Source: Boswellia sacra | Taxonomy: Eukaryota; Streptophyta; Magnoliopsida; Sapindales; Burseraceae | DNA length: 64,000 bases | Direction: 5' to 3' | Assembly (NCBI GenBank): GCA_013180625.2 | Contig: SNVD02002696.1 | Span: 36,976 to 100,975 of the forward strand | Shown: positions 1 through 64,000 of the stretch, piece by piece | Position numbering within the stretch: position 1 is the stretch's first letter | Layout: the number at the start of each line of letters is the position of its first letter | Notes under the pieces: model-generated | The model's input: only the letters and a program-made list of their open reading frames with translations | Database searches by the model: none | What the model was told of the DNA's origin: nothing | Program-made: the position numbers and the translations under genes

Positions 1-2321
1 TTATAATTCCTTCTTTCGAAAGATAAATCTTCATCAATAAAGGTGATCACACCTTTCTATTTTAATCCCTTGGGTTCTCCTTCAGTCAAGGTGGTCAACA
101 TTTTGCTAGTTGTAGTAGCCACTGATATCTTTACCTCAGCCAAATCTTTTTACTATGGCTTCTCTATGCTTTTGGGATGATATTAGCAAATCCCGAATGC
201 TAGCATTCGCTTGAGTCTTCTTTAGTTACTTGATCACTTGATCCTCTTTTTCTTTGGCTTCTTCATTGGCAACTTCGTTGCTCTTCTCAATTGTCTTTTC
301 AGTTGTTTTCTCCTTCTTCTCCTCATGGTAAAATCTACCACTTCTTGTCACTCCTTGGACACTTTCTCTCTCATCTGTTAATGTTTCTCCCTCGTGTGTT
401 TCTCCCTCAACTCTCACTCCTTCTTCTTCATCACTATTAAAGTCAGACTAAAAGTTTCGAAGGATCTTAACCTTAGGAATGTCATCGCAAATTCCCGTAA
501 CTCTTACCTCCTTACACCTTCTAGGTAAACTCTCTCTGCTTACAATACCCTCATCTTGTTCCCTTTCCTAAATTCACTATCCTTCTTTACCTTAAGTCTT
601 TTAGGTGGTGGACCCTTCCTGACCCCTTTCCTCACTGTCCATTTCTTGGAAAAGGAACTTGATGATGTGGACTTCTTCTTGGCGAGTGTTACTTTAACTT
701 TTTCTTCTTCTTCTTCTTGTGGCTTTTCCTTTTCTTGGTCACTGAGATACACAAGCTTGAGTTCTAGGCTTCGTTTGACTTCTTTTATTGCAATATTCAT
801 CCACCTACTCTTTTTGGTATGAACCTTGGCTACCAAAGGAATGGGCTCGTCTTTGACCCTCTCAATGATTTTCTTAGGCTCTTCTTCTTTGGGTTCTTTC
901 ACCTTGGGCTCTTCAGCCTTAGGTTTGCTCTTCGAGGCCACCTTTCTAGTGGATTTTTTTATGTGTTCAAGCTTGGACTTCTTCCTTCTTTTGGCTCTCT
1001 CTACCTTGCTCGATTTATTCTCCTTAAAAGAGTTCATGACTTGCTCCGTAGTCAAGCTTGACCCAATCACATTGGTTGACGGAGGAGGCAACCGGCTGTA
1101 ATTGGGCAATGGGCTGCTTCTAGTATTAGGCTCATAGGTTTCTGGGTTAGAAATCTGGCCTTTGTCAATCAAGTCTTAGATCTCATGGTGGAGGCGAGTA
1201 CAATCGTCGGTTTTATGACCAGTCACTTGGTAGAATTCACACTTCTCGTGATGCCTCCAATTCCTTGGTAGTGGATTTGGAAGCTTTCTTGGTAGTAATG
1301 GCTGTAGGATCTCTTTAGCTCTCAACCTTGCAAAGATCTTGGAAAGTGGCCTTCCCAAATGACTGAACTTTCTTTGCATAGAAGTCGCCTTTACCTCCAT
1401 ATGCTTTATGCTAGACCCACTAGGTTGGTGATACTACCCTTGACTTCTTTGAGGGTAGTTATTTCTCTTCTTTCTAAATTCCAACTCTTCTATTTGGATA
1501 CCTGAATCATACAAGTCTTCAAATGTCTTAATAGGAAAGCACCAGTTTATCGCTGATGAAACTATGGGCTCCATTGATCACTATGAGAACCTGGTCTTTC
1601 TTTGCAGGTCTGGTGGTCACCTTAGCTGCCTTGGCCCTTTAACGAACTAGATATTATGAAAAAGTTTCATTAGGCTTTTGTCTTGTTGTCTCCAAAATCC
1701 TTTAAGGTTACCCTCAGTTGGGTATTGTGGAAATATTGCTCCATAAATTATTGGGAAAACTCCTCGCAATCTTCCTGAACCCTCTTAGAGAGGTCATGAT
1801 ACCATGCTACCGTATCATCTTCTAAGGATAGCATGAAATACTTCAATATGTGCTCATTTGTCAAAGGAGTAGTAGCCATGATAGCCACATATTATCTCAA
1901 GTGTGTCTTTGGATTGCCCTCTCCGTTGAACTTGGATAAGTCTAGCATTGGGAAACTTTGGAGGCAAATCAGTATCCCCAATGAGCAAGATGTCATCTAG
2001 GTCTTTGATCCCTTTTAACCCCTTCTTCTGCAAGAGGGATTAGACCTTCTCCATGTCCTTGGCCAACTGTTTGATCGATTCGGGCTCTTCCCAATTGATT
2101 GGGCTTTTTCCCTTATCTCTGTCTTGGCTGGTCTCATCATCATCATCACCATTACTGTTGGGTGGAGGTTGATTCATGTGGTTGGGCCCATTTCGTAAAG
2201 CTTCGATGAGTTGGGCCATTTGTTTTTGGATCGCACTGATGCCAGCCTTCACTTTAGCCATTTTAGCAATGTTGTTGTTGGATGCGGCCATTTCATCAAT
2301 TGGTTCTTCTTGCCTTATCAA
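1..2321 (-). pseudogene. Tat/Ogre-type gag and start of pol, decayed (element A)
   Basis: On the minus strand this is the gag region of a Ty3/gypsy Tat/Ogre-type retrotransposon. The N-terminal part (2321-2040) ends in an acidic stretch. A zinc-finger-like CEFYQVTGHKTDDC segment lies near 1260-1210. A long Lys/Glu-rich linker (1172-540) follows, then the Tat-type VQGVTRSGRFY box (about 360-330) that precedes protease. The same linker and box recur in element B at 22260-22310, which supports the family call. The frame is broken: a stop at about 1173 splits the zinc-finger exit from the linker, and 1400-2040 is full of stops and shifts. Pol lies beyond the left edge. It cannot make a full Gag. 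Confidence 0.75.
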
Positions 2322-3059
2322 AGACCACTTTGTCTAACCCAAGCTATGATTGCTACAAAACAAAGGTGTTAATGACATGCATGCATGCATGTATGCATGA
2401 TATGATTTGTGCTCATTCAAGGGCATAGATACGCTTTCAGCCTTCCAACCTTATTTCTCCCACACACATGAGGTCAAGTCTCTTTTTCCTAGGATTTTTG
2501 GCCTTATTCTCTTTCCTAATTCTAACATTCATGTTGATGTTTGGATTATCCATGATTACCATAAAAATGTCTTCTAAACGTCATGATAACCTTAACTTGT
2601 GACACATGCCCCTATTTTATTCTTATAGGTGACTTGATATTTGGCATTCTTTCATGGTGTCATGAGGTTTGAGTCAATATTATTCTAATCATAGGGATCT
2701 TACATCCATAAACAAGCATCTCAACATAGTTTTTGGATATTCATCCTATTGGAAGTTTCTAGAGTCATCTATATGGGCTTGAGTCCCAACGGTCTAATGG
2801 TCTGGGCTTTTTCAAGCGAGCGATATCCTTTTGGTTCAATCTCTTTTTATACCAATTCAATGGTATGTGCGCAAAGGTGGTGATACCAACATGAGTCATC
2901 TAAGGGTTGAATGGAGCCAAAGACTTCTTATGCCAATGCCACACTATTAGTTTAGGCAATTCATGCTCATTGTGTGCAAATGTGTAGTGATGCAAGGACT
3001 CATTATATCAACATGAGGTATTAGAATTTGGTATCCCATCAGGAATCAACTTCTCTTAT
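2322..3059 (-). other. 5' untranslated leader of element A
   Basis: This lies between the gag start and the primer binding site of the minus-strand Tat-like element. I see no ORF of note. It holds a GCATGCAT-type short repeat near 2380 and is otherwise unremarkable. Confidence 0.5.
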
Positions 3060-3078
3060 CCCTAGTGGAGTCACCATT
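3060..3078 (-). promoter_or_regulatory. Primer binding site of element A (tRNA-Arg type)
   Basis: Read on the minus strand the site is ATGGTGACTCCACTAGG, directly after an LTR end in TTCACA. It matches the TGGCGACTCC-type site of Tat/Ogre elements, thought to pair with tRNA-Arg. Related sites follow the LTRs of elements B (18481) and C (25471). Confidence 0.6.
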
Positions 3079-3592
3079 GTGAACGAGGCTTTCATCTCAT
3101 TAGAGCATTTGCGACCATGACACTGTGTCAAAGCCTCTTTCGAGACTTAAGGGAACATAAACGAGCCATGGACATGTTTGGAGAATGGAGTCGCCACTCA
3201 ATTATTCAATTGGGAATGAATAGGGGCAATCTGATCCCTTGCTTCGAGACCTAAACTACCCTCATCCCTTCAGAGATAGGTTAAGGAAGCTAGGTACAAG
3301 TCATTTTGCTCGGATATAAATTCGGCCTCTACTAGGAAAATAGCAAATAAAAATAGCCCGTGTTGTTATTTAGTTTGCTTAAGTGATTTGTTTTATGCAT
3401 ATGTTTCCATTTTTATCTTGATTAGACATATGAGATGGTTATTCAATCAATGGCAATTATAAACATCCATAGAAAGAGGGAGGAGAATAGATTACATTTC
3501 CAAGAAACATGGGGAAAGGGGAATAGGATTACAACACTTTTATTCTTCAATAAAATAAATTCTAAAATGTACATTCATCCATAACATAAATT
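3078..3592 (-). mobile_element. 3'-proximal part of element A 5' LTR, interrupted by E1
   Basis: The minus-strand LTR ends in CA next to the primer binding site. It has the block shared with the other Tat LTRs in the window: a reference to reddish boxes near 3230-3260, GGGATGAGGGTAG on the minus strand, also seen near 23075, 25265 and 58135. It breaks off at the 5-bp duplication TAAAC (3593-3597) of element E1 and resumes after 12117. Confidence 0.6.
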
Positions 3593-3597
3593 TAAAC

Positions 3598-4803
3598 TGA
3601 TAGGTGTCTATTTACGTATTACTTTTATATCAATTCGTCCATGTTTCTTTGCTATATTCCTTGGTATTTTTATGTTTTTGTGTGGTTTTGATGTTTGTAG
3701 GAGTTTTGGAGCAACTTGCACAAAAATGGAGTAAAACCCTTCATTTTCACCTCTGCTAGTCAGTGATCTTCTCGGATTTAATTGTATTGATATACAATGA
3801 ACCCGATGACATATTATATACCGTTGGAAAGCTCTCGAAGTCTATTTTCTGGAGAAATTTATGGTTTATAAATCCATTCAGTGTACCAAAAGTTGTAATC
3901 AAAACAGTGTGAGATGTATAGAAATATAATTCCACAAGCACTGTAGCATGTTTTTCCCTTCCCTTTCATTTTCTGGAATGTCTCCATGTTGTATTGTATT
4001 TACCACATTCTTAAACATGTGTAACTGAATCTAAATTGGTTGAGGGTGATTTCAAAGCCCCTGATATAGTTTTTGTAAGTTGATTGTGTAAGGAATTGTT
4101 ATCCAATTCTCTAATTGAAGTTGCTTGTATTCTCCCATATTTAATGCTTATGATTGCTTGCTGATTGTATTTGAGTGGCCAACTGAATATAATCTGGTTG
4201 TGATTTATTGCTAGACTAGAAATCTTGATCCGTAATTGTCTTGAATTTCTAATCATTAGTAGCAAAATTGTGATCAGAGATTACAATTGGAGAATATAAC
4301 CTAAGTTAAATAATCCGAGCTTGTGTGTTTATTGCTTAGATCAACCTATCTTTCTTATCATAATGCATCCATTGAATTAAACTCAGAGAGCTTGTTCTAG
4401 GTTGTTAATGGATAGAGATTAAATAAAGAGCTTGTTTTATTTAACAACAAAGTAAGGAAAGATTGGGGTAATAGAGCTTGTTATTATCTACGGTTGATAA
4501 CTTCAATGCTGTAATTAGATGACAATTCTACAATTAATTCGCAAATCCATATCTTGTGGTAGAGAAGGATCCCTTAACCAGCTTTCTCCCATTGATTTTT
4601 CATTCAAACGTACTTTCTGTTTTGTTATTCTTTGCTTGCATTCTTATTTCATTTAGTAAAGCATTCAACAAAAATCCCCCCTGTTTAGTTTATTGTTGCT
4701 GGAAATAACAAATTCAATTAGAATCAATCCTCGTGGGAACGATATCTTACTTATCACTTTATTACTTGTGCGACTAGTATACTTGCTAGTTTCGAACGCA
4801 TCA
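3598..4803 (+). repeat. E1 5' LTR with internal 204-bp deletion
   Basis: It is nearly identical to 10701-12112 but lacks the segment equal to 11055-11258; the break lies between 3950 and 3951. The missing piece holds the best TATA-like site of the LTR, so this copy may lack a working promoter. Confidence 0.93.
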
Positions 4804-4809
4804 AGTTTT

Positions 4810-4827
4810 TGGCGCCGTTGCCGGGGA
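4810..4827 (+). promoter_or_regulatory. E1 primer binding site, tRNA-Asp
   Basis: TGGCGCCGTTGCCGGGGA starts six bases after the LTR. It is complementary to the 3' end of plant tRNA-Asp(GUC), the primer used by Athila-type elements. E2 has the same site. Confidence 0.85.
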
Positions 4828-4916
4828 TTGATTTTCTAATCGATTTGTTATTTTGTTTTCATTGTTGATTCATATTTTCTTTGTTTTTCTTTTCTGATTG
4901 TTTGTGTTTAGACAAC

Positions 4917-5246
4917 ATGGCAGTAAACTTCTATCAATTCGGTAGCGGATTTGAGCCACAAGTACCATGGAGAGTAAATGAGGTAAGCACTCCGAACATT
5001 GAACAACAACTTTCTGAGCTAACCTCTCTTGTGGAAAACATGGCTGTAGGAGATATACAAAAATCTTATGAATGTGGGATATATTCTATGATGGAGCAAG
5101 TATCCAAAACCTGGCAAATCAAATGGGACAATTGGCTACTAGCATGAGCAAATTCGAGGGCCAAGATCAGAAAATTATCTTCTCAAACGTGATCAATCCA
5201 AGCGAGACTGCTAGTGCGATAACTTGCAAAGTGGAGAGCAATTAGA
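4917..5246 (+). pseudogene. E1 gag remnant
   Basis: An ATG at 4917 opens about 76 codons. They resemble the spacer just before and at the Gag zinc knuckle of Athila-type elements: a Leu/Glu-rich stretch, then ECGIY where CxxC is expected. Frame is lost near 5110, and the same protein continues in another frame to a stop near 5246. The large central Gag domain is absent, unlike E2, so E1 cannot build a particle by itself. Confidence 0.6.
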
Positions 5247-5297
5247 TGTCTTACCGGGAAATCACAAACTGATGAAGGAGATGACACCACATCCACC

Positions 5298-6422
5298 ATG
5301 AACAAAACATTGACTTCTCAGGTAAATCCTATAACCCCCATTCCTTCATATGTTTCTCCTCCACCTTTTCCTAGTAGATTTGTAAAATCGAAGAAGGAAG
5401 AACAAGAACAGAAAATCCTGGAAACTTTCAAAATCGAGGTGAGTATACCACTTTTGGATGCTATCGAACAAGTACCTCGTTATACAAAATGTTTCAAGGA
5501 GTTATGCACCAGCAAAAGAAAGTTAAAAAGAAATGAGAAAGTAAGTGTGGGGGAAGATGTTTCAGCTGTATTGCAAAGGAAAATTCCTCCAAAGTGCAAA
5601 GATCCAGGTACGTTCACCATGCCATGCACCATTGGTAAAACCAAGTTTGAAAGAGTTATGTTAGATTTAGAAGCATCTATTAACATCATGCCATATTCTA
5701 TTTATGCTTCTTTAAATCTTGGACCTTTTGCGGAAATTGGTATTACCATTCAAATTGCTGATCGTTTTAATGCATATACCAAAAGAGTTGTGGAAGATGT
5801 GCTTGTGCAGATGAATCAATTGCTTTTCCCAGTAGACTTTTATGTTCTTGAAATAGAGGATGAAACATCTCCTAATCCAACACCGATTCTTATGGGGAGA
5901 CCATTCTCGAAAACTGTTAGAACCAAGATTGTTGTTCGTGATGACACTCTCATCATAGAGTTTGATGGCAAGGTGATATGTTTCAATATTTTTGAGGCAA
6001 TGAGGTACTCTAGTGACTTACATTTTGTTCTTGCAGTTGACGTAGTTGATTCTCTGCCACAACAATGTTTTGAGTTAACTCGCAAGAATGGATTGGATAT
6101 AGCTATTAATGAGCACATAGGGACAGAAAATTCTAAGGAGTCAGAAATTTTGATACAAGTGTCCAAAGAAATGGAGAAAGTTGTGGCAAGCTTAGATGAG
6201 ACCATAGCTATAACCATAAATAGGTATGATGTTTTGTGCATTCAATTTCCTTTATCTAATGAGAAAATTCTTCCTTCTGTGATGACAGCCCCTGCCTTGG
6301 AGCTTAAGTCACTTCCAGATCATTTGAATCATGGATTCTTGGGTGAGAATGATACTTTGCGAGTTACAATGGAAATGGGCCTTGCACGAATACAAGAAGA
6401 GAAACTCGTCCGAATATTATAG
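5298..6422 (+). CDS. E1 retropepsin-type protease region ORF
   Basis: This is a 374-codon open frame. It matches the linker-plus-aspartic-protease part of Ty3/gypsy polyproteins, which cuts Gag-Pol in the particle. A Pro-rich start is followed by a basic and acidic linker (residues 28-95). The retropepsin fold region covers about residues 100-230, ending in ILMGRPF. The active site expected as DLGAS reads DLEAS (Asp123, Glu125), so the conserved Gly is lost and the enzyme is probably inactive. No start signal proves this ATG; the frame would normally be fused to gag. It ends where frame is lost entering RT. Confidence 0.8.
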   Translation: MNKTLTSQVNPITPIPSYVSPPPFPSRFVKSKKEEQEQKILETFKIEVSIPLLDAIEQVPRYTKCFKELCTSKRKLKRNEKVSVGEDVSAVLQRKIPPKCKDPGTFTMPCTIGKTKFERVMLDLEASINIMPYSIYASLNLGPFAEIGITIQIADRFNAYTKRVVEDVLVQMNQLLFPVDFYVLEIEDETSPNPTPILMGRPFSKTVRTKIVVRDDTLIIEFDGKVICFNIFEAMRYSSDLHFVLAVDVVDSLPQQCFELTRKNGLDIAINEHIGTENSKESEILIQVSKEMEKVVASLDETIAITINRYDVLCIQFPLSNEKILPSVMTAPALELKSLPDHLNHGFLGENDTLRVTMEMGLARIQEEKLVRIL

Positions 6423-6558
6423 AGCACAAAATAGCTATTGGGTGGACGATTGCTAACATTCAAGGCCCAGCCATATGCATGCACCAATTCTTGTTGGAAG
6501 AAGGATCCAAGCCCACTAGAGAAGCACAGCAGAGATTGGACCCTCCCATGATGAAACC
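6422..6558 (+). pseudogene. E1 truncated start of reverse transcriptase
   Basis: Shifted by one base from the protease ORF, about 45 codons match the N-terminal edge of Athila-type RT (IGWTIANIQG, then RLDPPMM). The text then jumps to the post-pol signature GGGAGGCAACCC (about 6596). The rest of RT, all of RNase H and all of integrase are missing, as one internal deletion. Confidence 0.7.
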
Positions 6559-7015
6559 AATGTCGGGCTGAGGACGTTAAACCAAGCGCTTATTGGGAGG
6601 CAACCCAATGTTTTTGAAAAATAAATAAAAAAAGAAAACAAAAATAAAATAAGGTAATAATGATCGATTTTTGTGTCTCGAGGAGATTCCTTTCGTAGGC
6701 CATCAAATTGATCAGGTTTTATCTCTCTTTGCCATCTGTCTCATTTGTTTTTATATTTTTTTTACTTGTTTTTTACTTTTGTTTGCTATTGTGTTGTTAT
6801 CTCTTTTATGTGTCTTTAGTTTCATTTCTGCTCTTTTCTTTTCCTTTCTTTTGCTTATTTGATTATTCTGTGCTTTGAGCTCATTTGTGCAGCAGCTTGT
6901 GGAAAACATCCAAACGGAAGTTGAAGTCATTCGCCAAAGGTTTGAAACGTGCATATCTTGGAGAAAAACAAACTCGATCGCATTATCGGTAATATCTCTT
7001 CTTTTCTCCTCTTCA
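6559..7015 (+). other. E1 post-pol untranslated segment
   Basis: This carries the Athila-type post-pol signature near 6596 and long T-rich runs. The open frames in it look incidental. A similar segment precedes the same gene in E2 (about 42385-42669, sharing GAGATTCCT and GATCA landmarks). Confidence 0.5.
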
Positions 7016-7569
7016 ATGGATGCCGATATCTTTCTATCGAACCTTCGTAAATATTTCCCTTCACTTCCTCAAAATGCTGTGTTTAAAATTTATAAAGTAC
7101 GGATGACTAGACTTTGGGCATTGATGCTCCTAAATGTGCCTGCTGATATCCGATGGCTTATCGAAGCCAAGGTGAGATTGTCCGGTGAGCCGGACATTAA
7201 TCTCGCAAAATACATGCCTGGTCTAGGAAAGAGCTACTACGCCAAGAGGCGAAGAGCGAAAAGGTTACAAGTATGTTATAAATGTGCTAGATGGAATTGT
7301 AACCAGACTTGTCGTTCATTAGGTTTTGCGTCCAGGAATAGAGAAGATAAACTTTCATTTATTAAGAATGGTTGAGTAATGAGTCGCTGGATAATGTTTT
7401 GTTAACTCTCGAGTCACATTCTTGTGGACTTGTTCAGCGTGAATTGCTTAATCTATGGACACAATTTCGTGATGAATTGCAGTGTTATAGTCTAGGGAAT
7501 CTGACTAAAAACGACCCTGTTTGCCAGTTTATAAGAAAACTGGATGGGAAGCAAATCCCCGACTCATAG
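7016..7569 (+). pseudogene. E1 cysteine-rich basic protein gene (cassette gene 1), one frameshift
   Basis: With one 1-bp deletion at about 7372 this is a 184-codon gene homologous to 42670-43219 in E2. The deletion creates the stop at 7373; the frame resumes one base over and runs to 7569. Features in order: an N-terminal part with PADIRWLIEAKVR, a G-x-G-K-S motif, a basic block KRRRAKR (about residues 77-83), and a Cys cluster C-x2-C-x4-C-x3-C at 7274-7312 (residues 87-99). A C-terminal region of about 85 residues follows. The basic block directly before a zinc-finger-like cluster recalls carlavirus small nucleic-acid-binding proteins; that homology is my inference. LOG follows 619 bp downstream. 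Function is unknown, possibly nucleic-acid binding. Confidence 0.7.
7524..7543 (+). promoter_or_regulatory. Hairpin conserved between E1 and E2
   Basis: CCAGTTT, six bases, AAACTGG: a perfect 7-bp stem within the end of cassette gene 1. All 20 bases, loop included, are identical in E2 at 43174-43193. It sits in a block of about 150 nt that is roughly 90% identical between elements and crosses the stop codon. It is a candidate cis-acting RNA signal. Confidence 0.45.
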
Positions 7570-7800
7570 AAGGCGTTTCAGCCGTTACTGGACGTAAAAC
7601 CAGAGGAAGATGTGAGCCACAATCACAACTACTTGTATATTTGAATGTGTGTTGTTGTTGTCGAATTTTATTTCTTTCTTGTTTCGTTTGATCTGATTAT
7701 CAATGTTGTTTTTGTGTTGTTGTTGTTTGTTGATTTTGTTTGTTTTAATTTCAAGTTTTCTTTTTGACAAACCAGATGACTACCCCATGATATAAGCACA
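7570..7800 (+). other. Spacer after E1 cassette gene 1
   Basis: The first 70 or so bases are about 90% identical to 43220-43292 in E2 although outside the frame. The rest is T/G-rich with no coding signal. Confidence 0.45.
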
Positions 7801-7802
7801 CG

Positions 7803-8000
7803 TGGAAGACAAGTGTGGAGGTTTTGTCAACCTCCGCCGAAAGTATATCTTTACTTTTCATGCTACCCGTGGGAGACAAGTGTGGAGGTTTTGTCAACCT
7901 CCACTGAAAGTGTATCTCCATTTTCCATGCTTCACGTGGGAAACAAGTGTGTAGGTTTTGTCAAACCTCGCCGAAAGCATATCTCATTTTTTCAAATTTT
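7803..8000 (+). repeat. Three 67-bp tandem repeats, each with a hairpin
   Basis: Repeat landmarks (GACAAGTGTGGAGG type) start at 7808, 7875 and 7942, so the period is 67 bp. Copies 1 and 2 contain GGAGGTT-TTGTC-AACCTCC, a 7-bp stem. Copy 3 differs in sequence but still pairs (AGGTTT-TGTC-AAACCT). The array lies between cassette gene 1 and LOG. E2 has no such array. Confidence 0.75.
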
Positions 8001-8076
8001 GGGGCGATAAATCTGCATCGAGCAATCCCCACCGAAATTATGTCCCCATGTGTCAAATTTGAGAGTTTTACGTGTG

Positions 8077-8083
8077 TATATAT
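8077..8083 (+). promoter_or_regulatory. TATA-like site upstream of E1 LOG
   Basis: TATATAT lies about 105 bp before the LOG ATG. E2 has ATAAATA about 50 bp before its LOG ATG. An internal promoter is possible but unproven; such strings are common in AT-rich DNA. Confidence 0.25.
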
Positions 8084-8188
8084 CCATTTTGCATATTCTC
8101 AAATGTAATTTTATAACCTGTCTTGCACTTGTATCGCATAATACCTAACGTACATCATTGTCTTGCACAATTTAGAGCACTTTTAGAA

Positions 8189-8837
8189 ATGGAGAAAACA
8201 CCAATTCGGCGATTCCAAAATATATGCGTATTTTGTGGATCGCAATTTGGTAAAGATGGAGAGTTTACAACAGCAGCTCTTGATCTTGGTAGGACATTAG
8301 CTGCGAGGGGTATTCATTTGATTTATGGAGGGGGTAGTCTTGGGTTAATGGGGTGTGTGTCGACAGCTGCATCCCTAGGAGGAGCAAAGTTCTCGGCATT
8401 ATCCCTAAACCATTAGCTGTACGAGATATCGTAGGCAACACCATGGGGAAGAGTTACAGGTTTCTAGTATGCATGAGCGTATTGCACATATGGTCATTAA
8501 ATCTGATGCATTTATAGCTTTGCCCGGTGGTTATGGTACATTAGAGGAGATATTTCAAATCACCTCTTGGGCACAGCTAAACATCCATCGGAAACCCATT
8601 GGTTTGTTAAATGTCAATAATTTTTTTGATGGTTTGTTGTCTTTTCTTGATCAAGCAGTAGAGAAAAACTTCATCTCACAGTCGGCGAGGCAAATCCTGG
8701 TTACAGCTTCAACTACAGGGGAGTTAATTGACAAATTACAAGCATTCGTCTATTCGCCTGATCCAGCAATAGCTCGGATAGATTGGTTTGGAGAAGGCAA
8801 TAAGAGGCGTAAACTGGATTTAACGCTCCATCTGTAA
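8189..8837 (+). pseudogene. LOG-like: E1 LOG-like cytokinin phosphoribohydrolase, two frameshifts
   Basis: Homologous over its full length to the intact LOG in E2 and of the same length (216 codons) once two 1-bp deletions are allowed for, near 8388 and 8450. The ATG at 8189 aligns with the E2 start and has a good context (G at -3 and +4). Visible motifs: CVFCGS, GGGSLGLMG, then (third frame) [14 protein letters not shown], and a basic tail NKRRK followed by LDLTLHL. LOG enzymes release free cytokinin base from the riboside 5'-monophosphate. There is no intron, whereas plant LOG genes normally have several. As written it yields at most a 75-residue fragment. About 60% identical to E2 LOG by eye. 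Confidence 0.9.
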
Positions 8838-9993
8838 TCTCTATCTGCTGGTTTGCTTCATTTTCGTTTGCTTTCTCTTTATTGTGTTTATTTGAGTTTT
8901 TTTTTATGTCATTTCTTTTGAGTTTTTCAGGTTGTTTCTTTCACCCCAGGTAATATTTTCTAATCTTGGCTTTTAGAGTGGTGGCTTAAAAAGTTCAAGT
9001 TCTCTTGAAACGCATTCTGGATTTCTTTAATCCATAATGGCTGAATAAGGAGGCTAACTTCTAAACTTTTTAGACCCATTCTAACTGACTTGTTTGTGTT
9101 TGCTGATTTGTTGGACTTTATTATTTTCTGAGTAAGTTTAGTTTTATGTAATTTCGAGTTGTTGTGTGTTTTTGTTTTTATCAGTTTCGATTCGAAAAAA
9201 AAAACATTGTGGAAAAACCTGAGAATGGCAGAATATGGGGTTTTCTTAACTCTTGAAACGCATTCTCTCTCAGTAAATCTGTAGTTTGTTTATTTCATGT
9301 TGTTTGAAGTGTCTTGTTTCTTGTTTTGTTCTTTCATAATAAAGGTATATAGGCTGGAAACCTTAAGTCTGCGGGCTACTGGTCCTAAGGATTGTTGAAA
9401 TATACAATCTTGACTCAGGTGTAACAACGCCACGTACCTCTTTTCTTGCATTTTGTGGGTCGATGATAAGATAATGATTGAATTAAGAATAACTCTTGGA
9501 AAATGATAAATGATGCATGGATCTGTGTGCTTGAAATGTTTATTGGTTTTCGCTTTGCTTTTGATTCCTTGCGCAACATTGAGCACTGAGCTATTATCAC
9601 TGAGTTATTTGTTCACTTAGAGAAAGTTTATGTAATTTAAATGTTTCTTCAGATTTCAATGAATTCTAGAACTTGTTTGATGGTCACTCGAGGCGAAATC
9701 CTAGACTGTGCAACATTGGGGAAATGATTTAGGCCATCTTTGGACCGTTTGAGCCTTAATAGCCAACCTTGACTGAAATTGATCCCTAGTTACCCCTTTG
9801 AGCCTTTGTAAGCCTTTTTCTTTGTTAACTCACTAAAAGATTTCCTAACCTCAAATGAATTTGTTCCAAACAGTTTATCCCTTACCTATGAGCATGTAGA
9901 TCATTCACAATTAAATTTTGAGCTATGTTCTGGTTTTGGGAAGTTAGAGGAGGTTGGGATGTGTCATGAGCAATGCAAGTGAGTTCTATTATG

Positions 9994-10024
<31 letters not shown>

Positions 10025-10684
10025 GCCAATCTGTACTTATCGTCCACGTAGTTACACATTGAGGACAATGTGTTGTTTAAGTGTGGGGGAGGGGAAGTGT
10101 AATAAAAAAAAAGAAAAAAAAGAAAAAAAGAAAAAAAAGAATAAAAGATTGGGGGAGTAACCTGGTGAATTGAAATAAGTTGTGTTATAAGGGTTGAGCT
10201 CCACATAATCTTGAATGATTTATGTGTTTGTGGGTGATTTGAGCCAAATTATTATCCTTTATCATACCTTCACCCAAGCCAAACGTTACAAGCTTAATAA
10301 AGTCCTACTTGATCCTTGGTGTTGTGCATGTCTACATTAGTGGAGAGTGACTTGAAAAGCAGGCCTATGGAGTTCATTTATACACACATCTTCAATATTA
10401 AATATGATTCATTTTTATGCATAAACTCATCCGGGTTACAAGTGATTAGGTGAGAATGGCTCTACACACACACACTTGAGGAATTGAAGTGAAGCGAAAC
10501 TAATCTTTGAGATAAAATTCTTGATCACGTGCATTATTTTGAAGTTTTCCTTGGGTTATAATTAAGTACAATCTTTGAGGCCTATTTGCAAGTTGAAGCA
10601 TTTGTGTGTTTTAATTTTTCTTTGATTCTGTTTCGGTTTAGTTTTGTTTCGTATCATTTTAGTTGCTCGAGGACTAGCAAAGTC
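8838..10684 (+). other. E1 3' untranslated region
   Basis: There is no gene here. It includes two copies of a CTCTTGAAACGCATTCT motif (about 9002 and 9250), a pure A run at about 10000-10024, a short inverted repeat CATTGAGGACAATG (10057-10070) followed by a G-rich tract (about 10081-10096), and an A/G-rich stretch (10103-10145). E2 has the same motif pair, inverted repeat and G tract in the same order, so this layout is shared by both families. Confidence 0.6.
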
Positions 10685-10700
10685 TAAGTGTGGGGGAATT
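10685..10700 (+). promoter_or_regulatory. E1 polypurine tract
   Basis: AAGTGTGGGGGAATT directly precedes the 3' LTR, the normal position for plus-strand DNA priming. Confidence 0.8.
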
Positions 10701-12112
10701 TGATAGGTGTCTATTTATGTATTACTTTTATATCAATTCGTCCATGTTTCTTTGCTATATTCCTTGGTATTTTTATGTTTTTGTGTGGTTTTGATGTTTG
10801 TAGGAGTTTTGGAGCAACTTGCACAAAAATGGAGTAAAACCCTTCATTTTCACCTCTGCTAGTCAACCATCTTCTCGGATTTAATTGTATTGATATACAA
10901 TGAACCCGATGACATATTATATACCGTTGGAAAGCTCTCGAAGTCTATTTTCTGGAGAAATTTACGGTTTATAAATCCATTCAGTGTACCAAAAGTTGTA
11001 ATCAAAACAGTGTGAGATGTATAGAAATATAATTCCACAAGCCACTATAGCATGTATAATACGGGGTACTGTAGCAAGTCACTGTAGCAGAGTATTTAAA
11101 CACATTGTAGGGTTTTATTTTCATAACTTGAAGAGGGGAGAACGTGGTGGAGGCTGAAGCTCTGGAATTCTTTCATCTCTTGGAGTTCTTGAAGGAGAAA
11201 GGAAGCTTGGAAAGAGGAAGAACTACAATCCAAAGAGAATTACATCAAATTTGCTAAGTTTTTCCCTTCCCTTTCATTTTCTGGAATGTCTCCATGTTGT
11301 ATTGTATTTACCACGTTCTTAAACATGTGTAACTGAATCTGAATTGGTTGAGGGTGATTTCAAAGCCCCTGATATGGTTTTTGTAAGTTGATTGTGTAAG
11401 GAATTGTTATCCAATTCTCTAATTGAAGTTGCTTGTATTCTCCCATATTTAATGCTTATGATTGCTTGCTGATTGTATTTGAGTGGCCAACTGAATATAA
11501 TCTGGTTGTGATTTATTGCTAGACTAGAAATCTTGATCCGTAATTGTCTTGAATTTCTAATCATTAGTAGCAAAATTGTGATCAGAGATTACAATTGGAG
11601 AATATAACCTAAGTTAAATAATCCGAGCTTGTGTGTTTATTGCTTAGATCAACCTATCTTTCTTATCATAATGCATCCATTGAATTAAACTCAGAGAGCT
11701 TGTTCTAGGTTGTTTAATGGATAGAGATTAAATAAAGAGCTTGTTTTATTTAACAACAAAGTAAGGAAAGATTGGGGTAATAGAGCTTGTTATTATCTAC
11801 GGTTGATAACTTCAATGCTGTAATTAGATGACAATTCTACAATTAATTCGCAAATCCATATCTTGTGGTAGAGAAGGATCCCTTAACCAGCTTTCTCCCA
11901 TTGATTTTTCATTCAAATTTACTTTCTGTTTTGTTATTCTTTACTTGCATTCTTATTTCATTTAGTAAAGCATTCAACAAAAATCCCCCCTGTTTAGTTT
12001 ATTGTTGCTAGAAATAACAAATTCAATTAGAATCAATCCTCGTGGGAACGATATCTTACTTATCACTTTATTACTTGTGCGACTAGTATACTTACTAGTT
12101 TCGAACGCATCA
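10701..12112 (+). repeat. E1 3' LTR, full length
   Basis: 1412 bp, TGATAGG...GCATCA. It differs from the 5' LTR by only about 1% apart from the 204 bp missing there. The extra segment 11055-11258 includes AGTATTTAAACAC at 11091, the likely TATA region. Confidence 0.93.
11091..11103 (+). promoter_or_regulatory. Candidate TATA box of the E1 LTR
   Basis: AGTATTTAAACAC is present only in the 3' LTR; the 5' copy has lost it by deletion. Transcript start is not visible. Confidence 0.35.
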
Positions 12113-12117
12113 TAAAC

Positions 12118-13215
12118 ATTAAATACAAATGGTCTATTCGAGACCCAAATAGATGATTAATTCCTTACTACCATATGTGAGCCTATTCAACATCTATTGA
12201 ACCTCTATTCATACATTAAGTCATTCGTTCTTAGTGACGATCCCGCACCATCAGTGTGAGTCCACCACCACTTCATGGTATCATCCAATAATACTTCTAT
12301 CATAGTACAAACATTCATACATTCATAAATAAATAAATTATAAGTCAAACAAAGCTATAATATAGTATAATGGCATTCTAGACTAGATCTGATAATTCTA
12401 TCATGGCATTCTAGCCTAATCATAGTTATCATGGCATATTCTAGCCTAAACATGACATTCTTAGCCTAATTCAAGCAATTGACATCGATCATAGCTATTC
12501 AAGCTCAAACAAGACATTTGAGGGCAAAATGATAATTCTTACCTATTCTATACTATTTTCCAGCATGTATCAAAGCAAGTATAAGTCTTTCTTAGTATGA
12601 TTCCAATCATGTGCTCCTAAGCATTATTCTAAGCATTCACAAAAGGAAATTAAATTCCTAAACGTGTTTCTAATAAAGAAAGGATAGCAGACTTATCTTG
12701 ACACGCTTATCCATCTCGTAAAATAAATAAGGGTTAGACAATTCATAAAATCCTAAACATGATCCTAAGCATAAAATTAAACCCCAAATATGCTTATTCT
12801 AAGTAGGAAAAGTAAATAAGAAAATAAGGGGGAGAAGAGAGGACTGCTCTCAAGATGTACCCTTTTTGGGTTTAGAGCAATAGAATGCCTAAAAACTTTA
12901 TACTGGAAAAGACTTCTCAAATTCTCAAGCGTGTCTTTAGGAGGGAGAAGAGATGATTATGTTCAATAATCAGTGAGTGGAAAAGTGAGCCAAGGGGAGG
13001 TTTATATAGTTGAGGGTTGAATTTGAAAAAGGGAGCAAATTCTTTACAAAGGAAGGTTTTAATTGAAAATTTCTGAAAATAAACGACAAACAACCGGCCT
13101 GCTCACATCAAACCATCGAGTGGCTATCAAACAACTAACTGACTACAATTCAACAGCCTAGCGGCTACTTGAAAGTCGGCCAGTTGTGCTTTATTCAACC
13201 CTTCCTATTTTGTCC
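12118..13215 (-). mobile_element. Rest of element A 5' LTR
   Basis: This continues the minus-strand LTR split by E1. It shows the same degenerate text as the LTR of element C on the opposite strand, such as tagaatcatg-type repeats, and a GGCCG-rich patch near 13100. The outer end near 13215 is inferred from where copia coding text begins. Confidence 0.5.
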
Positions 13216-15050
13216 TTTTGTAGTGTAAAGCATACATGCATGAGACTTCCAATTGCGGAGGCATATAGGAATCGTCTCATTTCCTTCTCTTCTTAAGGAT
13301 TCTTATGATACTACTCTCGAGAAAGCTTAATTTTATGTCTGAAAGGTAACAATCCTTTCTTGGAATTTCGTTTTAAGAACTTGGCTAACACCTTCTCTAT
13401 GTAAAAAGCCTGAGACAATGCTAGTTTCTTGTTCTTCCTATGATCCTTTATAAGTTGGATCCGAAGAACATAACTAGCCTCTCCAAATCTTTCATTTGGA
13501 ATTGCTCAACCAGCCAAACTTTTACAGATGATAGTACCTCTATATCATTCCCAATGAGTAGAATATCATCAATGTATAGAATGAGAAAAACAACCTTTTG
13601 TCTTGTATTATCTTGTAGACACATGACTTGTCTACATTTTGAATAAGACCATAAGTTTTGATCATTTGTTCAAATCTTATGTTCCAAGATCTTTATACTT
13701 GCGTAAGACAAATAGACCTGTCTTTTCAACTTGCAAACATTTTGCTCTTGACTCTTTTCTATGAAAACCTCTAGCTACACCATATAAATGCATTCATTAA
13801 GATTCCCACTAAGAAATGTTATCTTGATGTTTATTTGCCATATCTCATAATCATAATAAGCAACAATAGATAAAAGAATGTGAATTGATTTAAGTATAGC
13901 CACTGGCAAGAAGGTCCCATCGCAATCAATCCTTTCCTTTTCGGTATAACCCATACCTACCAGCCTCACTTTAAAGGTCTTTACCTTCCTACCAGTCTTC
14001 TGTTTCTCTTGTAGACCTATTTGCAGCTATGGGTTTTATCCCATCAGGTTCATCTACAAGTTCCCAAATAGAATTAAAATACATCTATTCTATTTCTGAT
14101 TCCATAGCCTCTTCCTAACTAGCATCAACGTCACTCATTACTTCTTCATAAGTAGCAGGATCTAATTCATCTCGACCCTTATCTTGTGATACTCTTATGA
14201 ATCTATCAGGTTGTCTTACAATCCTCCAACTACTTTGAGGTACTATAACAGGTTATGTAATTGGATCTTGTATATTTGTTTTGTTCCAGATGTAAATGTC
14301 GAACCTCTGAAACTATTATTGTTGATCAAATCAATATTAGTTTCTTTATAAATCTATTCTAGGATAACTTTGCTTAGGGGCTTATAATTCTTCGTGTAGT
14401 CCACCTTTAAGTGAATTGCAGTTATACTACCAGATCTTTAACATCCAAATTAACTATAAAAGCCTTATCCTCTTGTATAATTTATGATTTCCTAAAAACA
14501 AGTGGATAATTTTGAATAACTCACATGGATTATAACATGTCAAAAAGTGTTCTATTCCTTCTCTATTTTACTCTATGTGTAATGAGTTGGAATAGTATTC
14601 CATTTCCATGAGAGGTATTTACTTTCATGATCTAATCGTAGTAATTTTGACATATTTACCTAAATGCTTTTAACCTTAATCTCTTACCTTTTGAAGTCTT
14701 CAAAAGTGTTAGATTTATGATGCATTAGATATATATATACCCACATGTTGAGTAATCATCTTATGAAATACTCATATGTGCCTCTTATTTTACCACTAAT
14801 TGGTGCATAAATATCTTTATGTACCGAACCAATACAATCTTTAGCTCTATGTCCTTTATTCTTAAAATAGCTTGTTGGAAAACTTTTCTTATTAGGCTTG
14901 ATTCACATGTTGGTATAGGTTCGACCTCTAACGAGTTTAGTGCCAATCCTCAACTATCCTTTGGATCCCTTTTAATAAGATTGCCCAGTCAAAAATGCCA
15001 AAAATAGGTCTGACTAGTGTCAGAAAATCTATACTCTTTCTTTATTCAAC
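13215..15050 (-). pseudogene. Decayed Ty1/copia pol (integrase and reverse transcriptase)
   Basis: Minus-strand remnants in copia order. GAG-pre-integrase and integrase pieces lie near 15000-14560. A linker and the RT start follow (about 14260-13980). RT core text at 13969-13775 reads VAILKSIHILLSIVAYYDYEIWQ. The RT catalytic YIDDI lies near 13580 and a YASAIGSLM-type block near 13240. Stops and shifts occur throughout; no long frame survives beyond 64 codons. Confidence 0.75.
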
Positions 15051-16750
15051 TTATTGTCATTTATTGATTCCTTTTCAACTTTTTTTATTATCTACAAATT
15101 GTTATGTACAATTCTAGAAAAATAAAATTATTTATTCTTTCTAGTAATAATAAACTTTTAAAAGAAAATGAGTAACTAGAATTTTTATAAGTATTCAAAA
15201 TTCAAAATTCTGTACACTATATCTGAAAAAATAACAATTATCCAAAATCTAAAAGTATCAAAATATACAGTTCTCTAACCCTATGAGCAAACACCAATGT
15301 TTCATGCTCAAGCCTTAAACCTTAAGCCAAGCTCAACTTTCATTTAAAAGCCGAGTCCTATTTGGCCTTTACAAAGAATTACATACATTGTCAATATCCA
15401 TAATTCAATAATTAATGGAATATGCTACAAAGAATGTTTCCAGAAAAGATATTGCTAAATCAAGCTTTCAATGCTATGCAATGTCTTTTCCTTTTTCGCT
15501 GTTTAATGGAAACATTTTTTAATTGGTTTGGCTCATTCTTTGTCTTCTATGTTATATATTTTAAAACCTTTCCACATCCAATATTGTATACCTTACCCTT
15601 AATGTTTTAAACTAGAAGAGCATTAGACTTTGGTTTTAGTATCCATAGTAACTTTCTTTGTTTTAGCTTTTGAGAGAAATTCTAATTCTTTATTAGAATC
15701 TTATCTCTATTCAAAATAAAGAACAAGGCAAAGAATTTAGTGTCATGTCAAGTTTGTCTCACTAGACAAAACTTGTTAGTGAAAATTGATATCTTTTACA
15801 TTAGCCATATATATATAAACTTCAAGTCCAATACGTGGTAAAAAAAATAAATATATAACTTGGCTATTGCATTAGCTTTCTCCCATTTAGCGTAGTATTC
15901 TTCATTCTTTAAAGTCAATTCCTCATGAGGAGGTGATTATGATATTGAGCATGCTGTAAAGTACAAGACGTTCTTTCCATTCTACATAGCCTTGACCATC
16001 ACATGGTTAACATAGCTAACACCATCACATGGTCTGCATATCTAGTCTAAAATTTCATTCAGCATGACCTTTCCTTGGAGCATATGATCAGTAAGCATAG
16101 AAGTAATTGGATTTATTTTTCATAAAAATAAACATATCACCCTTATCAATGGTTATATAAACTTTTAGAATATTACAACATGATGCGTGGGATGCCAAAA
16201 TGTAGATGTAGCTAACAAAAATAATCTGCAATGTATTTTATGGTGCTTTAATTAAAAAATTACCATTTTCCTATAGGGAAATATAATGACTCTATTTAAT
16301 TAAATTAGAACTCCTGCTAATCATTATTATTTCTAAAATATCTCATATTTCAATAACAATGACCACAATGTATTTGGCCTTTAATTAATAAAATTATTCT
16401 TATAGGGAATATCTTTGCAAAAATTAAGTGTATGACCATTGTTTCAATCAATTACAAAATTGTATTAAAATAAGATCTCTATAGGAAATAACACTAATGG
16501 CTTTTCGGGACAATTTTATCCATGTATAAAAGTCCTTCTACAAAGAGCATGACTTTAAGACGGGCCAACACGAGACTTATGAATAGTCCATCTAAATGGA
16601 CCAACAATAACGACCTTAGGTTTATATTATAAAACCTTCTCCCATTCAAATGTTTAAAAATTTTGGGATTTTAATTTAAAATGTCATTCATATAAATTTT
16701 TTTAAACTCTTTGAAAAACTTATATCCACACTTTTAACTATCTTAATGTA
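15051..16750 (-). mobile_element. Probable gag and LTR remnant of the decayed copia element
   Basis: A stretch near 15960-15790 on the minus strand weakly matches copia gag (KWEKANAIAK-like text), and KKCFH near 15520 may be a zinc-knuckle remnant. A degenerate TTGGCATC near 16200 may be the primer site, which would make 16210-16750 LTR. All of this is weak. Confidence 0.35.
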
Positions 16751-17099
16751 ATCACTAGAATTTTGCTTATGGTTTCTTAGGCCCAATGATGATAACGAGA
16801 GACATTAAATCAGAGCACTACTCTTAGTTATAGAAATGACACTAGAAAGTGTAGAAAAGCCAAGTAGACTAAGAATTGGTATGGCATGGATGCAGGAGTG
16901 ATTAAGACCCTAAGAATTTCGTCCGCCCAATGTACATGCAGATCGACCTTCACAGTAAGCTTAGGATTAGAAGGGGGCAAGAGGCCCCCTCCGAGGGATC
17001 TGCCCAAACAGTATGAAGCAAGTAAGGATCCTAAGAATAGGACTAGTGCTTGTAGGCTAGGGTTGGTGCGTTTAGCACTGCATGCAAAAACCTCTAGTA

Positions 17100-17320
17100 G
17101 AAAAGTGCTGCCTATAACATTATAGGCACACGCCCTTAAGGCTGCGCCTTAAGTAGGGTTTGTAAACCCTAGTGTTGCTTATAATGTTATAGGCATGCGC
17201 CTTTAGGAGAAGGTGCCTCCTGTAACATTATAGGCACGCGCCTTTAGTGTTATGCCACAAGCTGATTGAAAAACCCTAGCGTTGCCTGTAGGTTATGAGC
17301 ACGCACCTGTAGTCTACGGT
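17100..17320 (+). repeat. Repeats with palindromic core in the LTR of B
   Basis: Several copies of a unit built on ATAACATTATAGGCACGCGCC and AAACCCTAG. The core TAGGCGCACGCCTA is near-palindromic and recurs in C (34190-34290) and near 50630-50730. Confidence 0.6.
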
Positions 17321-17559
17321 CTTATATCAGAAAAAGAACGCATTTATGGCCCTTGAACGGCCTATATAAGGGTAGGTGGCCCTCACTTTAAGCTAAGGTG
17401 AAGCACCTTGGAGAAAATATTCATAAATTCAATCTTTTGATGATTTTTTGCAGTCAAGATTCTTCCTCTGATAGTGATCAGAGTCAGATAAGGTTCTAAG
17501 GGCCTTTTCTAGTATTTAAGTTTTGTTTATTTTTAGTTAATTGCTATGATTAGCTTAGG

Positions 17560-17735
17560 TACAATTAGCAAATAATAATGCTATGTTTAGTTTAGGATTA
17601 GTTTGATTAATTATGCCATGTTGAGTTTAGAATTAGTTTAATTAATTATGTCATGTTTAGTTTAGGATTAGCTTAATTAATTATGTCATGTTTAGTTTAT
17701 GATTAGTTTAATTAATTATGCCATGTTTAGTAGTA
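17560..17735 (+). repeat. About 50-bp tandem repeats in the LTR of B
   Basis: Four degenerate units of the form TTAGTTTAGGATTAG...TTAATTATGCCATG. Non-coding. Confidence 0.75.
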
Positions 17736-18480
17736 GAAATGATTACTTAGCAATTTAATTATGCATGCTGATTGATTAATCTTGTAGTTAGTTAATCGTT
17801 AATTATACCCTGATTAGTGGATAGCTATCGATAAAACATGCGATAATTAGATATTAGTTAAGTGATATGTAGCCACCAGTTATGCATGATGTAACTGATG
17901 ATCAATGCTATGCTTAATTCTCCGTTTACTTAAATTGTGCTTACCAATATCTCTATTCAATGATGAGGGGATAACTTAAGACCCCATGTTTTGTAATAAT
18001 TTATTTTTTCACAATTATTATGAAATTGTTGTAATCCTCAATCCCTTGCCCTATGTTTGATGAAAATATAATAATTTCTCCTTCCCCTTTCTATGTATGT
18101 ATATAGACAATCAACAACTCACATGTAATAAATAGATAAAAGCAGTTGTGTACATAATAAAAGTTGGGATCCAGAAAGGCTAACGTCAATGACATAGAAT
18201 ATAGAACTCAGTAAACCCATCATGGAGGCCACACTAATGTCCTGGTGCGTTTAACCCGTACCTGACTTCCCGAACTCACCGTTGAAGGGGTGATGGGTGG
18301 TTAGATCCAAAAGCAAGGGATCAACTATCGTCATCCAAAATTTTCCCATGGTTATTTACCTGGGTAGCAGCTTCGATTATTTCTCTAAGTCTTGTCTCCT
18401 GACTTGAACTGTATGGCCCTTCAGGTGAACAAAAGGTAGCCCATGCAGGGAAATGAGTGCGAGAGGTTAATTGCTCATAG

Positions 18481-18496
18481 TGGCAACTCCACCAGG
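18481..18496 (+). promoter_or_regulatory. Primer binding site of element B
   Basis: TGGCAACTCCACCAGG follows the LTR end. It is the same tRNA-Arg-type site as in A and C, slightly degenerate. Confidence 0.55.
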
Positions 18497-19524
18497 AACC
18501 TAGAGTAGTTGATTCTGATTGGGAGTATTGAGATTCTTTTGTCCTAGGTCATTTGTATCTTATCCCCATGCATCACTACGCTTGCACACTTGTATAAATC
18601 GTTTTTACTTACTTTTGACTAGTGGCTTCAATATAAGAATTCCTTGTGTTCTATTCGAGCCTTGGAGACTTATATCATTGATGACTACCACCTTGAGCAC
18701 GTACCATTAAGTTGGTATAAAAAGAGGACCATTTTCCACTCTAGGGTACCTTTCACTCGAGGGGACTCTTGACCATTGAACATAGACCAAAGCTCATATA
18801 GATGAACATATTGGCAATCCCTAGGATCATCGAGAACATCTGATTTGTATGCATGAAATCTTGGTGTCCAAGTAGTGACAAACACGCATGCAATTGGCAC
18901 GACTGTTGTATGTTGCCTACACGCTTATTGCATGTAGCATGTTGATTGCACACAATTGGTATGATTGTTGCACATTACCTGCATGCTTCTTACATGTTCA
19001 TTGCACGCAATTGGCACGATTGTCACATGTTACTTGCATGCTTCTTGCATGATGATTGCACGCAATGGGCACAACGGTTGCACTTTTCCTACATGCTTCT
19101 TGCACATTGGTTGCATGCAATTGGCATGATTATTGCACGTTGCCTACACACTTCTTGCACGTTGATTACACGCAATGAACACGATTTTTACACGTTGCCT
19201 ACACGCTCCTTGCATGTTGATTGCACGCAATTGGCAAGTGTGCATTGTTGTCATGAAACTTGGGCACTAAGGTATTCTGACAGAGAGAAAGACTCCTTAT
19301 CCTCTATTGAAAGGGAGTCTAAGCCAAAATCGTAGGAAGATTAATACACAATCAGTGTGGGAGAAAAAAGGTTTGAAGGATGAACTTTGTACTATGATTA
19401 TGCCTTCTATGCTGTGTATGTGCATGCATTACACTTCATGCATACATGCATCTATGCACCGTGGTAACCCCTTATGTTTGCATCCATCATAGCTTAGGTC
19501 AGACAAGGGGGCCATTTGTACTAA
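18497..19524 (+). other. Leader of element B with 55-bp repeats
   Basis: No gene is supported. The region 18885-19245 is an array of about seven 55-bp units (landmark CAATTGGCAC at 18890, 18952, 19009, 19064, 19119, 19174, 19229). An open frame across it (18946-19335) is rich in His, Cys and Leu and is a by-product of the repeat. Confidence 0.65.
18885..19245 (+). repeat. 55-bp minisatellite in the leader of B
   Basis: Seven units, the last five spaced exactly 55 bp. The unit alternates TTGCACGC, CAATTGGCAC and CTTCTTGCATG elements. Confidence 0.8.
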
Positions 19525-22437
19525 GTGGAACCTATGGAGATAGAAGACACAGTAGAATATGATGAAGAAGAATTCATGGTAGAACAGGATCCCTCAGGTA
19601 GCATGGACCAAGTAAGGCTAGAAACGGATGCCAGAGGCAATAGATCATGGGGTCAACAAAATTGATAGCTACCAGATTACGATTGAGACCGATCATAGGA
19701 ACCAATGGTGAAGGATCTAGCAGAGATCGACCTCCCAGTTGAAAAGACGATAATAATGTTAAGATTAGAGGAACCCAAGAGGTAACAATCACGAGGAAGG
19801 GTTCTACGATAAGGAGGAGTGCCTAAAGGCCAAGGAGGCCAAACAAATAAAAACTATGAAGAGAGACCTAGAGAAATTACAGGGGATGATGAATTTTGAG
19901 TTGCAGATTGAGGGTCTACCACCTATGTTCAAGATGTCAAACGCGATAAAATTTGTAGGAGATGGGAATCTAAAGTCCCACCTTTGACATTATGTAGTTG
20001 TGATAGGCATGATAGGCCTAACAAGGGAAATGGTTTTGAAATTTTTCATCCACTCATTAGAAGGAAGAGCTTTGGAATAGTACCTTGATCAAGAGGACAA
20101 GGTGAAAGAAGATTGGATAGAGTTGCCTGAAAGGTTTGTTAACTACTACTCATATAACATGCAATTAAAGGTAACGATGCATGATCTACAGTCAACCAAA
20201 TAGAAGCTTAAGGAAACATTCTTGGAGTATTTGGTCCGCTAGAGGAAAGTGGTTGCACAAATGGTGACTAGACTGTCAAAAAAGGACCAAGTAAGAATAG
20301 TGATGCAAGTGGTACTCCCATACATAGGAACGCTTCATGGGATACCCATTAAAGACCTTTTAGAAGTTATATGATTCAGGCATCTAGATCGAGGATGCTA
20401 AAGCTGAACACAAGAAGAGTTTCCTAATGAGAAATCAAGAGAACTTCTACCAATGAGGAGGTGGAAGAGGTGCTTTAGCCTCCAAAAGTGTAGAAGTCAA
20501 TGTGGTTCGACTGCAAAGAAAATTCAACAATCTGGGGTAGTCATTATCTAGGGTTTTCGAGAAACCGCATGCACTTTCTAAGTTGATGCCATTACTGAAG
20601 AAAGATCAGTAGGGTCCTTTCTCGCCAAACCACAAGTTCAGTAAATACTACAAATTCCACCAAACCACCGACCATCTTATGGACAACTGTAATAGTTTAC
20701 ATCATTAGATACAATATCTCATTGACAATGGCCGTATACCAGATCTAGGCAAGCAGCAGCCCAACACTGCAATAACCCGTTGCCAAACTATAAGAACTTG
20801 CTACCACCACACATGAACATGGTTAACTCTGCGGCCATTAAGATAGAAATTCTAAAATCTTTTAAGGAGGATAAAGTAAAGAAAGAATGGGCTGGAATAC
20901 TCGTGAAACTTGTAGGACACTCAATTGGAGGAATGAAGAGACAACTCTAAAGGAGGAAGAAGAAAGTGCTAGAACTTTGAATGCCTTCAAACAAAAATGG
21001 ATATGGATAAATGAGCACTACTGGGAGAAGACCATGACCTTCAAAGACAAGTGGATGTCAAAAGGCCAGGCAGTGTTTGAGGCCTAAAGGAGAGTCAAGT
21101 AGAGTGAAGAAAGTTAGGGTGAGATAAAGGAGCCACTCTCACCAGTGGAGATGCCTAAGTATCAACCAAAAGAGCGAATAAAAAGTCCAAAACTGGTACA
21201 AGCCTGATAATGGAGAAGAGAACTCAGATAACAATGCATATGGGTTTATACCAACCTTTGAAGGGGACGATTAGTACACGTAGCCTAGTGACACTAGAAG
21301 TAGAAGTGTCTACACGCCACTAAGTAAGGCAAGTGATCTTAGTAGGTGCTTGCCAAGCATTCTCATGATCGGATTATGAGTCACAGAAGAAGAGGAAATG
21401 AGGTCCTTCGAGTAGGGAAAACAAGAGGGTATGAATGGACCAATCTATGTTACTCCATTGGCAGCTGGGGCACATATTAAGGGAAGGCAAGTAGAAATAA
21501 CTCTGCTCTAATTCAGGGAATGGTTGAAGAGAAAGAAGGAAAAAGATAAATAGATAAAGCCACTTGATGTTATACCTCTAGCAATTGAGGTATATTCTTG
21601 GAACGCCGAATGGGTGCAAGTCAAAGTGGAGTCACTAGAGCAGATGGGAAAATTGATGAAAAAGGGAACATGGTGACAACTAATTTGGGCTGACGATAGT
21701 GAAGAGAATGATAGTAGTGAAGAAAAGATCCTTATGATTAGATCAAGGTACACGGAAGAAGAAGTTATGAAGTCTTTCAAGGAGGATCATGCCACTTGTA
21801 CAAAGATCAAGATACAAATTCAGGGAGAATGGATGGAGATGAACTTGGCATAGTATAAGGATTGGATGCCAGTTGCCAAGAAGTTATTCCAGATAACGTC
21901 TCTGACAGTGGAAGTATACTCCCAAAGCGTCGGGTGGATGGGAGTTGATATGACTGTAAGTGATAGCGAAGATAAAGAAGATAATAACAAAGTTCTGGGA
22001 ATACGGGACAATACTGAACCATTCATGATTTCTGGGATGATTTTAGTGATGAAGAAGTACGAGCAGGAAATAAGGGAATAATGATAGAAAACTTGTGGGA
22101 TAGCTTTGAAAAAGAACAAGATAATAGATAGAGGGATGACTTCTAGAATAATTTTGGTAATAAGGGAGAAACACATGAGGAAGAAACACTTGGTGAGGAA
22201 GAAACACAGAAAGGAAAAGAAAGTGAGAGCATGAAGGTTACGGAGGAGATAAGTAAGGAAGATAAAAAGGTCCAAGGCCTAACCCAGAATGGAAGGTTCT
22301 ATAAGAACATGAAAGCAAATAAGGAAATAGACAAAGGAGAGAATGAGATAGAAAAGAAAGAGGAAAGGAAGAAAAAAGAGAAGTATAATCTATTCCTCAA
22401 GAAATTGAAGAAAGCACAAGCTAATGCAAGCATTTAG
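19525..22437 (+). pseudogene. Tat/Ogre-type gag of element B, decayed
   Basis: Broken gag region. An acidic N-terminus lies near 19530-19620. The gag core follows, recognisable in pieces between 19860 and 20400 (GTIGLT/LEGRALEWYLD-like text, and a QLKVTMHDLQ-like stretch). A degenerate zinc-finger segment KFHQTTDHLMDNC sits near 20650. A long acidic linker holds repeated blocks, and the VQGLTQNGRFY box is near 22280. Many stops interrupt it. No functional product. Confidence 0.65.
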
Positions 22438-23010
22438 GACTTGCTTATCTCATCCCAGAAACACAGAAAGGCAAAGGCCAAAGCTTTAGCTGGAATACCA
22501 ATTTCCCTCATCTCTAGCCTTGAGAAGATGATCGCAGTGGTTACTCCAAAAGAGGTAAAGAATGGTTTGATCAGCTTCTTTGATGTTGATCTTCCCTTGG
22601 AAGGAAGGAATCATAATAAATTGTTATTTACAATAATTGAGATTTGAGGGACGAAGTCCTCATATGTTATGGCAGATGACGGGTCAGCAATCAATTTCGT
22701 ACAATTGAAGCTTTTAGGCAAGTTTGGTATTGAGAAAGAGGGGTTGGGGCCATATCAAGTAACATCAAGGCTTATGATGACACCAAGAGAAGTGTAAAGG
22801 GAGCCTTCAAGGCTTTGGTAAAGATAGGCCCAATAGAAGTGATGGCAGAGTTTATTGTACTGTATATCCCAGTAATTTTTGTAGCACTCTAGGACTTGCA
22901 TGGTTTCACCCACTAGAAGGTGTGTTGTCCATAGTACACCAGGCCATCCACTTTAACTGTAAAGGAAAGGAAACAATGATTTGGGTAGAGTCCTCTTCCG
23001 CAGTGGCAAC
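22438..23010 (+). pseudogene. Start of Tat pol: retropepsin region of element B, truncated
   Basis: After the gag linker comes the Tat-type block with LLISSQKHR and then the protease active site text DDGSAIN near 22680, homologous to element C at 28500. Frame is lost soon after. Near 23010 the text changes to LTR sequence, so RT and later domains are deleted. Confidence 0.65.
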
Positions 23011-23268
23011 TAAGTAACAATGCGAGATATTTCTATTTGGTATTTCCCAAGTAGAGGTCGGACTTACATGCAGGATGAGGGTAGTTTAAGTCCCAAAGCA
23101 AGGGATCAAATTGTCCCCATTCATTCCCAATTGAATAATTGGGTGGCAACTCCTTTCTCCAGATGTGCCCATGGCTCATTTGTGTTTCCTTAAGTCTTGA
23201 AAGAGGATTTGACGCAGTGTCATGGTCGCAAATGCTTTGGTAGGATGAAAGCCCCGTTCACAATGATA
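23011..23268 (+). repeat. Fragment of a Tat LTR end
   Basis: This matches the last about 260 bp of the LTR at 56383-58323 (shared ATTTCTATTTG, GATGAGGGTAG and GAAAGCCCCG landmarks) and ends near TTCACA. The following primer site is degenerate. It is joined directly to B protease text. Confidence 0.6.
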
Positions 23269-23337
23269 TCTAGATATACTAACCAGATGCAGTATTGAAT
23301 CTAAGAGGCATTAGAACTCCAAAAAGAGACACCAAAA

Positions 23338-25469
23338 TGTGGGAAAAATAGATAAAACAGTCGTTAAACACAATAGGAGGATAGAAATTAGAGTTTAGTT
23401 AGAATTCAAAACCCAGTGTGCCTGTCCTTTGAGATTTTTATCACAACTGTTTGTCTATCTAGATATTAGGGTTTATACTTATAAGCCTTTAAAAAGGCGC
23501 ACTCCTGTTGTCTCGAATCCCATATTGATTTTGCATTGTTTTATATGCTCACACAATGCCTCTATTAAGAAACATCACTATTCATTCAAGCCATCGAAAT
23601 CCATTGACGCTTACACCATTTTTAGTGTTATTAGAGAGTCCAAATAGTAGAAAATTGAGAAATATTAGGAATTTTCCTACAGAGTCTTCTTGGAGGAGTT
23701 CTCAGTTTCTAGAGGTGCCCTTTGCATTATTCTAGGACGCCTATTAAAGTAAAGATTCTGCTTTTGGTAGTGCTAGAATCAAGGTAAGTCCTAAGGACAT
23801 CCTCTATTTGTTAATGCATGTTTGCTTGTTTGCTTAGAATCATGTATAGGATTATTTATGTTATTAATACGTTATGCATGTCTTAGGCTAGGTATGTTAG
23901 AATCATGCTTAGGTTATTTATGCTTTAATATTTGCTAGAATCATGTTAGGATTATGAATGATAACATGTTTTAAATCATATTAGAATAATATTGCTTATA
24001 TGTTTTTATAACATGATCATCCCCTTCTTCTTCTTCTTCTTCTTCTTCTTCTTCTTCTATTTCTTTGTTCATGGATAAGTAATAGTCGACTCACAATTGT
24101 TAGTGGGGGACTTTTGCTTTGAAATGAAAAATGCTTTAATTTATAATTCTATTTCTTATTCTAATTCTTTGTTGTCTATTGACACATGATGATGGACCTA
24201 TAATTGATGTTGGGGGATTATTATATTGACATGAACAATGTTTAATCGTATGTTAATTCATATCTAATATGTGATAATATGCTAGAACCATGTTAGGGTT
24301 AACATGTTTTGTTATGTTTTCTTCTTCTTCTTCTTCTTGTCTTCTTTTCTTGTTTGTTCATTGAGATGTGTTGGTGGACTTACAATTGATGGAGATGGAC
24401 CAACACTTTGATATGAACTTTTATTTGAAGGATGTCATGCCTAGAAACATGGCTTACGGATGAATTATTTATGATTTGATTATGTATTCTTTGATTGTTA
24501 TGCATCTTTCTTTCTCTCTTCTTATTCTTTTATTGATTAATGAGAGTTGATAAGTAATGACAGACTCAAAATTTTTGTTGAGCAGTCATTACTTTGATAG
24601 TATCCCATTTCTCATGACTGTTTTCATTACCATAATTATATTATAAATGGTTGTGTGAAAGTGACATGAATATGATGTCTAGATTGCATGCTTAGGAATT
24701 TGTTAATCTTTGAATTAATACCATGTTCTCTTTTGTTTTCTTTATGAATGGCGAACTGAGACTTAATGGTTAATAAGTGGGCTCATAATTGGTGGTGAGG
24801 GGTTTATTACTTGATTGAGTTTCCGCTCATTATTTTATGCTTTAATAGCGATTCTTCTTGATATTTGAGTTATGCATTTTTGCATGTTTCATATCCTTTG
24901 TTCGTGTGATTTCATTAATGTGATTGATGGGAGAATGTAAATGGATGATTTCCATAATTCTTGTTTTATCTCTTTTGTTTTATCTTATACATTTGTAAAG
25001 ACTTGATGTAATCCCTTTCCTCATTCCCTCATGTTTTCTGAAATTGTAATTCTATTTTCGTCCCTCCTTTCTTTCGATGTATAATATGTACTTGCCTCAC
25101 ATGTTAATAAAGATAAAACAAGTTATGCGCTAAAAAAGAATTAGGATCAATGGAATAAACATTAATATAATAAAAACTCTAGATTTAGCTAACTCGAGTA
25201 GAGGCCAAAATAACATCTGGGCAAGGTTTAATCTCGTACCTAACTTCTTGAACTTGTCTCTGAAGGGGTGAAGGTAGTTTAGGTCCAGAAGCAAGTGATT
25301 AGACTACCCACACTCACAATTTTTCCATGGTTAGAACATGGATGGTTACTCCATTTTGTTTCTTCAAGCTTGCCTTTGTAGCTTGTTCTATGTTCCCCTA
25401 AGTACTCAATGGGCTTTAACATAGTGTCGTGGTCGTAATCGCTCTGACTGGATGAAAGCGTCATTCACA
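23338..25469 (+). repeat. 5' LTR of Tat-like element C
   Basis: The end is firm: TTCACA at 25469 followed by a primer site. The start at TGTGGGAAAAATAG is a guess. Inside are (TTC)n runs (24024-24057 and 24321-24340) and repeated units built on GTGGACTTACAATTGATGG. The last 750 bp match 51030-51770. Confidence 0.55.
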
Positions 25470-25470
25470 A

Positions 25471-25488
25471 TGGCAACTCCAGTGGGGA
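25471..25488 (+). promoter_or_regulatory. Primer binding site of element C
   Basis: TGGCAACTCCAGTGGGGA, the best preserved tRNA-Arg-type site in the window. Confidence 0.7.
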
Positions 25489-26470
25489 TAAGAGAAAGTG
25501 ATTTCAAAGAGAATGCTAAGTCCTTTGTTTTGTTGCATTAATGTTTCTTCTTTGCATCATTACACTTGCACACAATGAACAACTTACCTTATCTTTAGCC
25601 GTATGGCTTTGATGTTGGAAGTCCTTGGCTCCATTCGACCCATTGACGACTTTCATCACTATCACCACCTTTAAATACATACTAATTCTTTTGATATAAA
25701 AAGAGACTGGCTTAAGAGGGCATCTCTCACTCGAAGGATCCCTTGGATGACTTTTGTGATCGAAGCTGATGTAGATGAACTTGGTAATTTCCTTTAAGGT
25801 TTCCCAAAAACTTTTTGCATATTTGGATATGAAAATCTTGCACTAAGCCATGAGTGATCATAGATCCATGTTGATTACCCTTTGTACAATCCAAATCATA
25901 ATCTCTTTCAATAAACAAGTTGATAGTGACCAAGCGAAGGTCATCAACCCTTAATTGTTGAAAGATCAATCAAAAGTTGAAAGCAACCAAGAGAAGGTTA
26001 TCAACTTTTGATGATCATGTATAAGATTGAACTTGAGTAAATCACCTTGGAACTATCCTCATAATGTCTTAGTAATAAAGAAATTGATGCCCAAATTACA
26101 GAGTTAAAAGCTCTATATCCCATGTTGATTGGAGACAAGCCAAATATCCTAGGAAAATGAATATTCTACTTGTGTAGGAGGAATAGGGTTGGAAGGAGAA
26201 TATATTGTTATTGTTTGTAACTGTATTAAGTGAGCATCCATGCATCCATGCATACATGCATAGAATGCATTTCATGCATCATTATAGCTATCATAGATTG
26301 GGTCAGAGTCGAATGAAGACTACAAAGAGTAATAGTTGTGGTAACCAGGGACATGGCCAACAATTAGCATCTGATTGAAGAAATGGATAGGATGAGGATT
26401 GGATATGGAGACCCTAAGGTAGTTGATCACCCAGTTAACTGAGATTATGGTTACTAGGCTACCACAATCA
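25489..26470 (+). other. Leader of element C
   Basis: Untranslated region between primer site and gag. I see no supported gene or strong structure; a few short CATGCAT repeats occur near 26240. Confidence 0.5.
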
Positions 26471-28440
26471 ACACCTATTGGTGATAATAATAGTGAAGGT
26501 GATGGTACTAGTCATAGTAAGGAAAAAGAGAAAAAAAAAGGACATTGAAGAATATGATGTAGAATTCTTTGACAAAGATGATTATCTGAAGTCAAAGGGA
26601 CTGGAATCAATGAGACAACTTTCTAGAGATATGGAGAATTTGCAATCCATTATTAAGAATAATAGGCTGGAAGGTGTTAGTGATCTATATGACATTCAAT
26701 TAGAGCTTCTGCCAAATTTTCAAATGTCTAACTCACTAAAGTTCAATGGAAGGGGAGATCTGAAAACCCATTTGATGTAGTATGCCACTATGATAGAAAC
26801 AACTAGTTTATCTCGATAGAAAATTATTCACATGGTCTTACTCTATTTAGAGGGGCTAACAATACATGGTACCACCAATCGGAAAAATCTATACGGCAGG
26901 ATTGGATGGAGTTGTTTGAGAGATTTGTAGAACATTGCATCTATAATTGTCAACTTGTCATTTCTATTTAGGAATTGGAGACTACCCGCTAGGGAAACAA
27001 TAAGACTTTTGCTGCCTGTATAGCCCGATGGAAGGAAAAGGCAGTTCACAATAGGAGTTTTTCAAGGCGACATCAACGATGGGGAAATTTCAATCAGCCT
27101 AGTGGATTAACCACCAAAAATGTTAATGTGAATGCTACGGGGAATTAAATGAGATTCAATAATTTGAGAAGACCTCTGTCTAAGGTTTTTGCCAAACTTC
27201 ATGCTTAGTCAGTACTTCTACCTTTGCCGATATAACTCCACCTAATCCACTTCCAGCCTCCTATAATACAAAAGACTTTTGTGAATTTCACCAAATGTTA
27301 GGGCATCATACTAATAGATGTGTCTGATTGCTCTATGAGATTCAAGATCTTATTTGATTATAAGAGAGTTCCTGATCCCAAAAGGAAGCAACCAAGCACG
27401 AGAAGGAATCCACTCCCAAATTACAAGAATTTGCCACTGCCAAGATCTACCTTTATGATTGGCTCTAGCATGACAGAGGAAGAGATGATGAAATCTTGTG
27501 AGGTAGAACGCAAGACTCACAGCAGCAAGGCTTTTCGAGTTAAGAAAATAGCAGCATAGCAAAGGGTCATGACATGAGGGGCCTTATATCATACTTGGCA
27601 AGATATGAACTCATAGAAATTTGAGACTTAGGAGGACATAGAAGCCAATGCTAAGGAACAAGACTTAGAATGGAAGAAAGTTAGAAGGCAATAAACTTGT
27701 TAAGATTCAAGCATGAATGATCAAGAGCCTCAACATAGAGCTCTTTTAGTTGCGAAGTGTTCATTAAAGAAGAGGGTTGGGTCCCTATTGTAGTTAAGGG
27801 ACATGATGACCCTTATGTTAGTAATCCAAGGCCAGAATGTGTTATTCTTAGTGATAAGAAAGGTGAGGGGAGGAGAGAGATCAAAAAAGAAAGTAAATAG
27901 AATTGTGACAAAAAGTAGTGTTTGAAAAGAAAGCGCTTAGACCTAGGAGATGTAAGCTAGCGATAATTAGGGAGAAAAACGTAATTTTAGGAATGATATA
28001 GGTAATGAAGAGGAGGAACTAAAGAATTTCTAGGATAGCTTTAGTGGAGAAAAAAGAAAGAAGAAGAATTCAAAAGAAGTGCAAGGTATGACAAGAAGTG
28101 GGCGATTCTACCCAGGCCCAGTCAAAGAAAAAAACAATGAAACTAGGGAAAAGGAAGAAAAGAAAGAAAAGGATGAAGCAATCCTCAAGCAACGCCAGAA
28201 GACCTAAGCTAATGTCAATATTTGTGATCTTCTTATAGCTTCTCAGAAGCATAGAGAAGCAATGGAGAGGGCACTTGTTGATATGCCCATCTCAGTTTTA
28301 TTAACACCTGAGGGGATGATTGCTACTATAATGTTAAAAAAATGAGGATAGGGGAAAAAAAGATAAGCCCATGACAAAGAATGAAAGGGGTCATTAGATA
28401 TTTTGTGATGATGATTTGCCCATTGAAGGGAAGGAGCACA
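26471..28440 (+). pseudogene. Tat/Ogre-type gag of element C, decayed
   Basis: The longest open part (26478-26780) has an acidic N-terminus and the conserved MSNSLKFNGRGDLKTHL start of the gag core. It then breaks. A zinc-finger-like DFCEFHQ...GHHTNRC segment lies near 27275-27325, followed by a linker with the TRSGRFY box near 28095. Multiple stops; not functional. Confidence 0.7.
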
Positions 28441-28883
28441 AAAAATTCTTGTCCATAACTGCTACGATTGGAGGTAAGAAGACTTATAGCGTGATGGTAG
28501 ATGATGGCTCTGCTATCAACTAGGTGCCTCTCAAAATATTACATAAGTTTAGGATTGGGAAGGAGGACTTAGTGACCTTCTATATAGTGATTCATGCTTA
28601 TGATAACTCTCATAGATGTGTGATTAGGACCATCAAGGCCTTGGTTAAGACGACGTCTATTGAAATTATTGTGAATTTCATCGTGCTAGATATACCAGTA
28701 ACTTTTCTTGTATTGTTGGAGTGTGCATTGTACCATTTGTTGGGTGGGATTCCTTCCACTTTACACCAATTAATCAAGTATAATTTAGATGGGGAGATCA
28801 TAACTATTAGAGTTGATACGTCGCCAGCTACTATTGCCTTGAGTGTTGCAAAAGGTAAGATACCTTTTATGAGCGAGTTCTAA
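28441..28883 (+). pseudogene. Protease region of element C pol
   Basis: Aspartic protease of Tat type with MVDDGSAIN near 28500. A TAG stop right after the active site (28521) separates it from the following 119-codon frame (28524-28883), which continues the retropepsin fold and ends in SVAKGKIPFMSEF. It would cleave Gag-Pol in an intact element; here it is interrupted. Confidence 0.7.
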
Positions 28884-29590
28884 GTGGCCATGAATGAAGA
28901 AATCAATCCTATTGTTTTTGGAATGATGAAGAAGTAGGGGTAGATATTTCTACTTTTCTAGAATTTAAAGGCCAATTGGACAAAAGGGGACTGGGCTATG
29001 AATCTAGAGAATACAATCAATTGGTGAAAGGTAAACAGATTTACTTTCCCAAAGGAAATACATAAGGTTCGTAAAAGTCGAGGAGCCATTACATGCCATA
29101 AAGGTAGAACGGTAGGAGCATCATGGGACTACCAAGCCTAGGTTTGAGATATTCAATGATATGTAAATTTCAAGGCCTTGGTAGAAGAAAACAAGCTGGC
29201 AAAAATGGTAGAGAACTTGAGTGTCAAGCACAAGCTTACATGTGAAGGAAGACCTCAGATGAATTGGTAATCTTGGTGGAGAGAAATATTGAAGACGTTC
29301 CTATCGAAGAAGATTTTGTTTTCATTTCTAAATTGTTTAAATTCGAGGTTTGTATTTCCAAATTTGATGTAATAAGTATGATTTTGCTTCCTTGTGTGAT
29401 GTTTTTCTTAATGGTTGCATACATTATAATTCTCATTTCATGAGCGTATTTGATGTTCATTCCATTCAATCGTATTATATTAATCTCAGTACAAACATCC
29501 TAAGAATATATGCATTGCATATGATACAACTCCTAAAGAGAGGAAAAAAAATTTGAGAAAATTCTAAAAGAGAGAAGAAGTTTTCGCCTG
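28884..29590 (+). other. Protease-RT linker of element C
   Basis: Corresponds to the spacer between protease and reverse transcriptase. Stops in all frames; no separate gene. Confidence 0.5.
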
Positions 29591-30430
29591 GTCCTATGAT
29601 GATATGCTTGGAATTGATAAAGACATTGCTAAGCATACTATCCGACATACCACACATGAAGCCAGTGAAACAAAAATTAAGAAGGTTGAGACTAGAGTGG
29701 GCACAATTGATCAAAGAGGAAGTGACCAAGCAGAATAATGTTAAGTTTCTAGATATGGTGGATTACCCAGAATGGCTTACGAATATTGTACCGATTCCTA
29801 AAAAGGACGGTAGGGTAAGAATGTGTGTTGATTATGGAGACTTGAATAAGGCTTCTCCAAAAGATGATTTTCCACTATTGCATATTGATGTCTTGGTAGA
29901 TAGTGCAGCTACAAGCAGAATGTTTTCTTTTCTTGACAGGTTTTTAGGTTATAACCAGATCTTCATGGTAAATGAAGATAAGATAAAGACAGCTTTTATC
30001 ACTGAGTGAGATACCTATTACTGTAAAGTGACGCCTTTTGGGCTAAAAAATGCAAGAGCTATGTATGAAATAATGGCTACCATGTTGTATCATGACATGA
30101 TTCATCATTAAATTGAAGCCTATGTGATTATATGATGGTTAAGTCAAAAACACGTGAAGGGCATTTTGAAGCTCTAGAAAGGTTCCTAGAACGAGTTTAG
30201 TGGTATAACTTGAGGTTAAATCCAAAAAAGTGCATCTTTGGGTAACTTCAGGGAAGCTATTGGGTTACATTGCAGCGGAAAATGGAATAGAGGTAGATCT
30301 AGACAAGGTAAAAGTAATCCAAGAGCTGCTAGCACTGAAGACAAAGAAGGAAGTTCGTGGGTTTTTAAGGTAGTTATAATAAATCAGTCAATTCATTGCA
30401 AGACCCACCATAATTTGCTTACCTACCTTT
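29591..30430 (+). pseudogene. Reverse transcriptase of element C
   Basis: The 137-codon frame 29596-30009 is clear Ty3/gypsy RT: VPIPKKDGRVRMCVDYGDLN, then SFLDRFLGYNQI. After a stop at 30007 the text continues with VTPFGLKNARAMYE. The catalytic YVDD box at 30121-30138 has lost a base, so the second Asp and the frame are gone. The enzyme cannot be active. Confidence 0.85.
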
Positions 30431-31640
30431 AAACTTTTAAGGAAGAATCAGCCTATGGAATGGAATAATCAGTGTCCATAGCATTTGAAAATATCAAGGT
30501 GTATTTGACAAATCCTCATGTTCTTAGGGCACCAAAACCTGGGAGATTTTTAATCTTGTATTTAGCAATTAGAAGAATCAATTTGAGCCATGTTGGCACA
30601 AGCAAATGAAAATGGGGTTGAACATGCCATCTATTACTTAAGTAAGAAGTTTCTACCATATGAGATGAAGTGTAGTGAAGTCGAAAAGACATGTTTCGCT
30701 ATGGTATGGGCTTCTAAGAAATTGCATCATTATTTTTAGTCTTATCCAATGAAGGCTGTGTCAAAATCAGATCCAATGAAATATCTGTATGGGACACCTT
30801 TCTTGGTAGGGAAGTTAGCAAGATGGTTAATTCAATTGTCTAAATTTGACATTGAATATGTAACAAAAAGGTTGTGACATGTAGGGTAGTGGTTGAATTT
30901 TTATCTATGAATCCAACAGAAGATGATAAACTTTGGGAGCTAGAGCTTCTTGATGAGCATTTGGGGGCAATTACGATTATGGGATGGCAAATGTACTTTA
31001 ATGATGCAGTAAGTAGAAAAAGTGAAGGGATTGGAGTTATTCTTGTGTCACCCAACAAGGAAATGTTGCCTTTGGCCAAGAGGCTAAATTTTAAGGTCAC
31101 TAATAATATATGGTTGAATACGAAGCCTATACTTTCGGTTTAGAAGCTTGAGTAGCAATAAGGTTCAAAGAAGTAGAAGTTCTAGGTGATTTTATGTTAG
31201 TTGTTCTGCAAGCTAAAGAAGAATGGGATGTTAAAGAAGATAAATACAAGCCCTATTCAGAGCATATAAGACTGTTAATAACAAGATTTGAAAAGTGTAC
31301 TTTCACACATGTGGCACAGAAGTAAAATCAGGTAGCTGATGCCTTAGCAACTTCAGCTACTGTATGTGAAAAGGTCAAAGAGGTGCCAATTAAACCATTG
31401 ATAGTGGTGCAAACACAGCATCCATGCTATAAAGAAATAAAGGTGATGAAACCGAGGTTAGAAGACAAACCGTGGTCTTATGATCTAAAAAGATACATAA
31501 AGTATAAGGTACTTTCTAAGTAGGCTGACAAAAGAAACAAGAGAATCTTATGGTGGCTTGCACAACAATTTACATGTCATGATAGGGTTATGTACAAAAG
31601 GATGGTTAATGGAATATAATTACGATGTGCGGATTAGCAA
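30431..31640 (+). pseudogene. RNase H region of element C
   Basis: Text equals the RT connection and RNase H. AMVWASKKLHHY-type residues lie near 30700. The frame 30874-31143 carries WQMYFNDAVSRKSEGIGVIL, where the catalytic FDGA of the family reads FNDA, so the first Asp is missing. Further stops follow up to about 31380. Confidence 0.75.
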
Positions 31641-32768
31641 GAGGCCAAGAAGATTATAGAGATATACACGGGGGTATTTGCAAGCCACACATAATACGTT
31701 GCTGTTAGTCAGGAAAATCAAATGACAAGGATTTTTTTGGTTAACTATGGAGATAGATTGTGTTCAATCCGTGAGGTCATGTCATCAAGGCTAGATACAT
31801 GGACACTCAATATATCTACCTCCTAGAGAGTTGTAGAATATGTGACGAGGATTTTTTTGGTTAACTATGGAGACAGATTGTGTTCAATCCGTGAGGTCAT
31901 GTCATCAATGCTAGATACATGGACACTCAATATATCTACCTCCTAGAGAGTTGTAGAATATGTTGTCGCCTTGCTGTTTGCTACTTGGAGAATCGGTGTT
32001 ATTGGAGAAGTGAAGCCATCAACTTCAAACGGTCATGGCTATATTGTTGTAGCGATTGACTATTTTTCAAAATGGATAGAAGTAGAATCTTTTCATAAAC
32101 TAGGGGCAAAACAAATGGCCAGATTTATTAAAAAACACATAATATACAAATTTGGTGCACCACATCATGTAGTCACAGATAATGGTGTGCAATTCCAAGC
32201 AGAAACTAAAGTGTTATTATAGAATATAATAGTGAGCATCATAAGTCCTCTCCTTATAGGCCACAAGCTAATGGAGCAGTGGAGACTGCTAACAAAAACA
32301 TCAAAAAGATGTTTGCCAAGAAGTTCCACTGGAGACTTAATTCTCCCTGGTTTATGGTGCTGAGGCCATTTTACCAGTTAAAGTTAAAGTGCAGCAAGCT
32401 AGAGTTTTGATTGAAACAGGAATTCCAGAAAACTAGTGGGTCAAAAATAGATGTGAACAATTGGTATTATTGGATGACAAAATGCTGAGAGCACTCTATC
32501 ACATGTAATTGCCTCAATAGAAGGTAGCTTGGGATTTCAATAAAAAGGTGAAGAAAAGGAAGATCAAAGAGGGTGACCTCGTGCTCAAACAAGCTAAGCC
32601 TATAATTTTTTATCCAAGAGGGAAATTGAAAATTCAAACCTAACAATAAGGGGCCTTATGTAGTACAACAGATACTATTAGGGGGAGCTATCAAAATATC
32701 AGACATGGAGGGCAATGAGTTTTTTGAACTAATAAACATCGATTGGCTAGAGAAATATTATATGTGAG
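31641..32768 (+). pseudogene. Integrase and pol end of element C
   Basis: A zinc-binding N-terminal part (about 31640-31960) contains a 120-bp tandem duplication. The core domain frame 31971-32222 has VAIDYFSKW and VTDNG, two catalytic Asp residues. The expected Glu follows in another frame near 32280 (PQANGAVETANKN). The C-terminal part with GDLVLKQAKP (near 32575) ends with the family's terminal KYY-like text and a stop at 32768. Frame breaks make it inactive. Confidence 0.8.
31723..31962 (+). repeat. 120-bp tandem duplication in integrase
   Basis: Copies 31723-31842 and 31843-31962 differ at only a few bases. The length is a multiple of three and spans the zinc-binding part of integrase. 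Confidence 0.92.
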
Positions 32769-33030
32769 GAGAAAAATGATTAACCAAAAAGCCTCAAAAG
32801 GTTGGTTAATGACAGGAGTTGTTTTATGTCCACATATCATTCTGAATAATTGTAATTTGATTAATAAATAAAATGCAATGTTTAGAAACAAGTATGTTTT
32901 GACAATGACTGTCATTATTACAGCAAATGGAAAACATCTAACAAAAAGAAATCAATGTCTTCGTTGTTTCTTTTTTGATGTCTCAGGTAGTTGAAATGAA
33001 GACTACTGTTTAACCTAATTTTTATAGCTA
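32769..33030 (+). other. Post-pol spacer of element C
   Basis: Untranslated. A similar text follows pol in element D (52600-52850). Confidence 0.5.
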
Positions 33031-34100
33031 TTATCTATTGTAAGATCAAGGGAATGGAACAAATTCCATTCAATCTAGTAATGAGGGCAAGTCTCCTGAA
33101 CATGAGTGAGGAAGCACTCAAAGAGTCTTTCAAGACCAAAGATAGGCACAAGTGCCTTCTCTGCTTTAATACATATTGGTGACAAGAAGAGGCATAGAAG
33201 GAGTTATGAGTGAGACCAGCCAATGGGATATAGTTAGTATAGGTACAAGTGGTTATATGTTACAATTGTAACCAGGGGCACAACCAACGAATGTTGGCAT
33301 TCGAGATCACTTGAAGATGCTCTGTTAAAGGGTCCAATTGTTGAAGTCTGCAATGAGTGTGATGTTGAGGTCCATACTGTGCACGATCTATTTGTGGTGG
33401 TGCTAAGAGGGATAGTTTCTCTTGAAGCCAAATTTGATAGTAGAAGGAAATAACCATGAATGCTAAAAAAAAATAAAATACCTAAAGTACTACTAAGAAA
33501 ACACTGACTTTGATTAGTCCTTATACGATCAAGCCCATGCAAAGTTTCAGCAAGCACCAGGGGTACTAGAGTCATCTTAGAAGTCATATGAGGAATGACA
33601 TATATCAATGACGGATCCCTATAACCATCTTTAGAAACAAGTAGGAATTAGGCCAGAAGACAAAACTTTAGAATTCGAGAAGCAGAAGTGGAAGCCTTGT
33701 CAATTGTTCCTAATACCTTGAGAAAGAAAGGCAACATAACCTTCCCGTTTACCAAGTGTCCATCCATGCTCAAATGGGGAAGAAATAGAAAGGTCATTTG
33801 AAGAAGGAGGTTTTAGAATGGGGAGAATAATACCTCGGGTACTAGATGATGAAATCCCCAAAATAGCTTCAAATTCCTCAAATAAGGGGCAAAGCTCTTG
33901 CCCATTGAAACGGAAGACATGATCTGCAAGGTCCCAAAAATTTGCCACAGTAATGTCAAGTTTGACATGTTGTAGAAACCTTAGACCGTGAAGCCTATTG
34001 GTTCAAGAAGTCACCAATCTGGATCCTTCAATGATTTGAGATGTGATTGCAGAGTTTTGAGACTAGCCTCTGTGATCTTGAGTGTTGTGTAAAGAGTTAA
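33031..34100 (-). pseudogene. Antisense accessory ORF (DUF7745-like) of element C
   Basis: On the strand opposite to pol, with pieces 33948-33700, 33608-33234 and 33223-33035. The first piece has FWDLADHVFRFNGQELCPLFEEFEAILG, written here only as landmarks FWDLADHVFRF and CPLFEEFEAILG. This resembles the plant domain I know as DUF7745, common near Tat-type retroelements. Homologous antisense text is in element D (54280-52850). Frameshifts separate the pieces. Function unknown. Confidence 0.55.
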
Positions 34101-34520
34101 GGGGTGAAAGGGTGCTTATATACGGTGAAAAGAGACCCCAAGGATGTTTAAATTCGTTTTAAGGTTTGTTTAGGAATTAGATTTGCATAAGACAGGCGCA
34201 CGCCTATCATGGAGGCCCAAAATAGGCTTATGCTTATTCTTTGTACAAAAATAGGTGCACGCCTATGTCAATGGGCGCACATCTGCTTACTTTGAATAGT
34301 GGCAAAAATCTTTGAAAATAGTTATTTTTGAGTTGCATATTTGCATTATTGTTACTATTGAATAAAGATATGAGGAAAAGCTTTTATTCATATCTAAATG
34401 TTGAAATGAGCAAATATCATCACAAAGTTCAAAATAATATCAAAAATACAAATCTTAAAATGTTCCAAAAGTCCTATACAAAGCATAAAAATCCTATACA
34501 AAGCAAAATAAAATAAAAGT
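34101..34520 (+). other. Spacer between antisense ORFs of element C
   Basis: Contains two copies of the palindromic AGGCGCACGCCTAT-type core near 34195 and 34255. No gene is supported. Confidence 0.5.
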
Positions 34521-35279
34521 AATCTATCAGCTGCTGGGTATCATCACCTCGAGTGTCTCCATGATCCTAACCTTCTCTACCAAGGTGAAGCCTAGCAATC
34601 TCGACCTCTAAAGCAGCGATTCTCTCTGCCATAGTTTGATCCAAGCCATGTACATATTAACATTTGCATATAGATTCATATAATAGGATATGCATACATT
34701 TTAGCAATTTCAGCCTCTAAATTAACTACTACCCATCTCCTGGATACATCCACGAGAAGCCAGATATAACCTGTCCACTCATGCCACAGTATCACAGGGC
34801 AGCTGTACACATAAAGATTGATGCAAAAATTGTCCTAGAAGGTTATAAGAGAAAGCACAAATCATAGAGCAAACTTACATACGTGGTCTCTATTGGAATG
34901 AAGGTAAAGGTCATGGAAGCATCAATGAGGAATGTGTGCCTCTACATAATCCCCTCCCTGCTCATCGCCAAGACATGACCCTCAGGGGTAATGGCAAGGT
35001 CACCAATTGTACCAGAAGAACCAGCACAAGTAGTGTAACCCTTCTTTCCTAGAAGGACTGGATCTAACAGTAATACAAACAGTAGCAAGCATATAAGGAA
35101 TATAAAGCAGCTTTCTAGGCTATAATAAATAAGCATAGACCCAATCAACATAGTTATCTCAGTGGCAGGGAACCTAAATCGTCCACCTCTATCCCAGCCT
35201 AGTATAACTCTAAGTTTGCATCATCAACCAACTAAGCAGTATCCATTATTAGATGAAGAGGAGGAGAAAGGGGAATGAG
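34521..35279 (-). pseudogene. C-terminal part of antisense plant-mobile-domain ORF, split by CACTA
   Basis: Minus-strand text continuing from 49290-50390. The tail near 34630-34560 is a Glu/Arg-rich coiled-coil-like stretch (MAERIAALEVEIARL). The part next to 35279 is Pro-rich and joins the upstream part once the CACTA element and one GAG duplication are removed. Several stops and shifts; relic only. Confidence 0.5.
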
Positions 35280-35290
35280 CACTACAAGAA
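35280..35290 (+). repeat. CACTA left terminal inverted repeat
   Basis: CACTACAAGAA, matching the right end on the other strand. Confidence 0.9.
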
Positions 35291-35299
35291 AAATGATCA

Positions 35300-35530
35300 T
35301 ATTTGGCGGTCTTAAAAGCGCCACCAATGGCACCGCCAAATATAGTCAGTTTGACTATATTTGGCGGTCGGTCAAAGTGTCAAATATGCATCTTACTATA
35401 CTTGGCGTTTTTTGACCGCCAAATATAGTAGGTTTAAAAATTAAAAAAAAATATACTTGGCGGTTTTTGACCGCCAAGTATAATAGTTTCAAAAATTAAA
35501 AAAAATATATACTTGGCTGTTTTTAAAAAG
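35300..35530 (+). repeat. CACTA subterminal repeats
   Basis: TTGGCGGT and its inverse ACCGCCAA occur repeatedly, including a 13-bp-arm palindrome (35452-35464 and 35470-35482, loop of five). In CACTA elements such subterminal motifs bind transposase. The right end shows a different TGACAAATA-type repeat. Confidence 0.75.
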
Positions 35531-36099
35531 CCAAGTATTTGAAAAAAAATTAATATATATATTCCTCTCATGCACAATGTCATTAATCCATATTCCTCAA
35601 GCAATATTTCATTCACAGTTTCTAAAAACCATAAAAAATTCATCGATACAAAAAATTTACTCAATTTGACCTCAACTGTAATTATTAAAAATCAAAGGCT
35701 TCATTCAAATTCAGTCTTAAAACTCATGCATAGAAATCACTAGACAAAATTTAATCATAACATCCATACAAACTCAGTCATCACAAAATCATATAACATC
35801 CAAACACTCCCAAATATTCCATTCTGTCTCCCAAACTCCATATTGCAACTCCACCTATTATGATAGCCACAACACTTCAATCAATTGCCATTGTTCACAT
35901 ATTCATACACCAGCACCCTGTGTAATTAAATCCAACTACAATTAACTTCTCAGAGAATGTATCCAAGACACAAAAAGACAATTTGTCGGTGAATTATAAA
36001 TGAGTTATGCAATATTAGCTTCATAACATACTATATCAATGCCAATATTGCTAAATGTAAATATGTGAAGGATTAATCAATTATAGAACTGTGTCTCAC

Positions 36100-36216
36100 C
36101 TGTGAACTCCTTCTATGCAATAACCCAAAAGTCGCATTAGATTTTTATGTCGAACATGCCTAATAGCTTCCACTTCAACCCTAAATTGCTTCTCTGTCTG
36201 CCCCTCTAGTTCTTAG
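36100..36216 (-). pseudogene. Captured exon of a receptor-like kinase
   Basis: Minus-strand open text with [20 protein letters not shown], the kinase region after the ATP-binding Lys in plant receptor-like kinases (the Glu of helix C and following strand). It ends in a good splice donor (CACAG then GTGAGAC at 36099). Upstream the match stops near 36216 beside a stop, so only one exon is present. No kinase can be made. Confidence 0.75.
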
Positions 36217-37937
36217 TTCAATACGAAATCATCAAAGATGGTAAATAATAGCATAAAGAAAGATGCAAGATGTGGTGCCTTCAAAGTATCCTTACAGATT
36301 ATTAAGCAGCTTCTTCACTGCGACCTCTGTTCTATTGATCAGCAAATTACAGATTATTCTGTAATAATCCTAAATTACAGATTATTCTTGTCGATTTGGA
36401 TTTGCACAATAAGAAAATCCAAATCGACAAAACAGCATGCAAACCTCACACAAAACCAGATAGCAACACAAGATCAAAGCAAATATTAACAAATAAATAA
36501 ACATATAAATTTAAATACACAAAATCAAACCAGATAGCAACATCACTAATGCTCTTGTGCATATCAATTGTGCATAGATGATAGTTATACAATTATCAAT
36601 CCTGAAAGCTACTTCTATGGAGCATTTAATGTGAATCTACCAATTGATAATTGGATCCTGATCCATTCAACTAAAAAGGACCGTTATGAAAGATACTTGA
36701 TTTTTGCCAATGATCACATAAATATTTCTATATCTGCAGAAGTTGCCAAACTAGATGAGACCTCTTATCAAGTTTCATATGTTTTAGGTTCCTGAATGAT
36801 GAAGCTTTAGAATTGAATTCTCTTCAATCAAATTACAATGTCAATCATTAACTAAAATCAAGAAGGGTTACCCACTGCATCCCTTATGAAGATCTACTCC
36901 CTGCTCCCAAGCATGTAAAACTATCAGCATAGAGTGAAGACAAGGATTTTCATGTATCAATTAACCTAGAGTTGGCTCAAAACTATTGGCAAAGATGCTT
37001 ATTGCTTAAGGCATGACTTAATGTAGATGTACTTTTCTCCCATTATAATACATATTGAATAACAACATTTAAATTCAGACTTGAATTTTAGAAGTAACAC
37101 TAGTAAAATATGCCCTGGTGGTATCATGAAATTCAGATGGTGTCAACTGCATAGCTTGCTATTAATTGGAATGAAATGTAAATGTTCATTAAGAGTCTAA
37201 CCCCATCCAGCTCAGTGCAGAAAAACAGGTGCAACCTCATGCAGAAAGCAATGTCACAACCAAAAATAATATAATAGCAAGACCAAAGCAACATCCGACA
37301 ATTGCCATGAAAGCCTGGAGACAGCTAGAAATTAATGAGGAGCTCACAACTGATCAATATATGACAATCTTGAAATTTCAAGTGTCACTTGCCTTTCCCT
37401 GTGATTCAACTTTAAATTTCTCAGTGAACTAGAACAATCCTCTGTCTAATAAATGTGCAAGAGCAAGGGCCCTGCACAAAAAGCACCTCTCCAGAATTAA
37501 TCACATGTTGATTTTAGACTACACAGAGAAAGGAAACAACTCAGAAGTGCTAATTGTTTTCACATACCATATTCATCAAGAGGAGCATCATAGTTATAGT
37601 TTAGTTTCAGAAGCTCTGAATTTGACTCAGATTTCTCTAAGATTCAGAAATTCTGCTAACATTAATGCTACTAGAATAACAATATATATCTAATCCAAAA
37701 AGAGGAAGCAATATTGTGTACATCAGGAGTAAATTGCATTTTCTTTTTTTCAAAAAGTTGTTTCCTTGGCCATTGCCTCCTCAACATTTATTATTCAGGC
37801 TTCTTACCTTTCTGTCGAAGTGAACCTGTATGAAAAGAAATTGGAAAATACTGAAACTTTAGAGAATAAAAAACATGAAGAAGAAGTAACAAAATTCAAT
37901 AGAAGAGTATGGATACTAATACAATAATCTAACTTAC
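36217..37937. other. CACTA interior without clear genes
   Basis: Several short frames occur. The 76-codon one at 36568-36795 (plus strand) looks more protein-like than its surroundings, but I do not recognise it. The segments at 37229-37432 and 37505-37693 have no visible motif. Confidence 0.35.
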
Positions 37938-38082
37938 CTCTTCACTAGAATCTTCTTTTTCTCCTTCTCCACTTTCTATTGTTTGGTTTACACTGCTAGC
38001 CTCAACTTCAACATTAGGTGAAACTGGTCTCTCTTCAAATATTACTGCTTCAAGCCAATGAAAAAAGTCGTGTATACCAAAA
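37938..38082 (-). pseudogene. Possible captured exon, unknown protein
   Basis: An open minus-strand segment with a strong acceptor (T-rich tract then CAG at 38083) and donor (GAAGAG then GTAAG at 37937). It encodes an acidic Ser/Glu-rich stretch ending GEGEKEDSSEE. I do not recognise the protein. Position inside a CACTA with other exon pieces favours gene capture. Confidence 0.4.
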
Positions 38083-38845
38083 CTGAAAAAAAAAATTAAA
38101 GAGACGATGAAGCAAGCAATGTAATGTATGAACAAAAGACCCATTTTTAGAATAAGAAAAATAAAGTTAAACAAAATACCCAAATATCCCCAAAAGAAAA
38201 TAATAAAATCTGTTGATTATTTGTTAAAGATCAACCCCAAAAAAGAACCCATTTTTATGTTTAATTATAGAAGGAATACAGAAGGTAATATTGCTAATAA
38301 ACATTTTAAAATTTATATATCATTAAATCTAGAAGGTAATATTGCTCCAAATATTCTTTTTCGAAGTGTTGGCAATCATCAGTCAACTAGTACTTCAAAG
38401 TAAATAGTTAATAGGCTCTGTTACTAAAAATCTTTGCCTCTAACAGATTCTCTTTCCTACCTTTCTTCTTCTTCTTCTTCTTTTTTTTTTGGTTTGGTAA
38501 TAGTCACCATCTAACAATTTATTCATATCAATCATAATATTCAAGCAAACTTAAGAAGCTTCACTCAAATGACATATTCTTCATATAATTAGCACAAACT
38601 TAGTAGTATTTATCCATCTGTTATCTTCAAAATAAATAGAGCCACATATAAAAAGTATATAAAAATAAATAAATAAATAAAACAAAGAAAAGATGCATGG
38701 GCAGCAAGCAATCGTACCTTTATCCATCTCCACACTCAATCTTGAAGTTCTATCTTATCCTTGCACTTATTAGTCCATAGAAAAAAGTTTATAATCTCCT
38801 CCTATCTTCGCAACCTATACCTGCACTTCTTTTCTATCAAAAAAA
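38083..38845. other. CACTA interior up to the E2 insertion
   Basis: AT-rich, with a (CTT)n/T run at 38465-38500. No gene is supported. Confidence 0.5.
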
Positions 38846-38850
38846 TTCAG

Positions 38851-40377
38851 TGATGAACACTTAAATATGCATGTTTAATAAGAGTTTAGTTGTTCATATT
38901 GCATTAATAGTGTCATTAAATTCCTCAACTTAAGCATATTTGTAGCATTTGCATCTTTGGAATTAATTCCTCTTAATATTGGTTTTGTTACAGGTTCGGT
39001 AAAATGGGCATAACTCTCTATTTATAGATCAGAATGGTGCAATTCTTAATGTTTTGGAAAGCTGATTCAATTGTCTACAAGATTGCATTTCACAAGCATC
39101 ATCAAATTCGGGCTCTTAGTGACCAAAATTGGGCTTGAAATGAACCCATCTACAGTCTCGGCCCAGTCTGACCAGGCCTCAGTATTTGGACTGTATCTCT
39201 CAAAATACGTATCTAAATTGTGCAAATCAATATGTTCTAGAAAGCTGAGAGAAATATCTACAACTTTCATGAAGACATGTGATTAAAATTCTCAACATTT
39301 CAATGTCAAAATTGATGGTCAAAGTCGGTGCCTAATGATCCCAATTGTCAAAGATATTTACAACTAATATTTGACAATTATGCCCTTGTAATTTGACAAG
39401 TTTGCCCCTGGATGTATCTATAAATAGAGGTGCCTTGTGACCCATTAGGGCATCTTGGCCTTGGTTGGAACATTTTGGCTTTGGCTAGGATCTTGTATTG
39501 TGTTTTGTGTGTTTATGTTATTAATGAATTTCCTTTTTCTTGCATTTTATTTTCTTTCTATTATAATGTTCTTCTAATTTCTCTTTTGCTAAGGTGAAAG
39601 GGTGAAACCCTTGATATGAGAATAAGGATTCTCTAACCCTTAATATGTGCTTAATAATCTTAATCTTATAATATTTATTCAATATGATTTATATTTAATT
39701 TCTTAATCAATCTTGACACCACTCGTAAAGTGGAGGTCTTGATCCATTGTCGACAATCTTTGGCACATCAAATGCTTGGATCCTTTCTAGATGATGTATG
39801 GTTCTTCCTTACCGACACGAATCTAGTTAGGAACCTTGATTTGTTGTAGACATATAGTGATTGGCACATTGGATGCTTGAACCCATTTACAAGAAGTGGT
39901 ATAAATATTGGTAATGAAACAAATATAATTCATATAACTAAAATGGGTTAATTATCCTTATTCGAAATATCAAGGGCGGATCCCCTAACCTTAGCCTTCA
40001 TTGTTATTGTGTTAATTCCTCTTGTATTTTAATTATTCTATTGTTTATGAACTTTTATTTTATTTACTATTGTAGGTTCTACCACCTTATGAAATTGTTC
40101 TTTAATTTACTATGGTTGGTTATACCACCTATTTCCATGGATGGTTTTACCTCCTCTTGCTTTTTGTTTTATATTTGAATGGTCGGTAATACCGCCTACC
40201 ATATTACATATTTATTGATATTATCTTGTCATCTCTTCGAATCATCCATATCACATTTGCTTATCTTATAATTTGTAACGCTAAAATCCCCTTCCTCGTG
40301 GATCGACCCCGGTCTCACTGGGTTTTATTACTTCGACACTCCTATACTTGGGAGACAATCCTTTTTCGGATGTGTCA
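38851..40377 (+). repeat. E2 5' LTR
   Basis: Pairs with 45559-47084 across its whole length. CTCTATTTATAGATC at about 39018 and TCTATAAATAGAGG at about 39416 are TATA-like, the latter well placed to be the promoter. Sequence unlike the E1 LTR apart from the last bases and the primer site. Confidence 0.95.
39416..39429 (+). promoter_or_regulatory. Candidate TATA box of the E2 LTR
   Basis: TCTATAAATAGAGG is a near-perfect plant TATA box, kept in the 3' LTR near 46122. It would start the genomic transcript within the next 30-40 bases. Confidence 0.6.
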
Positions 40378-40383
40378 AGTTTT

Positions 40384-40401
40384 TGGCGCCGTTGCCGGGG
40401 A
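40384..40401 (+). promoter_or_regulatory. E2 primer binding site, tRNA-Asp
   Basis: TGGCGCCGTTGCCGGGGA, identical to the E1 site and complementary to the tRNA-Asp 3' end. Confidence 0.85.
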
Positions 40402-40612
40402 AGGTAAAAGTTGGCGTACAAAATTGTAAGTATTCTCTTTTATCATTTCTATTTTTATTTTTCTTGTATGTGTTTCTCTTTTCTCTCCCCATTTCTATTT
40501 TTATTTTTCTTGCATGTGCTCATCTTTTCTTTCTCTTTGCATTAGTTGGTAGAATTGTTTGTAGCCACTCATCTTCTTTGAAAAACATGCTCATACCCAA
40601 CCAAGGACATTA

Positions 40613-41781
40613 ATGGATTACATAAGAACTCATGCACAATCATGCCTAGTCTTCCCTCATGATGCAAAATATTTCAACCATGAATCGGATTTCATTCAAT
40701 TCTTACCCCACTTTCATGGCCTAGATGTTGAAAACCCATTTTTGCATTTGAGAGAATTTAAAGATTTTTGCAATATCTATTGTGACCTAAAATGTAGCAT
40801 AAACATCTTTACATTAAAGCTTTTTCCTTTTTCTTTAAAAGATAAAGCTAAAACATGGCTACAAAATCTTAGGTCAGGATCCATTAGTTCATGGGATGAA
40901 ATGCAACAATAATTTTTGAAAAAATTCTTTCCTCCCTATAGAACAAATTCTCTCAAAGGGAAAATCATCAATTTCACTCAAAAACAGGGAGAGACCTTTT
41001 ACCAATGTTGGGATAGGTATAAAGCATTGCTTAATACTTGTCCTCACCATGGTTTGGAAACATGGAGACTAGTTTTAATTTTCTATGAAGGTATTACACA
41101 TCAAGCTAGGCAAATGGTAGAATTAATGTGTAATGGACAATTTGAAAATAAAGACCCTGATGAAGCCATGGATTTCCTAGACTTTCTAGCGAAAAATGCC
41201 CAAAATTGGAACAATGTTGGCACTTATGAGGTACCAAGAATGTCTAGTAGAGGCATATATAACTTTAGGGAGAATCATGATCTACATGTTAAATTTACAT
41301 CCCTAGCTAGGAAAGTCGAGGACATAGAAATGTGGTCTATGCAAGAAACTGTCTGTCAAACTTGTAATTCTAGTGATCATCCTACGGATGATTGCCCAAT
41401 TGTGCCTACCTTTAGGAAAAGTCTCCATGAGCAAACCAACGTTTCAAACACTTTCCAAAGGTCAAATCCTAATCCTTACTCACAAAATTTTGGATGGAAA
41501 AATCACTTGAATTTTGATTGGATGAATGATAATAATGCACAATCTTACCAACCTTCCTTTCAATCATGTCAAAATTTTCAAAAAACTCATGATCATGCAT
41601 CTTATAAGGATCTTGAAGAAACATGAAATTCATTCATTGCAAAGCAAGAGGCTTTTAATAGTCAAGTTGCTCAAACTATGGCAAACTTGAATGATGCTCT
41701 TGAAAAACTTGAATTTGCATTTAGTACTCATGAGAAAGGTGTGTTTCCATCTCAACTCGAGCCAAACCTCATCAATCCACT
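40613..41781 (+). pseudogene. E2 gag, Athila type, with two in-frame stops
   Basis: Gag forms the particle that packages the RNA. The first 99 codons end at TAA 40910, where a Gln codon (CAA) is expected; the frame then runs on without shift to TGA at 41624 and again reads on as gag-like text to about 41778. The retrotransposon-gag core includes CPHHGLETWRL and the AKNAQNW text. A zinc knuckle C-x2-C-x4-H-x4-C lies at about 41359-41400 (CQTCNSSDHPTDDC). Two point mutations separate it from an open gene, so decay is recent. Whole-length for the core, unlike E1. Confidence 0.85.
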
Positions 41782-42384
41782 GTGAGTAATCCAAGTAGCC
41801 AACATCTAGATGAAGATTCGGTAAGTGCTCTTCTCGAAGATTCGGTAAGTGCTCTTTATGATGGTAAGGTTGATCAAGAACATATTCCTAACCCTTATGA
41901 GAAAGATGATGAATCAATCCTAAAGGGTAAGGAAGAGGTTAATCAACTTACACCTAACAAAGAAAAGACCGAATCCTCACTTATGCATCAGGCAAAGGAA
42001 TTTAACCAAAATTTTGATATTAATGAATTTTTCGAGCATGATGAAAATGAGGAAGCTAATAGGACAAAAACTAACGTGGAAGACTATATCCAAAATGAGA
42101 ATATTTCAACTCCTTTGGAAATCGGGTTAACTAGTTCTTTTGAACCAAGTATGCAACTAGTGCCCATTGCTTCTAAAGAATTTTCATTGCTTGATTTTGT
42201 ACAGGTGAAGGAGATTAAGAGTTGGAAGCCATGGTTCGAAAAAAGGCAGGAAGAAACATCCACACTCAATAATGCATGCTTTAAGGACAAACAAACTCAA
42301 ATAGTGGTAATCTCTTTCATTCTCACAAATAAAGGAAAAAGAAAGGTACCACCTCAATGGCATATTTTTGACCGTGGTAAATCA
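41782..42384 (+). pseudogene. E2 gag tail and linker
   Basis: A 277-codon open frame, shifted from gag, whose first about 200 codons are an acidic, low-complexity linker (with a 30-bp tandem repeat coding SVSALLED/SVSALYD near 41818-41860). The rest is T-rich and hydrophobic by base composition, not a likely membrane protein. Protease and pol, expected next, are absent. Confidence 0.5.
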
Positions 42385-42669
42385 CTTTCGAAGAGATTCC
42401 TCTTTTTGCATCTCTTTATAATGATTGATCAAATTTTATCCATCTATGCCATATCTTCATTTTTATTTTTATTCTTCATTTTTGCTATCACTTCTAGTTT
42501 GTTTTTATTTTATTTTGTGTGCGTTTATTTTAGTTATGTGTTTTTATTTTATTTCCCGGTCAAGTGGCGGATACGGTACTCCGTGGCTTTTAAAGTCGGT
42601 TTTTCAGTTCCCTAAAAACTGTTGCTCACCTTGCATCCATTTTCTTTTCTTCTCTCTCATTTTCTTCAC
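42385..42669 (+). other. E2 post-gag untranslated segment
   Basis: T-rich; shares GAGATTCCT and GATCA landmarks with 6680-6720 in E1. No gene. Confidence 0.5.
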
Positions 42670-43219
42670 ATGGATACCATTCTCTCAAAATTGCACAAAC
42701 ATTTTCCCTCTCTTCCTCAAAATGATTTGCTTAAAATTTATAAAGCTCGTGCAGAAAGACTAAGGTTGTTGATGTGTAAGGGTATTCCTGCTGATTTAAG
42801 ATGGTTAATTGAAGCCAAGGTTCGATTCTCTTGTGAGTTTTCAGATAATCTTGTTTCCCATATGCCAGGTTTGGGAAAAAGCTCTTATGCCAAAAAGCGA
42901 AGAGCAAAAAAGGTTACAAGTTTGTCACAAATGTGCAAGATGGACTTGTAACCAGCGTTGCCGCTCCTTGGGATATTTGTCTAACAATCGAGAGGATAAA
43001 CTACAGTTCATCAAGAATGGACTGAGTAGGGAGTCTTTGGATGATATCCGAGTGACTCTTGAGACGCATTCTTGTGGACTTGTGCAGCGTGAAATTTTTA
43101 ATTTGTGGACACAATTCCGAGATGAGCAGGAACGCTATAGTCTTGGGAATCTGACTCAAAACGACCCTATTTGCCAGTTTATAAGAAAACTGGATGGGAA
43201 GCATATCCCCAACTCATAG
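42670..43219 (+). pseudogene. E2 cysteine-rich basic protein gene (cassette gene 1), one frameshift
   Basis: Homologue of 7016-7569. The frame from ATG 42670 is open for 93 codons. One extra A in an A run (about 42905-42912) shifts it; the same protein continues in the next frame to a stop at 43219, giving 182 codons if the extra base is ignored. Order: PADLRWLIEAKVRF, GLGKSSYAKKRRAK (residues 67-80), Cys cluster C-x2-C-x4-C-x3-C at 42923-42961 (residues 85-97), then NLWTQFRDE and the conserved end. E1 is broken at a different place, so the ancestor was open. It could bind RNA or DNA; the nearest layout I know is the carlavirus nucleic-acid-binding protein. The A AAA AAG run is not in the right frame relation for -1 shifting. 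Confidence 0.75.
43174..43193 (+). promoter_or_regulatory. Hairpin conserved between E2 and E1
   Basis: CCAGTTTATAAGAAAACTGG, identical to 7524-7543, within the end of cassette gene 1. Confidence 0.45.
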
Positions 43220-43528
43220 AAGGTGTTTAAGCCGTTTCTGGGCGTAAAACCAGAGGAAGATGTGAGCCACAGTCACAACTACTAGTACATATGCATGCGT
43301 GCCATCATTTTTGAACTTTAATGCCTATTAGTTGTCATTTTTTTGAATTTGTTTGACTTATAGTGTCTTATTTCATCATCTTTTTTAATTTTTGTGGAAT
43401 CGTGTCAAATTTTTCAACAAGCAACCGAGCTACCTATTTAGATGTCATCATTAGCATATCTTTTTGCACTCCATAAATACCGCATCACTTGTTCTCCTCT
43501 TCACACATAGTTAGAGAGTTGCATAGAC
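43220..43528 (+). other. Spacer between cassette gene 1 and LOG in E2
   Basis: The first 73 bases are about 90% like E1. The rest is AT-rich. ATAAATA at 43473-43479 lies 50 bp before the LOG start and could serve as a TATA box. Confidence 0.45.
43473..43479 (+). promoter_or_regulatory. TATA-like site upstream of intact LOG
   Basis: CCATAAATACC context. With a start about 30 bp on, the leader would be about 25 nt, ending in GACATGG, a strong start context. Suggestive only. Confidence 0.3.
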
Positions 43529-44179
43529 ATGGAGGGAACTTCAAAACGTCGAATCCAAAGGATATGTGTATTCTGTGGATCTCGACCGGGTAAAAGTGAG
43601 GAGTTTGTAGAAGTAGCAAATTATCTTGGTAGGCTACTAGCTGAAAGAAAGATTAATGTGGTTTATGGGGGAGGTAGCCTCGGGTTAATGGGTTGCGTGT
43701 CAACAGCTGCACATGTAGGAGGTAGTCAAGTTTTAGGAATTATTCCTAAAGCATTGGCTATAGAAAGCATCGTTGGAAAAACGGTTGGGACAGAGATGCA
43801 AGTCTCCTCTATGCATGAACGCATGGCACATATGCTCATCAATTCAGATGCCTTTATTGCTTTACCAGGTGGCTTTGGCACTCTTGAAGAAATTTTTCAA
43901 ATTGCCTCTTGGGCCCAACTGAATCTCCATCAAAAACCCATAGGTTTGTTGAATGTTAAAAATTTCTTTGATCCTTTGATAAGTTTTGTTGATGCAGCTG
44001 TGGAACAAAATTTTATCCCTCATTCAGCGAGAAAGATCCTTGTTTCTGCCATTTCTGCTGGTGAGTTCCTTGACAAATTACAAGAAGTTGAGTATGAACC
44101 TGACCCAGCTAGTACTCAAATTAATTGGGCAGGAGGGCAAAACAAAAAGTGCAAATTGGATCTGAATCTCCGTTTGTAA
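43529..44179 (+). CDS. LOG-like: LOG-family cytokinin riboside 5'-monophosphate phosphoribohydrolase, intact, retrotransposon-borne
   Basis: A 216-residue open gene, the usual length for plant LOG. The enzyme converts inactive cytokinin nucleotides to active free bases in one step, in cytosol and nucleus. Motifs: CVFCGS (13-18), GGGSLGLMG (47-55), MHERM with Arg98, and PGGFGTLEE (113-121) holding the catalytic Glu121. The Lys that usually follows the Arg (MxxRK) is Met here. The C-terminus has a basic patch NKKCK (205-209) and LDLNLRL (210-216), which fits the LxLxL repression-motif pattern. ATG context is strong. No intron, unlike plant nuclear LOG genes, so it was probably captured as RNA. 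It lies 309 bp after cassette gene 1 and in the same direction as the LTR promoter. Many differences from the E1 copy are silent. The family call is firm; activity is not proven. Confidence 0.95.
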   Translation: MEGTSKRRIQRICVFCGSRPGKSEEFVEVANYLGRLLAERKINVVYGGGSLGLMGCVSTAAHVGGSQVLGIIPKALAIESIVGKTVGTEMQVSSMHERMAHMLINSDAFIALPGGFGTLEEIFQIASWAQLNLHQKPIGLLNVKNFFDPLISFVDAAVEQNFIPHSARKILVSAISAGEFLDKLQEVEYEPDPASTQINWAGGQNKKCKLDLNLRL

Positions 44180-45378
44180 TTTTTTTTTCTTGTCCTTTAT
44201 TTTATTTTACTTTATTTTTAGCATGTTATTTTATGAGTCTTTCAGGTCATCTTTCTTGAATAATAGAAGCTACAGGTAATGTCTCCTATACTTTATCTCT
44301 CTGCATTTAAACATTGAGGACAATGTTTCATTTGGTTGGGGGGGAAGGATAGTAGACATAAGTGTGTCTTGAAATTTTATTTTTTCTTGCAAAAAAAAAA
44401 AAAAGCGAGTTAGTAATTAGATTCAGAGTGCGGTGTAAGGAGTTCAAATCCTCTTGAGACGCATTCTGGGTCAGGAATGGCAGAGTATGGAGGGCCAGTT
44501 TGAACTCTTGAAACCCATTCTAACCAATTTGTCATTTTATTTTATGAACTCATTTTAGCTAACTTGATATTATTTAGACTTGATTTTTGAATTTTATAAC
44601 AAGGAGGTCTTATTCATTTCACTTTGAATTATTCAAATCTATGAACTCTCACAACCTTATCATTTAAAAAAAAAAAGTGTGCTTATGTACTCATTAAGCA
44701 AGTATTCATGAACCTTTCTTCACACACACACACATACCTTGATGCATGATTGTGGGTGGCAAAATGAAATGTTGTAATATTTGAGTTCTTTTGTTTTGTT
44801 TAGGATAACAACACAAAGGAAGGGGAAAGTTAAAACAAAAAAAAAAGCAAAAAAAAAAAAAGAAAAAAAAACAATTGTGGATAAAGTTTGGTCTCGTAGC
44901 CTCCTTAATTCGAGCAATTAAGCCCGAGGGGTGCCTTAACACCTAATACCCTAAGACCAATTGGTTTGGGAGCTTATTGGCACCAAAGCTCGCTACACAT
45001 GGATTAAGAGAACGCTTTAATGGATTGAACATATGCACTATCCATAACATATTTTTACAAGCAAAAATAAAACATCGAGCAAACCCGAGTCGTTAAGCTC
45101 GAAGGGGTGATACTTAACATCTAATGCCCTAGGCCAACTGTCTGGGAGCGCATTAGCCTAAGGCTCTCGCTACATGGGTTAAAGATGCATTCTTTTAAAA
45201 AAAAAAACAACAAATATATATATAAAATAAATGAATGTCCCCTACCTAAAGTTGTTAGCTTTAACAAATATTAGAACCGATATGGCTTCTTTCTAATAAG
45301 CCCCATAGTCATGTGTTGACTGAGCACAAAAAGGAGGTTTATTGATATCTTGACTGAAGGGTACATGAGTCATTAAAA

Positions 45379-45414
<36 letters not shown>

Positions 45415-45543
45415 TGTTGAGAGTTTGTTTATTTGGATAAAAGTGTGCGCGTAGGAGAAGATGCAATAATGACCACCTTGGATGTAAAATTCTATAAATC
45501 ACTTCTTAATAATAACGCTTTAATTGCTAGGGACTAGCAATAA
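44180..45543 (+). other. E2 3' untranslated region
   Basis: No gene. It has the inverted repeat CATTGAGGACAATG (44312-44325) and a G tract (44336-44348) as in E1, the motif CTCTTGAGACGCATTCT at about 44450 with a partner near 44504, several A runs and the (AAT)n run. Two blocks near 44930 and 45110 share CTAATACCCTA/CTAATGCCCTA and GGGAGC landmarks and are a degenerate direct repeat. Confidence 0.6.
45377..45413 (+). repeat. (AAT)n microsatellite in E2
   Basis: About twelve AAT units. Confidence 0.95.
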
Positions 45544-45558
45544 GCTAGTTGGGGGGTG
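45544..45558 (+). promoter_or_regulatory. E2 polypurine tract
   Basis: G-rich GTTGGGGGGTG directly before the 3' LTR. Confidence 0.75.
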
Positions 45559-47084
45559 TGATGAACACTTAAATATGCATGTTTAATAAGAGTTTAGTTT
45601 ATCATATTGCATTAATATTGTCATTAAATTCCTCAACTTAAGCATATTTGTAGCATTTGCATCTTTGTAATTAATTCCTCTTAATTTTGGTTTTCTTATA
45701 GGTTCGGTAAAATAGGCATAACTCTCTATTTATAGATCAGAATGGTGCAATTCTTAATGTTTTGGAAAGCTGATTCAATTTTCTACAAGATTGCATTCAC
45801 AAGCATCATCAAATTCGGGCTCTTAGTAGACCAAAATTGGGCTTGAAATGAACCCATCTACAGTCTCGGCCCAGTCTGACCAAGCCTCAGTATTTGGACT
45901 GTATCTCTCAAAATACGTATCCAAATTGTGCAAATCAATATGTTCTAGAAAGCTGAGAGAAATATCTACAACTTTCATGAATACATGTGATTAAAATTCA
46001 CAACATTTAGATGTCAAAATTGATGGTCAAAGTCGGTGCCTAATGATCCCAATTGTCAAAGATATTTACAACTAATATTTGACAATTATGCCCTTGTAAT
46101 TTGACAAGTTTGCCCTGGATGTATCTATAAATAGAGGTGCCTTGTGACCCATTAGGGCATCTTGGCCTTGGCTGGAACATTTTGGCTTTGGCTAGGATCT
46201 TGTATTGTGTTTTGTGTGTTTATGTTATTAATGAATTCCTTTTTCTTGCATTTTATTTTCTTTCTATTATAATGTTCTTCTAATTTCTCTTTTGCTAAGG
46301 TGAAAGAGTGAAACCCTTGATATGAGAATAAGGATTCTCTAACCCTTAATATGTTCTTAATAATCTTAATCTTATAATGTTTATTTAATATGATTTATAT
46401 TTAATTTCTTAATCAATCTTGACACCACTCGTAAAGTGGAGGTCTTGATCCATTGTCGACAATCCTTGGCACATCAAATGCTTGGATCCTTTCTAGATGA
46501 TGTATGGTTCTTCCTTACCGACACGAATCTAGTTAGAACCTTGATTTGTTGTAGACATATGGTGATTGGCACATTGGATGCTTGAACCCATTTACAAGAA
46601 GTGGTATAAATATTGGTAATAAAACAAATATAATTCATATAACTAAAATAGGTTAATTATCCTTATTTGAAATATCAAGGGCGGATCCCCTAACCTTAGC
46701 CTTAATTGTTATTGTGTTAATTCCTCTTGTATTTTAATTATTCTATTGTTTATGAACTTTTTATTTTATTTACTATGGTAGGTTCTACCACCTTATGAAA
46801 TTGTTCTTTAATTTACTATGGTTGGTTATACCACCTATTTCCATGGACGGTTTTACCTCCTCTTGCTTTTTTGTTTTATATTTGAATGGTCGGTAATACC
46901 GCCTACCATCTTACATATTTATTGATAATATCTTGTCATTTCTTTGAATTATTCATATCATATTTGCTTATCTTATAATTTGTAACGCTAAAATCTCCTT
47001 CCTCGTGGATCGACCCCGGTCTCACTGGGTTTTATTACTTCGACACTCCTATACTTGGGAGACAATCCTTTTTCGGATGTGTCA
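45559..47084 (+). repeat. E2 3' LTR
   Basis: 1526 bp, ends GTGTCA before the TTCAG duplication. Pairs with 38851-40377. Confidence 0.95.
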
Positions 47085-47230
47085 TTCAGCAAGACATAAA
47101 TACAAATTTAAAGGGACAAAAAACTACTTCAACTCAAATTATACTGGTTTGCTTTGTCATCATAGCTCTAAAAATATATAAACATAATTACATTTCAGGG
47201 AATTAAATGATATTTAGAGGAAAAAGCAAT

Positions 47231-48436
47231 TCAAATTCTAAAGCCACCCACTTCAGCCTGTTTTCTTAGAATATCAACTTTGTTCTGGAGGTCTTCACGA
47301 ATCTTTTTCAAGTTTGCTTCCTCCACTTTCTTGTGTTTCTAAGAGAAGGGACACCACAAGTGAGGTGCTGGGACAGAAAAACAGCAAATGCTAAATAAGC
47401 GCAATGAATAAAACCACATCAGCTAGCAATATTTTTGTAGCTCAAAAACAAGCAGATAAATAAATTATGCACAAAAAGATGCCAATGGATTCCAGTAAAG
47501 GTTATATCTGATAATGGAAATAAAGTGAAGAAAACAATAGCAAAGAAAGAAGTAAAATAGTTTCCAAGATTTTCTCAAGATTTTGCATATGAACTTTATG
47601 CTTACTACAACTAAATCAAAAATTGAACCATACTTAAGAAAAACTTTCATTATTAATACAGATAAGCGAATTTAACCAGCAGCATAATGAAACCTGATCG
47701 AATGCATCTAGATGCTTAACAGCCTTGGCAATTGCCTCCTGATTTTTCTCATCCCATTTATTTTTCCTTTCTTTCTGGCGGGCAAAAAACAACAATAAAG
47801 AAGAAAGATGGAAAATTTAGGAGCCATTGGAAGTTCAGTGAAATTATTTTTACAAAATGAACAAAAAAAAAACTGCAGTTCTATTTTTCAAGATTGAAAA
47901 TGGGCTCAGTATATTTTACTCGAACACCGTTAAGGTTGAGATCAAAAGTCCAGGCTCAATGATTCCAACCACTTAAATAATCAAAAAAAACAACTCTTAC
48001 CTTCAAACGAGAAGTTAATTGATTCATAAACAACTCATAAACCGATTTATAACCCACATGCCATTCACCGGACGGGTTTTTCCAGGAAGAATTCACAACC
48101 ACACTCGCCCCTAAATTCAAACAAAATAATAATTTCAAATTTTAATTTTCAGTTTCAAATGAAGTTCTAGTGAAGCAATTAGACGGACCAGTAGCTCCAT
48201 GAATACAGCCATCAGAATCGGCCTTCACCACTATTGAAGTATCAATATCTCCACTTCCCGTGCTGCAAGTAACTATAACAATAACAATAGAGCAAAAAGC
48301 AAGCAAGCTAGGGATTTAGAGAGGGCGAGCAAAAAGCAAGCAAGCTGCAAGTAACTTATCATCTCACGATCAAACTATTAATGGCAATGAAGAGGGCGTG
48401 AGCGAGAGCAAGCCGACTTGGCTGGTTGCCGGCCAT
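47231..48436 (-). pseudogene. Captured multi-exon host gene fragment in CACTA
   Basis: Minus-strand exon-like blocks with matching splice signals and phases: 48189-about 48266, 48001-48110 (phase kept across the intron), 47694-47774, and 47231-47338 ending in TGA. Each is open in the joined frame and has GT donors and AG acceptors. An ATG at 48436 opens MAGNQPSRLALAHALF but its junction to the next block is out of phase, so the first exon may be unrelated or damaged. The last exon is a Lys/Glu-rich coiled-coil-like segment. I do not recognise the protein. Expression is unknown. Confidence 0.55.
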
Positions 48437-49276
48437 TGAGAGCTGGGGAGAGATAGAACCGAAATTAGGGATTTAAAGAGCTGGCGAAGAGAGAATTGAA
48501 ATTTGGGATTTAGATCTAGCGTCATTTTCTTTATATAGGATTGTGAAATTCCTGCAAATCCATATCTATTAAAAATTTTTAAAATCACCCCCAATTCAGT
48601 CCCTATATTTCAAATTTTTTCATTTACACCATTAGACTATTTTTTTATAATTTTTAGAACACTAAATGTTTTAATTTCATTTTTAAAATAAATTATAATA
48701 ATTTTTTGCATATTTAAAATATTATATTATTGTAAAATAATTTTTTTGATATTTTTAATTACTTAATTTTCACCAAAGCAATTAAATAATGTGATTTTCA
48801 TAATTTTAAAATTAAAAAATAATTTTATTTATTTCATAAAATTTCTACATTTAGAAATTAAAATTTTAGAAATTCATTTTTTTAAAATTTAATATTTAAA
48901 AATTTATTCTTTTCATATATATAATAATGTTATCTTTAATTTAAAGATTTTTAAAAATTATTTTTAATTTTAGATCAAAAATAAAATTATATTGTTTAAT
49001 TATATTTAAATAAATTTATTAAAATTTTAAATATTATATTCACTTATTTGAAAGAAAAAATGAAAAGAAAGAGGGAAATTTGAGAGGGAAAAGAAAAAAT
49101 TAAATTTTCACATACTTGTCAAACTTTTATAAAAATGTGACATATATGTGATTGAATAAGACAAAAAATGACAAATAAGATGAATTAATAGGTTTGACTT
49201 TTAAGACATGATCAAATTTCTCACTTTTTTAAAAAACTGTCAAATAAAAAAATTGGGAAGTGACAAATATGCAAAA
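48437..49276. other. CACTA right interior, very AT-rich
   Basis: Runs of A/T with no coding signal; subterminal TGACAAATA-like repeats near 49165 and 49260. Confidence 0.6.
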
Positions 49277-49278
49277 AA

Positions 49279-49289
49279 TTCTTGTAGTG
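49279..49289 (-). repeat. CACTA right terminal inverted repeat
   Basis: TTCTTGTAGTG, the inverse of the left end; followed by the GAG duplication. Confidence 0.9.
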
Positions 49290-50390
49290 GAGGCCTGTAG
49301 CAGGTCTATCATTCCAACGATGCACTCTTTTACCAAGATACCACGTCAAACTCTGAGCATCTTAAAATAGTATCCTTTTGTCTACCAAAGGTCAAGCACC
49401 CCTCATAGCATCATCCCAATCCTTCTGTGGCTCCCAAAGTTGACAGTTAATCTACAAGACAAATTCAAACATGTAAGATGATGATTTTGGCTTTGGGGAA
49501 ACTAATATGGTTTTTGTTTTTGTCTTACGTGATCCTAGGTATGGTCTCGAATTGCTCCTCTTAAGCAGGCCAAGTCATGAGAAGCATCGGTATCCTTAAG
49601 CCCTTTGGATTGTGTATAAGCACGAGGATACCCATCATCCATTAGCAAAGTAATGGGCTTTGGAAGAAGCCCAATCTCATAAGCCTAGATTTGCAAAATA
49701 AAAAAACAAATTTATGCATGCCACAACTAATGATAGAAAAGAATGCAAGAGATAGGTGCATACCTCAATCATGGGAGCAAAACCTCCTATCCTTTGTGTG
49801 TATATGCAGCCACGATCTAAGTAAAGGTAGAGGTGAGATAAAGCAACGCTCCCTTAGTCATAGACCTTTATCTAATCCAAGCCTCTCAGTGGAGGAAGGA
49901 GATACATGTCACCTAAGTTCGACACATTAGCAAAAAGTGTCAAGGTCAAAAGGTAGATCACAAAGCTATAAACATGCTACTCAGCCAACATCACCAACAA
50001 AATCCCCATGGGCATCAATCCTCCCCATCCAATAATCTACTATAGGCTTATACATGATGGCAGTGTCAAACTTCCTCCCTGGAAGACAGCAAAGCAACTC
50101 AACCACCTCATCATTATGAGAACCAAGTGAAGCCAAACAGATATTAAATGCCATTGAAATACCCCTAAAAGAGAGATCGATCATGGTAGCAAAGTTTAGG
50201 GGCGTGATAGTAAACTCCCTAATCGGTGTATGGAATGTGTGAGTAGTGTCCATCCACCTCTCACAAAGAACTCTCAGTGCATACCAGTCATTATGCGGGT
50301 TGCTGGATGGAAGAAGCGTGACAAAGGTGTCCAAACTGGTGGCCCTGATATGACCTAGGATAGGCTCCTTGATCTTCTTGAACATTCATG
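49290..50390 (-). pseudogene. N-terminal part of antisense plant-mobile-domain ORF of element C
   Basis: The 134-codon frame 50385-49981 is clear plant mobile domain (PMD) text: ERWMDTTHTFHTPIREFTIT and then TPLNFATMIDL. PMD proteins occur both as host genes and as accessory ORFs of Tat-type retroelements, and here it runs opposite to pol. After a stop at 49981 the text continues in pieces towards 49290, where the CACTA insertion cuts it; the remainder is at 35279-34521. Its role in the element is unknown. Confidence 0.7.
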
Positions 50391-51029
50391 AGCCTGAGCT
50401 AAGTTCCCTCTAGGGCGATACTCATATTCATCTTGTTGAAACAAGTATGTAGAAAAACTTTAAGGACAAAAATTCAATTCAAGTGAGTAAAGCATCCAAC
50501 AAGCATTCAAAGGTCAAGTTTAACATCTAGCAATCATAAGTAGAGGTGTATAGCTTGAAACAGTCGAAGAATTGTAAGAAGACAAGCAAAACGTTCAAAA
50601 TCGCAAAGAAGTTAAAAGCTGTAAGCAACAGGTGCATGCCTGTCTGAAGTCATCTTCAACCTCTAGAAAATATTAAGGTCTACAACAGGTGCACGCCTGT
50701 CTCTAACCTTTGTAGTAGGTGCACACCATCTTCATTTAGAGCTAAAAATTTTTCCAAAATCGATTTTCCAAACTTCCCAAGAACACATTAAGACGACATT
50801 CCATTCAATGCAAAGCATTCATACATCAATTTAAAGCATGAACAAAGCAAAGAAGAGGTCAATTAACCTTTGTGATGACATGAGTGGACAAATCTTCAAC
50901 AAGCGGGACTTCTTGGTCATCTGAAATGTCTTTAAGAGTCGATTTGATTATTAGAGAGACAGAAAGAACATTAAGATCGACAGGAAACTAAGCCATTGTA
51001 TTGATATGAAAAGTTTTCTTTTTATTCAA
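50391..51029 (+). other. Spacer upstream of partial 3' LTR of C
   Basis: Contains AGGTGCACGCCTGT-type palindromic repeats near 50630, 50690 and 50715. No gene is supported. Confidence 0.5.
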
Positions 51030-51770
51030 TAACTATAAATCATAATTAATACCATGTTTTCTTTGAATTAATAACCTGTTGTCTTTTGTTTTCTTTACGA
51101 ATGGTGAGTTGAGGCTTAATAGGTAATAAGTAGACTCACAATTGATGGTGAGGGATTTATTAGATTTAGTTTCATTTCATTATTTTATACTTTAATAGCC
51201 ATTGTTCTTGATGTTTGAGTTATGCTTTGTTACATGTTTCATATCTTTTGTTCATGTGATTTTATTGATATGATTGATGAGAGAATGTAAATGGATGATT
51301 TCCATAATTCTTGTTTTGTCGTTTTTGTTTTATCTTATACATTTGTAAAGACTTAATGTAATCCCTTTCCCATTCTCATGTGTTTTTTGGAATTGTAATT
51401 CTATTCTCCTCCCTTCTTTCTTTGGATGTATAATATTCACGTCACATGCTAATAAAGATAAAGCAATTTATGTGCTAAAAAGAATTAGGATCAACAGAAT
51501 AGAGATTAATACAATAAAAGCTTTAGATTTAGCAAACCTGAATAAAGGCTGGATTCACATTTGGGTGAGGTTTAATCATGTACCTAACTTCTTAAACTCG
51601 TCTCTCAAGGGGTGAAGGTAGTTTAGGTCTAGAAGCAAAGGATAAGACTACCATAACTCATAATTTTCTAGGCATGCCTTTGTGGCTTGTTCTGTGTTCC
51701 TTTAAATATTTAATTGGCTTTGACATAGTGTCATGGTCACAATCGTTCTGGCAAGATGAAAGTGTCGTTG
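51030..51770 (+). repeat. Partial 3' LTR of element C
   Basis: Matches 24705-25469 of the 5' LTR (TTAATACCATGTT, GGTGAGGGATTTATTA and GAAGGTAGTTTAGGT landmarks). The first about 1.3 kb of the LTR is missing. It abuts integrase text of another element. Confidence 0.6.
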
Positions 51771-51783
51771 GAAAAGTGGCATC

Positions 51784-52590
51784 AGTATGTGTTAGTGGCG
51801 ATTAACTAGTTCTCCAAATGGGTAGAAGCTGAGTCCTACAATAAATTGGGGCAAAGCAGATGGCAAAGTTCATCGAGAAAAACATCATATGCAGATTTGG
51901 AGTACCATATCATGTGGTAACTGACAATAGAGTATAGTTTCAGGCTAAAACCAAAGCATTATTCTAGAAGAATGAGATTGAGCATCACAAATCATCTCCA
52001 TTTCAATCGCAAGCGAATGAGGCAGAAGAAGTGGCCAATAAAACATCAAGTTAATCAAAACAGTACAAACATATGGAGATTGGGCTATCAATAAAAACAT
52101 CAAGTTAACCAAAACTGTTGTTTTGCCGGGTTACAAAACTATACCTAGAAGTTTGATAGAAGTGACACCATTCTCATTGGTTTACAGTGCAAAAGTAGTC
52201 TTGCCAATTGAGATAGAAATGAAATTAGTGAGGATTTTGTTGGAAAAAAAAAAGCCTAAAGGTGAGTAGATTTGAAATAGATGCAAAAAATTGGACTTGA
52301 TTAACAAGAAGAGAATAAAGGCAAGACATCACATGCAGCTATACCAAAAGTAGGTCGTTCGAGCCTTCATCAAAAAAATAAAAGTAAGAGGATTCATAGA
52401 AGGATAATTGGTCCTTAAACAAACCAAACCGACGGTGTTTTATCTAATAGGAAAGTTCAAACCCAACTAGAGAGGACCATACATCATGACGAAGGCAATA
52501 TTTGGCAGAGCGACCATATTGTCACACATGGAAGGGAATGAGTTCTCCGAGCCTATTAACATGGACATGCTTAAAAGATATTATGTGTAA
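51784..52590 (+). pseudogene. Integrase C-terminal half of element D
   Basis: Starts within the integrase core (INQFSKWVEAESYN) and continues in broken frames through the PFSLVYSAKVVLP block and the GPYIMTKAIFGRAT end, stopping at 52590. A short tandem repeat (AAAACATCAAGTTAA, at about 52038 and 52092) marks a local duplication. Everything upstream of this point in D is lost. Confidence 0.75.
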
Positions 52591-52849
52591 AAGCGAGAGG
52601 AAAAAGAAAAGAGTGAGAACAAAAGGTAATCAACGAAAAAATCATAAATGGTTGATTAATGACAAGAGTTGTCTCATTGTGCACGTATTGTTCTAGACAG
52701 TTGTAGCTTTATTGATGAAATAAAATTGTTTAGAATCAAAGATGCCTTTGAAATGTTTTATTATTGAGGAAAGCATCTAGCAAATGAGCTAACAATAAAA
52801 CAATCAATGTCATCTCTGTCTTTTTGCTAGTGCATGAATAGGCTTATTG
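52591..52849 (+). other. Post-pol spacer of element D
   Basis: Similar to 32769-33030 in C (GATTAATGACAAGAGTTGT landmark). No gene. Confidence 0.5.
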
Positions 52850-54280
52850 TGCTGCTCTCCACACTATCTGGCCCGAGAAACAGGATCAAGAATAGAAGCC
52901 TGAAAGGTTTCCTAACCCTTGTAGCAGTTGTTAGTCTCAAAATCAGGAGAATGGAATAGGTTCCTCTCAATGCAATTACACGGCCAAGACTTACTCACAT
53001 GCTCAAGATCGCGGGCAAACAGTCTCCTAACTCCAAATGTAGTTAGCGTGGCCACGATCCTCTGCTTGAGCTTATACTGACGACATGATCTAACAAGATC
53101 ATAGAAAGAACTATGGGTGAAACCCCCTAAGGGCACATAGGCAATATAGGCTTGGACAGTCACATGCTCCAGTCTCAACCAAAGACAATGCCTGTGAATC
53201 TAACTATCAGGAATGACTCGAAGCCAATAGATCCAATAATCATGTTTCTGAAGTCTCCTTCTCGTATGAAGTCCATGATTGTAACGGGAAATGTCTAACT
53301 TAGGTGGTGCTAGAATAAATAGTCTCTCTTGCAACCAAATCTTTAAAAAAAATGAAAAGAAAAATAAGAAAAAGCCAGCTAAGTTGAAAACATGAAAAGG
53401 CAGCTTAGACAAAAGTTAGGGCATTAAAAAAGAAAAAAAAATAATGAGAAAAAGCCCATTAAGTCAAAAACTTGAAAAGGTGGCTTACACGAAAGCTAAG
53501 GCATTGAAAAAAAAAATAAGAAAAAAACCAGCTAAGTTGAAAACCTGAAAATGCAGCTTAGGCAAAAGTTAAGGTTAAGAGAAAATACCTGAAAAAGCAA
53601 GAGACTACCACTAAACTTCTAACTCAAATCAACCCTAAGATGGTCCCATCAATCAATAATTCCACCAGAATCAAGGGCATTAATGTGAATTTTGGTCCCA
53701 TCTGAGGAATGACAATCACAAGAAATAGATCTCTAAGACCGTATAGTGAAACCAACAGAAATTTTGAAAGAAGGCAGAACTGAATTAATGGAGCTAAGCG
53801 GATGAGGTTCTACCCATCATCTCAAGCAGAGGGATGACTGAAGATAATGTCACTCACCTTTGATATGAATGCCATTAAAGAATGTGGAAAGCCAAAGAAA
53901 TTGACAATCTCAGACATCGACGACTCGATAGTGGGCAAGATGATGCTTTGAGAATTAGAGGAATGGCATCTAAGAATGGCGAAAAACTCCTCATATAAGG
54001 GGTAAAGCTCTTGCCTATTGAATCAAAAGACAAGATCGTAAGGATCCTAGAAAGTCGTGTAGTCCTTAAGAAATGAAATGTTGAGTTTCAGATGTCAAAG
54101 AAATTTCAAGTTGTAAAGATCATTGGATTCAAGTCGTTTCTAGTCATTATCATTTAGAGGCTTTAAGAAAGGCTAAAAAATCTTGAAAGTGCCTTTAGAC
54201 ATTTTAAAAGACATGAAAAAGCGTTGAAAAACATGAAAGAACGTGAAAGAACATGAAAGAAAGGTGTTGGAAAGCATGAA
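52850..54280 (-). pseudogene. Antisense DUF7745-like ORF of element D
   Basis: Minus-strand homologue of 34100-33031, in pieces. The 88-codon frame 53178-52912 covers the C-terminal part (GGFTHSSFYDLVRSCRQY). The N-terminal landmark (FNRQELYPLYEEF) lies near 54010. Frames are interrupted by low-complexity A-rich inserts near 53340-53560. Function unknown. Confidence 0.55.
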
Positions 54281-55890
54281 GAGAAGTGGAGAAGGAAAGG
54301 TATTTATATAGTAAAGAAGCAAAGAAAGAAGGTGGAAAAGAGGACAACCGATCGGCTATGGCAGGACCGTCGTATGGGAATCTCACCATCGACTGGTGGT
54401 GGAAGGCCAAAAGGTCCACCAACAAGCTTTTTTTGCATGTTTGGACATTCTGATTCACATATCAACAAGCATATTTAAGTGCATGGAGTTCAATGTTTGC
54501 AACTTTGATCAAAATTCAATAATCGATGACTTGGAATTGAGTTTGTTTAGATGTGTTTTGGCCAAGATATAAGTAATTTGAGAAACAATGAAAAGTGCTG
54601 GAAATAAAAGAATTCTCACTAAATTTTTGAGATACAACTGAGTGTTTTGGTTCTACATCATCAAAAAGTTCACAAATGAAAGATAAATGAAACAACAATA
54701 AAATAATAGAAATGAAGCAGATGGTTGTGATCATCACTGGTCATAACCATCATCGTCAGGGTCCATAGAAAATGTGACAACCTAAGCCTAAAAACGCTCA
54801 ACCCCATGCTCCAAGCATTTGATCTCCTGACCGTCGGTCTGATCCAAGTAACAAGCATATATTTAGAAAGAATATCAGAATAGGTTATCAGAAGGCAAAG
54901 AACTACTGTGATTCTTAGTTAGGATGTAATGTTTCAAGGATATACCCTTGACTGTTTTGTTCTCATTGCTTATAAGAGTAATAAAGCTTTGGTGTTTTTA
55001 TACCAAAAAAAAAATATCAGAATAGGAATCATGCGTACATGAAATCATAAAGTGTTACTTTACTTGGTACTAACGAGATATCTACAGGATATGTCAATGC
55101 AAAGCAACCTATGTCTGAAATACATGCTCCGTGGAGGACTTAGGCATATACATACTTTTTTTTTATGATTAACAAAATTGAAAAAACAAAAAAAAGAACA
55201 AGTATAAATCATCCCAAAGTGGTGCCATCGAGAACAAAGGGGAACAGCCATGTTCGGATTCTCAAGAAGCACATGACTGTTGATCTTCCCACCAACATCC
55301 CATGTGTGCTGGGAAAGGCATAAAGTTCTCCAACCATAATGAGGGGCAAAATGGTAAAAGCTAAAAAAAAGAAAGAAGAGAAAAGGGAAAAAAGAAAAGA
55401 AATAAAGAAATAAAGAAAGAAGAAAGAAAGAAGAAAAGAAAAAGAAAAAGAAAAAGAAAAAGAAGAAGAAGAAGAAACCGAAGCATTTTAGTCAACACAG
55501 TAAGAAGCACTCAACCATGACAATAGTTTTGCAACTCAAAAGGAAATTTTAAAAACATCAATCGATGAAATTTTTTATGAGAACCACATGGAAAAAAGTC
55601 TTGCACAGAAAAGAAAGTAGCTTGTTAGAAGAACACATCAATTATGGTAAACTTAGAATTGATTTTAAATCATAATGACAAAATATAATAGAATCATTTG
55701 ATATTTTGCATGAAATTGCAAGAATAATTGGAGACCTTATTTTCATAATGAAATCCCCAGTGGAGAGCATAAAACCTTATATATTCAAAGTTTGAAGAGA
55801 TCAATGATTGCTAGATTATAATCTAATGAGATTTAGAAGTACAGCACGATAAAATTTTTCCTAGCGAACGTGCATGAGTATAAATCCTAA
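54281..55890. other. Decayed 3' region of element D
   Basis: Contains the inverted GGTCG/CGACC-type text near 54350, a short remnant resembling the PMD tail (minus strand, 54860-54700), and a purine-rich run (AAG/AAAG)n at 55360-55480. No gene is supported. Confidence 0.5.
55360..55480 (+). repeat. Purine-rich low-complexity tract
   Basis: Nearly pure A/G with (GAAAAA)n and (GAA)n runs. Confidence 0.9.
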
Positions 55891-56235
55891 TAAGTAGGTA
55901 CACTTAAGAGTGTTTTAAGCCTTAGATAGGCACAAGCCTTTAGAATAGGCATACTAAAAAAGTATTAAAAACCCTATAAAGTAAGTGCACTTAAGAGTAT
56001 TTTAAGCTCTTAGAATAGGCGCAAGCACTAAGAATAGGCACACTGAAGAGTGTTAGAAACTCTAAGAAGTAGGTGCACTGAAGAGTGTTTCATTTAAACA
56101 TCATAAAGACGCATTTCATGCATTGGAAGAATGCATTTTCTTGCATTAGAAAATTGCATTTCATGCATTAGAAAGATGCATTCCATGCATTAGAAGGATG
56201 CACTCAAGCCATAAAATGGGCACACAAGCCCTTAA
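55890..56235 (+). repeat. Two adjacent tandem arrays in the 3' region of D
   Basis: Units of about 70 bp with GTGCACTTAAGAGTGTTTTAAGC (written as landmarks GTGCACT and AAGAGTGTT) repeat about three times up to 56100. Then a 24-bp unit with GCATTTCATGCATTAGAA repeats four to five times (56105-56205). Confidence 0.8.
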
Positions 56236-56359
56236 GCAGGCATAATTTTCTATAAGAGGTTTAGTGGAATGAAGACGTGGATGCATAAGTCACACCCAAA
56301 ATAGGTAGGGCAAGGTAAGAGTACTTTATCAATTTTTGTGTCACACAAAACCCTTCCAA

Positions 56360-56382
56360 AATTGGGGCAAACTATAAGCACC
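56360..56382 (+). promoter_or_regulatory. Candidate polypurine tract of element D
   Basis: AAATTGGGGCAAACT lies shortly before the LTR start, degenerate but in place. Confidence 0.35.
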
Positions 56383-58323
56383 TGATTTTTGCTTATGGTT
56401 TTTAAGCTCGATGATGAAATGTGGATGTGTTTTGAGCAATGTGAAATGCCTAAATTGACCTTCAACGGAAAGAAAAGTGTGCTAAGGGAAAAGGATTGAA
56501 AACCTGGAAAATTAACACCCAACTTCAAAAATTCACAAAAGCCAATCAATAAAGAATTTGGCAATGAATCATAGATTTCGAATATCCAAATGTCTAATTT
56601 TCATAGAATTTTATAGTTTAGAAATTAGACTTGAATTCGAGTAGTTATAAGCGATCGAACGAGTGAAGGTCAGGCAAATCAATACAAAGAAAAAAGGCTA
56701 AGCAAATGGTGGGCAACCAACCACTGGTCGACTATGGGCCAACCACCAGCCGGTAGTCCTTTGTTTTCCTTTAGAAATTCTAGATTTTGCCTTCCTTTTT
56801 TGAATGAATCTTCAACTATATGAACACACCCCGCCCCCCACCCCCCCCCAACCCCTATTCCCGGACATACCTTTCAAGACATTCAGAGATTAACTCCCTA
56901 TAGGACACACTTGTGAGAATTCCAAGTAATCCTATTTAGTTTAAAAGTCCTTTGGCCATTTTTATATTGCTCTAAACCTGAAAATGGTAACTCTTGAGAG
57001 CATTTCTCTCTTCTCCCTCTTTTTTTCTTCTTTATTTTACTTGCTTTAGAATAAGCATGTTTAGGTTTAATTTTGCTTAGAAAAGGATGTTTAGGATTTA
57101 TCTTTATGCTTAGAAGCATGATTAGAGTTTTATGAATTGTTTAACCCTTTTTTATTTTGCAAGCTTGGATAAACATATCAAGGTAAGTCTGATATGCCTT
57201 CTTTATTTAAAAACATGCTTAGGAATTTAATTCTTGATTTATTCTTAGAATCATGCCAGGAGTAGATGTTTTGATTAGAATCATGTTAGGATTTGAATTA
57301 ATATTTTTGAATTATGCTTAGAATAAGAATGTTAGAATTATGTTTAGAAAAAACATGCAAGAATTGCCATGATTAGGTTTAAATTCCATGATTACGTTTA
57401 ATTGCCTTGTTTAGAATAACAGTTGAATAATTGTAATAATTATTGCCATGAATAAGCCATGATCTCCTCTACCCCTATTTCTTTTGATAATGCCATGTGA
57501 AGTGATGGTGGACTTACAAATGACAGTTAAAGACCATCATTTCAATTGAAATGCTATGAATGCTATGTCTCTTCTTCTATCATTTCTTTTTTTTGAATTG
57601 TGATGATACCATGAAGTGGTGGTGGACTTACATTTAGTGTGAGAGACTACTTAGAGTGAATAAATGAATGAATGTATGATATGCATGAGAGATTTAATGA
57701 GTAGTGAATAGACTTATATATGGTGATGAGAACTATCTTGTTGAATCTCAACTCGAATGTTTAGATTGAATACTTGATTTGCATGAAGATGCCATGATTT
57801 GAATAACTATCATCGAATATTAGAAGTGTTTTATTTTATTGTTTTATGTATGAATGTATGAATAAAACACTTCTAATACCCCATGTTTGAAAAGGAATGT
57901 AATTTATTCTCCTCATCTCATTCTTTGTATGAATATACACTAATTTTATTGAAATCACCTCATATGCTTTAAGAAGATAAAAATGGAAGCATGTGTGCAT
58001 AAAACGAACAATTTAAGTGGACTATATAACAAACTCAAAATATTTCTATTTGCTATACACTAGTGGAGGTTGGATTTATATCTTGGTGGGCCGAAGGCTA
58101 GTACCTAACTTCTCGAACCTATGTTTGAAAGGATGAGGGTAGTTTAGGTCCCGAAGAGAGGGATCAGATTGCCATCATCCATTTCTCCAATAGAAAATTA
58201 GATGACGACTACATTCTCCAGACATGACTCCACGGCTTGTTTGTGTTCCCTTAAGTCTCAAAAGAGGCTTTGACAAAGTGTGGCAGTTGCAAATGCTCTA
58301 GCAAAATGAAAGCCCCGCTCACA
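56383..58323 (+). repeat. 3' LTR of Tat-like element D
   Basis: Starts TGATTTTTGCTTATGG and ends GCTCACA. Holds the repeated GGTGGACTTACA units (57510, 57625, 57710) and the shared GATGAGGGTAGTTTAGG block at 58133. No primer site follows, as expected for a 3' LTR. Tandem satellite starts immediately after. Confidence 0.6.
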
Positions 58324-60059
58324 CATTGTTTTATATTTATTAACATTAACAAATATATTAGAAACTTAAATATTAATTTAGTGTGTTAAACAACAAGTTT
58401 TTTTTTTTTTGCCTATTTATGATGTCTTTGCATTGTTAAACTTTGTTTTACACTTGTTAACATTAATAAATATACTATAAGCTTAAAATTTTATTAAGTA
58501 TGTTAAACAACAAGTTTTTTACCTATTTATGATGTCTTTGCATTGTTAAACTCTGTTTTACATTTATTAGCATCAATAAATGAATTAGAAGCTCAAATAT
58601 TAATTTAGTAAGTTAAACAACAATTTTTTTGGCCTACTTGTGATGTTTTTGCGCTGTTAAACTTTGCATTATATTTGTTAACAAACAAATTAGAAGCCTA
58701 AACTTTAATTTAGTGTATTAAACAGCAAGTATTTATTCTTATTTATCTTGTCTTCACATTGCTAAGCTTTGTTTTGCATTAACAAATATATTACAAGCTT
58801 AAAATATAAATTGTGTACATCAAAGAACAAGTTTTTTGGTCCATTTATGATGTCATTCGATTGTTAAACATTGTTTTACATTTTGTTGACATTAATAAAT
58901 ATATTAGAAACTTAGATATTAATTTAGTGTGTTAAATAACAAGTTTTTCTTTTTTTCAATTTATGATGTCTTTGCATTGTTAAACTTTGTTTTATATTTG
59001 TTAACATTAACAAATTTATTAGAAGCTTAATATTAATTTAGTATATTAAACAACAAGTTTTTATGCCAATTTTTTTATGTCTTCACATTGTTAAACTCTC
59101 TTTTATTTGTTGACATTAATACATATATTAGAAGATTAAATATTAATTTAACATATCAAAAACCAAGTTTTTTTTGTCTATTTATGATGTCCTTACGTTG
59201 TTAAACTTTTCTTTACATTTGTTGACGTCAAAAAATTTATTATTAGCTTAAATATTAATTAAGTGTGTTAAACAACAAGCTTTTTTTTTTTTTTTGCCTA
59301 TTTAAGAAGTCCTTGCATTGTTAAACATTGGTTTACATTTGTTAACATCAGCATATGTATTGGACGCTTAAATTGTAATTAGTGTGTTAAACAACAAGTT
59401 TTTGTTCCTTTTTCTCTTGTCTCCACAATGTTAATCTTTGTTTTACATTTGTTAACATTAACAAATATTTAGAAGCTTAAATATTAATTTAGCATGTGAA
59501 ACAACAGGTTTTTTGGCCTCTTTATGATGTCATTGGATTTTTAAACATTGTTTTACATTTATTAACATTGGCAAATATGTTAGAAGCTTAAATATTAATT
59601 TAGTGTGTTAAACAAAAAAAAAAATTGCCTATTTATGATGTTTTTGCATTGTTGAACTTTGCTTTGCATTTGTTAACATTAACAAGAATATCAAAAGCTT
59701 AAATTTTAATTTGTTGTGTTAAACAACAAGATTTTATTCTTATTTATATTATCTTTGCATTGTTAAACTTTGTTCTACATTTGTTAACATTAACAATACA
59801 ATTAGAAGCTTAAAATATTAATTTAGTGTGTTAAACAAGAAGTTTTTGGGTCCATTTATGATGTCATTGGATTGTTAAACATTGATTTACATTTATTAAC
59901 ATTAACAAATATATTAAAAACTTAAATATTAATTTAGTGTGTTAAAAAAACAAGTTTTTTTTTCCTATTTATGATGTCTTTTTGTTGTTAAAATTTTTTT
60001 TACGTTTGTTAACATTTACAAATATATTATAAGCCTAAATATTAATTTAGTGTATTAAT
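58324..60059 (+). repeat. Satellite-like tandem array, about 115-bp unit
   Basis: About fifteen degenerate units with landmarks TTAGTGTGTTAAACAACAAG, then a T run, TTTATGATGTC, GCATTGTTAAAC, and TTTGTTAACATTAACAAATA. Unit length varies because of T runs. No coding potential. It stops mid-unit at the copia LTR. Confidence 0.92.
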
Positions 60060-60884
60060 TGTTAGTGTCAACATGACACAATGCATATGCAATACAAATG
60101 ACTTGTCTTTGGCAAACTTGTAATAAAAAAATGAGTTATATTCTTTCCTATATTCACTGTTTCAGAAGCCTTTATTAGGAAGTATTCTATTTATATTTAA
60201 TATCCCTAATTAGATTAGGATATTATTTTAGTATCCTAGTTTAGTTGGGAGTTTATTATATTGCATGCTTCTTATAATGTTGATTAATATTCTGTACTTA
60301 CCATTTGAGTTTGGTTGAGATTCTATAGGATATTGATGAGAAGGACAATTAAACTTCATATATTATATAATGTTATTTTTATAACTTATATAGTACCGCA
60401 TTTCAAGATATTGAGAGAGAGCTTCAACGTAAAATTGAAATATGTCTTTGATTATGTTTTATGAGACTTTTTATTCATGTACGAGGGATTGTAATCATGC
60501 ATGAATTATGTTTAACTCTGTTTGAGTTAGTATACGCTTGAGAAAACTTGAGAGTTGAGTATTTATGTAATTCAGTATCAGACATGATTGTCGTGTGTTA
60601 CTTAACAGTATATTGTTAAGTTATCAATAATAAAGTAGGCAGTGTCACTAAAGCTTAAGATCTTATAGGGATTTTGTTTTAAAAAGATTAGGTTAGCGTA
60701 TGAGAGTGAATCAGCACTATAAACACACTTAAAGATTATACAAATAAGAACTTAGTGAATTACAGCTCTAAACTGCCAGTGGACGTAGGTTTTATAACCG
60801 AACCACGTAAATCCTCTTATGCCATTTTATATTATAGTTTTATGTTATATTATGTATAACTAATCCATACTTTTAGATTTCACA
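60060..60884 (+). repeat. 5' LTR of the copia element
   Basis: TGTTAGTG...TTTCACA, 825 bp, followed by a primer site. The partner LTR is outside the window, so limits rest on TG/CA ends and the primer site. Confidence 0.75.
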
Positions 60885-60886
60885 AT

Positions 60887-60899
60887 TGGCATCAGAGCA
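60887..60899 (+). promoter_or_regulatory. Primer binding site, initiator tRNA-Met
   Basis: TGGCATCAGAGCA is one base off the usual copia site TGGTATCAGAGC. Confidence 0.8.
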
Positions 60900-60944
60900 G
60901 GCTTACTAACATACAAGTGAAGAAAGATCACATTGATTTGAAGG

Positions 60945-62160
60945 CATGGATTTCATACGAAATGAAGGATCTGGATCACAACCACTGATACTTGATGATA
61001 GTAACTATTCCTATTGAAAACTAAGAATGATGATGCATATCAAATCACTTGATGATCGTGCATGGACCAATGTTCTAAGAGGTTGGCTGCCACCAACACA
61101 ATTGAATGCATTCGGAGCTACAAAGCTTAAACCTGAGGAAGAATGGACTGATGAGGTGTACAGGCGTTCCAGTTGGAATTCAAAGGTGCTTAATGCAATT
61201 TTTGCAGTAGTTGATCTTAACAACTTTGATCAAATTTCGAGATGCAAAATGGCTAAAGAAGTTTCAGACATTCTTAAGGTAAAAAATGAAGGTAGAGCTT
61301 CTATTAAAAAAATCTAAATTCATGAGATTAAATTCATAATTTGAGAATCTAATGATGCATTAGGATGAATCAATATCTGATTTTTGTTCAAAGCTATGTC
61401 ATATTACAAAGTATGCATATTTGCTTAGTAGAACTTTTACAAATGCAGAAATTATTAGTAAAGTCATTAGGTCTATTTTTGACAAATTTCAATCAAAGAT
61501 CTCTACCAGTGAAGAAGTCAAGAGTACTGATGAGATGAGAGTTGATCAACTTGTTGAAAATCTTTAGAATTTTGAGATTAAACATAACACAATGAAGCAA
61601 AAAGGTAATAACATTGCATTCACTATCAAAACTGAAAAATCTTGATGATGAAGGTAATTATGAGTTTGATGAAACTGATTCAAAACAAATTGCTTTTCTA
61701 ACAAAAAATTATGTTAAGTTCATGAAAAAGAATTTAGGAAAAAGAATCAAGGAAAGGTGTCAAGCTCAAGTGATGAAAAATTCAGAAAATTCAACAAGAA
61801 GAATAACAAGAAGAGTAAAAAAACAACTTGATAGAGAAAGGCAAATTCTATGCTATGAGTGTTCTAATTATGGGCATGCTCAATCCGAATGTGCTAATCT
61901 CAAAAAGAAGAAGAACAAACGGATGTCTGTCACATAGAGTGATGATTCAAAGACTAATTCAAATGACCAAGAATGTATTAGCAACTTTATGACATGCACA
62001 ACATTTTTAGTTGATAAAGGGCAAGCTATTATAACATATATAACAAGATAATGCAAAATTAGAGATGAAAATTCAAAAGTAGAAAATGATTCTGAGTGCT
62101 ATAAACAGTTGTAAGAAACCTACAATGCACTCTATGCTGAATGGCTGAATCAGAAAGAAG
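60945..62160 (+). pseudogene. Copia gag with zinc knuckle
   Basis: Gag domain text in 61027-61317 (IKSLDDRAWTNVLRGW, then SSWNSKVLNAIF), after a stop near 61018. Broken pieces follow up to 61600. The frame 61614-61937 is basic and ends with a zinc knuckle C-x2-C-x4-H-x4-C (CYECSNYGHAQSEC). At least four stops or shifts. Confidence 0.8.
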
Positions 62161-63110
62161 AAAGCAAGACTTTAAAGAAAGATAATGAAGTGCTAAAATG
62201 TGGGAAAGCGTTTGCTGAAAACTGCATCAATGAACTGGAGTCTACTTTGAAAGACAAAATAGAACATGTTGAGAAAATTATAGTAGATATGGTTGAAAGC
62301 AGAAGGTGTATTGATCAACTCAGAATTGGATCTGCAAAACTTGACCAGGTTTTGAGTCTTAGAAGAGACAGTTCCCACGAACATGGATTGGGTTATTCAG
62401 AAGGTAACATTGCATCTGTATCAAAAATAGTGTTTGTGAAAGCTTTAACATTAGGTAGCACTTCTGAACCTAGCTCAAAATGGTTAAGTCCTAGTTCGAA
62501 AAGTAATGAAGTTTTTGTGTCTCCATTGAGGTCATTTAAGTTCAGTCCTAAAATGGCAAAAAGATTTGTTCCAACATATTATTTTTGTGGTGTCAAACAA
62601 AATATTAGACCTAGATGCTTAAATTGTTTAGTCTTTTACATGAAAGGTCAAAATAGTTCAGGTAATTACCTAAGACATAACAGCAGTGAGTTAAGAAAGA
62701 TAAAACAACCTATAATGTTGCTCTTACTACACTTAAGGACTTTGTTAATGATTTGTGGTATTTTGACAATGGCTATTCCAAGAATATGACTAGAAATAAA
62801 ATTTTTTTGAAAACTCTTGAGCCGTGCAGAAAAGGAAATGTCACATTTGATTATGGTGTAAGCAAAAGGTGATTGGTGAGGGTACTTTAAATGTTAAGGG
62901 CTTACCTAAATTCCAAAATGTTTTGAGTATTGAAGAGTTGAAAGCTAATCTGATTAGCATTAGTCAGATATATGATAACAGGTATGTTATTGACTTTTTT
63001 CATAATAAATCCATGGTTTTAGATAATGTAGGAGAATGCATTTTAGAAGGAAATAGATCTTCTACTAATTGTTACTTGGTAGCAAATGCATTTCATGCTA
63101 GGATATCAGA
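62161..63110 (+). pseudogene. Copia gag tail and protease
   Basis: The 199-codon frame 62190-62789 has a coiled-coil-like Glu/Lys part and a degenerate second zinc-finger text (YFCGVKQNIRPRC). The aspartic protease follows: WYFDNGYSKNMT near 62757, where DSG is expected, so the active site is altered (Ser to Asn). The protease C-terminal part is in 62869-63110 (GLPKFQNVLSIEELKANL). Confidence 0.75.
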
Positions 63111-64000
63111 TTTGGAATTATGGCATCAATATTGAGACATTTAAACTACAAAGACTTCGTCAAACTGACTAAGTTAGGTGTTGTTAGAGTTATTCCTAAA
63201 CTTAATGATAAATCTAATGAAATATGTGGACCATGTCAGTTAACGAAAGAAATTACAGGGTCACATAAGTCTATGTCACATCTTAGCACATTTAAAATAC
63301 TTGATTTGCTTCACATGGATCCAATGAGTCTAATACAAATTAAAAGCATTTCTGATAAGACATATGTATTTGCTTGTGTTGATGATTTCTTTAGAGACAC
63401 CTGGATTGATTTTATTAGAGAAAAATATGACACTTTTAAAGCTTTCAGGAGCCTTTGTGTTAAACTTAAGAAGCAAAACAGGAACATTGACATGATAGTC
63501 AGGATAAGAAGTGACTAATGCAAGGAGTTTGAAAATGTCAAATATGTTGATTTCTGCAAATAACATGGGATTGCACATGAATTTTCAGCCTGTAAAACAC
63601 CTGCACAAAATGGTGTTATTAGAGAAAGAATAGGACACTTCAAGAGATGGCTAGAGTGATATTCAATAGCAAGAAGTTGAACAAAAGGCTATGGGCTGAA
63701 GCTATAAGCAGTGCTCGTTATGTTTCAAATAGAGTTTTTCTTAGATCTGACACAAATCTAGACTCCTTATGAGATTTTAAAAGGAAGAAAACCTAACTTG
63801 AAATATTTTCATGTTTTTGGATGCAAATGTTACATCTTCAATAACAAAGAGCAGTTAAGTAAATTTGAACCAAAAAGTGATGAACGAGTCTTTGTAGGAT
63901 ATGCACTAAACAGCAAGGCATTTCATGTTTATAACCTTCGAACTAAGACTATAATGGATCTACAAATGTAATGTTCAATGACTTTGATGATTATGCAAAG
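63111..64000 (+). pseudogene. Copia GAG-pre-integrase and integrase core, cut by window end
   Basis: The frame 63120-63518 carries LNYKDFVKLTKLGVVR, the zinc-binding CGPCQL text and the integrase core start with VDDFFRDTW (first Asp). The second Asp is in RIRSD at about 63510. Past a stop the text continues (QNGVI near 63610, ERIGHFKRW, then YHVFGCKCY-like FHVFGCKCY near 63820). The Glu expected after QNGVV lies at a damaged spot. Confidence 0.8.

Follow-up and report, generated by a model that had tools for sequence, protein, structure and literature searches.

An old pairing of a flexivirus-type nucleic-acid-binding protein gene with a LOG gene in LTR retroelements of Boswellia sacra

LOG-like open reading frames (ORFs) in plant retroelements are already in print, and extra ORFs of the LOGL4/YgdH type were reportedly described by Steinbauerova et al. 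in 2011 in Athila-like Ty3 elements. LOG-type extra ORFs also occur in consensus elements of Citrus and Populus (PMC9289625, in excerpt). Those elements and the ones described here have a LOG-domain ORF and overlapping plant groups (Citrus, Populus) in common, but the excerpt mentions no nucleic-acid-binding protein (NABP) neighbour, pocket changes, tail or RNA element, and NABP-type terms (nabp, carlavirus, nucleic acid-binding) are absent from the main text of the paper. The same excerpt describes an AlkB-type demethylase ORF in Ty3 elements of one orchid genus, another regulatory enzyme whose ORF became fixed in one lineage of large Ty3 elements of plants, although the enzyme differs from LOG and the range is a single genus. 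Our search of the literature for an NABP in such elements, or for an NABP-LOG pairing, found no report. Among flexiviruses, silencing suppression is attributed to several NABP/CRP proteins, and p12 of chrysanthemum virus B is described as a transcription factor inducing hyperplasia (PMC12172455, in part). The retroelement NABP shares the basic motif and zinc finger of these proteins (Carla_C4, Viral_NABP) but, unlike them, has 182 aa when whole, lies in the env position of an LTR element, overlaps an RNA element and has a LOG partner.

The window analysed is a stretch of 64,000 nt from Boswellia sacra (contig SNVD02002696.1, positions 36,976 to 100,975), in which a first-pass annotation had described one cassette, a cysteine-rich protein gene followed by LOG, in two LTR elements that have lost pol. 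The features, numbered within the window, are as follows.

3598-12112, + strand: E1, a pol-less LTR element, with the target site duplication (TSD) TAAAC at both ends
3598-4803, + strand: 5' LTR of E1, 206 nt shorter than its 3' LTR
directly after the E1 5' LTR, + strand: PBS-type sequence TGGCGCCGTTGCCGGGGA
5223-6419, + strand: protease-type ORF of E1, assigned by eye, with no Pfam family above cut-off
7016-7372, + strand: NABP of E1, frame broken after 7372, homology running on to about 7563
7501-7640, + strand: hairpin element, E1 copy
7798-7998, + strand: three tandem repeats of 67 nt in E1, between NABP and LOG
8189-8837, + strand: LOG of E1, frame broken between 8392 and 8409
10701-12112, + strand: 3' LTR of E1
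38851-47084, + strand: E2, a pol-less LTR element, with the TSD TTCAG at both ends
38851-40377, + strand: 5' LTR of E2
40565-41626, + strand: gag of E2, with one internal stop; Retrotrans_gag in two pieces (2e-5 and 2e-8)
42670-43219, + strand: NABP of E2, frame broken near 42910, read as two separate pieces
43145-43290, + strand: hairpin element, E2 copy
43529-44179, + strand: LOG of E2, intact, 216 aa, PGGFGTLEE kept, tail NKKCKLDLNLRL
45559-47084, + strand: 3' LTR of E2

Both elements proved to be real, each a complete LTR insertion flanked by an exact target duplication, and are LTR retroelements of Ty3 type by layout. Integrase and reverse transcriptase (RT) queries matched nothing inside either, in agreement with the reported loss of pol; a short RT-start-like stretch, recognised by eye, follows the protease-type ORF of E1, with pol absent beyond it. 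The protease-type region lies immediately 5' of NABP in all three other E1-family copies whose upstream sequence was retrieved. An Athila-type layout, with a sense-strand extra ORF between pol and the 3' LTR, was seen in own-genome loci and in L001, a related element from elsewhere, and the TSDs of E1 and E2 have the 5 bp of Athila-type elements; E1 and E2, themselves without RT and integrase, thus appear Athila-like from PBS, layout and published descriptions. The K2P distance between the LTRs of one element is low (0.012 in E1 and 0.025 in E2), so both insertions are young. Integrated RNA viruses are ruled out by the full LTR anatomy, the TSDs and the integrase of related copies.

Gene order and strand are as first described, NABP beginning at 7016 and 42670 and LOG occupying 8189-8837 and 43529-44179. 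The two-gene cassette is therefore present, but not as intact reading frames: both NABP copies and the LOG of E1 are frame-broken, and the LOG of E2 is the only intact copy of either gene in the window. The LTRs of E1 and E2 are indeed unalike, their best local score being 33 where 30 mononucleotide shuffles reach up to 32, and the 3' landmarks said to be common are genuine, the internal regions aligning at the DNA level. Specifically, 6995-7651 of E1 aligns to 42643-43301 of E2 (76.5%, E 5e-118) and 8129-8940 to 43464-44257 (70.5%, E 2e-89), with additional shorter matches, some of them A- or T-rich.

The first gene does encode a cysteine-rich protein, but of a family already known, Pfam Viral_NABP/Carla_C4; its profile matches place it in the flexivirus family of nucleic-acid-binding proteins (silencing suppressors). 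The E1 copy scores 40.3 bits for Viral_NABP (cut-off 23) and 25.4 for Carla_C4 (cut-off 20.9), the N-terminal piece of the broken E2 copy falls below both cut-offs (16.9, 17.8), and the NABP of L001 is above the first (34.2) and slightly below the second (19.8). In a scan of 33 family members including E1, Carla_C4 was matched by 31 and Viral_NABP by 30 at E<=0.01. The basic stretch KRRAKRL is followed by four cysteines, of which C90 and C95 are invariant in the 33 rows and C87 and C99 present in at least 90%. A Foldseek search of BFVD with a poor structure model (pLDDT 64, pTM 0.33) gave 31 matches, each individually non-significant (E>=0.078); 23 were flexivirus proteins, 21 of them named as silencing suppressors or nucleic-acid/RNA-binding proteins. 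The gene is not carried by a plus-strand RNA virus, as LTR-element parts and integrase flank it, and in copies with integrase it directly follows that domain, in the env position. Viral contigs were dropped as a source of relatives after three scans had yielded no confirmed one.

The reverse direction of transfer, in which flexiviruses acquired NABP from plant retroelements, is a conceivable reading that we hold to be somewhat the less probable. A profile search retrieved 1060 proteins (120 of them listed), and the named relatives among the matches listed belong to four plant orders (Populus; Rhamnella; Acer, Xanthoceras and Citrus; Diplodiscus). Half of the listed relatives (90 of 180) are 180-186 aa long and have conserved parts outside the region that matches viruses, and the named flexivirus proteins matched by Foldseek are shorter (62-157 aa, fragments included). 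However, a bigger family is not an older one, and the 940 proteins beyond those listed may include viruses.

The stop codon of NABP lies within a conserved hairpin element about 140 nt long. Between E1 and E2, 23 of 24 third codon positions are identical within it, as against 26 of 40 just upstream, and 64 of 71 bases after the stop are identical. Across all 36 distinct sequences of the element, 98.5% of pair cells hold standard pairs; L025 and L045 each have one break in helix 1, and five cells of helix 2 are broken. At one position of helix 1 the pair is GC in 22 sequences, AU in 13 and broken in one, both changes of the exchange being silent as judged by eye. Covariation is thin, with double changes in two of 15 pairs, which 34 of 500 shuffles equal, and further pair types are no commoner than in shuffles (6 versus 7.0). 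Single-sequence folding gave no clear excess over shuffles (z -1.2, -1.6), and a known RNA family was ruled out by an Rfam search of 42600-43600, which had no match at E<=1.

The second gene is, on alignment and tree, a member of a distinct LOG clade and an altered relative of the hormone-activating enzyme. Even the broken E1 copy matches Lysine_decarbox over its C-terminal part (8409-8834, 4e-33), and the predicted fold of E2 LOG matches AtLOG3 (E 3e-23). Plant LOGs (AtLOG3 2a33, AtLOG8 1ydh) share this fold, the catalytic Arg and Glu and PGGxGTxxE, at 48-50% identity. We aligned 110 of the 120 matches listed for E2 LOG, those of 205-230 aa; these are its best matches, with a retroelement location shown for less than half. 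Residue roles follow PMC4979012, in part. The catalytic Arg is kept in 103 and the Glu in 106 of the 110 rows (R98 and E121 in E2), whereas, in CgLOG numbering, the Lys100 equivalent is replaced by M, I or L in 108 and the Glu125 equivalent by Q or H in 104; all four cellular LOGs retain both pocket residues. Also unlike plant LOGs, the retroelement gene is one uninterrupted frame. A basic stretch and an LxLxL tail are added, modelled with low confidence and lying outside the AtLOG3 match of E2 (query 3-200 of 216). LxLxL, a short motif, occurs in 94 of the 102 rows that reach the tail, as against 6% after shuffling, and conforms to the EAR consensus (LDLTL in E1, LDLNL in E2). In a 55-row tree of 49 of these rows, the two window copies and four cellular LOGs, only two of them from plant hosts, both Arabidopsis, the retroelement-type LOGs form a single clade (support 99/99).

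Searches for further members found many copies in the same genome (at least 150 scored copies each for E2 LOG, E1 NABP and E1 LOG), a third family, E3, and copies in other plants. A one-off capture, already doubted in the first-pass annotation, is excluded by the presence of the pair in several families and several plants. Of the 29 LOG loci in the same genome that could be tested, 27 have NABP alongside, three of these as a short remnant; of 30 loci chosen by NABP, 29 have LOG alongside and 27 have integrase upstream. Copies with a single gene are a minority (L055 and L074 without LOG, L006 and L026 without NABP). A whole NABP frame was found at only 9 of 30 LOG-chosen E2 loci, and a whole LOG frame, under a strict pattern, at 15 of 30 NABP-chosen loci (14 of 21 in E3 and 1 of 8 in E2, three of these eight having a 222-aa frame).

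The pair is not inseparable. In L001 the integrase (rve 2e-16, H2C2 1e-12) ends about 205 nt 5' of an intact NABP with its hairpin element, and no LOG was found in the 983 nt 3' of NABP, the best of 118 LOG queries reaching E 0.03 over 13 residues; the pair was therefore probably assembled in two steps, or else permanent loss of LOG can occur. In the E1 family, mean pairwise difference is 1.1% in the 3' part of NABP, 0.44% in the NABP end plus hairpin element, 3-7% in the spacers, 3.6% in the N-terminal and 10% in the C-terminal part of LOG; this comparison covers the window and 12 copies (L074, lacking the stretch, and L076, too short, were left out), drawn from a ranking by NABP score, so that the contrast between NABP and LOG is that of the region beyond the query. 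As E2 loci often lack a whole NABP, a constant NABP with an optional LOG is a pattern of L001 and the E1 family only. Among the matches listed, 139 of 150 scored copies are 100% identical to E1 NABP; because the rows were ranked by score, this was rejected as proof of selection.

Between E1 and E2, dS of the two genes is 1.3-1.7, near saturation, and omega is 0.136 for NABP (bootstrap 0.07-0.26, 116 codons) and 0.179 for LOG (0.08-0.28, 197 codons); between E2 and E3 it is 0.19-0.21 and 0.32-0.35, respectively. Both genes thus look as if purifying selection had maintained them over long evolutionary time. With unalignable LTRs and dS above 1, E1 and E2 are not recent copies of one element, and the cassette is old, its synonymous sites near saturation and its protein divergence constrained. 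Divergence, copy lists and other plants together bear out the earlier interpretation of an old, recurrent pair.

It had also been proposed that LTR and gene histories be compared for congruence. E3 is closer to E2 (nucleotide identity about 83% in NABP and about 76% in LOG) than to E1 (about 76% and about 72%), and the 3' LTR of one E3 copy, L062, aligns weakly to E2 (73% over 96 columns, 80% over 46) and not to E1. LTR, NABP and LOG therefore give the same ranking of the three families, which on present sequence comparisons favours vertical descent of the cassette over swapping; the formal NABP tree (35 of 180 relatives among the matches listed, plus 5) is non-decisive, a forced clade of E1, E2 and E3 not being rejected (p-AU 0.255). 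A recent swap between unrelated LTR families by recombination or template switching, separating gene history from element history, would account for genes that align while LTRs do not, and distantly related Athila elements recombine (PMC2410132, in part); it is nonetheless unlikely, since the E1/E2 dS excludes a recent event, E3 is ranked alike by all three sequences, and weaker E1/E2 similarity extends beyond the genes (PBS region, 3' stretches). Least probable of all is that both genes hitch-hike without function for the element, LOG as a transduplicated host gene and NABP as an endogenised piece of a virus, which for NABP specifically is already unlikely: many gene copies are broken, an E1 subfamily with a common LOG frame break seems amplified (among the 150 best matches of E1 LOG, 106 end in one shared 142-residue frame, the query coming from such a copy and favouring them) and L001 manages without LOG, but omega is 0.14-0.35 between families for both genes, 36 columns are invariant across 39 LOGs, and the length of 180-186 aa recurs in half of the NABP relatives listed.

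Plant LTR elements exist under the pressure of small-RNA silencing. We prefer, as reasonably probable, a reading in which selection has kept a virus-type NABP in the env position and a LOG of a distinct clade, the former guarding its own transcript and the latter acting in trans. NABP would be a nuclear zinc-finger RNA/DNA-binding protein favouring the transcript that encodes it, which it may shield from small-RNA silencing and/or mark for packaging through the hairpin element at its stop codon. The pol-less E1 family must presumably borrow replication enzymes, and would still retain NABP and the hairpin element because NABP favours its own transcript. LOG may be a phosphoribohydrolase whose base/prenyl pocket is changed; acting in trans, it would be a gene that an individual copy can do without. 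It could shift cytokinin-type nucleotides and/or, through its basic and LxLxL (EAR-type) tail, engage TOPLESS co-repressors in those nuclei that contain an active element. The effector HaRxL21 is likewise a parasite-type protein with an EAR-type motif at its C-terminus, but the retroelement LOG is encoded in the genome by a retroelement and its TPL binding is a prediction from the motif, and an EAR motif by itself may not bind TOPLESS (PMC7446885, in part). A bolder and rather doubtful extension likens the large, old retroelement clade to a vertically inherited virus equipped with two nuclear effector proteins: a flexivirus-type suppressor, possibly borrowed by flexiviruses, that would act in cis on the RNA element at its stop codon, and a re-purposed LOG, whose altered pocket would accept another N6-modified nucleotide and whose tail would dock a co-repressor.

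If the preferred reading of a transcript-guarding NABP and a trans-acting LOG is true, widespread elements would hold in their env position a dedicated counter-measure, a gene from a known family of silencing suppressors, a question that is directly testable. A cytokinin-type enzyme that is encoded by a transposon and bears a co-repressor motif would be a rare instance of hormone signalling being acted on by a genomic parasite. As a caution for genome annotation, some gene models named LOG or LOGL, for example in Populus, are of the same clade and may be retroelement genes. NABP and LOG are merged into single gene models in Diplodiscus (P0073) and Citrus (P0087). Equal size of source contigs in the protein database was not accepted as proof of NABP-LOG linkage, as chance coincidences are expected when contigs are shorter; the 8723-nt pair P0001/P0096 is a hint of it.

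The two LTR elements of the window that carry a nucleic-acid-binding protein gene of the flexivirus family (NABP) followed by LOG lie at

3598-12112, element E1
38851-47084, element E2

Both are complete insertions in plant-type DNA, flanked by perfect 5-bp target-site duplications (TAAAC for E1 and TTCAG for E2), with K2P distances within the LTR pair of 0.012 and 0.025, respectively; the PBS-type sequence behind the 5' LTR is identical in the two elements, and G-rich tracts precede each 3' LTR. The first-pass annotation had described pol as deleted and the LTRs as unlike, and both descriptions held: neither an integrase query nor an RT query (a weak test, with a 150-aa piece of another window element) found a match inside E1 or E2, and no alignment was obtained between their LTRs. 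Alignable internal DNA comprised 6995-7651 with 42643-43301 and 8129-8940 with 43464-44257. E2 retains gag, and E1 retains an ORF read by eye as protease-type, for which no Pfam family scored above its cut-off. Since this region lay directly 5' of NABP in all three E1 copies fetched upstream, as in the window, pol loss looks like a trait of the E1 family. Tandem repeats of 67 nt lie between E1 NABP and LOG (7798-7998); blast matches, including those in the E1-family copies L063 and L064, suggest that their number or order varies among copies.

Same-genome searches covered 638.6 Mb in 7431 contigs and gave 11,271-14,491 first-look candidates per query, the best 150 of which were scored, so that copy numbers are at least 150. 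Among the best 150, E1 NABP showed 100% identity in 139 (by count of rows), the C part of E1 LOG 88-100%, E2 LOG 92-100% (125 stop-free, by count of rows) and the database NABP P0001 73-78%. The pairing of the two genes proved recurrent. Thirty loci chosen by LOG include the window's own copy and one that ends too early; NABP adjoined LOG in 27 of the 29 testable, three of these NABPs being remnants of 78-102 nt (L022, L025 and L028), and LOG was present in 29 of 30 loci chosen by NABP. Whole NABP frames were found in 9/30 LOG-chosen loci and whole LOG frames, by a strict pattern, in 15/30 NABP-chosen loci; in the latter set integrase lay just upstream of NABP in 27 loci and gag instead in three. 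Among 12 E1-family copies chosen by eye through the list, one was too short, 10 held LOG (only its start in L065, at a contig end), and L074 had neither LOG nor the conserved hairpin element at the NABP stop codon (RNA element); L063 and L064 also carry LOG. Copies carrying only one of the genes at random had been named as evidence against a kept cassette; single-gene copies do occur in this genome, as a minority, LOG being missing in L055 and L074 and NABP in L006 and L026.

A third family, E3 (L032 and kin), contains integrase, NABP and LOG; both genes are nearer those of E2 than those of E1, and its 3' LTR (one copy, L062) aligned weakly with the E2 LTR and not with that of E1. L001, a 3.3-kb piece of a plant-type retroelement, carries integrase, a NABP with an unbroken frame and the RNA element, and LOG is absent from this piece. 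L001 (DAIEQH010000041.1) lies within a 'Candidatus Nomurabacteria' MAG, and P0072, a similar protein, is filed under Acinetobacter baumannii; both are probable contaminants of bacterial records. The three families thus rank alike in LTR, NABP and LOG, which favours vertical descent over swapping. The NABP tree placed E1 with P0001 (91/92), E2 with P0033 (97/90) and E3 with P0009 (98/76), yet a joined E1+E2+E3 clade was not rejected (p-AU 0.255).

That the gene pair shared by E1 and E2 is old, as first proposed, agrees with dN and dS values of 0.229 and 1.686 for NABP and 0.232 and 1.300 for LOG, obtained from pieces aligned apart and then pooled. Between E2 and E3, omega was 0.19-0.21 for NABP and 0.32-0.35 for LOG. 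Within the E1 family, differences were lowest in the 3' part of NABP (1.1%) and the RNA element (0.44%), whereas LOG was more divergent (3.6%, 10%) and often broken, which argues that individual copies can do without LOG; NABP and the RNA element seem to be required in this family. In the window, LOG is intact in E2 and has a frame break in E1. A shared break was counted in 106 of the best 150 E1-LOG rows, and one E1 subfamily carrying it seems to have spread. NABP is often broken too in E2, without the contrast between genes seen in the E1 family.

The RNA element (~140 nt) runs from the last 24 NABP codons through ~70 nt past the stop and was whole in 70 of 79 loci examined. It is more alike between E1 and E2 than the codons require, with identical third positions in 23/24 codons versus 26/40 just upstream, and 64 of 71 bases identical after the stop. 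Across 36 distinct sequences, three hairpins had 98.5% of cells paired, a value reached by none of 500 shuffles (33-60% in slid controls), and the covariation score exceeded all 500. A helix 1 pair changes doubly between GC and AU (22 and 13 sequences; broken in L045), a different helix 1 pair is broken in L025, and helix 3 has one double change, in L001. Two such double-change pairs were equalled by 34/500 shuffles, and further pair types showed no excess over shuffles; because the rows are mostly near-copies of three families, independent covariation events are few. No Rfam family matched the element.

E1 NABP scored above the Pfam cut-offs of both Viral_NABP (40.3 bits against 23, E 4.7e-10) and Carla_C4 (25.4 bits against 20.9, E 1.4e-5). 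A protein search with it returned 90 proteins, including some from Citrus and Diplodiscus, and a 33-row profile returned 1060 at E<=1e-3, with Populus, Xanthoceras, Acer and Rhamnella among the 120 matches listed; 90 of 180 relatives among the matches listed were 180-186 aa long. The P0001 structure model was poor (pLDDT 64), and none of its 31 matches in a viral structure library had an E-value below 0.078; 23 were flexivirus proteins, 21 of them named silencing suppressor or nucleic-acid/RNA-binding, and five of the other eight were unnamed. Two own-genome copies, C3305:11775-12317 and C3673:81383-81925, lie within much longer open frames, of 870 and 563 aa respectively, perhaps shared with pol or a different ORF.

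In a LOG tree of 55 rows (49 from the database, two from the window, two from Arabidopsis and two from bacteria), all 51 window and database rows formed one clade (99/99), the database rows being best matches to E2 LOG with a retroelement location established for a minority; with more host LOGs this clade could fall inside the plant LOGs. Of 110 rows, 103 retained the catalytic Arg and 106 the catalytic Glu. At positions equivalent to CgLOG Lys100 and Glu125, assigned to the adenine/prenyl site in the relevant part of PMC4979012, 108/110 rows had M, I or L and 104/110 had Q or H, versus K and E in 4/4 cellular LOGs. The model was confident (pLDDT 87; AtLOG3 match, E 3e-23), with a low-confidence tail. 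This C-terminus has a near-invariant Trp and Lys, a variable linker and then LxLxL, the EAR consensus (PMC9956375), found within the last 12 residues in 94 of 102 rows reaching the C-terminus (6% after shuffling).

According to sections of PMC12172455, viral proteins of the NABP kind suppress silencing and determine pathogenicity, and p12 of chrysanthemum virus B is a transcription factor inducing hyperplasia, a link to cell proliferation. Alongside the anatomy, family membership, age, selection and linkage observed here, NABP may counter silencing or select its own RNA via the overlapping RNA element; LOG would act in trans, on modified nucleotides of adenine, on co-repressors of the host or on both. 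The proposal for NABP is the more likely of the two. Cytokinin is tied to cell proliferation. As p12 shares this tie, dividing meristem cells are an attractive putative target common to NABP and LOG.

Steinbauerova (2011) reportedly described two Athila-like elements with LOGL4 similarity. PMC9289625, which cites that work, already reports the YgdH (LOG) domain for Ty3 consensus elements of both Citrus and Populus. In the open-access library searched, the Pfam names and accessions of NABP gave three papers, none about retroelements judging by title and abstract start; beside Athila or LONELY GUY, the names gave only PMC9289625, and no title concerned carlavirus-like or nucleic-acid-binding genes in retrotransposons or plant genomes. 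Relevant passages of PMC7264820 and PMC6317226 do not name LOG, and the flexivirus replicase-like sequence of cucumber, as described in part of PMC3136472, is a different gene from NABP.

Other features of the window were

24807-25323 and 51157-51667, two direct repeats with 83-89% similarity, from a further genomic repeat family
29557-30006, outside E1 and E2, piece resembling Ty3 reverse transcriptase (by eye)
31723-31962, two tandem copies of a 120-nt unit, 98% alike
31962-32195 and 51786-52224, outside E1 and E2, distant integrase-like pieces, ~30-53% identical to the L001 integrase over short stretches
58323-60076, A+T-rich satellite of ~111-nt units, at least 16 copies
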